From positions 7,564,001-7,628,000 of the forward strand of contig CM034548.1 in assembly GCA_020055645.1 (NCBI GenBank): a stretch of 64,000 nt of DNA, written 5' to 3'. The DNA is from Tomocerus qinae (Eukaryota > Arthropoda > Collembola > Entomobryomorpha > Tomoceridae). The position numbers and the translations under genes are program-made. This document shows, piece by piece, positions 1 through 64,000 of the stretch (position 1 is the first letter of the stretch; the number at the start of each line of letters is the position of its first letter). The notes beneath the pieces were generated by a model. That model was not told where the DNA came from. It worked only from the letters and a program-made list of their open reading frames with translations, and searched no databases.

Positions 1-565
1 TCTTCGTCGTTTGGCCTTCGTCCGATGGAGTCATATGGTGGACTGCCTGCACAACTAGTCCACTTACAGAATCCTTTTCTTCATCCGGCTCTGGAAGCTC
101 GTCTTCCATTTGGCAGTGCAGGGGCATTTCGGCCCGTGGTCACTTCGTCCTCTTCCACATCGACATCAAGTTCCGTAGAGGAGCGAATGAGTGTCAAAGG
201 GCTCCCTTCGGCCTTCACCGCCCCCAACCACAACAGCCGGCGCAAATTGGACTCCATTGTCGAGAGTGTCATTGAGCAGCAGCATCAACAGCAAAGTCGC
301 TCCAGGGTCTCTCAGCAGCAACAGCAAGAAAACTCGTACTCGGGGGCAAGTGCTAGTGTTGGTGTGATTAACTTGGACAAACCTTCCGTTTATATCAATG
401 GTGGTCAGCAGCAGCAAAGACATCGTTCCATTTCCCCGGCTAATTGCTCTCCCAACAAAGGAGACGACAGAGATGAATGCATCGGCGATGAACGTGAAGC
501 GAATGTCACTCCTAACTCCGATATGACCGACAGATCCACTCCGGAGGACACTCAACTCTCAAAAA
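1..565 (+). CDS. Coding exon of an unidentified Ser/Gln-rich probable nuclear regulator (5' end open)
   Basis: The frame is open from base 1, so the exon may begin outside the window; the first ATG is at 25. From it, 180 codons plus one base reach a GTAAGA donor at 566. The peptide begins MESYGGLPAQ and continues with a hydrophobic-aromatic patch (LQNPFLHPALEARLPFG, about residues 14-30), a Ser/Thr run (about 38-50), a basic-then-helical stretch RRKLDSIVESVIEQQ (about 72-86), three Gln tracts, and an acidic Ser/Pro/Asp/Glu-rich tail ending STPEDTQLSK. G+C is clearly higher than in the rest of the window. Low-complexity tracts around short conserved-looking islands are typical of metazoan transcription factors and co-regulators, but no DNA-binding domain falls inside this exon and I do not recognise the family. 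The nuclear role is inference. After 565 the frame stays open to a TAG at 634 but turns AT-rich and hydrophobic, which supports splicing at 566. Confidence 0.85.
277..417 (+). repeat. Three CAG/CAA glutamine tracts in the coding exon
   Basis: Interrupted CAG/CAA runs at 277-294 (Q-Q-H-Q-Q-Q), 313-327 (five Gln) and 406-417 (four Gln) are all in the main frame. Mixed CAG and CAA codons with a His interruption are the usual state of arthropod polyglutamine tracts. They support this frame over the 129-codon antisense frame at 166-555, which is a shadow. Confidence 0.85.
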
Positions 566-612
566 GTAAGAACACTCACCCTCTCTGCTTCAATTATTTC
601 TTTGCCCTACAG
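566..612 (+). other. Possible 47-nt mini-intron
   Basis: GTAAGA at 566 is followed 47 nt later by an AG at 611-612 that closes a long pyrimidine tract (…tttgccctacag). Introns of this length are common in several small-genome invertebrates. Splicing is phase 1. It would remove the AT-rich continuation of the frame. The alternative is that the donor at 566 pairs with a distant acceptor, making most of this window intron. Confidence 0.45.
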
Positions 613-641
613 TTATTCTGTCTAGTATGCACTTAGCATGA
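613..641 (+). CDS. Possible short last coding segment after the mini-intron
   Basis: If 566-612 is removed, the split codon becomes ATT and the frame reads IILSSMHLA before TGA at 639-641. The tail is short and unremarkable, so the evidence is only the splice-site pair and the polyadenylation signal 350 bases downstream. If the real acceptor lies elsewhere, this segment is intronic. Confidence 0.35.
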
Positions 642-1010
642 GCACCCACCGTGTCACAATGTGTTTTAGTTAGCCTGAATAGGCTAATTCATTCTTGAAT
701 ACATAACATATTTTAACAAAGATTTTTCCTGTCACAATTCAGTAAGGTAAAGGAAACATTAAATTATACCAGTTCAGCATTAATTTAGTAAACTGTAAAA
801 TTTTGGCAGAAATTGAACATTGGACTTGTATTAGAAGAATTTTACAATTACCACGATACTATACAATGGTAGTTCCTCTTGGAAACTTCATGGAATCTCA
901 TTTTCACTCTAATTACTTAATTTGAGTACAACGGGAAATATTTTAAAATCTCCTTTTATTAGCGATGCCGCACTATTTACCAGTGCACAATAAATACAAA
1001 GATAATCTGA
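642..1010 (+). other. Possible 3' untranslated region with AATAAA
   Basis: AT-rich sequence with stops in all frames. A canonical AATAAA hexamer sits at 989-994, so cleavage would fall near 1005-1020. This fits the short-last-exon model. The same hexamer is expected by chance every couple of kilobases in DNA this AT-rich. Confidence 0.3.
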
Positions 1011-2003
1011 CATGCTTTTGGTTTCTATATTGCAATAATGCGTTGTAGTTGAGCGTTGGATTTCTCGTTTGACTCTTTTGATGCAAAATTGGGAAGGAGA
1101 ACAAAGCAAAGCGATTTCCATATCATGGAAATATAACAATGGAGCATAATATCATGGTATCCTTTCCCTTGTTGTGCTCTATATTTATATACATCTATAT
1201 AGACTGTGTACCAGCAATCAGATATAGTGCATTATAAACAGACATGTAGTATGTATGCATTGAGTGTTATAGGGTAGTATACAGATAGTAGTACTTAGAT
1301 AGTAGATGGCAAGTGTAAAGAGGGACAAAGGAAGAGAATGGATCTGTAATCATGGCGAACATCCCATCACATCAGGTATCCGAGGGAGATAGGCTGTTTG
1401 ACCCGATCTCGGGTATTTGCAGTGCCCATGTAGACTGGAGTGGACTTATGCAAATAAATAACTTTCGGGATCTCACTGCATTGCATTTGCTTGCTTGCTT
1501 ACCGGGGATGTACATTTATGTATTGACCGTTACTCCTCTCGGATCTCACACATGAGTAAGTTTTACTTGTAGTTCGGTGGTTTTAGTAGGCGACGAAAAG
1601 CTCATTTCAGTTATAGTGGGAAAGAGATAAATCCAGATTTGAACTGGGCAGCCTCATCTCCATCTCATTTTCTAGGCGACACGGCTTTTCACAGAAAATA
1701 CAGATTAGGATGGAGATGATGGAACTGAAGTGGCTGATGCCACAGAATGGGTTTCATCCTACACACCACCGCAGTCTCCCACTCTCACTGTGTACACACA
1801 ACATGAACATGACTACTTATGTACGTATTACGACACACACACACACACGGCTAAATAGGCTGGCTGTACAGAAGAACAATAGGAAGGTAAATAATATTAC
1901 GTATGTATATGCGAGGCATTTCTGGGGATGGGGAAAGTGGTCATAGCTCCTAGTAACTTAAGAAGTACATTAAATTGGTCGTTGTAAAGCAATTTAGTTG
2001 CGG
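1011..2003. other. Non-coding stretch; AC microsatellite
   Basis: No convincing gene. An ATG in good context (GCG follows) at 1352 opens a 67-codon frame with a CAG|GTATCC donor-like site after eight codons. Stop codons close every extension and no matching acceptor was found. A perfect (AC)8 lies at 1833-1848. Confidence 0.6.
1833..1848 (+). repeat. (AC)8 microsatellite
   Basis: Eight perfect AC units seen directly. Confidence 0.9.
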
Positions 2004-2204
2004 ATGAGTAGAGAGCTCAAACTGGCATGGAATAATCAATGGAAGTGCAAGCAAGCTGTTACAGATAAATACGGCTTGTGGGGCATTCAGGCAAACCTAT
2101 GCATTTCCCCTGGGTCTGGTAATGAAATGTTCAGTGCAGTTCAGTTGAGTTCCCAGACATTCCATGAAGTATCCCCTTGTGGACACGGAATGAATTGTAT
2201 TGAT
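2004..2204 (+). CDS. Weak candidate exon, 67 codons, ending at a strong donor
   Basis: The frame starts at ATG 2004, just after an AG at 1996-1997, and runs 67 codons to a canonical GTAAGT at 2205, phase 0. The peptide is balanced, with three Trp and several Cys (begins MSRELKLAWNNQ, ends GHGMNCID), and matches nothing I know. A pyrimidine-rich 39-nt stretch ending in CAG (2205-2243) could act as a mini-intron, but the frame then stops at once. Chance ORFs of this length are common here. Confidence 0.2.
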
Positions 2205-5200
2205 GTAAGTTCCTCTCTTCCCATGCATCTTCACGCATCCCAGCACACACACATCTAATCTGACTTCATACTTACTTAATAGCTAAGCAGCCTATCTCCC
2301 TATCTCCGATTATGCATCCCAGTAAGTAGGTGGCCTCTTTAGCCACTTTTACCTCTTCTTCTACAATTTGCAGCCTGTCCGCTCACCACAAACCATATGG
2401 CCCTCACAATCATCACGTTTTAATGGAATCACAGTTTTAATTTAATATCTAGGAATACATCTTAACATGTCATGCATGGATTCACATCATTCTTAAGTCA
2501 ATTACTATACTCCAAATTTAAGGCATACCTTCTAATAATCATAATAATACTTGGCTATTGCAGAAACCTCTTTCCTAATTGTAGCTGTAGTCCAATAATT
2601 TCATTCATAAAGTAAATAATACCTATCTGTTCAACGATAATATTCTGAAATTAATCTACCTATAGTGATATAGGTCTTATAGTACATTCTTACAATTTCA
2701 TTAATACTGGTATTTATTAATTACGTTATAAAAGGGAACATACCTAAACAATAAACGGAATATAATTGTATTAGATGTAGAAAAGAAGGGAATTCCAATA
2801 ATTGGGGGCTATAGTAAACTTTCATTAATTGCATTGCTAGCAGATGATGATATAAAAAAGGTTCAGTGAATTAGAAGGAGTATTTATACTTATTGTAGAT
2901 GAAGTCTCTGGTTGACTGACATTTATGCAGTAGTGAAAGTGAGTTGGTAATTATCTCCTTATTGACGAAGAGTATAAAGTTATTTAAGGTGGATGAGTGT
3001 CGTGTGTAAATGGGTGTGTGGGAAATATGTAATCCAGATAATAGTTATGTAGTTTGTAGAAGGTTGTATGTGTGATATATTGCATGTACATAATAAGTAA
3101 TGTAGTGTGTGGAGGATGAGCGTTGGTGTGGGCAGAGCGAGAATGCTGATTGTGAGTCGGAGTAATTCCTTGAAGCCAAAAACGAGTGCTAGCTCGACTC
3201 AACTGCTCTGGCTCCTTACTTACTTAGTTAGTAGTTAGTCGAGAGAAAGGAAGATGTAATGAAATTGTATGTCTTGCCTTGGTTTACTTGACTGGAGTTT
3301 AGTTAAGTTTAGTTTAGTGGGACTGGCTGACTTGGACTCCGACTGCACTCTCTAACTACTTCGTTCGTCCTCGTCTCTCTCTCTAATACATATTTGTTGA
3401 GAGTGGACTTGACTTGGTCGCTCTGACTCTTTCTCCACTGCCTACTACTTTCTCTCTCCCACATACAGTCCAACTCCACTAGTACTACTACAAGGATAGC
3501 TACTACTTACTACTACCTACTACTACTACTTACTTACTATGTACATTTGTATGTGAGATATATTTTGTAGTATAGCTGTAGTATATAGCATACCACACTC
3601 CACAATCCACTCACTCACTCAAGTACTGTGAGTGAACATTGTGAAAGTAATTTGTCGAGAATGTTGTATTCAATTTTACTTGGTTTCTTACATGTACCAC
3701 TATGGTGAGTATGCATTACTTATGGAAAGTGAAATAGTAGTAGGCGAAGTGGAGCCAAAGCACACTCTCCACTTAAATCCAACAAGATTCTCCTTTGATA
3801 GTAATTTGAATTCGGCCAAAAGACGGGGAATATAACTTGTGACTGTGAATGGGAACATGAGTAATAGAAATTATGGTGCGGTGGATAGACGATAGACTCC
3901 ATCAACTAACCCTCTTCCCCATGTCTCTGCTCTACTTTCTTTAACTTTTCATTTTTTAATAGATTTGTGTATCTGTAGGTGTTTTCTGAGTATTACATAT
4001 ACTTTTACTGCAAGATCCAATCACATAATATTGATACTATAATGTAACCGATGACCTAGAGTGAAGTATCATGTTGTCTCTGCATCGTTGGTTAGTAAGT
4101 ACATAATATGCATTTGTAGATTTGGTATATATGTATGTACCTTGCAATTAGATCTCACAATGTGTAAGATATATTTAGAGAACTCGCATGTTGGTTGCAT
4201 TTGAGCTGATTGTGATTGTACAGAGAGGTTTTATAGGAGTTGGATAGTGGTAAGCTAGTGAGGATAAGCTGGCGGTGTAGTTTAGCGTGTGTGCATAAGA
4301 CGAGTACTCGGCTCAACTCTTCAGAGAGATAGAGAATGTAGACTAAGCCTAAGCTCGAGTTGACTTGGAAGTGGATGGATAATGGAAATGAAAAGAGAAA
4401 AGTAGAGGATGTTTTCGACTGTCGGATAAAGTCAGTTGTTGATCTGACACGTAATTTCATTATCCTCGTCTTGTTCCGTTTGCCCTCTCCATAATTTTTT
4501 GTTGACTACGGAGCATTACTAGGAGGAGACGGACTAGTAGAGTCGGCTGTACTTACTTTGGCCGTGTGTGTCTGTTGTATAGAGACTTATATATCGTATT
4601 GTCTGACATGCCACATAGTTACACTTTTGCATTAGGCCAGGCAGGACAGGCCGACGGAGAAAAGCCAAACCAGGCAGACCAGTGCCTTACGAACAAGACT
4701 AACTGACTGAGTGCTACAGACATTCACTTCAGCTCTATCTCTCTGTATTTACAGTTGCTCAGACACAATTCTGTGTGTTTGTCGTTGGATAACTCGGTAA
4801 TGTACGTACTCTCTCTCTACTACTACTACAGCTGTAGCAGTTGATATAAGTGCTTAACGAACATGCACTCTCTAACTATCTATGTGGAGAAAGTGGGAGA
4901 AAACCACCCATACATGCATACGTACATAAATACATACATGTACATCCTACATGCTATATAAATACATATTATACATTCTGCATGCTATATAAATGTATAG
5001 GTACTACTTACATATAGCTGGGCTTCTCAGAAGAGGGAAGGGAAAGCCAAGGAAGCACAATCCAACTCACACAACGTAGTCGTAATAAACATTGACTCAA
5101 CTTATGTAGCTTGCAACCAAACCAACAATAAGTAACATGAAAGAAGTATGCACAACATTTTACACTCGACAAACAAAAAACGGATGTCCCCCTGTACTCT

Positions 5201-8200
5201 ACTACAATACAATGCAATACAATACACTATCCTTCTGCCAGAACACAATAGAATTCTGCTCTACTCTCGATCTCTTCTGTAGTAGTACTAAGGATAATAA
5301 GTGTATGTATGTATTATATTGGAGAGATACTACATTATAAGGGAATACCTAAAAAGTATACGAGATATATCCGTACTACCTTCTGCTTATCTTACAATGT
5401 ACAAGTTACGTCATGGGACTAACTGAAGATCCAATGCAAATAGTAAACGTATGTACTATTACATACGCTGTGATACATTTAGTACATATAGGTATAGGCG
5501 ACTACTTTACATGTTTTATATTCCGGAGGATAATAGAAACATCGTCGAAAGAAGAGAATGTGAATGTACCTAAAATAATGCATTGATAGGTACCTACATA
5601 AAATAACTGTAACTGTGGCCTTAACTGGAGACGCAATCGGCCTGTCGGACAATAACGGCATAGTTCACTCGAGTACGTACTCCACTTGAAATCAGTAATA
5701 AACTTCTTTCTCTGGAGAAGTGGATGAAACTGAACTGAAGTGAACGGAAACTGTGGGGAGTGGGGATGTAGGTTTTTATGTAGCTCCAAGACTCACAAAT
5801 GTGTTCCAGACAGGAAGAAAAGGAATAGCAGAGGCCAAGTCAAGATGATGAGACTTTGCTGAAAGAAAAGTGACTTTTTACTATCCCATGTGCATTGTGT
5901 CATTGAATTAGTACCGGTGTCAAGTCAACTCAGCATCCACAAAAAGAAAAACCTATTATTAGTGTCAACATCCTGCACATCTACCAACATTCTCCCCAAA
6001 TACACATCAGATATAGATATTCATTTGTTAATCGTATTTCAATTCTTCTGTCATCCACTGTTTATATGCTTTGGCTAAAAACTTGCATTTTTCTCAACTG
6101 CTCCAACTCACTAATACAACTATTTTTATCTTATAAGGGCCTATACTTACTATATTTAGCTACTGCAAAGTTCTATAGCATCTTCTACTAACTATTAACA
6201 AAATGTTGCACAGTTTTATCATAACTATACTGTGATAGGCGTACCTATTATCTGTAGACGTAGGACAGGAAGTCACATATAGACAAGATATTTGTTTGTT
6301 ACACTTCACTGAGCAAATGGAAGACAATTGGCTTCTCTCTTCTCCTCTGACAGGAAACAAAGGAAATCAGGTTGTCAAATAGTTTATCTTATCAGCCACC
6401 CACTCTTATCCTATTCTTCTGTGCACGATAACCTTTAATATTATCCGTTGTGGCTTTATACATATGGACAGGAAATTATCTTACACGATCATAAATTGTA
6501 ATGATAGAATTACAGATAGCATTATGTAATACTATAGACCTTTAAATCTAGATGTATAAATCGTTTAAAACTTTGAAAGATTGTATCAATTGTATTGTAT
6601 TTGTATATGCGTGGGTGGTACTAGGACTACAGAAATTATTAGTGCTAAATCATAGATATTACTGTCTGAATTGCATTTTGGATTGTGAAAATATAATAAG
6701 CTGGGTGAATAAATAAAACAGTCATACATATTAAATCTATTAAATACATAGAAATATCAATTTTAGTTTCGCAGAATTTAGGTAGTGATATATTTATAAT
6801 TGTAAATGAATAGGTTTGTTTAAGCAAACAACTTAGACAATTGTAACGTATGAAAAGCAGTTGGCAGAAGGATAGGTGAGTTAGTTAGCTGTAGAGACAA
6901 TGGCAAGTTAACTTTCAGAGTGGTGTGAGTTGGGAGTTGGGGATAATTGAAGGATGTAGCAGGGCAAGGTGAATTAAAACGGATAGTATAGGTAAAGTAG
7001 TTATTATCGTCTTTCTGTTTACACTATTCATTCTGTGTAGACAAGGAATCATTCACACAACTTTGTGTACAAAACTCAATTGAACTCAAGCTAGTTGCTA
7101 TGGCTCATCTTCTCCATAGACTGACTGACTACTCTCCCTAATACGCCCGAATAGTCTTGGAGAGAAATTTAATTTTGCTTGTGGCAGGATAAACATGCAT
7201 ATTGACGATGAGTGAGTCTATTGAATTGCATTGACTTCACTTGAACCGATCTCCACTGAACGGGATTAAGCCAAGCACTCTACTCGAGGTACTTATGCTA
7301 CTAAACAAAATTAACTTTCTCTTCCGATTTAACTTTCTCTGTCACAACGTAATAAACTAAACATATATCCGCGGTGTAATGATTGTAACTCATACGTAGA
7401 ATCATAACTAATGAATCCTTTTAATTCCGGAGCATTGAAACACATCCTCAACATTCTAAAAGTGGTACGACTTGGTACGTTTGGCATAAATCGTTCAGTA
7501 GAAATTACCTAAATATCTTCATACTTTTGTATCATTGAAGACCAAATACAAGCATGTACTATGTGGAAATTCTACCACTCTATTCAAATCCTATCAATTA
7601 CCTTTTCCGCATAGTCTTGTTGATACTGCTAGTGCAGAATCCGAAAACAAACTTTTTCAAGTGTAGATCTCATGTAATTACAAGTAATCCCATTCGTTGA
7701 GATGAAACTTGCCTTGTAACACTTAACGTGTAGGACGAAGCATTTAGGTTACAAAGAGGTACCTACTAGGAATTACGTAAGTAAGTATCTACAGCTTCGC
7801 CGAGTGTTTATATTTACTTAGAAATTCTAATTAACTCGATACAGTTCAACCCACTCCGTTTTGATAAATACTTGTTATCTACTCCTTCTCTCTCTCAGTT
7901 GTTTAACTAAATTATAACTAAATAACTGCAGGTAACTAGGATAGCTACTTCCTTCCTCCAACGCACAGAATACTATAAATAACTTCTGTACTGGTACTAC
8001 TATTACTCACTGAACTCCATACCTACAACACTAATATTATTATCTTCACTTAAGTTGAACCTACATTCCACATTAACAGGTAACTGTTTTCAATGTTTGC
8101 AAATTATTTTCAATTGCTAATACACACAGCATCAACATTGTATGGCTAGACAAGTAGCTTTCTATTAGTTGAAATAACTAACTGCTATATTTTAAAATGT

Positions 8201-8800
8201 TGATGTTTGTGTTTACATTCCTGTCATACAAATGGTTTAATTGAACTGAGACTATTATGTTTTGTTGGTAGAAGATCATGCTGATAAAAAAGTGACATCC
8301 TTTACCGTTGTTGCAAGTTGTAATACTTCGAGTACAATAGTAAAGCAGTATGAAAGAGCAGTAGGACACGCAATAGCAATTAATCTCTGTCTGCATATGG
8401 CAGCAGGCTACAGACTCTCAATAGTTGTGTCGTACATTCAGCTTGCCATATGGAAATTATTGTCATATTAATATCTACGTCACCCACTAGGACACAATTG
8501 AAATGGATCTACAAGTATAAGACGCATGTGTTCAAATTATTATTTTATTCATGACATTAGGTACTTATTCCCTAGAAATGAAGTTCTTGTATACAATGTA
8601 CCAATTTTTCTTATTTTATACACGTTTTATTAATGTCTTCGTTAGACCATTGGGAAATTTTGTTAGGCATACTATAGTGATAGTATACTTTTTGGAATGA
8701 AATGTGTATTATCATCAAAGTAGCTACCAGCTCCAACTCAAAAAGTAATATTTGACAGTTGTGACAATGGTATTTTTGTTTTTTTCTGCAGAAAATATAT
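2205..8800. other. Non-coding DNA with two G-to-C skew flips and TAC repeats
   Basis: G-rich sequence (about 2980-3330) gives way to C-rich sequence (3340-3630) that includes TAC-type repeats at 3482-3540. A second flip lies near 4640 around a GC-richer core containing two 'caggcaggacaggcc'-like words. From about 5000 to 8800 the DNA is AT-rich. All ORFs there are under 95 codons, without splice context or recognisable product. I see no gene. Confidence 0.6.
3482..3540 (+). repeat. TAC-type imperfect microsatellite
   Basis: Imperfect TAC/CTAC units with TTAC interruptions, in the C-rich arm of the 3330 flip. Confidence 0.75.
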
Positions 8801-9960
8801 AATGATAAGTAACTGTGTGCGAGGGAGATGTGGCTGAGATTGATTTAGTAGTGTTATCTAATTTAATAAGAGAAGTTTCCCTAAGGGAAGCAAATTAGGA
8901 TTAGTAGAAGTGTAATAATTTACTTTGCGTGCGAGTGTTAGTAGTACTTATCTGTGTACATAAAAGTCAACTTGGTGCGATACAAAGGTGGCAATAATAT
9001 CAAAGCGATAATGTAGTGGAAAAGGATGAGATCCGGTGAAAGTGTGTTGATATAGTGCGGTGTGGAAGCTTATTTATTCGATGGGAGAGAAATCCATTGG
9101 GTGGTGAAAGCTGAAGGTAAATGGTGAGTAGATAGATGGTTGGTAATATCAGATGATGTAGATGTAATAATAAAATGGAAGATTTGAGAGACTCTCTCTG
9201 CTTTTTTGCTCTGCTGACTGACTGAGTGCTTTCGGAGAAGAGAAATGCTCACGTAGAGGATGCACTAGTTACTACTGCATAGAGTCTTATAGCATCTTCC
9301 TTTGGCACGGTTTGCTGGGAAAGGAGCAGAGTTCAGTTATGTCAGTTTTAGTCTTCTTGCTGTGAAAGGTCGTGGATATACTTTAGCTTATTGGCTTTAG
9401 TTGGGAGAAAGATGAAAAGATGAAGGGATTCATATGAAGAAAATACATTCTAATAGAGATATACTTTTAGTACTTGTGTGTGGGGCTGCAGTATTATATT
9501 CCATTGTAGTACTACATTACTACTAGTAGACAGTGCATTGCAGTGATGTTTCTCTATATAGATCAGTACTGCAAAGTAAATAACGTACCTACTGCATATA
9601 TAGCATAAGTAAGTATAAGTGCATATTGTAAGTATTTTGTAGGGGAAATGTACTTTTATATCACTTGAGAGTGACTATCTTTATTGTGCAGTAAGTAAGG
9701 TTTCATAGTACGTATAATAAAAGTTTGCAATTATTAGCGGCACATATGTAATCGGATTTTTAAGAGGGCAGAAGAGGTCACTCTTATTTAGTGGCATTTA
9801 AGTCCAATTTTGAAAAAGATTTTTGTAAAAGTCGGAGATTAGAGTAGTGACAATAGTCGGTTTTAGTTGTGTGTATTAGAAAAGACGATGGATAAATAGA
9901 TAGAGTGAGTAAGTGGCTGGCAGTTATCCATAAGGTTTTCAAATTATAGTCCGGGTAGGA
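8801..9960. other. G-rich, C-poor block without genes
   Basis: The + strand is poor in C for about 1.3 kb, with GTG/GAG-rich words, forming the left arm of the skew flip near 10270. The minus-strand ORFs at 9070-9252 and 9784-10014 are Ser/Thr/Pro/Leu-rich products of this skew. Confidence 0.6.
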
Positions 9961-10146
9961 TTGTGTGCTAGAGTTGGATGGAGTCATATTTATAGTTTGG
10001 TTGGAGCGTCGCATTGGGAGCCTTGGTGGGTGAGTGAGCTATCATTCATGATGTTGATTGTTGGTTTAGTGCAGAGAGCAAAGAAGGAGTATGACGGAGA
10101 ACGTGATATGATAGGTCCTTTCGATTGCTCCGAAACCAGAGAAAGA
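9961..10146 (+). CDS. Weak candidate exon ending at GTAAGT
   Basis: The frame is open from at least 9961. Its first true ATG pair is at 10048, giving a 33-codon segment that begins MMLIVGLVQRAKKEYDG and ends SETRER at an AGA|GTAAGT donor, phase 0. Balanced charge and a consensus donor make it better than the surrounding ORFs. No good acceptor was found on the left. The strong phase-0 acceptor at 32423 would be compatible, but that pairing is pure speculation. Confidence 0.2.
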
Positions 10147-13100
10147 GTAAGTTTTTCAAAGAGAAAGTCAAAGTAAACGGGAAAAAATTATGTGTTGGCT
10201 TTGCGTTGGCATATAAGCCAAGGGAAGTGAACTGGACGAGCAGGGAACTCAAGTCCAGCAAACATAACTAACAAAACAGACATAAGCCAAGTCAAACCAC
10301 ACAGAAACAGCGGAAAGATAGGAAGGGAAACAGAAGGCAGGTTCCTCCGGCCTGTCCGCTCTACTTTTGTTCATACTTTTGTCTTATTGTTACATACTTT
10401 TCTCTCTCTCTGCCTCTTGTCAGCTATTAGTGTCTCTCCAACTGTGTGCCAATGTTACTAAACTATAAACTACATCTCCAAATGTGTTTATGCTCACATA
10501 CTTACGTAACCTTCTACCATTATAATGCATACCCTTCTCACTATGCCAATAATCTTTTCTAGGCGTATATACAATCATGAATTTTCAATGTAGATCGTCA
10601 TTTTATATTGATTCAACTAATTATCTATATAAGTGCTCATATTATTATGCTATTTTTATCTCACCTTCATCTTAATACACTAATTCGCTTTTGTAGTTCT
10701 GTTTAGAATAACAAACGAAACTATAATTGCTACTACAAAATAGATAACCTCTAGACAATACAGATAAATAATTCCCATGGCAATTAGTTTTAATTTAAAC
10801 ATGTAACAAAATACGATATATAGGGTATTACAATTTAGAATATTTTATGTTTTGTTTTACACTACAAAATATATATAGTTGGGGGTCTTGGGGTAGAGCA
10901 ATAATTAACATGCGATTGCAGGAGCTATTAGCAGAGTAATTTTAGTCTGCGTCAAGTAAAAGATTGTGTAATTATCTTAACCTCGACGTCTTGAGGTTGT
11001 GCAGAGAAGAGAGAAAGGAGGAGGCAGTAGTAAATAAATGATTTTGCAAGTGTTTATAGTCTTTATTACTGGATGGGGACGTTAAATGTTGGCATGGTGG
11101 AAGGGTATTTGGAATGTTCTTTAGCTATAGAGTTAATAGTAGTAGTACATAAGTACAAGTAGTGATTATAGAAAAAGGAGGATGAGTAAAACGATAAGTT
11201 ATATTATAGAGTGTATAGTGTGGTGCTTAATAAGAGAGAGGAAAGGGGAATGAGCGTATGTTTATAATAATGCAGGAGTGCATAGACGAGAAAGTTACAA
11301 GTAGATGAAAAGGCAAACAATAAGAAAGGAAAAGAGACAAGGATAATCGTAGATAGAAATGGTAATAGTTGAAAGATATATTAGGGAAGACTATTGTGGA
11401 GGTACCTTGAGTCAGTCTGTCTCTATTTTTATATGTATTTACAAAAAGAAAGAGGAACAAAGCTCGGAGAGATTATAAAGAAAGAAAGGAGGCTATGAGA
11501 AAAGAAAGCACGGGATAAAATGGATATAATAATAATAAGTACCAACGTACGTTCTACTATTAATATATATATCTATTTCACTACTCTCGGTTGTATATAA
11601 TTTATACTAGTAGAGCAGAGGGTATTATAGATAAATGTGGAACAAGTAGTGCATAGTAGTAGTAGGAGGTTCTTCTTCTGCCCGAGTGTATATTGTACTA
11701 GTATGTGTATGTATGTATGTGTGTGTGTGTTTGGTAGGAGTAGTGGAGAGATGGAGAGAGAGACCACTGGCATGTGGATGATAAATTCCTGTGGCTGCAA
11801 TAATCTCAGAATGGTACACGAAATAAAAGGGGCTTTGACCACAGTTATCACGGCCATATATTTATGAGAAGCACCATCGTTTTCCAGCTTGAAATGCTCA
11901 TTCCTGTAATATTGTATAAATTTATGTGCTGCAAATATTGGAGCTGAGGCGAAAGCTTCAACCTCCGAGGACTCCTCACTGCTTCACTGCCACTAATAGT
12001 AATAGTAATCGTCCTCACTCTCTTGCCCGTCTCGAAAGGAAGGGGACAGGAACGAGAAACACTAACATTTGAGCAGGGCAGAGCAAAGAGCACTTTCTCT
12101 TCCTTTCTCCACTTTCTCATTCCATTCTACTTACACAGTATAATAACATGTACATACATACATTACATGTTGTTCTCACAAAGAAAGACGTCGTGAGTGA
12201 GTCATATACATACGTACCTACCTACCTATATAATATGTACATACATTCGGCTACAGTTCACCCGCCATCCGCCAACCACCACACCGACATCCTCCCTCAC
12301 AATCAGTTCACCTCTTTCTCTGCCTCGCCTCTCTCTCAAATGATATTAGCATCGTCCTGTGGTGAAAGTACATTGTGTTTCATCTCATATCCTCCATCTC
12401 CATCAAATCCGTCTACCTATTTACTCAGTGCATAATACAATGCATATTATGTACCTATGCCTACGTAAATAGGCAAGACTCTTCGTTAACTCTCTAACTC
12501 TAAATGATACGGTTAAGTATATCAAGAATGGGCTTCTTACTCACTGACTTACACTAAACTCCGAGTTCTAAATACTAAACGTCTCATCCTGCATTGCATT
12601 GTGTGTGGAGGGATGTAATATTATGTAGAATCACTTTCACTCCCGCGTCTCCTGAAGACAACTTGACTTTCATCACAAACGAACCCCATTTGCTCCTCCA
12701 TAGTTCAGTTCCGTCGGTGCTTACTAGCCCGATGATGTCTCGCCGTGTCCTGTCTCTGATGTGCCTCGACTACTTCATAGCTCTCTCTTATGTTATATCA
12801 AAGATCATTTTATGTCAAGAACTCTTATTAAAATCCTGCTCTGATGAATGAGAGTTTTGTAACGTCCCAGACTTTCCTACACCCACATACTTTATGCTCT
12901 CCTATTCTTACTTACGATTAGACTCATGTCACTATATTCCTCATCTATCTATTCAAAACCAACAAACTTCTTACATTCCATTCTATTTAATACTCTATCA
13001 CATTTACAATATTATACTCTTATACTATATCCATTTCTTTGCTTTACTGACGTGCAATAATAACCTCTCAGCATACACATATATAATAATAATGGATAGA

Positions 13101-14480
13101 TAAAGATCGATTATAAAGGCTTGTCTCTTGTTTAACACTAACTCAACCATACTATACACACACTAAAACATATAATGTCATCTTTACCTTGAACATTTTG
13201 CTCTGCATTTTGAGTATTGATTTACACTAACATTTTTGAATGGATGTAGAAGATCATGAAAATTCCAAGTACAAGGTATATCAGCATAGCATTAAATAAA
13301 AGACAATATGCTCTGTAGACTTTCAGTTACACTTCAGTGACAGAGCCTAATGAAAAGTCAAGCCTTCCTTAAGAGAGAATTAGACAATGACAATAAGGGC
13401 TGAGACTGTCTACTAAACAGAGAAACTAATAAGAAACTATGCAGCAATAATGCATTGAATAGCAAAGGAGGAAAGCATTAACAAAAGCGAGACTCTCTCT
13501 CCTTATCGTTACTTGTTTTGTGGTTTCTATTATCTCCTAAGAAGACTAAGAAAATACTAAGCAGGAGAGACTGCACTCACAATCACTCTAATAATGTGTA
13601 ACCTACAAGACAATTAAAATGAGGTCGCTATAAAATGATGTTCAAATGAGGTACCTGTGTGTACTAAACTCTAACAATGACTACTATGTATTTCATGTTT
13701 TCCTACTTTCTCATTCCACTGCTAATAATCTTCTTGGCGGAATAAAGGATAGCAAATAACTTGGTTTTGTTTTTATAACCTGCTATTCTGTGCCGTCAAT
13801 GTTCATTAACACTAAAAGAACCTTTTGAGAAATTTTAAAGCCATAGATAATTGTTACTGATTAATCATTATTACCTAGGACATAATATTTTAGTTTCTTT
13901 TTCTTTGTAATTTAACTCCTGACATAAATCTAGAGTAAAATAAACCTTACATTCAATTCGTAAATTATTGCAAGGTTTTGGTATGATTAAAGATTTATAC
14001 AAAAAGATATTCTTGTTTTGCCCCGATAATATCTGCGTGTAAATAGCAACCATAATATAATTCTAGTAGCGCCAATAGTAGTAGTCGTGTATAGTTGGTA
14101 GTCGTTGATGCCGTTGCCTTAATATGGGATGGAGTTGGGTCCTTTTGGAATTCCCATTTCATTTTATCTTATTAAGCGGTTTGTTTAGTTGGATGTAGTA
14201 AATAGTCTATGTCATGCTGGTCTGTACAAGTAGACTTGATTCATAAAGCAATGTAAAGTGCAAGGTATTGCAGCGGCATAAGTTCTCATACTTCTTCGGC
14301 AGTAATTTAAACCATAGCGAAAGCCACGGACAGAACGCCATTTCTAATCTAATGATAAGTTAGAGTTACAAGGCGTAATACGTCCGTACTTAGGTACTTG
14401 CATATTATTTCTGTACTACTTCCACAGGTTACAAGACTTGCATAAGTATACAGACATACCTAGGTATTATTGCCACTATA
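10147..14480. other. Non-coding DNA with two skew flips
   Basis: A flip near 10270 surrounds a core with AAGCCAA, AAGTCAA (10289-10295) and a 'tcctccggcctgtccgctc' word. C-rich DNA follows to about 10530, then AT-rich DNA. G-rich sequence from about 11000 to 11800 carries a GTAT/GT tract at 11701-11731 and flips to C-rich near 11950, which continues to about 13060. An open plus frame at 12594-12851 includes a good internal acceptor at 12702-12703 but closes within a few codons in other frames. Confidence 0.6.
11701..11731 (+). repeat. GTAT/GT microsatellite
   Basis: GTAT units grading into (GT)n, in the G-rich arm of the 11950 flip. Confidence 0.8.
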
Positions 14481-14483
14481 AAT

Positions 14484-14792
14484 GTGTCCTTGCTTTATTG
14501 TGGCAGGCTATTGTGTGGAGCGGTAGTAGATTTTAACTTTCACCCATTTCATGGCCTTGCTGAAATCATTGTCGACAACATTTCTCTAAGATGCTTCTCT
14601 GTAGTGTTTTGTCGTGGACTGGAGTCTGGGATCACCTCCTCCTGGTCTCAAGAGAAGAGTGAGCGGGGAGAAAATAGTGCAGTGGAAAGTGGGAATGTCG
14701 TGAAGAGAGAATCCAGCTGTGGGACTAAAGCCTTTATTCATGTTCTGGTTCTCCTGTTGGGATTAACAGGGAAATGGAGCCAAGGCGGATGA
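14484..14792 (+). other. 102-codon open frame, probably not a gene
   Basis: The frame opens at GTG, not ATG, and encodes a mixed peptide with many Cys, Val and Leu residues and no motif I know. It lies on the left side of a skew flip near 14800. No matching splice sites or poly(A) signal frame it. Its length is within chance expectation for 128 kb of double-strand reading. Confidence 0.2.
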
Positions 14793-17700
14793 TATTATTA
14801 CAACCATTATTACCACTGTGCTGTTATTATCTCGTTTATTCTGTGTGAGCGCTTTCTCCGTCACTTTCCTGTCATTGATCTTCTGTTTGGACCTTCTCTC
14901 CTTACGACTACTCACACTCACACCACTTTATCCCTTTCAAACAAATAAATCTCAAGATGTTTCCATTTCTAAAGAATTTCCCCTCCATCCTCAGGTGTTT
15001 TGTTTTAGTCACACAATGGATTTACACAAACCTTTTACTCTTTCTTTACTGCCATCACACAACATGCCATTGTAATCAAGATGTAAACATATAAACAAAA
15101 GGGTACTGGGTAGTAATCTTTAACTACTTTAGCTTCGTGGTTGAAAAATAGATCTAATCTTCATTTTCGTTTAATCTAAGAATATCGTATACATTATGAA
15201 GTTGGCCTATAACATCAGAGTTAATGTTACAATTATAAATTTATTCGTGGAGGACATTTATAGACATTTCGTTAGTATTTGTAAGTTTTAGTTGGAATAT
15301 GTCTGAACATGAAGTGACAAATGCCATTTATTCCTGTCACTTCTAATGTCTTTATGTAGGCAAATGTTCTAGATACATGGAGAACGACAGAAATTGTGTA
15401 TTGCTTTTGAAAATCTAGCCAAGTTGATGTTTAACTGATGTTGTGAATTAAGTAAGTCGTGTACGGGGAAAAGCTTTTATTTTGCACTATAGCTAATGGT
15501 AGGCCAACTAAAGAGGTTTCTCTATTCACTAAAAGTGACTGAAATACGTTTTTCTCCTGTCTCCAAGTTTGCATTATCAATAATAACAGCAAGTTCAATA
15601 GGTGAGGGAGGATATTATGTACTTGGTTGTGTGAAATAGACATTTCTCCTTAATATTTGGAGATATAGTAAGTCAAGTAGGTAGGTGGTTGGTTTGGTTG
15701 TGTGTTTTGTAAAAGGATGCAAATGGCATGCAAATGCAAGTAGGTGTAGACAGACATAATATATATGTTTTACATCATGTGCCTCTGCTTGAGTGGAATA
15801 GTTGATTGTCTCTGACATGAATGACATGACTCAGCTCTGACAAAGTTGAGTTCACTCACTCACTCTCAGTTTGTCACTTAGTTTCAATTCTTGCCAAAGC
15901 TTGAAACTCATTGTCAACCTCCAACTTTGCAATTCTAACATTTCAACGGAGTGAGAGTGGCAACGTAAATAAGAAAGAGAGAAAGAAATACATACATATG
16001 CCACCCACTTACAAGCACAAGTACATTCATACTTAGTAGACATACATTACTATACACTTTGCAGTGTTGTTTTGTTGCTCTGTTTCTTGTCAGATCTATT
16101 TATTCAAATCTGGGTTGCTTTGCATTGATTTAATTTCATTTTGAATGTAGTTGTAGTGTACTCACTCTTCATTTCATGCCTTATAAATACCAGAGGAGTG
16201 TATTGTACCTGAATAGTGCAACATCAACATTACATTATAACGATATCCTTTGGGTTTGCTTGAATTGACAGACTTTTTGTTCAGCCGTGTGATTCGGTCG
16301 TATTTTGAAGTAGAATTCCTTCAGTATATGCGAGTAGTATTTACTCGTAAATGGAATTACTACTACCTATACTCACCCCATGTCTCAAGCTGCCCTACAT
16401 ACAAGAGAACGGTGCTCCCCGAAAGCCCAGTGCACGGAGAATCAAAGAATGAAGGAAAAAGTCACATTCTCGTTGAATAGGAAAACAGAGCAATGTGGTT
16501 GTCTAGTTAATCAAGGTGATGTATTATTATGGTCGATTTTGGCTTTGGTTAGTATGTGGGCAAATGTCGAGCTAATAAATATGAGTTTAGGTCTGATTTT
16601 GAGCGCTGTGTTGAGTCAGTCTATGTGTAATAAATATGTTTTGTGTCTGCAGAAATAGAATATTATGCAGTTTAGCAGAAGGAGAGCGGAGAGGAGGGGA
16701 TCGAACGGAATGAGCGATTTGATTGAATTCAGTTGCATTGACTCGAATCGAATTAGACTCCTGTTTCGTTATTTATATATTACATTTGGTTATGGTTTAC
16801 CCTACATACAAGTCATATCAGCACAATGCACTACACTTTTATTGTACTTACATGTACACTCCTATAATATGCTTCTGGTATTTGTGTTGAGGATCTACTA
16901 AATCACTCCGTAGGTAATACAACCGTTTCTTTGTTGGCACACTACTATTCACTCACGACTCACTCACTCATTGTCAGAATGCTCTTTCCCAGTCTCGACG
17001 ACATGGAATTGAATCATGGAATGGTGTATTAGTATTGGACTCTCCGTAGACTCTCTGAAGAATGCAGCAATTGAAATCGGTGAAGAGAAAACAATATCAC
17101 ATCACAATGAGTACACACAGATAGATTCAGTTCCCATTTTCATCGAGTTCCCTCCTCCCTATTCACTAATGTTAAGTAACTGACCGAGTATATCTTTTCG
17201 CCAGACAACTATATACAACGGACAAGACCGACCCTGACCTGGATGCTCCTGTTTTCTCATATTTCGCCACATTTAGATTCAACCATCCTTTTTTCCCGGC
17301 CTATGGATGCTGTGACAAACCATTTCCCATCCGACTCTTGTTAAGTAGTTTATTTATTTTGGGCTCACTGACTTTCGTCATGCTGCTACCTTATTTTGAC
17401 TCATTATAAGCTTTTTCAATAGCAACTATTTTTATTATTATTCTTTGTTCCCAGATTTATATTGACTCTGCGGATTTACAAAATATTAGCTACATTACTA
17501 TTTACGGCTTTTACACGTTTTTATTGCCATTGAAAATTGTTACATTATATCCGTATAGATTGCTGACATATAAGCCTACGAAAACAAGTTGGCAGATAAT
17601 TGCCACCAATAAGCATAAATGTATACTGAAGTCCAAAGATCAAAACCTTTTACGTTTATTCAGCTGCAATCAGTAGGTTTGTTCAGTAATATCTACCTTT

Positions 17701-18129
17701 TAAATATTCCTTTTTAATTTCACTACTTAATCTATCTTTTTTAGATATATAGGACGTTGGCGTAAGCACAGGTTTTTATTTGTGTTTCTACTTTATCAAG
17801 AAGATTGGGAGATTAATGGACAAATATTAAGCATTAGTTTCATTTCATCCGTACTGACACGGAGTGATCCGCTTTACTATAAGCGGATGCATTATGCTAT
17901 TATGTAATTTGTACAGTTGCTGATGTTAACTGTTTTACGAACAAGGTTAGACTGATATTATAGTAAGAGAGAAGTTGTAGACAGGTGACTTTTAATACGC
18001 AGTGGTAGGGTATTAGTAGTTGGAGAAAGAGTGTTTGGAAACAAAAGAGAAAGGAGCTCATTTAGGAGACAGCTTATCTCTAAGCAAATAAGTAAGTTCT
18101 AATTAGAGCTGTCTGTGTTATGTCAACAG
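14793..18129. other. Non-coding DNA, skew flips near 14800, 15840 and 16750
   Basis: C-rich DNA at 14800-15080, a G-rich block at 15420-15740, then an ACTC-rich core at about 15820-15870. A plus frame at 16380-16515 starts at ATG, is Cys/Lys-rich and ends at CAAG|GTGATG, but no product can be named. An acceptor-like 'ttttgtgtctgcag' precedes 16650. From 17000 to 17840 the DNA is AT-rich and featureless. Confidence 0.55.
17848..17888. other. Two adjacent perfect hairpins
   Basis: TCCGT (17848-17852) pairs with ACGGA (17859-17863) across a 6-nt loop. Three bases later ATCCGCTT (17867-17874) pairs with AAGCGGAT (17881-17888), again across a 6-nt loop. Both stems are perfect. They could be a structured RNA segment, a dyad binding site or chance; no open frame crosses them convincingly. 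Confidence 0.45.
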
Positions 18130-18251
18130 CCAGTTATCATCCAAATATAAAACAATTACTGGAATTGAGAAGAGTGGATGGAAGAGCGAGGTGTTGGAAA
18201 GCAAAGCATTCGTTCTGGAGACCAAGTTGTCATGAGGTCTATAAATTATAA
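18130..18251 (+). CDS. Weak candidate terminal exon, phase-1 acceptor
   Basis: A very good acceptor (ctgtctgtgttatgtcaacag) ends at 18129. In the frame that takes two bases first (phase 1), 39 codons follow before TAA at 18249-18251. The peptide is basic, with His, Trp and Cys residues (begins SYHPNIKQLLELRR). The phase matches the donor at 566, so it could be a distal alternative last exon of that gene. It has no recognisable domain, and stretches this long after an acceptor occur by chance. Confidence 0.2.
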
Positions 18252-20920
18252 ATATTTAAGGGAGTAAGTAAATAATAACTGTGCGACTGTGTCAACCTTA
18301 CCCAGCATAACAAAACGGCGTCACGCTACGATTCTTATGAGCATTTGACTAAACGAAATACTGCTTCATATTTAGGTATGCTCTATACTCGCCTATGTCT
18401 TCGGTAAACAATGATACGTCCTATTATTGTATACTAAGGACACTCTGCACACATACAGACATTTCTATATAGCCAAAATTTACATTTATCTTTCTATGTA
18501 CTGTTCTCGTAAGGATCTCAGTGATCTACTTAGTGTAATATGCCTAATATGTACTTAGCAGTCAGAGCTGGTTGAACAAGATGTTGTATAAGTAGGCTCC
18601 TCACTAACCAGCAGTGCAGATGAGTGTGGAAGTATAATATGTATGTACATATGTATGTAAATGCAGTGAGGAGAGTTGTTATCTGAGAGTGCATATGGGG
18701 GGAGATTGTGAAGAGCTTTAGGTTTTGACTTTTGTAACAGTGTAGAAGTCTGAATCTGATCGGACTCATTTCCCCGCACAGAGCAACTTGTTTCTATAAG
18801 CGATGCACATTCAAATGGGATGGTTAATACGGATTAGAGAGACAGACTGACAAAGAGTTACATCAGAACAGCGACTCCGATTAGATTATCAACACATACT
18901 ATACTTACTACAAATGAACATATGTACCATACTGGTAAATGTGCACTCACTACTCACGAAGTGTATCCGAATATCCGATACTTAAAGTATGGCACTTGCT
19001 ATATGCAGTGTTCTATGTATATATTAGTACTACACGATGTCAGTGAGGTTGAGTAGAAGTTGTAGTAGGAGAATTTGTAGGGCAGAGAGGCATATGGCGG
19101 TATGTAATATTTAGAGAGAGGCAGAGCAGACAAACAGAAGTCAGAGCGAGGATGTAGTAAAGTGAATAGTAGTACATTGTTTGATGAGTGATATCATTGG
19201 CGAAACTACATCAACGACAGATTGAGAATAATTTATTCTCTGGAAAGTGGCAATGGAGCTGAGACGAGATTGCGGGCCTTGTTTCACTTGAAGCTTGGCT
19301 TCCCATGCCCAGCCACGACTTGCTAAACTCAAATCATAACTGACTCCGTTCTGTGGCTTCTCTCCACTCTGCATTTCCTGGAAGTGAAAGCCCTTCTTTC
19401 CAGCTCCTTCATCTTATTCAGATCTGCTCTGATTGTGAAAGCTTTCCAAATTACCAGAATAACAAACCCAAACATGCTTCTTTATGTTTACTAATGCAAT
19501 TTGTTGCCTACAATTATTTCCGTAGGGGAACCTCATATAGGCATCCACTTAAACAAGTCTAATTTAATATTGCTACCAAATGCAACTTACACAAGTATCT
19601 GATCATCATCTTCATAAATTATGATACCCGTTTTATTATGTTACTCGCATTGATTGATTTATCACAGCATCCACCATTCGTAGTCTTTAAAATGGTTATT
19701 GTATTTAAATTGAAAATAGAAGGAATGTGCTGCACAACTAAATTACATAGGAACGCAAAATTTCAACTACAGAAACACATATGACAGTTTATTAAATATT
19801 TACTTCATAGCGATTCCAAATTCTGCAGTCTTGACAAATGCCACTGTAAAGTATTATTCTCTATATGGGTTGATATATTAATAGTCTAGGGCAGCCAAGC
19901 GTGGTGCAAGGAGATGAGGATGAGATGAGCATCTGCTTTCGTTGTTGTACGTGTGTGTATTGAATGAAGAAATTCCTACCCATTTCCTATATGATTGTTA
20001 TGATATTTAGGGAAGTACTTTCAGAAGCTTAACTTAAAATGTAACTGCATATCGGTATTTTTTTTGTTACAAACAGTATCCTGTATTATTAGAGTGCTGG
20101 TGTATTTCACTTTAACCATACATCCATATATTAATCATACAAACATTAAAATACCAATATTTATATCTACAGTGATGGAATAGTAAGATTAATGGATATA
20201 TTTAGTTGTAGGAATATATATAAGATCTCATAAGTTATATCTGCAGAAATAAATACTAAAAGAAGTGTTTATATGCCTTGATACATAATAATGCAAGTCT
20301 GATGTAGTTTATACATAGAATATGTATAAACTGTACTGAAATGGTCCGAGTTGTGTAGAGTATGTGTGTGTACAAATAGAGAGTGCAGAAGAGAGGGACA
20401 AGACATACATACGTGGTGAATTAGGTGCATTAAAACCATTAAGTCATGTTGTACATCCCGTAATGTGCCTTAACCAGTGGCTGCTAGGATCCTAGAGGCT
20501 ATAATGTCTTTAGAATAGTGAAGTTGTGGTTGTCACGCTCCGCTGTGAAAGAGTCAAGTCAAATCAGATTCTCTCTCCGCTATCATTTCCGAGGGTTAGA
20601 ATTTTTTGCGTCATATCGTCATTGTTTAGTTGGGACAGCATTCAACATGTCAAAGTAGCTGGGTAAGTAGAGTCGAGTTAGTTGAGTCCTAGTCCTAGGA
20701 ACTACTAATATCAGTTCTTAAATGGTGAATGGTTTATTGTTTGCCTTGAATTCAGTTAGTCTGGGACTACAATCACTTTCCGAGTGGATATGGGATGAAT
20801 AGGGTGCTAATGGGTGGGATTTGTGTTCACACTCACTCAACTCACTCACCAGCAGCCGAGAGTCTCAGTTGACTGACTGACTTGACTTCTATCTCACTCG
20901 ACTCGACTCCAACTCCACTC

Positions 20921-20942
20921 CACACACATACACACACACACA
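20921..20942 (+). repeat. AC microsatellite
   Basis: AC units with one AT interruption, in the C-rich arm of the 20780 flip. Confidence 0.85.
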
Positions 20943-21070
20943 ACTCAGTTCAGTTGACTAAACTCTTATAAAGGAAAGATTGAGAGAGACCCTTCCGAGC
21001 TTGTTCTTTTCAGACGATGTGATAATGGTTTGTTGGCCCGTTATAATTTCATCATCCTTCTGCATCTCTT

Positions 21071-21086
21071 CTACTACTACTACTAC
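21071..21086 (+). repeat. (CTA)5 microsatellite
   Basis: Five CTA units seen directly. Confidence 0.85.
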
Positions 21087-24000
21087 AAATCTATATTACC
21101 ATTTTGTCTAGTAGTAACTTGCTATGCATAGACATACATATCTATAAGGTCTAATGTTTAGATATATTATAGTATTTCCCTACTTTACATAGCAATCCCC
21201 TTATCGCTACTATACAATGTGATATTAGAAAACAGTGCAAATGTAAAAGAAGAGTGCAAACATTCCTTCATGACTATCTGATATAATATTATACTAATAG
21301 CTATTGAAAATACTAAATTAAGGTATAATTGCATCTGTTGAGTACTATAGTAGTGTCAGGATAAGGTTCGTAAGAGATGTGTACCCTTACGTAAGCATAA
21401 ATGTTAAATGTATTCGAACAGCATGATGTATTTTTACATAATATTATTAGATTGTTAGCCAGGAAGCCCATAGGGAGTTTATTTATTCACATAAAGTAGT
21501 GGCTCTTGTGCAGAGTGTACATATTTCGAGTCTGATCAGGATGACTTATGCACATATTTCTGTATAGTGGGCTTATTTACGATGTGGTGAAAAATGAGTC
21601 TCTTGTGTCCACAGATGATCATCGAATTATGCTAATTCCGTCAACATTCAATTACTCCTGGCTAAAGTGAGCTTTGAAGGAGGAGAAAAGTAACTAGTAA
21701 CAATAAGGCACATTTTCAATGTGTTTCCTCACATTTTTCCTCCACTCTTCTTGCCTCTAGTAGATCTGTTAAGACTGGATTATATATTATAAGACATGAA
21801 TTTGTTGTTGGAAGCGAAAAAGCAGTTTGCGTTGGGAGTTGGTAAGCAGAGGATAATGTTTAACGATAGAGAAGTGGTGTAATAATGGAATGGTAATATT
21901 TAGGAGGCGGTTAGTAGGCATTAGCACTTTATCTATAGTCCAGTACCCAAATAACATTATACTACGCATATTTACAAAAGCCTATTAACGTTGGAGCAGC
22001 TATAGTATTATAATGTTTGTACCTCAAGTGGTATAGATAGATAGTATATAGAGCAATTCTAGTGTTTCCAGTTATTGTAGTGTATGCTAAAGCTGTGCTC
22101 CCACTTCTGGCCGAGTGCGGTTGTAAAGAGGGCCTAATTGCGCTTAACAAGGAGTAATTTGTCATAAATAATGGGATTCATTTAAGAAGAGAATAGTAGG
22201 AGGGAGTATGTAGGTAGTGGGAAAAGCCAACACGGAGGAGAGGCAGCCAAAGAATTGAGTAACAAAAGGAAGGACGGAGTCAGGGAAGAAGAATGTTGTA
22301 GTCGGAAGTGGGTAGGCAGGGAAGTGAGAGCAACGGAAAAGTTGCATTCTCCAGTTATTTTCAACTTCGTTAACACTTCATGGGACGAAAGAAGAACTCA
22401 GTATTTCACTCGCTCACTTACTTCTCAATGCTAACTGCCGGAGTATTTCCATTTTTCTTATGAGACATCTATACTTGTTTCCTTAGGTAATGTTTGGAAG
22501 TTTGTACAAACCTACTTAATACTTTCTGTTATTTATTGCCAAGAACTGCGCCTTGCAACCTCCGCCACTCTTTCCACACCTTCTTAAACCCAGAACAACG
22601 GCTATAAAACACTTTATGCACTTTCTCTGCCAATATTTCCTCTCGGCAACCCTTTCTCTAACCTCACACAAATCTATAATATCTCCTAGCTCCATGGCAC
22701 ACTTACCCATACTATTCTCAACATATCTAAGTATATAAAATAAAAGAATCAGCTCTGAATTGTATTAACGATTTTTCACCTCCTTATTTCTACATTAGCA
22801 AACTTTCTTAACGATACTTCTGTAATGACCACTTTGGGTGGGGGATCTATGTACTGCATTATTGGTTAGCAGCAGGAGACCCACTGGAACTAGACCAATA
22901 ATTGCACTACAATGTTGTACTTCTCTTCATATACTTACTTTACTTATGTCCTGATAAACAAGTGTTAATTGGAAACTCTTGAACTGCATCCTATACCTAC
23001 CTACTACTTCTTACTCTATCCCGTCGTACTTAATACGTATTTATAGATGTCACTTATCCATTCTGCCAAAACACAAGAAATTTCTATAAATACTAGACAT
23101 AGAGTAATTGTCAAACTTTATTATTATTTATTTCATTCTAGCATTTTTGATTACCAATGCTATTTTCACTTATTCTTTTTCTAAGCGCTACAATTTGAAA
23201 CTAAATTTACGGAGCATAAATGACCCGTGCCACATTAAATGTTTCTCTAGTTTCCAAGCAAAGATACAAACAAAATTTTGACTTTTTGTCTAGATGATCT
23301 CGACGGAACAGCATTACATCTATATTGCTACATTTTGTAAATAATACTCAATTATTGAGGAGTTATGTAACTTAAACAAATCTAAACTTCCCAATTTGTA
23401 AATTGTAGGAAACCAATGTGGTATCATTTCTTACAATCTGTGTGGATTGTTAAGAAAGACTCGCCAAGAGATACCTTTCTTAACGAAAAAATGGCCAAGA
23501 TTATGTTTCATAAATATTATTCCTATCACTAAGGGCTTCCAAGAAATGACAACTAATGTCAACTGGTAAACAATGTTTTCACGGTAAAGTGGATACTACT
23601 CTTGTGTTTACAATAGTTTGCCTGTCTCGACCTGTCCAAGATGATATCAGATTTCGTTAGATATAATTAAGAATCTATTATATAAGTTGAAAAGACGGAA
23701 TCTTGTCGATACATATGGGATAGTGTGATATGTTATCGAGAATACGAAAAGAGAGAGAAACAAAAAAATTGAAAGGTAGACTATAAGACAATAATATTAT
23801 TTGGTATTGGTGAGTAAATATTAGAATTGATGTAGCCAAGATTTAGAAGGAAGGTAAAGATGTCGGGAGGGAGAGAGGGGAAATGCATGGCCATAAGTAA
23901 CGAAATGAAGTTTTCAATGATGATCAAAAGTTGTATTAAATGGAGGATGTCAATCTGGCTAATGATCAGACTGTATGTGATGTGCAGTTGTGAGCTGATG

Positions 24001-24600
24001 TGAGGCGTCTTCTGCGTGGTATAGCCAAATGAATATGATATCATATCTGGAGTATCTTCGTATAATGATGTATTCTGTGGAAGAGAAAGTGTAAGACAGA
24101 GTTGAGAAAGTGTGGAATGGGATTGTGAGTGTTGGTTATGTATGTTCCATTGCAGTGGGCCTTTTCGACGGGGAAGGAAGCAAATGACGCGTGATTGTGG
24201 CTTCTGTGGTGTGGCATATGGTGCAAATGAGAGTTGGACTTTTTGCTCCTCTTTCTCTCTCCTCCACACGGACTACTTATCTCCTGCATATCCCACTACT
24301 ACCATACTAGTACCTATACTGTGTATACTTAGTATGAAGTAGTATATTAGTATAGCATATTATGGCATGTCACTCTTTCTCTCCGTAGTATTTACTTGGG
24401 TTAGTTTCGATGGATTGGCTTCGCACGCTTTCGCTTGACTTTACTTGACTTCACTAGGGTTCGTTTGGTTGACTTGACTTGTTTTCCCTTAATGATTCCA
24501 TACTCGACGTAAATACTCAAACACACTTCGACCATGCTATTTAGACTCCCGCTACAGACCTTCACGTCCTCCCTCCTTCTCTGTCTATGCAACTCAATAT

Positions 24601-25081
24601 TGAATGCAGTGGCGAGGAAGTCGTGGTCATGATGGTCATCAGGAAGATTCTCCTCTATTATCCATCCAGTATCTTTCTACTCTCGTCTGCTTTCTCTTTT
24701 CACTTGGCATTGCCACTTTCCAGTCGTTTTCATTGAGATCTAGCCGCAAATCTTTATTCTCCTGGGATTCTTCTTCCCGGCCACTCCACCATCACAACTA
24801 ACAATAAGTGAGCAGCAACAGCAGAACACACTGACATGACAAGTGACAACCCAGCTAAATCTACTACAACTACACTTAACAATAATGGTTTACTTCTATT
24901 GTATTGTGTTATAATAGGCCGCAGTCTGCACTCTCTGCCTAAATCCCACTCTTCCACACCAACCACACACACATTTATACAAACTTGCCCTACTACACGT
25001 CTGTCGTTAGTTTGCATTGTGCTCCGTCAGATTGTCCATTATTATTACCATTTCTCTTCTTATTATACTGTATCGGCATAA
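24601..25081. other. C-rich arm with unassigned open segments
   Basis: Two plus-strand segments look mildly coding. One follows an AG at 24609-24610 (WRGSRGHDGHQEDSPLLS). The other runs through ATG 24836 (MTSDNPAKSTTTTLNNNG). Neither has a paired donor of quality. The C-rich, G-poor base composition by itself favours Ser/Thr/Leu-rich open frames. Confidence 0.4.
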
Positions 25082-26932
25082 ATATTTATTGATATGCACT
25101 GCAAGATTTAGTAGTACTACTCAATGCAGTTATCCATACTAATTTTTAACTAAACTTTACATAAAATGCAAAGAATCTCAACCATAGTAAAAATTATGGT
25201 ATTGTTCGCTGTATTTTATTTTTCTATGAATTCATCTTTCTCTGATGCACGTATAATATTGTTAATTTCTTAACAATGCCACTGTCATGCAAATTTCTTT
25301 CTAACACGGTCGTCACGACTTATATTTAATTTATAATAATTACAGGTAGTGGTCATTACTTACAGTGTAAAATTGATAATGTTATTAAATACTGTCTATT
25401 ACAAATACTTTTTACTAATTTAATTGTAAATTATTGTATAGAGCTATATAGATATATGCGATTAAGCTAGCAGAAATTTTGGTGAAGCTATAATAATAAA
25501 TTATAAGAAGACACGGACAGTAATAGTCAGTACAAAAAATCAGCTTATTGTTAGTATGATACCTACTGCTGTATTATTTCGCTATAATCTTCTATATTAA
25601 AAAGAAGACAATCATTAGCTGCTTGATGCACATGTATTTAATGCTCATTTGATTGCCGTACATGATTGCATCTTGGTCTTGTATCAAGAATGCAAACACT
25701 TAGTTAGTGTCATTTGAATTGGATATTGGCATGGGTAAATTAAATATACATTCTTTACGGTCATAACGTTGTTTAGCTATGCTGGCATGTTGTAATCTGT
25801 CCTGGTACATTGAACATATTCTGCTGTGTCTATAAATCCTGACAAACGTTAAGCGCTGTCCACTTATCTCGCTAATTGATAGATAATAATTAGTGTAACC
25901 ATATAAAAGCTGTATGGATGTTCACACCTGTCGACTGCATCTGAAAAGGGGATTTATTTTTATTAAGTAGGAGCCGCAGTGACTGCGTTTTCATTCTTTG
26001 CAGTTTGGTATTATTATCAATGGGAATCAAAGTAGTAGAGCTGGTTGGATGTCGTGCATCCGTGGACAGAGTCAGTTATTTCAAAAGGATCAAACACCAT
26101 TAACCAGTATGACACTTTGGAGAAGGAAACTATTCCAATAAGCATTAGTATGCATTATGTGGAGAGCACAAAAGGGAATCGGCTCCAATTCAACTATTCA
26201 AATGCAATGATACTGACGAAATGAATGGATGAGTTCTAACTACAGGCAGAGAGATATCTGTAGGTTGTCTGCGTTGTCTTTGATTATACAAAGGAGCTGA
26301 TGACAGTACAATATGGGCTGTCGAATGAATGAATGGGATGTTCTTTTGCTAGTAAGTTAATGAATAGAGAAACTTTACTAATGACATGATGGAGCATGTG
26401 TTGGATCTTGTTAAATTGAAACTTGAAATGCTCAGCCTCCTTCTCTAGCTCACTTAAGTACAACTTCCTTCCAATATTATTAGCCACCTAGTTTATTACG
26501 CTCCTACAACATTTGATGCTTTCATTTCAGCTAATCTAAATTGTATACAACTAGTTACAATCATTCTTATGTAATTATATCTTGCCTATAATCATATTTA
26601 CATCTGTACATTTACCAATACAATTATACGTCTATTCATAAATACATAAGAAGGACAGAGAGATTGTAATTACTTTGATTCCAACCAATTCTCCGATTCT
26701 TGAAGTTATACTCTTCTGTTAATTACAGGACATTAAACCTCAGGTACTCTGCGAATTCACAACAACCTTATGCAAATCAATTCGTTTGTGTTATTTTTCT
26801 TCCTCTGCCATAAAAAATGGTCATGATTTGTTTAATTATCTAGAAAACTGAAATATGACCAAAACATTGAGGAAATAAACATTTTAAGTAAATATATCCG
26901 TGGGTCTATTGCAATCTATATAGTTAGCCATC
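25082..26932. other. AT-rich non-coding DNA
   Basis: No gene, repeat family or strong skew seen. The only track-length ORF (26284-26487, minus) has no start context or product. Confidence 0.6.
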
Positions 26933-26955
26933 AATTCAGCAAAGTCTGCTGAATT
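26933..26955. other. Perfect 9-bp hairpin
   Basis: AATTCAGCA (26933-26941) and TGCTGAATT (26947-26955) are exact reverse complements around the loop AAGTC. It lies about 60 bp from the GC-rich inverted repeat at 27014-27087. Confidence 0.55.
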
Positions 26956-27013
26956 CCAGCATTAGTTAGCCTATACAAGCTTAATACTACACCACTGCAA
27001 GCGGCGGTAGTTG

Positions 27014-27087
27014 AACAGCGCCGGTGATTCCCGTCTCCTGTAAAGTCGCATCGCCTGTATTTCCCTGCCACCCTGCACTGCGCTGTT
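27014..27087. repeat. GC-rich island bounded by an imperfect inverted repeat
   Basis: AACAGCGCCGGTG (27014-27026) is answered by CACTGCGCTGTT (27076-27087); the arms differ by one inserted base and one substitution. The roughly 90 bases at 27000-27095 are far richer in G+C and CpG than anything within 2 kb. All three minus-strand frames are open across the island while all three plus frames stop. On the minus strand a good acceptor (ataactgtcccaacag) precedes it. A structured RNA, a minus-strand exon or a short mobile-element remnant are all possible. Confidence 0.4.
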
Positions 27088-27095
27088 GGGACAGT

Positions 27096-30000
27096 TATGA
27101 TAAACATTAAAACGCTAACATTATCATTTTTTAAGTATGCGTGGACAAAGGAGTAGAAGGAAATTGATAAAGACAGTGTTAATAAATATATGCATATAAG
27201 TAAAAAAAGACATCAAGGGTGATTGTGTATATAGAACAATCAGGTAAGACGAGGGGAAATGAATGCATGTGAATGGGGAGACTATAAAACAACCTCAACA
27301 ATGGATTTGCGAAGTGATAGTAGTAATAATAGTACTATGTGTCTTGCATTCACTACAGTGGTTAAATAATTCATTTTGGCACAACATTGACTGCATTTGT
27401 ACATACACATCTCTTGTAAGAAGAGATACTACTATGGATGCAAGAGAAGAGATACAAGAGACTAGAGGTATTTAATACTCATCTTTACAAAGATAAACTG
27501 GGCAGTTGTGGTAGTCATGCTTCTCATGATGACAAACCTGATACTATACTAGATGTATGTATATTTATGATTGGTATGAATGACTGGGCGTCAGTTGCGT
27601 TTGTATATGTAGTGTTGGATGTGATGTCTGCGTGTGGAGTGACTGGAAGGAGTCTTATTATCCGAGGAGGAGAGTGGGATATTGAGTTGGAGATGAGAAA
27701 AGCGGAGGATATAATATGACTGTGTTTGAGTTGGATCTTTGGCTAATCAATAGAACATTATGATGGCTTTGGTTTGGCTTGGTTTCCTTGTTTGGCATCC
27801 AATTCAACAAAACCCTTATGCTCAGGACGGTCGTTCGTAGCATATTTGTGAAGTAGAGTGGAGTGGTGAGTGGAAGACAAAAGTCGTGGCAGGATCGTCC
27901 TATCATTACAGAAAAGATATTTGGAGAGATAGGAGGTATTGTGTAGAGAATTTTGGTTGGAGTAGCGGTGAGTGAGTGAGAAGTGAGACAAGATAACTTG
28001 ATATGTGTTTTTATCAGATATTTCCGATGTGTAAGCTTAGGAAATGTGTTGTGAGGGAAGAGGACAAGAAAATGAGATAAGATAGTAAGTAGGCATTTGA
28101 TAGAAGGAGAGGATCGTGTACAGAAACACCAACATCAACAACTTGCACATTTTTTGGTGTTTGGGGCCTGCCGTGCAATGAATACCGATTAGGATTGCTT
28201 TCAAGAGTTGACTTGGACTTTATGCCTTGGCTAGTTTCCTCCTTTTTGTGCTAACGATGAGCACTGAGTGTCTGATCTCCTTCCACTCTCCAATCCAACT
28301 ATGTATCTATTAAATATAATATACATAGCTACGGGAGACGAGAGGAGATCACTTAGACGCAGACCTCTCCTACTATTTATTGTACTACTACTACTCTTGT
28401 ATATACTACTACACTCTTCTTCTACTGCGTTATCTTATGGCACTCACTCCTTCATATTGACTTTTCCTTCTTCCCTTATGTCTTTAGCTTGGCCTGCCCA
28501 GCTCTGGAGATGAGCACTCAAGTTGACTGCAGTTGAAAGTGTACTCTCTTTCACCGCCTGTTTTATTTTCATCTTAGGATTCAACTATGCTCTGATGCAA
28601 CACTATACACTCCAAGAGTGCACTGCTACTACCACACACAACTCTCTGTAAGTGGATACACAGACCCTACTACTACTATTTACTTACTTACTACTACTAC
28701 CATCACCATCACTACTACTACCATCACCATCACTACTACTACTGCTACTGGTAGTGTTATACACAATTCCTATGTATACAGCCCAGTAACTGCAGTCGAG
28801 AGACGTGCTAGAACTAGAGAACTACAGACTCGATCGTGAGCAGAAACTCACAAAGTAAAAAAGTCAAAATGAGACTTTCTGCTAATGTGTTGGGTCAGAG
28901 GAAGCCAAGCCAGCTAATAGAATACTATCGTGCAATTGAATGAAATGTCAACTGCCCTAAGATGAAAATGAATTATGTGCAAGAAATAATATCAGCAAAT
29001 ATTGCCTGCATCAAAAAGAGTGTAATCAATGATACTGCCTATTACGCATTACCACTTCATAATAATAATATCTCATGGCAGCCAACTTATTCCAAGAATG
29101 GCTACCATTACAAAAGTCTCAATTCTATACAGAAATGGATGATTCATCTTCTATGTTTCTGAGGTCTACTTCTCTGTTCCATCCCAGTGAATTCTGTACA
29201 AAATTCCCTAGACTAATGAGATGATGAGAAAATGATAATGCCACAAAGCAAGAGTTTAAATACATTTATTTATGTGGTGGTAATAGTAGGCAATGTGAGA
29301 ATAATGACTTGTAGGTATTAAGGAGACCCAAAAATTAATCAGGAGGATAATCTACGGGGCTATTTAATGAATTCAATTCATACTTACATATGGCACTGTT
29401 TTTATTAGCTAACATGCAAACCTTGAGATTAAGCAAAAAATCTATCTGGGGTTATAGAGACGTAGCAAAATGACGATGGACACGATTATTGTAGCTAAGC
29501 AGCAACTGAGAAATAGCAGAAGATGTTCAATATCTAATTTAATGTTTTTATGAGCCTACTTGCATAGTGTAACCATTTATTGCATGATATTATGTTTGGT
29601 TAGCTGTGTAATAAGCTATGTAGGAAAATCAAAGAAAAAATTGAACGTAAAAGCTGTTTTTAACTTGAGTTGGAGACAGCAGCGTGCTCAACGCAGACTG
29701 AATGTGGTATCTGTCGGTGGGCACTGTACAAATATTGTGACTGTGAGTAACTGCATAATAGACAATGTAGGATAAAGCACTATGCTGCTGGTATGCAACG
29801 TGTTATCTGTTGTGTGATAAGAATATTATGGAAGAGAATGAGATGTCACGACAGACACGAGACGTTAAAGACACTGCACGAGTCAAGTCGAGTGCGACGG
29901 GACAGGACAGCTAACGATAAGCTTTTTAAGCAACGTTTCAATTTGAACACCAGACTCAGTACAATATTAAGCATACAAAGTACATCGTGCCAAAGACCCT

Positions 30001-32400
30001 TTCGTCGTTATACAGATGCATTATGCGTGTAATATAATTATAATGGGCTATAGAGAGACAAAGTTAGGGAACGGAAAGCCAGCTTTGGTGTCGGGAAATA
30101 AAAAACCGGAGAAACTTAGTAACAATAAGCGAAGTATTCACGCCAAATGGTGACAAGACATTTGAAGTGACATCCTCGCTTCTGCTTAAACCAGAAAAGA
30201 TACGTTGTTCGGGAGTGAGTGAAGGAAATCTAAATAGCTGCGTAGATTCCCATTGATAGTAAATATAGAGAAGATTGCACTCTTCCTTGCTAACACAACT
30301 GCAATTGAGACGCAGTGTACATTCCTTTGGAATATTAAATTACATGGTAAACAGTAAATAGATCCATATAGCTCTTCTAACTTGTGCAAGCACCGATTCC
30401 AATTTATTTACTAACTAAAGATATTCCAATATAGATGATCACTGACTGTAAATGTAATATTTTATTTTGTAATTTAATAAGTTATGTTTTGTTGTGATAA
30501 TGTAAGTACTATATGATAATGCCTACTTAGTACTTCAAAGGCATTTTTCTGTATTGTACCTAACACTAAATTTGTGCCTTTTGTGGCATTGTAGGATTTT
30601 GTATTACTAGTATTTATTTTTATTGGTGTTGACTGACTTGTAGGTTTAAGACAAGAGTGATTTTGGTCATAGACATTGTAGAACGTGTATGGTGAAATAA
30701 TAGAAAAAGTTTGTGATGGCATTATTTCTCCGATTAAGTGCAGTGGTATCTGGAGATAAATAGATGGTGATCGTGACATGGCGAAATTGAGATAGAAAGT
30801 GAGAAGAGGTTTGGGAAGAGGAGGCTTATAATCGCGCAGATTGCACATGGGCTTTGTATAATGGGGAAAGGCATTGTATGGGAGGACAAGTTATGATTAC
30901 TTAGAAGCTCATATGAGCATTTCGAGATGAGTTTAAGTTTAAAGAGGCGTGTGATTTTCTGGAGGAATCTGTTGGTAGTGCAATGGAGGGGGAATGTTAT
31001 CCGATGTAATGTAATAGAATGGAGCCCTTTGAGCCCGACATAAGTTACAAAGTTCCTTGTTTAAAATTTAGCGAGAGTTCAGGGAGGGAAAGAAAGCAGT
31101 CGCCGTACTTAAGTGAATGGTGAATGGCCGGGGACAGGAAAAGTCGGCAACTTTCATGACGTTATTATTAGTTCAAAGTCTGGGATGAGACTGAATAGAA
31201 ACTACTTCGTGTGGTGGGATATGGGATTAGGTTATGCACAAGAAAAAATGGATAATCGAGATAGAAGATAGAAGAGTGGAGACTCAAGACGAAATTTCTA
31301 AATTGCTCTATCTTTTTTCTGCACTCAGCCTTTACAGTTCACTCAGGGAACTATTCACTCCTCTGAACAGGCCACTCTTTTGTAGCCGAGTTCACATACT
31401 CCCTTGTCTATCTTTGTCGCGATACACTCGCCACACGTTAACACACACTCCACTTTCAAACCTGTTTACCTCATCCCTCCTTTAAATAAGTTTCTCAATG
31501 ACTACAGAATTCGAATTCCACTATTTTATCTGATATAAATTAAGTCCATGTCTAATTAGTACACGTTTAGTTCTGGTAGATTTGCATAATTTACTTTTTG
31601 TGATTGCCATGAATGTCAACGGGCGTGTCTATTTGCTTTAATTGTCACTATAATATAACTTGTCATTCAACGCTACCTTATATGCTTATACAAATGTCTT
31701 ATTTGATATTTGCACTTACAATGCAGTTGGTATGACATACTATTCTGCTTTAGAATATTATTTAGGTTTTGAATTTAACATAATAATATTGTATATTATT
31801 TCACATGATTGCTTTTGCTAAACTGTGGTTACCAAAAGGTAACTTCCTAAGGTTAATATCAATTCCCAGGATGTATTTCTTAATTTGAGAAGGTGAAATG
31901 GAAACTATGGGAATTTTATCTGCATGAGAATAATATGGATAGTTTAATAATAGTGAATATGATTAGAGTTAAGCCATAAGGAATACTTTGGAATATTGAA
32001 TAGGATTTGGAGGTGTTTTATATAAAATAGTTGATTCTTGGAGCATTTATTTACTGGTAGAAGCAATTGGGAAGGAGTGCATATGTGTGGGGATAAGGAA
32101 GAGAAATATAATGTAGTTGGAGATATGGATAGATATTGTGTGAAAGTGGGTAAATGTAGAAAGTAAATATATTATATTGAATGATATGTGTAGTAGTTGC
32201 ATTAAGTAGGAACTATTACAGGAAAAGAAGGGAAAGCAGTGAAGAGTGAGTGAGTGTCTGTTTGGAGATAGAGAGACGGAAAGCTAGAGGACTGGAAGAT
32301 TGTTGAATGGGTCTTGAGCCTATTTATATTGAGAGTGGAAACCCCGCAAGGATAAACAGTCTTTTAAGGGTTTATATGGCGTGTTTTCAAAATGAAATTC
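27096..32400. other. Non-coding DNA with flips near 28190, 31310 and 32400
   Basis: A long G-rich block (27120-28130) flips to a C-rich block (28260-28780) that ends in ACT/CATCACC repeats. AT-rich DNA follows to about 30600, then G-rich DNA flipping near 31310, then another G-rich block (31850-32300). Minus frames at 27658-27991 and 30474-30848 sit in G-rich arms and are not credible genes. Confidence 0.6.
28668..28750 (+). repeat. ACT-type microsatellite with an 18-21 bp tandem unit
   Basis: (TAC)/(ACT) runs are interrupted by two copies of a unit containing ACTACTACCATCACCATC, at 28693-28710 and 28711-28731. The translated Thr/Ile run in one frame is a by-product. Confidence 0.8.
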
Positions 32401-32422
32401 CTCTGATATTGCATTTTCACAG

Positions 32423-32629
32423 CCTAGGAAAAGGGCAGGAATGAAAGGAAACCACGAGGAACACGACGGTGGCTACCACCAGCTCACTCACTCACTTTAC
32501 ATCAACCGATCCGGAGAAAAGCCAACCGGAGGAAACCAGTCAGCCACCAGTCAGCCCTCCAGCTCACAATGCGATGCCATCCGATATCCTCTCTTATATT
32601 ATTTATATTTAATATCACGACATGCATGA
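32423..32629 (+). CDS. Candidate exon with a strong phase-0 acceptor
   Basis: The acceptor gatattgcattttcacag ends at 32422. The frame then reads PRKRAGMKGNHEEHDGGYHQ and continues, 68 codons in all, to TGA at 32627-32629. The first two thirds are hydrophilic, with Gly, His, Asn, Ser and Gln (contains SGEKPTGGNQSATSQPSSS), and G+C is raised there; the last 14 residues are hydrophobic and AT-rich. No donor is clear, so it would be a last exon. It sits at a skew flip, where GC-richer cores occur anyway. Product unknown; RSGEKP only superficially recalls a zinc-finger linker. Confidence 0.3.
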   Translation, partial: PRKRAGMKGNHEEHDGGYHQLTHSLYINRSGEKPTGGNQSATSQPSSSQCDAIRYPLLYYLYLISRHA

Positions 32630-33040
32630 CGTCCTTAGCATGTCTACTTAATATTATGTACCTACTTGAGCATGCATCCACACAAACACAAGTTTCTTTT
32701 TCGGGGTTACAGTTCTTAGTGGACTCCTAGGGCATATGCAATACATATAAATGCATTTAGTTCAAGTCTACCTACCTATCTTGAACTCTCCGCCTAGCAG
32801 TTCAACGAGTTGTGCCAAAACTTGTGCAAACTGTAACTATTGTTGTATCTATGTAGTAAGTAATAGTTCTGTCCTAGACTTGTAGTTGTAAAACTTGTGT
32901 CTACATAACTGCCCTTCTTCCACCTAAACCAAATTCTGTCACACTGAGACTTTTCACAAAAGTCACTACTGATATCTATGGCTCCGTGCAGTTTGGCTAA
33001 CTTATGTGAATGGATACATACAATGAATGGAAGAGGACAT
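32630..33040. other. Non-coding C-rich arm
   Basis: C-rich, G-poor DNA with no open frame of note; the right arm of the 32400 flip. Confidence 0.55.
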
Positions 33041-33110
33041 CAGGGCCGCCGCTTTTTCTTGGGGTGCTAACTGTCACTATATAGCCCCTTTTGGGATCCT
33101 AAAATGCAAA
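33041..33110. mobile_element. Possible hAT-like terminal fragment
   Basis: CAGGGCCGCCGC at 33041-33052, followed by a G/C-rich stretch with GGGGTGC and TAGCCCC, resembles the CAGGGCC-type ends of many non-autonomous hAT elements. I found no matching right end with an 8-bp target duplication, so at most this is a remnant. Low certainty. Confidence 0.2.
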
Positions 33111-33283
33111 TTCTATCTAAGACTATCAAATACATTTTATTTTTAAAAAACCAAGGATACAGTTTTCCATGATTTTAGTTAATTGCTTTTTTAATTGTAC
33201 CTACTGGTAATATCTACCATAATTTAGTTGTACATAGCAGTGGGGATTTTTATAATCTTTAATTATGCAAATAAAATTCGCAG

Positions 33284-33397
33284 GTGGAGAACTGGCAACA
33301 TTTGGTCAGAAATTCATTCTTAGATAACTTAGTACAGTTGAATGAATTTCGGACTGTAGAAGCGAAGTATAGGGAAAGTGGAGTAAAAGGCTTATAG
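33284..33397 (+). CDS. Weak candidate terminal exon
   Basis: After AG at 33282-33283 the frame reads VENWQHLVRNSFLDNLVQLN and continues for 37 codons to TAG at 33395-33397. The composition suggests an amphipathic helix with balanced charge. There is no upstream ATG in frame (a TAA lies just before), so it depends on splicing, and the acceptor has a poor pyrimidine tract. Confidence 0.2.
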   Translation: MENWQHLVRNSFLDNLVQLNEFRTVEAKYRESGVKGL

Positions 33398-36300
33398 AAG
33401 GTTCTCACGATCAGTCAGTGGAGTTTGGGCTCAAGACTTTCTTCTTGGTTTCTTTTCCTATTGGTTTGGATGGAGTAATATTGCTTGTATGTTGGATGGA
33501 TTTGGTTGGATTTGGATATTATGATCTATGTGTGTGCAGACGCCAGCCACTATTTACTATCGCGCACTGTTATAATGTAAAAGTGGTGGGTGGGCCTGTA
33601 TAGCTGTAATGTATGCATATATGCTGATTATAGTTATTGTGCAGTTCTCTTGTGTGTGTGGAGTATGAAAGGCATCTCCATTCTGTTCTCCACTCTTCTC
33701 TTCCATCAAATAACATGATCTGGTGGCTGATGACAAGCGAAATGATATCAAAGCATCTGCTATATATTTCAATTTTCAGGCTTGACTTCACGAAATGATT
33801 GAAATTTTTTCGTCTGAGCTCTTGGCCCTGTCGCCCTTGCCTTGCACTACTCTCAACTCAACTAGAATACAAACCATGCAAACAGAACTCCCTCTTCCTC
33901 TGCCTTTCACCGCTCAACCATTCTAACTTATCTACACTGACGATGAGCGAATAGTCTCAAACAAACTACAAAACTACATCCCTAGGACATCTCAGAAATA
34001 TATACACTATTTCCACTAGACTAGAGTAACAAAGGTGAAGGTGTGTGTGGCATATCCACTACACTTCCAACACATTATGCATGGAAACGGAATTATACTC
34101 TCCATTTTAACGTCAACTGGAAACATAGTTTAGATCATGCAAACTTTCTCTCCTGGAAAAATCCGACCTACCCGTACCACCAAATAAAGATTATTCTTTT
34201 GAATTTAAATTCATGATTGTGCTCTACATATTTATCATTCCCTATTTCATCCACCAAGACGCTTTTACCCTTGCAATAAACTATGTATATGTAGTTATGC
34301 TGCTCTAAAAATATAATTAATATTACGCAACTCCTTGAAATTCAATTACGTACAGTTGAACTATCTTTTAGCGCGCTTCATTATTATACCTCGTAATTAA
34401 TGAACCATTCCCCTCACAATTAAAATTTCTTTTGTGAATTTTTCCAAGAATCTAGATGGTTTAAAAAAATTGTATTTATGACTGCAACTGAGGCTGTCTA
34501 CTTTATTAATAAACAGCATAATAAGAGCCTTATGTAAAGAAATCTGATTTTTATTTTCAAAATTCGACGTCGCCTTCATTTTTTCTTAAGCAACATAAAA
34601 TGCTAAGTTAATTCTTCAGGTTGCATGTAGATGTTTGTCATTATACAATTTTATTGAAACTCAAACTACGGAAAAGTTGCCGTATAGATTGACATTGCAA
34701 TGATACTTTTATTATATTTCAGCAACGAGATATCTTCATAAGCTAACTACCAATTGTATTGTTTTTTGAATATAATTGTATAGAGTAGGTTGGAAAGTAA
34801 TATGTAGCCATTTTATATTTACGTAGTCAGAAAACGGAGAGATTCACTCAGATGATCTGCAGTCTATCTTTGAATAAGGTTCTGCTGCTTATTTCTCCTC
34901 CATAAGTTTGAACCGAGGATTTGAAATTGAGCCGAGATTTTCTTAAATGCTCTTGCGTGGATGTGTAGTTAAAGTTTGCTTGATGGCACAATAGATATGA
35001 ATAAGAGTGTATGTGTGTGATATGCATGAATGCACAGAAAGGCATCTCCTCCGGCAAAGGCTTACCTTCTTAAACATTTCATCCTCCATCGTATTATCCT
35101 TCTCAAAATTCAATTCTATTTCAAGGGAGACCCATACAGCTGACTGAGGTATCCACCTAACTTGACGTAGCCGATATCCTTGTCATATCTGTGCTCCTTT
35201 CATTCATTCATGTCATGGAAGGGGTCTTGAGGAACTCCGTTTTCTTCAGTGTAGATATGCTGCACGTAAATTAGATACAGTATCAGGGCTAGCCATTTTA
35301 CAAATAGAATATTTTGCACCTGCTAAAATAGGCTCAAATTATTTTAAAAGTCAAAGTTTTTAAGACAAGAATTTCAGTAGCAGTGTTAGAAATAAATTTA
35401 AGAAGAATTAGTGCTAAATAGACCAGACAATATTAATTCTGCCTTTGTCAGTAATTAAGTAGTTCACATAATAATCTCGTCATTAAAAATTTACAACAAT
35501 TTAGTATGAAACTATCTACAGGAATCCTAATGCGCTTACTATTTCTTATCGCATAACAAATAAAATAATAAGTTCTAAGGAGTTTGACTGAGAAAACTAT
35601 TATAGGCTAGAAATGACAGTTATTTTTGTATATTTACGCAATTAGTTTTACTTTCATACTGATCAATAGACACCTCTAGTAAATAAGAAAAACCTTTATT
35701 CCTTTGGTTCTTGTATTCTGATATCTTCATATTATTTTGCGAATGATAAAATAGAACGGAGTAGAATAGAACTAAAACTTTTATCAGTTTGCAAAAGTTC
35801 CTATCTACTATTCATTACGCATAAGCGGAAGAATGTATTGACCTATTGAGACTTTTGTTAAAGATCGTTATTTGGTTTTATACTATTATTGGTTAGGCTA
35901 TTTTTATTTTTTGCTTTACAAGCTTCTCAACATGTTGAGATGTTTAGTATAAAAATACCAAAGTATCAGTAAATGGCAAAGCACGTTTAAATTTCAGCTT
36001 TGGATGTGAAATAGAATACATACTTAGTGTACTGATATAAATTGATACATACATAGTAAGTAGTAGTAAACGTGCACAGTCTTTTGTAATAAATTCCTTT
36101 GAAATAGCTAGCTGTGCGTACTGATGCCTAGGTAAGTTAGTACATTACATGATCAATGTGGTTATATTATTCAATTCGGTACAAAGCAAAATAAAAGGGA
36201 GTCGGTAAGAGAGATTTTATTGAAGACAAACATAGGAGTTTTATTATCAATTTTCCTCCTTCGGCTCTTTCGTCATTTCCCTTTTCTACCTGACTTTCCA

Positions 36301-39300
36301 CTCAAGTAGATTTTTTCCGTTTGACTGAAAGCAGGAAGAAAATCGGATCATCTTTTCTTTATTATTGTAAACCATTTCATTGAAAGTGAATTTATTTTAC
36401 GACGCAACTCGACTCTTTATTCCTGTCAGCTATATTTGCTTTTTCTGGGATAAATGAAATAAGTTGATTTTGATACATAGTTTAATAAGAGTTTTCATTT
36501 GGAAGGAAGAAAAAAGAGGCTTGTCTTGGAGTGGCTGGTCGGTAAGCAAGTAGGATAACTACCCCTTTGCAGTGCACACCAAAGTAATATTATTATGTGT
36601 AAGTACGTACTTGCTGCTGCCTAAATAGGTTTGTCTACTCCACTCATTCTCCTCCAGCTAGAGGCAACTTTAAGTTGATATAAAATACAAGTAGGTTTAG
36701 GGCATTTAGGCAAAAGATTCACAATGAAATTCCTCCATGATTTGACTTTCGTAAGTGCTGCCATGCAAACGAAAGTTGGAGTCAAGCAAGCAATAGCTAC
36801 TCCGTTATTTCATTTTATGGCTCAAAACAAGTTCTCATGTTGGTTATTGCTATATTCATGTAATAATATTAGATCTATCCTAATCCACAAACTCACCAGA
36901 ATATGTGGAAGGGTTGATTTCATTTTTGAAAGACCTCATGCCAACAAGGCTTACACTTAATGTGAGTGTTGTGTTTCGAATCCCGCTCGCAATGGCGTAA
37001 CTTAATACAATCTTATCCATTTCTTAAATAGATTATTGCTCAGGCTAGAAGTCAGAGCAGGAGCCTTTGTCAGTCTTGTCATTTCACCCACGAAGAGGTC
37101 CACGCTCCTCTGCCTCTGGCCAAATCTCGAAATCGAACCACGAAACCGAAACCCTCCACTTCCACGCTCCTCTACCTCAAAGATCTCTTTCAGCTCTCTA
37201 CTTTCCATTTAGACCTTCCCCTACCTGTCTCTGTCCTACATACTTACTCGCTATTATGCATACCATTCATTTATTACTATTATAGTCACAAGGACAAATG
37301 CTTTTAATACACATTTTATAAATGCTACTTACTTGCATGTATACTATTGACAAATCTTGTATGGCATAACTTGGATATAGATTTAGGTGTAACCTGGTAC
37401 CTATCCAGTGGCGCACACAATATCTTTTATTATTTCGTTACACTTTATGGTCCATCCGGTCAACTCACCTTAAGATTACTTCATTCATTCATTCTTTCAT
37501 TCATTCAGGTTTCCTCTCTGGAAATCCCTTTGAAGCAATATCTTATGATACTTGGTATTCTACTCCTACATAAAGATCTTGTTCAGTCTAACGACGCGTA
37601 CACCAAATATCCAGCTTAACATTACCTAAAGCTAATAAATATCATATAAGTTTCCGTGCTCCTCTTCAATGTATCTGTACCTACTGCAGGATAGATTGTT
37701 GGATCTTGTCACTTGACATTGACTTCATCTTTTGTATTGCCCATTCCTCATTGAATTTAATAGACATACTTAAATATTTGTTGAACTTGTTGACTTATTT
37801 CTATGCCACTCAATCCCAAAGTACTACACTTATTCAATACTAGTTTATATTGACCCTAGAAAACCGGAATTAGGTAGCCTCATTTGGGAAAATACTACTG
37901 TAATTTGAGACAGTTATAGTGTCCGAAATGAATTTCTTGAATGGAACTTCCCACATTCCAGCATTATCAATAAGATTATCAATGTGGCTTTGTAGTGACC
38001 GATTGGGTATCTTAATGGACTTTACCTACGGTGCATTAAACGTAAATTTACTATAGAATTTACTATAAGTAGCCATCTACGCAATTAAATATTATGAATG
38101 AACGAAATGTGCATTTTACCAAAAGTACAAATACTATATAGCCATCTCTATTGGTATACAAATCTATTTCCTTCCGAATACAAAGCACCCGCCCCATGAT
38201 CCCATAATATTATCTGTACTAGTAACTTCCTATGTAGCTTGCGAATAAAAAAACAACTTGGACTAAAAATAGCACCTACTATGTAACCTACGGATTTAAA
38301 TCTATGAGTAAGACCATGGTTGGCTATGACTTGAGACCTTGGAGTAAATACGGATTGCTACCATTATTTTATACGATCGTTTCTTTTTCTAATCAGTAGT
38401 GTTTACACGCCCCTAGATCATTTTTAGATTTTGTCAATGTACGTGGATTTTAATTTTGGAATTACATTAACTTATGGTCCTTATTTCCTGGTTCATTCGA
38501 AAAGTAGTTTTGTGGGCTACAGACGCCAGTTAGCTCCTTGAGACAAGTTGTCCAAACCTTTTACTATACAAAAATAAAGGAAACACATATAGGTGAATCT
38601 TTATGAATGAGCCAGGGAACGAATTTTATGAATGAGCTTGCAAAGTTGTAGAACTTGTGAAACGAAAAGATAGGTACATTGTATTTAACATTTGAAGTAA
38701 AACGGGGTTTCATTCATAATATTTTCGTTTGGGAAGTACCTGTTCTAGAGTATGGTGGAGGCTGTAAATAATTGACAAAGTTTCAAATGTGTACACGAAT
38801 TAAACACAAAGAAAAATCGTCAAAATTACGTAAATTCCTATACAATATTAAATAAATAATATCTATAATTGTGGTTAGTTTCACACCCTGGTAATCAGAA
38901 GCAAGATAAAATGTATTAGTGGAAATGTTTTTCTCAATTCAATCAGGTTTCAAAATGGGAGTTTAGTACTTCTTGCGGAAGGGAGTCAAACTTTAACGAT
39001 ATGCCAAGTGAGTCTTATTTAAACTGCTGAAAGTCAATTGTTTGGACTTAACTGGTACTGCTCGCTAATCCCATACTTTAAATCCTAAGTAGCTGGGTGA
39101 AGTAGAAAACACGAACCAAGATGAATAGCTTTAGAGTGGCATGTATTTGAGCGGTAGGTCTTCTTAGTGATATCTCTCATCTAACTTGCTCCTGCGACTA
39201 TAGATCATCTAAATATACCTACAGGTAGGGTAAGGGTCGTTTCTTTCCAGTTTTTCTAACCGTCAAATTACCTTGTCAGCGGTGGATATAGTAACATGAC

Positions 39301-42300
39301 AAATTTATTACAGATAATGCATTAATGGATATACTTTTGTAATAAAAATTTTCATTCTGGCTTAAAATTGGCCAAAATCGACCAATCAACCCTAATACTA
39401 AGCACGCTAGGATCCTCACTAGGGAAACTACGACAACTTGAAAAGTATGAAAATTCTGAAAGTTTTATCACAAATACAGGCCATGTGCAACAAATTAGTA
39501 TATTAGCTGTGACTTACTGAAGTTATGTACTTACATAACATTTAAATATATACATTAAGACGAAAAGCATAATTGTAGTATAAAGGTAACAAAATATCTC
39601 CACCTATTTAGGTTACTTGTATTTTTCTTCTGAAAATGTTGGTTAAACGTTACATGGTATTTAGTAAGTTTAAAATAAGATAAGCGTAAAAATCGTTTAT
39701 TGCTAAGAGAGGACATGGCATAGTTGTTTTTGTAGTATATATGAAGTAGTTAGTTATACCTGGTGATATTGGATTAGAGTGATTATTGGGATTGCTCTAT
39801 ATATCGGGGTTGACATGGTACAATTGCGAAAAATATATAATAAATAAAGGGTAGTTGGTTTTCTTGGAATAAGGGAACTGCGAGGATTTCGATTATAGAG
39901 GGACGGAAAGTAAAGTAACTCTTGGCTTGTCATGTTCTGTCTGTCTCTCTGTGTAGGATCCAAACGAGTAAAAAATCTAGTTTTGGGAAATCGCTTTTAA
40001 CTGGTATTCTTTGTGCTCTGGGCTGAGAAGGAAGACAGAGATATATACATTCATAGAACATAAGTGGAGGCCAGAAAGGGAATTGCATAGTTCATCCTGA
40101 CTTATTGACTTGAGCAACAACTTCGTTCGGAGGCGAAACACTCAAAATGAAGCTAGCGAAGGACTGTGCAATGCAGTCCGTGGTCTCCTCGTCCTATTTT
40201 CCTATTGCAGAATACTGGAATCGTAAATGTCATTGACAATAGAGCTCTGTCGATGAAACCCAAAGGTTTATGGCTTTAAAGTTGTCAACATCCGTTGTGG
40301 AAATTAACTTGAAGATTTATCTTTGACAAAGTGGAATCGTACAACAGCCATTCTCCAACTAAGAACCTCCTCGTTGAAAGATCGAGAGAACATTTATGTC
40401 CTTCTTCAGTTCCGTCGTGGTTTACAATGGAAAATAAGAAACATTTTCGAGTGTCTGCACCGAAATTTTTACAAGGAACTTATATTGACCAATTTATTAC
40501 GTCTTGTTGACATTACTATTATCCACCCCTATACTTTCCACAGACCCCTTACGAAGGTATTGCCTTCCTATCTCTACTACTAATGCACACTTTATTCAGT
40601 TGATTATTCTGCTCTGACGTTAACATTTTCTTAAATGTCTTAATATTACTTTTGTTGTCTTACTCTGTGTATTCAATGCCTCCATCTTCTCCAATTTTAA
40701 TTCCACTCACTATAATTATTACACTAATTTATAAAAGGCGTAGCAAATCAATATAGCTATCCATGCCGTATTTTAAATCTAATGCAATTTGTATTTATTC
40801 GACTTAATAAACAATCTGTAACAGTGTAGGCATAGCCATAGCTACTATATTATAGCGCATTATATTCATACAGTTGAAAAGAAATAATATTCGCAAGTCG
40901 AAATGCCTGTTCACTAAATCTTCAATTAGTCAGGATCAACAACAACTATTATACATTCCTTACCTCGATTAGAGACTTTAATTTCCCTGCAGTATGCAAT
41001 GAACATTATCTGTCTATTATTAATTTGCGCATTATCAAACAAATAAGGAATGGAGTAGGTAAAGTCTCGGCAGTGTAGTTAGTAGTAATTTCTGTGAATG
41101 AAATCTAGCTACATTTTTCTCTTCTGGGCTTACCCTAATTCTTGTATTTTCGGAAAAACTCTACAAAGGAAAAAACCAACTTGACGTTTCTCCCCATTTT
41201 CTTGAAGTTGATTTAACTGGTTAATACATTTGTGTCTACCCAAGACAGGACCAACACATCGTCCCTCCAGATTTCAATTCCTGGCATTAAGGAATCAAAG
41301 AATTTGGTGCGTCTTCTATATATTTTTCATCATCACCTGCCTCATTTGCATAATTTTGCACTAATACCTTTATCTGATAAGGAAGCCCAAACTAATCGCT
41401 TGTCATTATGTTGGCTTTTGTTTTTGGCTAGGATGTTAAATATAGCAGAATGTGTGGTAAAGAAAACATGGATTTTATTTTATTAAGACAATATAACATT
41501 TTTTTCAATTTCTATATCTATTTATCTGTTCAGTAAGCTATTCATCAATCATCAATAAAATGTTTGAACATGCATACATTCTAACCTTTAACACAAATTA
41601 AGAAATGGTTAAAATCTTGCCGTTTATTAACATGGGTCTAATGAATGATTATTGCTACTATTTCTATATGTATCTAAGTTTCATATGAGATTTTGAGAAC
41701 ATCAAAAGCGTAGTTTTGATGTGCTGCGTACTCGCAATTGAATAATGAAAGCTATTAAAGTATGCAATCCTTTCTTATTAAGTATTATAGAAATAATTTG
41801 CCGATATTTGTTTCCAAAGTAGTTTCCTTTGACTGAAAAGTATTGGTGGATTGGTATGTTATTTTATGTTTCATTATTGCATACCGAAAACCATTCAGCC
41901 ATTGTAAGTAAGGATTTTTGATGTTACACATAAATTAAGAGTCAGTATTTCTGCATATGGTCTGATATTTCAAAGCCCTGATACAGAAAGCAAGTTTTTG
42001 TATAACCTAGTGAAGATATATAGAAAAATGTGATGCATTTACTGAAGCACGTGCACCAGTTGGAATTTAATTGTATTGTGGGATATTAAAACATTACTTG
42101 TCCCATTGTGCACATCAAATGCATTGGAATAATAGATAAGGAATGAAGTTAATAGAAATTGTAACTATGTAGATTAAACGGCGACGACACTCAAGATTTA
42201 TTATATTGACTTTGTTGAGAAAGATGAGCATAGATATGAGTCTTTTAACTTAACTGTAACGGATGCAATTCTCTTTCGGCTCAACTCTAAATGCATACTT

Positions 42301-42900
42301 GTCAGGCTAAATGAAACAACACGCTTTTGATCATCTCTCCTCCATCGCTTTGCTGTTACTGTTCACTATAGTCCATTTATACTTATTTAGTGTAGTAAAT
42401 ATATAGAAATAATAGGAGGTGATTGTAGTTGTCTAAAGGAGCACCCGGCAGTCAGCAATTCTCATGGTAGTAGGTAATAGGTAGATGCATTGGTGGGGTT
42501 TACTCTAGTTAGGCATTATAGGAGGGTAATGCATATAATATTGTTATTTAGGACGGGAGGGAATGAATTCATCCGAATTGGAATCCAAAGCCAGCCAAAG
42601 AGACTTCAAGTCACCCGTAAATAATGTTAGAGTTTTTCCTCTTTCGTGTTACAGTCAGCTAATCTGAAAGTGAGAGAGTGAGTGGATGGCAGTTTGGTTG
42701 GCCTAGGAGGAGACGACATGAGTTGCTCTGCTCAGGCCGTGTACAGAATAGATCGACTCCCAAAACATACAGCAACTTTCAAAAATCACAGAAGGCAACA
42801 CTGAGAGTATGTATTTGTCAATTGTAGAAATGCACTCAAGTGTTCAGTCACATTTCACGGGGATACAATAATATCCTGAAGTACTCGTCCTCCGAAATTT
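33398..42900. other. Long AT-rich gene desert
   Basis: Skew flips lie near 33630, 37150, 40150 and 42800; the rest (34300-36700 and 37700-39700) is AT-rich without structure I can interpret. At 37000-37210 a GC-richer island is open in several frames on both strands, and a good acceptor (aaatagattattgctcag) precedes 37041, but no donor fits. An ATTC repeat lies at 37481-37507. The frame at 40323-40583 starts at TTG and lacks splice context. Confidence 0.55.
37481..37507 (+). repeat. ATTC tetranucleotide repeat
   Basis: Six ATTC/TTTC-type units with one change. Confidence 0.8.
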
Positions 42901-44852
42901 CCAATTGACTTGACTCGAGTCGATTGTATCCCATTCAACTCCATTCTATTAACAGCCTCTCTCTCCACATCATTCCCAATTTTTCCTATCTCTCTCACCA
43001 GTACTGACATTATTAGAGTTTCATGAGACTCCGCCACCACCTCTCTACTATAATACATCCTACCCACATTATAATATCAGCATTTCTTACCTGCTCTCCC
43101 ATATAACTCCTACTAATGTGTAACAAGCACAACCATCATTGAATTACAATTAGTAAATCAATACAAACAAAAAAATATTATAGGTATTGATACTTGGTGG
43201 TCCCCCTTCTGCATATTTATGTTTACTAAAATGACAAAACGGATTTGGACTGAATTATTCCTAGGTAAAGAGTTAGACAAGACCGAATCTAGTCAAATCC
43301 GAATCACCAATCCACTAAAATAATATTTACATAGATTTGTAGATGCTCTAATTTGACATGATACTATTATACAACTGGATGAGTATTCTTTTGTTGGATG
43401 GGTAGAGTAAAATAATGAATGGTATTCTGACAAAGTGTCCGGCGGTAGTAAAATTAGAAAGGGAAGACAGAGAGAGGATGTATAGTGTGCGGTATCAAGT
43501 GATGCGATATGAAATAAGAGTGACAGAGGAGAGAGATCGGATGTGTGTGGCTATAGATTGGTGGGACAAAGCATTGACAAGTATAAAGGGGAAGTTGGTG
43601 CACGCGGTTGTGAGTTCTCACTTTCTCACTCTGTCAACTGAGCTCTAATGTGATGTCAAGCACCTACATGGGATTCCAAGGGACAGCCTATGAAGTGTCT
43701 GACGTTTCCGCTGAAAAATAGAGTGAATTTTTCAATGGAATGGAATAGTTGCTTTGACGTTGAGCAGTGCGAAGGCTCTTTTTATGCCGTCCTGAGTTTG
43801 CTGATCTTTTCTTTTTCCTCATCCCCTCCACTAGTAGATATTGCATCCAACGTAGTCGACATAGGTGAGAGGCTACCTCCGGCTTACAGTCCGATACTAA
43901 AATAACCTGTGAAAAGTCTGTCACCTGCAATACTTTCTTCCGACTTGGCTTACAATCAATGTAATCCTTGATACCACATTTCTACCACAATCAATCTAAT
44001 GTTACAATTTAATTATATTTCTTGTCTAATCGTCTGGCCTAATTTAAATAGCATTAGCATCCTAGATAAGTATGTGATATACGGTGGCGTGCAATATTAA
44101 GTAATCCAAGAATGGATATCCGCGTGGTAACGGTACTGAGTATCATAGACCGTTGCATCATTTGTATTGCATTACCAGTCTTTCTTTTATTCTTCATGAA
44201 TGAATGACTGAATGATGACCACCCCTTAACGTTAGTCTTACAGTACTTATTATATCGGATTAATCGTATGCAGGTAATGGGGAAATGGGAATTATTTACC
44301 AGTAGATAGATTGTTAACTTAGTAGGTAATTTCAGTCATAGGATAAGACAAGTAAGATACGTAACTGTAAGACGAGAGATTGTATTAACCCTCTCAAAAT
44401 TTCAATTCCATTGAATGTAGCACTTAATGGATTGTAACTTAATTCCACGATTTGTCTTTTCGTCTTGTCTCCATTTACCACTCCGTATCAACATTTTTTA
44501 CATTCAATATGGTAATTTTAAATTAACATGAAGTTTTTGATGTTTTAGATCAATCTCAGCGAAATTCTCTATATGAGATATGTCAGTTGTGTATTTATAA
44601 TAAATAGTACCTCTATTTATGTTAGGGTTGTAGCCTTTGTAGTTCATACGCTTTATAGGCTTTAAAAATCTATGTTAGAAACAAATGTCAATTACTGGAA
44701 ACGCATGACTGTTCATTGTAAATAGTAATAGGTGCTAACTTCAAGTTTTGTATTAGAGGGGTATGCCACTTTTTTTCACTCGATATGAAAGGTAAAAAGA
44801 GCATCACAAGTGCAGGAAAAAGATTTTGTCAATAACAGCGGACACGTATTTA
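42901..44852. other. Non-coding DNA with flip near 43640
   Basis: A palindrome GACTCGAGTC lies near 42910. A G-rich block at 43380-43640 holds an Arg/Glu-rich 77-codon plus frame (43415-43648) opened by ATG, without acceptor, donor or poly(A) signal. DNA after 43650 is C-richer, then AT-rich. No gene supported. Confidence 0.55.
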
Positions 44853-45370
44853 TTATTTATGTGTACACTCAACATCTCCGTTTGTGATGGCTAGAATTCC
44901 ATTTTCCAAACAAAACCTTAAAACTCTGGCTGACTGATAGGCATGGTATTCTTCACAAACTTTCCCGAAAATGAACGAATGGAAATAGTTCTCAAGAAAA
45001 AAGGCTTGATGGCCTCGAATTACTAAAATGACACATAGTGACAAGTCACCTAGCTTTTTTCTTCATTTTTTATCTCTCCACCCATCGTGATATTTTTCTT
45101 TGCGACAGGATATGTCAAGCAACTTTTCTTCAATAGAGTTAGGAAACGTATCTCCTTGTTCCTTGTCGAACAGGTAGAAAGGAAATAAAAAATCATACCT
45201 TTTATCCAGAGTTGAAGGTGCGTAGGATGGTAATTATTTAATTTTTCATCTGCAAAGTTATCCAGGTTGAAACGAATCTCTTCTTTGTCACAAAACTTCA
45301 CAAACACAGTTCCAATAGTCCCTTTTATAATACGCAAGATATTTATTAACATGTAAATGTCAAATTCCAT
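44853..45370 (-). CDS. Candidate two-exon small gene
   Basis: Minus-strand model: exon 1 at 45370-45199 starts at ATG in aaaATGG context (MEFDIYMLINIL…) and ends ATAAAAG|GTATGA, phase 1. A 176-nt intron (45198-45023) ends in a good acceptor (cactatgtgtcattttag). Exon 2 at 45022-44853 continues in the same phase (V-IRGHQAFFLENY…) to a TAA followed immediately by AATAAA-type sequence. The product would be 113 residues, with an even mix of Phe, Leu, Glu, Asp, Lys and Cys. I recognise no domain and no signal peptide. Matching phases, start context and poly(A) signal lift it above the other ORFs, but models like this arise by chance. Confidence 0.3.
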
Positions 45371-45487
45371 TTTTATACAATAGTGATCAAAATTATTTAA
45401 ACAAGTAGTTCTTTATTTAACCAAGTAGTTTCTATGTCATTAACTTAATGAAAAATGGGAATATGCTTACCAACTACTCTTAGACAG

Positions 45488-45496
45488 TATATATAT
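45488..45496 (+). promoter_or_regulatory. TATA-like box upstream of a short plus-strand ORF
   Basis: TATATATAT lies 44 bases before the ATG at 45540. Its spacing would suit a start near 45515-45525, and it sits between the minus-strand candidate (from 45370) and the plus-strand start, giving a divergent layout. AT-rich context makes this weak. Confidence 0.2.
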
Positions 45497-45539
45497 GCAA
45501 CTAAAACTACATCTTTTCCTTTGTTAACATCGAGTAGTC

Positions 45540-45776
45540 ATGAGTAGTCATTCAAGCATACAGATATCGTTGTCAGATATCATCAATGACAGTAATGTTG
45601 AGTACAGTAAGTATTATTTCCAGCCATATGATTTTCAATATTATTATTCGTAACAATAGAAATGCAAGAAGGGTGAAATTATGGCATAAAATGTGAATGT
45701 TAGATTCGTATGTAAATTTCATTGCTTGTCTTTAGATAGAAATACAAGTGAATGCATTCCAAGAATGCTTTCTTGA
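45540..45776 (+). CDS. Weak candidate two-exon microprotein
   Basis: ATG at 45540 opens MSSHSSIQISLSDIINDSNV and reaches a near-perfect donor (TACA|GTAAGTATT) at 45607, phase 1. The next strong acceptor (cattgcttgtctttag) ends at 45735 and continues in phase (NRNTSECIPRMLS) to TGA at 45774-45776. The product would be 36 residues. It could also be the first coding exon of a longer transcript with a more distant acceptor. No family recognised. Confidence 0.25.
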
Positions 45777-48700
45777 ACAAATAATATCATATTATGGAAC
45801 ATTGATGGAAACGCCTTTTTAGAGTTTACTTTTTCATTATGTAAATAGATATGACAGTACAATACAGAAACGTACCGCTTATATTATAATTAATTTCATT
45901 TACTGCCTCAAATCGAAATTGCCTTTAGACACAGCAAAATAATTCAATAATAAGAAAAATATGGGACTGTGTAAATAGAAACAATTGAATGATAAAATTC
46001 TACATTACTAACATGAACCCTATTAGGATACTATATTCTATTTTGTACTTACAGTCATTTAATTGATACATCATGCACATACATGACGATTACTAAATAA
46101 ATAGCAAGTAGATCTTCCAGTATGTAGAACAACTAGTATACATGATTGTTACCTCATGATTACATGACTCATCATCGATGGACATGATTATTTGGCCATT
46201 TGCTCTTTCCCGTTGGTGACATTGGATGTAATGTTTATTCCACATTTACTGGGGAGAAAAGCATTTGTTTGTAGTCATTGGGGTTGTCATGCATTTTCAG
46301 TTGCAGCATAACGATAACAAGTGTATCACATCTTGTGGAGTTGGGAAGAGCCGCAGAGGATCAAACAGACAAACTGAAGAGGATGTTGTTTAGATGGGAA
46401 GGATTGAAGTTTATGGCCCCTCAAGTGGTATTTTTCTTCCTCTCCTTTATTTCTGTGTTCTTCGCCAGTTGTCTATCTGCTCCAGACTGGAGATGAATTA
46501 GATTTTCCCTGTTCTCGTTGTCTCACAATCAGATTCTTCTTCGCCGCTTTCCAGCTCTAGCTATCTCCTAACCTAACCTGACAACATACTTAACTCAATC
46601 ACTCGAATTGTAGTCAGTGCGTGTAGTTCCACTAAGCCTCAACTCTAGACATAATGTACATAAATGCGAAGAGAGGACAACTTCTACGGGGTAGGCTACT
46701 AACACCCCAAATCCTCTTTCTATACATCAACGAAGATATTCCAAGGTAGTTCAGTCCTATGGCGAATTTATTCTACCACCACAAACAAATACAGCGACAA
46801 AGAAACAAGAGAGTATTTCAGACACAAAACATAAAGCATTTTATTACATCTTAGCACGAGAGTTTTTTTATTATTAATATTGTGTAAGCTAGACTAAATA
46901 TGAAGTTATTGCTACTTGTGTTTCTGTTTACCAACCTGTACTTATTAGTTTTCTTTTCTCTTCCTTAAAGCTGTCAATTTGTATATTTGAAGATATTGCA
47001 TGAATATGACCTTTTCATACTAACAGCTTTACCGAAAAAAATCATGGTTGGTAAATCTGTAAAAATTAAATTTCAAAAGGTATAAAATTATAATTCTTGT
47101 TTAAAGTAGTAAAAGTACTAACGCGCGTATAAATGCATTTGTAAGAATTTCATAATATTTAGTAATTAATGATTTTATAATGTACTTCAATACAAATGTT
47201 GATATAGGTACACAATATGCTTAAAAACTGGAATGAAATGGTAGTTTCTATGGCTTAAACTTTGATGGGGTAAATCAGCGAAAGAGTAGTTGCAAATGGT
47301 TTTATTTTGTTTGTCACATTTTAATTTCATGAACTTGTTCCATTGTCTCCCCTCGTTTTCCAATGAAATGAATGCCAACCAGTAGTCATTTTATGGTTTA
47401 CGCTTCTTCTCTTCTCTGATCTTTGTTTTATTTCCCCTTACCTATTTTTCTTGTTTCGTAGTGCAAATAAAAGGCAAACTCGGGACAATTTTGCTTAAAG
47501 AACCCCTTTCAAGCAAGATACGAGTGTCTTTCAAAAGTCTGATTCAGGCTTTCATGTTCCTTAGTATTGTTTCAATTGTCTCTTGAAAAACCTTGAGTCA
47601 AGTTGAGTGATGACATGTTTTACTTAAGTCAGTTTTATTGTCGTTGTTCACATTTTAAGAGTTGGTGGAAAAAGGGCATTCGAGTGCAAAATCACAATAC
47701 CCAGTAACTTACACCACTCTACACTGTAAAATTACAGCTTAAAAGATTGTAATCTTACACATCCATATGTACAAATTACGTACACATCAGATGCTTCGAG
47801 TACATATATAAACCAAGACTCCTTTTTTGTTTGTCATATTACTACATGGAATCTGCAGCATGCCTACCCATTCCTCAAAAAGTGACAGAGAATCTTTTGT
47901 ATTAATGTTTGAGCAGAAAAAAGATTGAGCATGCATATTCGTGCCAAATTATTTTCTACTGTATTGTAGACATAATTAATATATTGGTAAGGGTCTACGG
48001 TTTAATAAAGGCTTAATTGACAAAACGTCATAATACCTGAAATCTGGATTGGACTATACTTTAGACAATAGACAAATAAAATTTCATATAAGACATTATG
48101 ATACGTTTTATCTGGGTGTGAAAGAATTCTTGGAATAGATATATTCCTCCAATTCCACAAGATTGAGGTGGATTGAGGTTTTAGAAAATATTAGCCTTGA
48201 AAAATCTGCAATAAATATTGCATTTACCTATAGAGATGGAACTGAAGATGTTTGGTTCTCAAAAAGTGCATGTAGGAAGAGGAAATGAAACAATTTGAGA
48301 ATTTTAGTGTTTTAGTTCGTTGGTTTTGTGGGTAAGGAGTAAGGAGTGACGACGAGGGGTTTCGCAGTTATTCAGTTCAATGTTTTAGATGTACCTATAC
48401 GGAATTTTTTATCTGGGTTTGTTTCAGTTTCAGTTGTTGACTTAACTGATCTCGACTTTTATGCTGCATTACTGCGAATGTTTGAGTGTTGAACCTTTTT
48501 TGCTTGTATTCAATTGCATTCGTTCGTTCGTATGTTGTATGTGACATTCATAAAATAAAGACATATTTTGTTGCTGAAACGGAATTGTAAGAAAGCGACA
48601 AGTCAAATATATGGGAACATTTTTCACTGTAAGAAAGAGGTGACAAGACATGATAAAAGACAAGTAAAAAAGAGGAGAAGGAAAGGGGAAAGTTTGATAG

Positions 48701-51700
48701 AAAAATTCGATGTAATGTAAACTTACGAACATACGTGCATGGCTTTCAGTCATAAATAGAATGCAATAATATTACATCTGTCTCATCTCAACGCCAGCAC
48801 TGCAAGGATATGAACGAGATATAAATGAAAGAAGGCAGTGAAGCCAATCCTTCTGCAGTTATTATGATCCAATGCTGGGAAAGAATTGTTCAATTCTCCG
48901 TCTTCACTTGAACCATGTCGACGATCTGTGTATAAACTCAACATCTCCCATTTGTGGTCGTCCTCATGTTCAAATGCCTACCCAACGTAAACAATTTCCC
49001 TTCTCTATTATCGCCTCTTCCCTCCTCTTTCATTTGACAGATGGGAATTTAAAAGCTAATCATATGTACAACCAAATCTTCAATCCATACAAATATACAT
49101 GCATTTATTATTCTGAGTTAACTAAAGTTTCGAGACGAAAACATATATTTTTGGATATTGTCTTTTTCATTCAATGCTCAACCAATTCGCAATTTCACAA
49201 AGTTTTTTTGTTACATCAGAACGTACTGTAATTTATTTCTCGTAGAAATTCTTCTAGATAATTCTACATTTATTTTAGTATCTACCAGCATGCATTTAAT
49301 TTTTTATTAGGTAGTTCGGATTGCTTTAGAGAAAAAAACTGTCTAAAGGTCACATCTTCATTGGATTTTATACTGAGTAAATAGTACAATATTTACCAAC
49401 ATATTTATCATTAATAAAAAGATAAAACAGTTTTTGTAATAAGTAGGTTGAAAGTCCCAAAGGCCCAATGTAGTTATTATGGGGCGTCTACATTAGGAAG
49501 TAGCTGTGGCTGTAAGACCTACTGGTAGTAATGCGCCTATATTGTGAAGATGGCTAAATAGTAGTAAACCTTGGAGTGTTTCTATCAAAGAGCAGTTGGT
49601 ACCCCGTTAATAATATAATTCTTCTACTGTTTGGATTCACTGCTGCAGATGCCTACATAAACACTGGGAAGTTATCCGGGTATTGTGCAGAGTGTAGGTA
49701 CTACATGGTGGTTGTGTATGGTTGGTGGTCTAGGTTGAAAACAATAGATGAAAGTGGAAGGCCGATAAAATATAAAGACGTTTAGGTTTTCAATAAAAGC
49801 ACAGTCAAGGGATTTTACGATTGCATTAAATTAAATTGGATTGCACTCTGGAAGAAAGAAGTGAAAGCGGAGGGAAAGCATAAATACGACATAGAGAGAA
49901 AGGGAAAGAAGCTCGGTTTAGCATTAACTACAAGAAGTGTCTGTCTGTTTTCACTATTTTCTCAGTAAGTAGAAATAATATTGTATTATTATAATGTAAT
50001 GTGTGCAACTAGACAAGAAATAGTAAGTAATTGTGGAAGGAAGACATCGGATATACGAGAGTAAGGGGAACTTGTTATAGTTATCTCAGTCTGTAGATAA
50101 ATATTACCAACACTACTCACTACTATCTAGTGCCTACATTAGTAGTACAATACGTACATGGCTACTACTTAAGTCAAGTGCATATTGTACAAGTGCTGTT
50201 CTCTGAAACTCTCTATTTCTATTGAACTAGAATGTCGAATACTTGGTTACTTGTGTGACTCCACTCTGCATGACTCTACTCACTGCTTACACAAACTTAC
50301 ATTATATAGTGCATAACACTAAGCATACAATACACTCTTCCCGACCATATAAATTCCTTCACTTCAATTCACTAGTAGTGCACTACATACAATTAAGGAT
50401 GGCTTCATATTCTCTAAAAGTCAATTTATACGTTCTGACGACATTTTCTTATACTGCTTAAGATGTATCTACTACTTTTGTAACCATCTGTAATTAATTC
50501 ATTAGAATTCATAAAAGAAGTAGAACATTAGAATTTTAACTGCAATTTAATTCAAAACTGTATAATATCCAATACAATTGCAATTGGAGACAAGGTTTAA
50601 TTGAAATTAAATCCAATTTTTATATACATGAATGTTTCTGCCATAGTACAAATATAAAATTTGGATTCTTAATTTACTGCGATACAAAACTAGGGTTTAC
50701 ATGTAATTTAATCAATTTTTTCATTTAAAAAGAGAAAGATTTGAATTTGTCATTAGAATTGGTATTTTTGAAAGTGCTAAGACAGCCTTAAGCAGTAAAA
50801 CAATGTTTGGTGGGAGTATAGAGTAGGTTGGTATAGTAGGAAGCCATAAGAGACATAATAATATTGCATCTAGTGTATGGTAGATAGTAAAAGCGCAGTT
50901 GTTTCTTTAGGAGGAGAGCCCGGCTCATCCTTGCCATTATGTTTTAAGTATTTTAATGCATGTATCTGGCTTGTATATCTAATAAATGTGTAAAGATTCT
51001 CTTCAGAAGAAGGAGGAGGCGGTGGAAAGGAATTCGTGATATTGTGAATAATCTGATCTGATGGAATTCTTCCTCCCGTCTCATCCCTTTGGCATCTTCC
51101 TCTTCTCCATCCAACATCCTCGACTTATTCCTTCTCTCAATTCAGCCCAGTGAGTCAAGACTCAAACGCGTCTCTCTCTCCCATTCTATTATCTGCATAC
51201 TTCTCCCGCACACAACAACCTCCATCCACTACATCCACCAAATACTAATTCCAATGTTCTCAGACTATAATATATTTGTGTATTATGTGTGTAATTCATT
51301 TCCTCTCCTGCTCTAGATGCATTTTGTTGAGCGGGCCTCTCACTATTTACCTCTCAGTCAGTCAGCGTGAACCTCTTCTTCCTTATTTACCGACTTTGAC
51401 TTGGCCTACCATGCTGACTCTGCTTTCTCCATCCAATTCATCTTCTCTTAAACCAACATTGTTTTAGTTTTAGCCAAACAACCAACTCATCGCACTCTTT
51501 TCAATTCTCAAGTATTTTCTTTTCTTATAAACTCTTGATTATTCCCCTTTTCATCTCCTCCTGCCTCACTCTCTGCTCCCGTACAACCCTCCATCGCCAT
51601 TTCGATTTGCACTTCATTTTACCCTGCCAAATGCTTATGTAGGAATTTCTTTTCGTGCTATACATCACAAACGACCTTAGCTAAAGAAACAATTTGTATT

Positions 51701-53190
51701 TTCATGAATTACTTGATCCCAAGAGTGATATTTAGCGCCTTATTTCTTCTATTTACATTGCCCTAACTAAAATACAAGTTAAAACTTCAAAACGCATTTA
51801 AACATGCACGTGTCATAAAATCAAGATTATTTCACTTTAAAATGCTTTTACCAACCAATTAGACTTCTCAATAATTGAGAGACCTAATCCTAATCAAGAC
51901 CTTTCTGTTTAATTAGAAAATTGACAACTTTTATGCATACTTTGGGAAGGGGAAGGACAGAGCATTTCATCACCAGCAATTGAGAAGGAACATTGCTGGC
52001 AGGGAAATTTTTAATACCACAACCGTGATAGCATGCTTCTGCCCGACCTGTGAACGTAAATGTTTTACCACTCACAATGCTCCTAGCACTTGAGATTTAC
52101 TGTCATTCTAATAAAAAAGATTATTTTAACCTTTCTATCTAGCTAATATTAGTTTTTTACAACATCCCCCGTGATGCGCCACGAAAACTCTCCCTCCTAT
52201 CTGAAAAGCCCACAAATTAAATTAGCTCTGGGCATTTATTTATTAAATCTCAAGAAGCGCACTTCCCACTTTCTGTTCTAATTATATTCATTTTGGATCC
52301 CTCATAACTTTCTATTGGGTTGAAATTAACATAGCATTAAATGACATTCTATGGTTTAGATTCAAATAACATTATTATAGCCATCGTTAGCTCCATTATG
52401 AATATATTGCTATACCCTGGAGTAAGAACAATTATGTTTCCCGTTGAGAATCTCAATGACTACCTGAATAACCTGAAGATTGCATGTCGGTAAAAATTTA
52501 GCGTTTGGCTGTAATTCATTGGAAAAAAATACTGTACATTTTACTTGTATACGGTTTGAGCAGTGCACACCCATATAAATTGTTATTAGTATAAAATCTC
52601 TCACCAGGTATTTATTTTCAGGTTGAAAGAGCTTTATAAGCTTCCAAGTAAAATATAGTGTCATAAATGTTTTCTGATATGCTCGATTCTTTATTGACTG
52701 CACAAATAATACATAATGGTGTCATTTCTTGGATTCTATTTAAAAATTTATTTGATAGAAAATGTACAAAGATTACATTTTTGTAATAGTAATTAACTTC
52801 GGGTTACCATTATCATCTTTTGAATTTGAAATTACATCAAATGTTGATGATAACTGTTGAATTAATATGTCTACTGTGCGACTGGGCACTGGCCCGAAAT
52901 TCATCGACGACGTCATCATCGCACAAATTCCCTACGTACTAACATTCCACATTTTTTAATGCGCAACTCCACTTTACTTTTGTACTATTAGTGTGATTAC
53001 CTAACTTATTATATAAATGACTCCGAAGAAGCCATTTTACTTTTGTATAAACTACTATTGTTTAGTGTAGAAGTACTTTATCAAGTGTAGATATGTTTCT
53101 ACAGTATGGTAACCATTTAATTGTAATTTTCAAATCGGTTTTATTCATATGCAGTCCGATTTTCACATAGTTGCATAACATTATAAAGTT
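45777..53190. other. Non-coding DNA with flips near 46430, 48760, 50060 and 51060
   Basis: AT-rich DNA interrupted by four G-rich to C-rich transitions. Plus frames at 48872-49231 and 51089-51467 lie in C-rich arms, and the minus frame at 48469-48753 lies in a G-rich arm, as the skew predicts. No splice-supported exon was found. Confidence 0.6.
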
Positions 53191-56100
53191 TGAATGGATG
53201 CACTCAGTAGGGATGAATAGAGTAGAAAAGAGAAGGAGTAAGGTATGTGTGAACGTCGATTTAAGTGTTAGTGGTAAGTGTGAACAGGGGGATGAGTGAA
53301 CTGTTTTAGTAATAGTGGAGCATCTGTAACAATAATAATAACAATAATGCATAATGAAAAACATTTAGGTAATATATGGAGTAATACGATTACAATAACG
53401 GTGGAATATGATAATATATGTAATGGGATTGTGAATGAGAATAATGCGTTGTTGAGTTGGCTGAGTCAAATGAGAATCAGTAGAAGGGCTGCTCTACGTG
53501 GGGAAAACGATTCAAAGGTTTAGCTCCCATTCAGAGAGAATGGGTTGTTAGAGGTTTACTTTTATAGTAGCTCCGGAGAAAAGAGACGTCGAGTAATGCT
53601 CTACTTTAGGTACTCAAACTACATCTCATGTGGCTCCTACTACCTAACTCTTCGGACTCTCCCTAATAACTCCTATAATAATGTTTCTACTGATTTGAAG
53701 TTGAACTGCATGCATTGTCAGTTTCCTTTAGTTATCTGTATTATCACTATCGCTTATTTTTATCCATTTCTATCCATCCGTTTCTTAAACAAATTGTTAG
53801 TAGATCAAATGGGTAAATAATTATTTTAAAAATTAACTGACGGACAGAATGCATTATCTTATACCATAGTTGCATCTAAATTCAAACAACTTAATTTTTT
53901 CCATTATAAATAAAATATGATAAATGATATTGTGAAGTATTTAACCATGGATTGTTAGTATGGATATTGTGGATGAAGTAAGTCTGCGTAGATATTTGTG
54001 GAAGTGAATTGGATTGATACGTCAGATAGAGGAGAAGAAAAAAATCTTATTGGAATGGTAGCATATGGTATGATAGCTTGAGTTGAATTCAGCCTCAGCT
54101 TTCTTCCCTCACTCAGTTTGTTATTCTTCCCCATGTATCCTTTAGGATTTTCTAGCACAATCACACTATCCTCTGTCTGGCTTGAAAGAGGAACATGTTG
54201 AAACTCTCCGAGTAGTCGACTCTGCCTGACTTGACTTTAGTACTACTCGGAAACTGAGATTCTCCATCTCTTCCTCTTATTTCTTCCTGCTCTATATAAT
54301 AATATCTTTATATAGATATATACTGTACTATACATATGATGATGCCTGTATAGAGATCTCTATGTATGTAGCAGGAGTCCCTGTTGACATTTGGTGGCTA
54401 TTGTTCATAAATCATGGGATTGTTTCTAAATGGGAACATTTGGGTTCCATTCGAGACAATTGATGAGGGCATTTATGTGTCTTGTAAACTAAAGGAGAGT
54501 TACACTTACACACAGAGAACTTATGTACTTTCTACCTCTTCTCACACTAACTACCACAATACGCTTAGCTATAGCTGCACCTTTATGCTGCCATTTCATT
54601 TGTACTCTCCTTCTTTTCACCATATTCCTTAGCTGGTATGATTTTGTGACTAAGGGCAGGTCAGGCCATATCAAACGATTATTATAATGCCTTTTAGCAC
54701 CCTATGGCAGCAAATCTCATTGATTGCCATTAAATCCCAATCTAAATAGCGACATAAGTTAACTCGAATGGATTACTAAATTACCCACCGACTACTTAAC
54801 TCATTAGTTCTGCCTATCCATTCCATATTAGTGCAAAATCCAATAGCGAAATTAAATACACACCATTAAATAGTCTATGCAATAGTCAGAATTTAGGAAT
54901 CATGTGGAAGTAAAGTAATTGCCAAGTTAAATACAGCTCTCACATAAATTCCTATTCATAAACGTTTAGAGTCTCTATTTGATTTTATGTAATGCTTTCA
55001 GACAGCACTTTATCGCTAGTTGGTTTGAGTATGTAACATGTGTATACTTATGGTCGAAATGGCTGAAGTGCTACTGACATCTTTAAACAGTGTGTCGACA
55101 AGCATTCCATGGGCTTATCATATTACTTACAACAAGTGCCACGGATTCAAAGGTTATAGGTAAAGACGAGATGAGAAGCTCATTTTATCCTTTGCATTAA
55201 AGCATTGACTGAGATTGGATTTGTTGAGAAACAGGTCATCATAGCAGAATAATAGGAACTCTAAAATTAAAAATAGCAGGTTAAAAAACAATTCCAAAAA
55301 TTTGTTTTTATGATAGTGGGTCACAAACAATAGAATTATTTTTAGATAAAAAGTTGTACGAATTTAATTGCCAAATAAGGTTATCAAGAAATGCAGAATG
55401 AAAAATAAAATGACGAGTGTAGCACAAGAAATAGTGAGTTGAGTTGAGTGGTGTGTTGTCTGATGGTGGGAAGATGGTACGTGCGCTTGAGAAGAGTAGC
55501 TAATCGTTAAGAATATAGGGAGAGGATTGTGAAAATTGCAATGGAGCCATTTAATTTGTAAGGAAATCCGAGATGAGTGAGATGAGGATGTAGCGAAAGG
55601 GTTACGAATATGGGAATGAGATAGGGAAGAAGATAGTGTATTTGCATGGGCGTTTGTAGTGTAGTTTGGGAGACGTAGGAGTGAGTGTGTTATGTGATGA
55701 GAAGATAGGGTTGATGGAGAAAAGGAGTATAGAGGCAGGTAGGGATTCATAATAATATTAGTAGGTACCTTATCTCGGTATCCTCTTTGTCTATCATATC
55801 CGTGCATGTAGATACATAATATTCTATTATATTCAGCTTGTGTGTTATGTGATCTAAGAAGATTGGTGGTGGTATGTGTGTGGAGCCTTTATGGGATAAG
55901 TTGATAATAGGTAGCGGCTGAGCTTAGTTATTCAATTCGTTTCATGAATATCAAGTGACGGCAGGTTTTAGTGGTAAGCCAAGCATGAGCGGCTTCCAGG
56001 AACACGGCTCACTTTCTATTCTCCTTTCTTATAGTTTTTCCAGCTTTTACTTCTATTTTCTCCCCAAATTCACACTTTATCCACATACTTACCGACATAG

Positions 56101-58480
56101 GAACAACCTGCTACTTAATACACACTGCTTTATAGTCAGACACGCTCTAAGCAAGTGTATGCGTACTCAGACCACGGAATCTACACAATCTAATGGGTAG
56201 TAGTTGCTTGTAAAATCTCCTATCCTATCATCTCACTCAGTCACTTGCGAATTTGTTTCTTCCCACAGTCCGTTTTGTTCAAGCTTGTTAGAGATCCTCC
56301 ATCCAACGCCAGTCCTAACCAACGTACGTAGTAGAGTCGACCAAGTAAACTCCTTCTTCGGAATTTTTTCACTCCTCTTAAATAATACTACTTCCCAACA
56401 TATACTTGACTCCCAACAACCTGTCTCTACCTAACTCTTTTTGTCCTCCTGCCTGACTGCGTACTATCTGTAGTAAGTAGTACTCGTTTTCTATGTATAC
56501 TTCTATGTATATGGCTAAGTATAAAATATATACATAACAGAAATAGAGTACTAAAGCTGGGAGATCCGTGTCTCACCTTCTATTTAGACGATATAAGTTA
56601 TAACGTAGTTTAAGCGAAGATCAGATAAATAGACACTTATTTCATTCATCCGACTGCAGATATGCGTATAGTTGATCTTGATCCTACTTTAGTCCCAAAG
56701 TCCCATTCTATTAGTGGGAATAGGCCCCTTGATATGAGTGAGTGCCAGTGTTGGTCCTACATAAGTCCTGTGAGTGGCTTCTTTTGGTTTCTTACGAAAG
56801 ACTATCCTGGGTCCACATGGACGGAATCTATCCAGCACGTTTACTTTACACAGATCACAATGTCACACTGCTCTACTATCCACCCAGTAAATACGGGGTC
56901 TATAGTAATAGGAGATAAGTGGCCTCTGACGATAATACAACATTATAACCTTACACTCATTCCATGATATAAGACTCAAAAATGTCCCGAGATTTTCCGC
57001 TAAATTCTGAGCTGAACTGAATTCTCCACTAACTTGTCTTCACTTGTCACCAGTGTCTTCTACATTTTCTTAAAAGTCTGGGAACCCTCTATTTAACCCA
57101 TGCAATTTCCTTTTGTCTTCTCAGACACGATACACAATATTGTGTGCATAGAGTAGATATGAAACTAACCGTAAGTATTGTTGAAAAGTAGCTTTGCATT
57201 TGCTCATCTTTTAGAAGCACTTTAGGCCAATGTCATGCCATTTCACTCTTACCCTCGCTTTACCTTTCCACTTAGTAAAGACTTATTACAATATTATGTT
57301 AGCACTGCCTCTGTTCCCTCGTATTTGTATAGTTATACCGGTGAACATGAGTTGACTTGAGACTAGAGAGAGTGTCAATATTCTTGTGAAACCACGAACA
57401 TATTTATACACATGTCTTACTTTATGCATTTTACTTTACAAGTCTTCTTCCGCACTTACCACAACTTTTCTCGATGAAAGTTGCACGTACTTGTTCCTGT
57501 ATAATATCCAATGAAATAAGATTGCATAATATTATACTCACCCCTATACTTTCTCCTGAGTTGAATATAATTTCTGCCTGACTGCATCCAAACTTTCAGT
57601 TGTCGCTGGAGATATCACCTTCACCTTTTTGCAAAATGAGACTGTGATGCATTTTTATAACGAACTATGCATTATAAACGAAATTCTAAAGTTAATTAGA
57701 AAACTTGTTTTCAATTGTCAATTTCGTAAAATCATACTAGTACGAGGAATTTTAGATTTCTCCAGGAAATAAATACATTCAAAAACTAGGTATATAGAGT
57801 AAAACTAGGGGTTGAAAATTAGGGCTTGTGTCTTGTATAGTTATTCCATTTAATAAAGTAAAAATATCCCTATTTTCATTTTGGTTCTGAATTCTCAAAT
57901 TATTTCAAGCATAAATTATTCGCAGAAGATTTAAGTCTTTAAGCTTCTGGAGATGTTTGGTGAGTAAGAGCTATTCGTATTATTTAAATGACAGAAAAAA
58001 GTAATTTGAGTGCCAATATTAAGAGTATTAGACCCTAGGAGATAAGCTTTGCGGGCTAATTCACATAATCATCATCAACGAACGGTTCTTTTGAGCACAG
58101 TTAAAGAGTCACTTATTGGAGTGTTCAATCCCATCTGTCCACTTAACTTTCTCTTTTAAAAGTACATATAGAGACAGATGCAACTCTCGCAGAGTTAGAG
58201 AGGAGGATCGTATAGCTGCACAAAATGCCTAGTTGGGAATGTTGAATAGTTTTCTGCGTTTCTCAAGTACCGAATGGGGAATGCTCGAGAACGCTATTTA
58301 GTGTTAATACGAAACTTGCATCCCGACTTATTATGATGTGTTTTATTGCCCTTTCTTTCGTTTGTGTATATCCACTCCAATTTATATCTGTAGATGGCAT
58401 ATTATCTCTGTGGCCTGTACATTTCCACAGAAGCAGCCAGGATAATATTATATTAGACAGCTATTTTGCTCTGTAGCCGC
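53191..58480. other. Non-coding DNA with flips near 53525, 54110 and 55990
   Basis: The 147-codon minus frame at 55364-55807 lies in the G-rich arm of the 55990 flip, is Ser/His/Thr/Leu-rich and has no splice or start support. A 14-bp perfect palindrome, ACACAATATTGTGT, is at 57132-57145. From 57200 to 58480 the DNA is AT-rich without features. Confidence 0.6.
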
Positions 58481-58492
58481 AGGTACAATTTC

Positions 58493-59328
58493 CTATTTAG
58501 AGAAATGCCTATAAATATGCATAGGGGTTAAAGCTAATTTTGAAAACACTTCACATTGAGCAGTTACCACCCGGTTGTAAGTGGCGACAGGCCACACACG
58601 ACGATTGGAATAGCGTATTATCTGTGAGTGTTTAATCAATTCAAAAGTGAAGTGGACTTGAGGAAGAATGCCTTTAGGCTTCCAATGACCTATTGCTGAT
58701 CTAGTAGTGCACCTAATTTGCTTGTAAATTAACCAAATCCACAAATTAGAATATTTCTGTCTTCATGAAAATGACAACCCTTGTTAATGCTCTAATTGAA
58801 TCATCAGGGAAACTGAATGCTCCTCCGGCTGTCTTTCTCCTTGATATTTATGGCTTCCATTTTGATATAAGAGCTGATGCAATTTTTTCATTATTAAGGA
58901 CCCATTATAAACCTTCGGGATATAGTACACTTAGTAAATATTTGAAATGCAGCTGATTTTAATTTCACGCTAATTCAAGACACTTAATTTTGAAAAAAGC
59001 GTATAAAGCTATTCAGTTGAAAGTTGCCCAACTGCAGCTTCCAAACTTTTGTCTTTGATGCCGTAGGTGTGCAGAGAATTGTCCATGATGCATGAATGCG
59101 TTGCAATATGAAAAAGGTGTGAGGAAATCGGCAGGCGATCAAAAAGCTTTTGTGTTTATATTCTCGGATTCTTTGGCAAGTACGAGGAGATCCGATAAAA
59201 TAGACATTAAAGCAAAGACATCTTGTGAATTGTGGATCGGAGAAGAGAATATTATAGTTGTACATTTGTATTTGTAACATAAGCTCTTTCAATCCGATCT
59301 CATCGGATTTGGTATATCCACTGGCCAA
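58493..59328. other. Compositionally balanced stretch with several open frames
   Basis: Here skew is weak and open frames occur on both strands: minus 58493-58744 and 58984-59328, plus 58765-58956 (true ATG, begins MKMTTLVNALIESSGKL, 63 codons) and plus 59092-59277 (ATG in frame, 61 codons). The peptides have balanced composition, unlike the skew-driven ORFs, so a decayed gene or element is possible. None carries a motif I recognise and the frames do not join by clear splice sites. Confidence 0.3.
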
Positions 59329-60503
59329 TAAGCAGTCATATAATACTGAAACGACAGCGAGAAGAACTAACAGAGCATCACAGGATGCAAGAGAACATTT
59401 GGAACTGCAGTCTACTTTATTTTACTAGATCCAGGAAGAAGGAGTTTGTGGTACAATGCAACAATGAAAATACTCAATGTAATAAGCTTAATATATTTAC
59501 TTTCGCAAGTTATTTCTGGTAACATATTCACGAGCGAGTATAGGCACTGTGTGGATTGTACGCAACTGGACTAGAAGTTATCTGTATCTATACTACGTGT
59601 TACTTCAAAAGACCTACATATTTATTAAGGTATGTAGTATATGCATCTGCTCACTATCACTTGTGGAGATAGGAGGGACGAGGCAATTGCAAAATGCTGT
59701 GATTCTGAGAATTGAACGAGTTGAGGAGCAATAGTGTGTTTCGGTAATAGCAAATGGATTTTTTTCTCATCTTGAGACAGGATTTGAAAGGGGCGAATAG
59801 GGAATGTTTGGATTGAAACGATAAAGATGGAGAGGGGAATGTGGAAGGTGTGGGAAGTTGGTGGAATAATGTGAATGAGTGGGTTGTCTTTTTGTCTGAC
59901 TTCTTGTGGCCAGTGCACACATAACAATTGGAAATGACTATATGGAGTATATGAAGTGGGTTGGATATCGGAAACTAGGCTAAAGATTAAGTGTATCTTT
60001 TCCACAATACCTATTAAGATGCGGTATGGTGGAGATAGGAGTATGTAGAGAATGTGTCTTGTTTCAGTTGTGTACTAACAAAGCAAATTCTTGGTTGGAG
60101 ATAGGGAAGAGATAATGTAGAAAAAGTTCTTTCTGCTAATGCAGTATAAAGAGTATAGAAGGGAACAAATGGTGAAAATAGTGATGATAAGTATAAGTTG
60201 ATAAGTATTGTGGAAAGTACAAGTGAGATTTGCAGTGAACTGCACTGAGTGAGTGAGAGAGTTTTCTGGAGTTGGACGGCTCAAATGTAAACTTGTGGAA
60301 ATAAAAGGGAGAAATGGTCCATGGTCGTTTGTGAGACATTGAATGTCTGTTGTAAGGACTATGAAGGTCCTCTATAATAATATGTACAAATAGTCGGCCG
60401 AAAGACATTTCTCCAAGAATGTGAGAAATATATCTACGGAGAGATCGTGTGGGAGAAAGTAGGGAAAGAGAAGAGGACCATCTGTCAGCATGCAAACCAT
60501 TAG
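59329..60503. other. G-rich left arm, no gene
   Basis: The + strand is strongly C-poor from about 59560 to 60480. Minus frames at 59625-60005 and 60136-60495 (126 and 119 codons) are Ser/His/Tyr/Leu-rich products of that skew. Confidence 0.6.
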
Positions 60504-60701
60504 GGCGAGGTTCAGGTGTGCATCCAGCGAGAAGCTAAGCGTCCGGGATTGAGTTCGATATCCCCGGTAACGAGGCAATCACCCAAGCCGTCAACGCGCC
60601 CATCTATCAGATCCTCAGATGAGGATGAGCACGGGCCACAATCTCCCGTATTTTCTCGACTTCACTTCTTCCCTCGCCTATGTCTGATATCTATCTCTTA
60701 A
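60504..60701 (+). CDS. Candidate exon with Ser/Pro-rich acidic peptide
   Basis: A CpG-rich patch at about 60530-60650 reads in one frame as RPGLSSISPVTRQSPKPSTR followed by an Arg/Ser/Asp/Glu segment (SSDEDEHGPQSPVFSR), closing at TAA 60699-60701. AGs before 60504, 60516 and 60528 are all phase 0 for this frame, but their pyrimidine tracts are poor; a CCC|GTATTT donor is weak. The peptide style is like the exon at 1-565, yet its phase does not fit the donor at 566. It lies exactly at a skew flip, where GC-rich cores are usual. Confidence 0.25.
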   Translation, partial: GEVQVCIQREAKRPGLSSISPVTRQSPKPSTRPSIRSSDEDEHGPQSPVFSRLHFFPRLCLISIS

Positions 60702-62548
60702 CTTTACCATTTGCACTTGACGGAGTCTAACTCCATACTATACTTTCTCCTATTTATTCCTCTTGTCCCTGACTTGTCTATCTATCTCCGACCAACCGAC
60801 CGACTACTACAACTACTGCTGCAACTCCTACTACTATGTACTATGCTAGAGAGAGTCGGAGACACAAGACTACCTTCCTTTGCTTACTTCTTACTCAATT
60901 TCTTCACAACTTCCTACCGTAATGCTCCCTCAACCTAATAGGACTTTATCTATCTACAATGCATAGACCAACTATAGATAGTACGTGTAGACACCAATCT
61001 TAAGACATCATATATGTAAATAATATATTATATCTCAAGCTACCTGACTTATAGTATCAGTGTCTACTCCATAGTACTACTCTTATATATTATGCGGATC
61101 TACTTACTTTTAAATTGCAAAGTGTGTACAGGACAAAGATTACCATGTGACTTCTATATCCTTTTCGTTTCCGTAGTAAGATCTACGTACTATCTCTTCG
61201 CATTATACAAAAGGCCTACCTACAGATAGTTGAGAAGATTTTACAATTTGTAAAGTTGTAGTACATATGTTTTGAAGGCATGATGTTTGTACAGGGTTAC
61301 AAATGTGAATCCCTTCCCTACTTCCCTATTCCCCTGAGAAAAGCTAAACTCTTCTTAATTTTTGCTTTGCTGACACTAAATGTCTCTATATGGAAAATCT
61401 GTTTCCAGAATTGTGACACAAAAATAAAGCATTGTAAGGCTACAATGCAAAATATTGTTTTTAGAATTATTTTTGATGTGCAGATTACTTGTCGAATTAG
61501 TGCTAAGGTGACAAAGATGTTTGCCACCCTGTGCATAGATTGATGTACATAGGTAGGTAAAACGTAAAGTACATACGGCAGTTTAAGTGAAGTGGAGGAA
61601 TCTGTGTGTACCTTTTGTGTGTTCTAGTAGTAGTAGTAGTAGTAGCAGTGATATACTGGCATAGTGTGCCTGTAAAGTTATGTGATATAGACGGAGATAA
61701 AAGTTGGAGTGCGAGTGGTTGTTCTTTCCTCTTTTCGTCAGAGACATTCAGAGATAGACAGATGGAGGAAGGATGGGCTGATACATTGGTTCAAGTGGCA
61801 CTATGTGGACTTTTGTTAGAATTACGTTAGATAACTTAGGTTAGCTTTAGTTTTGTGTGGAGATGAGGATGAGAGTGGAGTTGTAATGTAAAGAGATAGT
61901 GTGGAGCTGGCGTGGTGGTGGCGGGGAAGAAAGGGCAGTGTATTCTTAGCTACTTACACTCTCCTCGGTTTCGTGCACAAGTATGGAATTACACTAAATA
62001 GTACGTGTGAGCGTATAGATCTAAACAGATGGATAGGGAGATAGAGAGGAAGACAGAGACGAACCAAAAAGTCTATGACAAATGGATGAGCCGCAAACAC
62101 AAGGGAGGGCTTAGGTAGACGTGTACGGGTCGCTAACAAGCACCTGACAAATCCCTGGCTCAACTGGGTCATCCCATTCACATCCCGATCTCGTTGTCTC
62201 TCATCTTCTCTCCAGTTCTCCTCGGCTCAAGTCAGTCGGCTCTAGTGGAGTGAGACGGGATGAACAGATCCTTCCTCACAACCATCCACAGCCTCCTCCA
62301 AGCAAGCGTCTGCAAAACTGAATCAGCTATGTACACATACTTTACGTGGATAGACACACTCACCAACCAACCTGCCTACATTCTTTCTTTCTCCACTTTC
62401 TCCAATCCAACGAAAACCAAGAAGTTGGCTTTAGCCACACACTTAATACTTACAGAACCATACATTTCATACTCACATAATATCTGTAAATAGAAACTAA
62501 TGGTTAGTAAGGACACGACGGTCGTATACAAATTCCTTATATCCATAC
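60702..62548. other. Non-coding DNA, C-rich arm then flip near 62100
   Basis: C-rich DNA to about 60970, AT-rich DNA to 61550, then a G-rich block with (TAG)7 at 61625-61645 up to about 61950. C-rich sequence follows 62140. The 61280-61543 frame starts at ATG but lacks splice context. Confidence 0.55.
61625..61645 (+). repeat. (TAG)7 microsatellite
   Basis: Seven perfect TAG units in the G-rich arm of the 62100 flip. Confidence 0.9.
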
Positions 62549-63139
62549 ATGTACTCTGTATGTAATGTACACGGAGTGGGGCAAGTACCCCGCATCTTGT
62601 TGTACTGTCCTTGCATTAGTAGTAGTGTCCAGCGGAAGGAGGGAAAGTACAGATACAGACGCCTATGCTTGTCCGTTGTCTTCCGAAAACATAATCTCCT
62701 CAATAAAGCTCATAACTCCGCACTGGAGTCCACCAGGACGATCAACATGAGACGGAGGAGAGGACGGTCGGTTCGGTCGGATGTTCGCAGGCAGTGAGTT
62801 CCACTGAGCTGGCAGCTTCCTAACGATAAGTCAAAGCCAAACCTAAGCAAACATAACAAAACTATCAATGCTCTCCGCATGCCGGCCGACGAGTCACTCC
62901 AAATCAAAACCACCATAATATCACATCTTCCTCCACTCGACTCTGATACTCAGATAGTAGAAGGCATTATTAGCCAGGCACTTCTCTGCCTACCTTCGTC
63001 TCACTGCATGGACATGCACCGGAGAAAGAGATCGAAACAGAGATATCTATTCAGTGCACAAACACAAGATAAACAAACTACCCGTGTCCTTCCCTCTTTT
63101 TGTCCGAGACACATCCATCTCTTTCCCCGTGCCATTTGA
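62549..63139 (+). CDS. Open frame of 197 codons interrupted by one TGA; possibly broken
   Basis: From ATG 62549 the frame is open to TGA at 62795-62797, then open again in the same frame to TGA at 63137-63139. The second half contains an ATG at 62879 (MPADESLQIKTTIISHLPPL…) and has a believable mix of Asp, Glu, Lys, Ser and Leu. The internal TGA overlaps a consensus donor (CA|GTGAGT at 62794), so the first half could instead be an exon ending at 62793. Alternatives are a decayed pseudogene, the antisense of a LINE tail, or chance in a G-poor region. No domain recognised. Confidence 0.25.
62683..62822 (-). mobile_element. Possible decayed non-LTR retrotransposon RT tail
   Basis: On the minus strand one frame reads RKLPAQWNSLPANIR, close to the W-N-S-L-P motif that ends many jockey/CR1/RTE-type reverse transcriptase ORFs, and stays open to a TAG at 62664-62666. 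The preceding codons contain two stops, so it would be degenerate. The residues after the motif do not follow the usual pattern, so this may be coincidence. Confidence 0.2.
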
Positions 63140-63678
63140 TCCTTATGCTCATCTCTGTATATTTTATTTATTTATGTCCTCATTCCATTTCATCTACAAT
63201 GCTCCCTACATCCCCAGCTTACCCAATCCAACCTCTGTTTATGTATGTATTATTTCAGTTCCTAAAACCAGACCCACACACAGGTATTTTCACATTCTTT
63301 TTCACTGCCCCATGTGCTCTACTTTTACATCATCAGATACAAAAACACATACAGTACTGCCATGTTATTTATATAAATACAAATTCCCGGTCTACGTACA
63401 CTTAAAAATATTTATTTTAAAGTCAATCCAAAACTTGGGGGATGAAACGCAGACGCATTTTTTTATATAACAACTAACTACTCTAACCAACTAATGGCTA
63501 TTGAGAACGGGTTAAAATATACTTACTCCAAAAATTTACCAACTGATGTTTTACTTTCTCATAATTTTTGGAAATTATATACTATCTGTATGGTTTGAAA
63601 GAAACACTTGCTTGCAATTTACTGCTACTACACCATTTTGGGAATATGACATGATAAAATGACAACTCTGTCCTGTAA
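63140..63678. other. C-rich non-coding arm
   Basis: Strongly G-poor sequence giving overlapping Ser/His/Pro/Leu-rich plus frames (63054-63470, 63100-63405), then AT-rich DNA. No gene supported. Confidence 0.55.
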
Positions 63679-63963
63679 AGACATTTTTCATCAATAACGC
63701 GAAGGGGTGGTTTCAAGACTTTTATATTGCCGATTTATGCAATTGAAGGAGTCGTATATCTGGAGTTTTGGTTAACGTTGTATGCATGGGGAAAGTCGTT
63801 CCAAAATATCTCTATGAACAAAATGATGAAACTAAAGCTTTGCAGCAATTACATTGCGGTAGTGGAGCGTTGTAAGGCCCCAAAATTAGCAGGATTCATT
63901 GAAAGGTGTCTGGTAACTGCAAATTCCAGTGATGTTTTGGTGGTTGTCGGAAAAACAATTTAA
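63679..63963 (+). CDS. Weak candidate exon near the right edge
   Basis: The frame is open for 94 codons from 63679 to TAA 63961-63963. It starts after a stop without an ATG until 63811. The peptide is balanced and protein-like (for example VVERCKAPKLAGFIERCLV) and lies outside the skewed arms, so base composition does not explain it. No acceptor of quality was found, and it is unrecognised. Confidence 0.2.
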   Translation, partial: RHFSSITRRGGFKTFILPIYAIEGVVYLEFWLTLYAWGKSFQNISMNKMMKLKLCSNYIAVVERCKAPKLAGFIERCLVTANSSDVLVVVGKTI

Positions 63964-64000
63964 TTTTGGTTGAAAGTAATTATCTATTTGCCTACAGATA

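Follow-up and report, generated by a model that had tools for sequence, protein, structure and literature searches.

Why does one gene-poor stretch of the Tomocerus qinae genome switch time and again from G-rich to C-rich sequence, and mostly in that order? The window analyzed here (the whole 64,000 nucleotides at positions 7,564,001–7,628,000 of contig CM034548.1) is crowded with some two dozen to about 29 such kilobase-scale units of GC skew. The original prediction had listed 27 flips, each running from G to C on the + strand. This direction was recovered at every one: the 400-bp skew contrast (G on the left, C on the right) was positive for 27 of 27 and exceeded 0.3 for 26. Its mean was 0.577, compared with 0.00 (SD 0.074) at circularly shifted positions; this control retained near-zero shifts, and we thus relied on its mean and SD rather than on its maximum (0.585). 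A step detector placed 29 G-to-C centres in the window, with a median spacing of ~1.9 kb, and 23 of the listed flips lay within 150 bp of a detected step.

The units common to both sets, none of which has an assigned strand, are 2927–3727 (step 3327, z 6.5), 9848–10648 (step 10248, z 6.3), 11556–12356 (step 11956, z 4.6), 14397–15197 (step 14797, z 5.4), 18899–19699 (step 19299, z 6.0), 20426–21226 (step 20826, z 4.7), 22009–22809 (step 22409, z 7.0), 23838–24638 (step 24238, z 5.9), 27724–28524 (step 28124, z 6.2), 30882–31682 (step 31282, z 6.3), 31984–32784 (step 32384, z 6.7), 33273–34073 (step 33673, z 6.1), 42357–43157 (step 42757, z 5.5), 43370–44170 (step 43770, z 5.0), 46032–46832 (step 46432, z 4.2), 48489–49289 (step 48889, z 4.4), 49697–50497 (step 50097, z 5.3), 50665–51465 (step 51065, z 7.2, the strongest), 53107–53907 (step 53507, z 5.4), 53693–54493 (step 54093, z 4.4), 55575–56375 (step 55975, z 6.3), 60148–60948 (step 60548, z 6.1) and 61730–62530 (step 62130, z 6.7). 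Six further unstranded units were absent from the original list: 1752–2552 (step 2152, z 5.6), 5526–6326 (step 5926, z 4.7), 6649–7449 (step 7049, z 4.9), 16336–17136 (step 16736, z 5.1), 17865–18665 (step 18265, z 4.3) and 26019–26819 (step 26419, z 5.0). Conversely, the detector found no step within 150 bp of four weaker listed flips, also unstranded, at 4640 (4240–5040, contrast 0.33), 15840 (15440–16240, contrast 0.41), 37150 (36750–37550, contrast 0.31) and 40150 (39750–40550, contrast 0.39).

The excess over chance that the prediction implied was confirmed. Using 250-bp arms and z ≥ 5, the window held 18 G-to-C and 3 C-to-G steps, while sequences simulated under a first-order Markov model (10 simulations counted) contained a mean of 0.0 G-to-C steps. 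The same imbalance appeared with 300-bp arms at z ≥ 5 (21 versus 6) and with 400-bp arms at z ≥ 6 (15 versus 4), and after masking simple repeats, which make up 4.5% of bases, 17 G-to-C and 6 C-to-G steps remained. A segment-reversal permutation supported the polarity in the whole window (p = 0.0005, the floor of 2000 draws) and in each half (p = 0.004–0.007 and 0.002–0.0075). The claim of a single polarity therefore stands as a strong excess, with “all” being slightly overstated. At z ≥ 5 with longer arms the two polarities became nearly equal (20 and 15 for 600 bp; 15 and 12 for 1000 bp), because alternating blocks must give this result. The polarity asymmetry is an asymmetry of sharpness. 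The return transitions were indeed AT-rich, with GC content falling from ~0.45 at the centre to 0.32–0.36 at 500–1000 bp, and their description as gradual has exceptions in the abrupt C-to-G steps at 2757, 10815, 31885, 43317, 53187 and 55415.

Averaged over units, the skew drops from about +0.35 on the left of the centre to about −0.3 to −0.35 on the right. Each unit reaches ~600–800 bp per side, and the mean skew fades at ~600 bp on the right and ~700–900 bp on the left. Over the first 0–450 bp right of the centre the skew ranged from −0.11 to −0.38, with the upstream side reversed, such that the strand read outward from a centre is C-rich and G-poor on both sides, as had been proposed. The centres were picked by skew, and thus only the tests of GC and AT composition are independent of that choice. 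GC content peaks at the unit centre (0.45 versus 0.36), and the mean within ±250 bp of centres, 0.407 versus 0.363, was matched by none of 5000 random draws. AT skew 0–300 bp downstream was −0.07 to −0.13 (T over A), compared with −0.02 for the whole window.

Can short words reveal what the centres are? A k-mer scan of the C-rich strand returned a broad compositional shift and no single motif, with dinucleotide ratios of 0.86–1.16 except for CpG (0.64). GAGA-type words were enriched at centres: GAGAA ranked first among the 508 5-mers tested (p = 1e-5), and GAGAG occurred 55 times inside and 142 times outside, a 2.7-fold enrichment; the C/T-rich flanks may account for part of this. TCAGT, the arthropod initiator, showed no outward orientation at the flips, with 22 outward and 24 inward occurrences between −100 and 150 bp, and again no outward preference over 0–300 bp (19 versus 29). 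AATAAA was found 5 times outward and 15 times inward over 0–300 bp (21 and 39 over 0–600 bp), an outward loss that, by our own estimate, is no greater than the local A/T bias predicts. TAATTA and CAGGTA, common targets of developmental regulators in arthropods, were depleted at centres (0 inside and 35 outside for TAATTA; 1 inside and 22 outside for CAGGTA).

The units lie in a skewed, CpG-poor domain (CpG observed/expected 0.60, no strand assigned) that spans the window (1–64000), runs on leftward through the 10 kb read there, and fades by ~64–66 kb. The skew ends within ~2 kb past the right end of the window, and RNF220 exons follow another 4–6 kb on; RNF220 is best read as a bystander gene near the edge of the domain. 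At the left edge, positions 1–585 of the + strand probably form a coding exon of a Q/S-rich low-complexity protein, which by look ends in a GTAAG donor-like sequence and had no match in Pfam. Within the window, a homeodomain search (150 of 169 candidates scored) and a zf-C4 search gave no match, Rfam and tRNA searches returned nothing at their thresholds, and a tandem-repeat search reported six small rows. The 150 longest of the 237 open reading frames of at least 60 aa yielded two Pfam matches, both weak and isolated (E 0.00019 and 0.0096), and no convincing protein domain. By the tests made, the units are largely non-coding.

To place the window in its genome, we compared it with 20 other 10-kb stretches of the 334-Mb assembly, hand-chosen at round coordinates. 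Together, these held 6 such steps in 200 kb, making the window atypical. In skew variance, each of its 16 4-kb blocks exceeded 18 of the 20 stretches (p = 1e-6 in a test using all 20, where blocks of the same window are not independent); in a first block comparison the random group comprised 36 blocks, taken from 18 stretches, and L025 and L030 were displayed separately. These two stretches had the highest skew variance of the 20. L030 carries a paired-type homeobox gene, recognized by an OAR motif over the cut-off (1.9e-9) and by a homeodomain end that stayed under it (0.0088), and L025 lies ~0.55 Mb from a homeobox cluster. Inside that cluster, L048 contains two units of the same shape as those of the window. 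As a group, homeobox-adjacent stretches were not significantly skewed (n = 5, p = 0.096), L049 and L051 being flat. Across the 20 stretches, skew variance was not significantly linked to CpG depletion (Spearman −0.32, p = 0.17).

Polarity outside the window is a trend only. The six skewed stretches there (L025, L030, L037, L047, L048 and L050) held, at z ≥ 5, 8 steps from G to C and 6 from C to G, with p = 0.09–0.14; values of 0.02–0.03 arose only when L025 and L047 were dropped after being seen. The “random rest” set of the polarity test comprised 14 of the 20 stretches, leaving out L017, L021, L025, L030, L035 and L036. Regarding the assembly itself, telomere words were absent from eight 400-bp contig ends, and a COX1 copy, which gave general COX1 matches in the PDB, is free of stops in the invertebrate mitochondrial code.

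We tentatively read the window as a dense array of cis-regulatory elements with C-biased outward strands. The original prediction had offered divergently active regulatory elements as a possible cause; composition and context agree with it, and the unoriented TCAGT, the depletion of TAATTA and CAGGTA at centres, the non-significant homeobox-adjacent group, the weak polarity outside the window and the non-significant link between skew variance and CpG depletion speak against it. We favour it because the units tested as largely non-coding, are GC-peaked and lie in a CpG-poor domain ending near a bystander gene, because comparable skew occurs next to one homeobox gene and within a homeobox cluster, and because outward strands biased towards C have also been described for fly conserved elements and for the start sites of invertebrates. 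The units would then be enhancers or promoters, the window would belong to the regulatory landscape around a presumably developmental gene, and each G-to-C step would be the centre of one element. The most likely mechanism would combine divergent starts with transcription-linked mutation or repair: polymerase would start both ways at each open centre and run for a few hundred bases, and over many generations mutation or repair tied to this transcription would leave the outward (sense) strand C-biased.

Known systems offer partial parallels. In flies, A and C are reported to be more frequent downstream of conserved elements and GC content to be elevated around them, an elevation that bears signs of evolving non-neutrally (Kenigsberg and Tanay 2013, PMC3671938). 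The fly signature also includes a conserved focus of ~50 bp, the core of which (20–30 bp) is AT-rich. The window resembles these Drosophila conserved elements and DNase sites in its GC content, elevated across hundreds of bases surrounding a focal point, and in having C over G downstream, that is, G-to-C polarity, which in flies is enriched in regulatory DNA. It differs in that the fly pattern is an average over 67,780 elements, whereas here single units display it, with a mean skew of about ±0.35; in addition, A exceeds T downstream in the fly, whereas T exceeds A here. Transcription start sites are described as C-biased in invertebrates, plants and fungi (PMC3315797), and start-site skews as small in Drosophila and not significant in C. 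elegans (PMC555766). A C-rich sense strand near the start is shared with the former, and two divergent starts would give exactly a G-to-C step; those sites are, however, gene starts, whereas no gene was recognized at the units here, and TCAGT is unoriented. By analogy, the pattern is best read as a stronger, per-unit form of the bias that fly conserved elements and the start sites of invertebrates show more weakly and in averages. No description of such skew arrays was found among the titles and abstract openings of one library.

A possible, though less probable, alternative keeps the regulatory elements and changes the origin of the skew, which would be a sequence-encoded or selected property of the flanks (nucleosome-favouring, raised in GC and strand-ordered) rather than a product of transcription. 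The GC elevation, strand-skewed composition and non-neutral signs at fly conserved elements fit this (PMC3671938), as do the GC-peaked centres and the persistence of the skew after simple-repeat masking. The opposite A/T bias, with T over A in the first 300 bp here, does not, and it is not obvious why a code of purely structural nature should favour opposite strands on the two sides.

Each centre could instead be a replication start site, with leading/lagging mutation or origin signatures inverting the skew, which we regard as unlikely. With a median of 1.9 kb between centres, origins would be very densely packed. The prediction had nevertheless dismissed replication too quickly: replication start sites also invert skew, at a larger scale, and vertebrate origins have G4 motifs upstream and reverse both GC and AT skew precisely where nascent strands peak (PMC6547456). 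The abrupt inversion at a point is common to both. In vertebrates, however, the skew extends over more than 2 kb per side, whereas here it spans under ~900 bp, and canonical G4 motifs number one per strand across the 64 kb.

That the units represent ancient, diverged mobile elements, built symmetrically as inverted repeats with a G-rich left and a C-rich right arm, is very improbable. Their two sides are reverse-complement-like in composition, but the window contained no direct repeat family of at least 30 nt at the settings used and a single 31-nt inverted pair with arms 20 kb apart. When 2 of the ~29 units were searched against the assembly, a search that very old copies would escape, one (the 1.4 kb around the step at 51065) matched the genome at its own place only, and the other matched elsewhere only partially and over short lengths, in a stretch resembling a simple repeat. 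An equally improbable source of the blocks would be coding sequence with biased codon usage, whether as genes or as small exons in convergent or divergent arrangement: open reading frames of at least 100 aa exceed simulation (31 versus 9–18 in five second-order Markov simulations), but TAG and TGA are missing from C-rich, G-poor strands, and open frames therefore arise there, with the Pfam result arguing against coding as well.

Returning to the cis-regulatory array, should the units prove regulatory, individual enhancers could be located, with their centre and extent, by an inexpensive statistic computed on the sequence of genomes that have no functional data. The origin of strand asymmetry in transcription, replication or selection would also become testable, because the signal is strong enough to be measured per element. 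A broader proposal, which we consider rather doubtful, is that a germline process has marked the active developmental regulatory elements of this lineage with strong strand asymmetry on both sides. Such a process, for instance divergent transcription at developmental loci, would leave a stamp visible at each element and not only in averages. Were this the case, whole enhancer landscapes could be read from raw sequence without chromatin data.

The original prediction placed 27 abrupt switches in the window, each from G-rich to C-rich sequence on the + strand, and their direction agreed with our measurements: the 400-bp contrast was positive at 27/27 positions and exceeded 0.3 at 26 of them. Our own detector, a two-arm contrast with 300-bp arms, a 400-bp exclusion and a step strength of z ≥ 4, called 29 G-to-C steps and placed a step within 150 bp of 23 of the 27 positions. 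The excess over chance was likewise borne out; with 250-bp arms and z ≥ 5, we observed 18 G-to-C and 3 C-to-G steps, against a mean of 0.0 G-to-C steps in ten first-order Markov simulations. Because the blocks necessarily alternate, the two directions are almost equal in number within the window at coarse scale. Polarity here is a question of sharpness: abrupt steps are more often G-to-C than C-to-G (permutation with random reversal of 2-kb or 4-kb segments; p = 0.0005 over the whole window, p < 0.01 in each half taken singly). To this extent the predicted single polarity stood; in its strict form it did not, as six sharp C-to-G steps are present.

Averaged over the 27 positions, skew was +0.34 to +0.40 between 300 and 50 bp before the centre, switched sign over ~50 bp, stayed mostly at -0.2 to -0.38 for the next 450 bp and then faded, by ~600 bp to the right of the centre and by 700-900 bp to its left. 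Mean GC peaked at the centre (0.45; 0.32-0.36 at 500-1000 bp). In the C-rich orientation (A 0.30, C 0.26, G 0.11, T 0.33), every dinucleotide ratio except CpG (0.64) fell within 0.86-1.16, so the skew is a broad compositional shift and not a single motif. Centres were enriched in GAGA-type words and depleted in TAATTA (0 inside, 35 outside) and CAGGTA (1 inside, 22 outside). Of two units searched against the genome, one was unique and the other gave short partial matches only, in a simple-repeat-like stretch; no direct repeat family was found in the window at the settings used.

The window has 36% GC and a CpG observed/expected ratio of 0.60, and the 150 longest of its 237 open frames yielded no convincing protein domain. 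By look, bases 1-585 form a probable coding exon of a Ser- and Gln-rich protein with a donor-like end; since Pfam returned no family match for it, that its gene is a transcription factor is a guess. Low CpG and skew persist across the 10 kb read to the left and end within ~2 kb of the window's right end. Past this edge, CpG climbs to ~0.8, and RNF220 exons follow at 4-6 kb beyond the window (L038, the stretch read there, 4229-5524; Pfam 4.4e-8 and 4.1e-8, over cut-off). Among the matches listed, the closest homeodomain lies 82 kb left of the window. Skew was flat in a 4-kb sample 60 kb out on that side (L049), and the skewed domain is therefore not simply continuous up to that gene.

The assembly holds 334 Mb in 115 contigs (C1-C5: 140, 72, 52, 34 and 24 Mb), with the window on C3 at 7,564,001-7,628,000 and 94 homeodomains among the matches listed. 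The homeodomains give it an animal-like character, as does a COX1 frame within the 140-Mb C1 that is free of stops under the invertebrate mitochondrial code (stretch L009, 1501-2841; C1:36670928-36672268). More COX1 pieces occur at C1:139.11-139.85 Mb and on C81 and C11; this would reflect either recent transfer to the nucleus or misjoined sequence.

At z ≥ 5, twenty 10-kb stretches at round coordinates that we picked (200 kb in total) contained 6 steps from G to C and 4 from C to G. By eye, the steps of L017, L021 and L035 fall inside tandem-repeat reading frames; L035 carries, at 3690-4701, long open frames of a short tandem repeat on both strands (SLLEHVE unit on one). The top step of all 20 stretches, at ~9533 in L025, has the opposite polarity (C-to-G, z 8.2). 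Skew variance was highest in L030, which bears a homeodomain end and an OAR motif, and in L025, ~0.55 Mb from a ~1.1-Mb run of ten homeodomains among the matches listed (C1:115557047-116673063; 115.56-116.67 Mb), probably a large Hox cluster. In L036 (1-10000, C6:1000001-1010000), which may be a satellite array, it was far lower than in the other stretches (SD of z 0.26). Among the 20 stretches, it had no significant link with CpG. Five 4-kb samples, sited by homeodomain exons before skew was looked at, were strong (L048, L050), moderate (L047) or flat (L049, L051), giving p = 0.096 as a group. Six skewed stretches beyond the window yielded 8 steps from G to C against 6 from C to G (z ≥ 5), a polarity trend (p = 0.09-0.14) that reached p = 0.02-0.03 in four of them chosen after the fact. 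Given the mixed homeobox samples, the trend in outside polarity and the lack of a significant CpG link, the tie between skew and developmental loci is suggestive but unproven, and strict polarity is demonstrated in this window only.

The direction of the skew matches reports on invertebrate regulatory DNA: the sense strand is reported to be C-biased at invertebrate start sites (PMC3315797), and fly conserved elements to show raised GC and a downstream C excess (PMC3671938). As a counterweight, PMC555766 gives only small skews for flies and none significant for nematodes. Selection on the flanks of elements is a live rival source of the skew. So is replication starting at unit centres (PMC6547456), for which scale and G4 content (one canonical motif on each strand of the window) are a poor match. 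The proposed divergently active regulatory elements fit in skew direction; initiator words sought at the flips in the window showed no preferred orientation, which weakens the step to divergent transcription. From the match in direction, we read the window as a putative dense array of cis-regulatory elements belonging to a developmental locus; with less confidence, we take the skew to be the mark that divergent transcription at such elements would leave.
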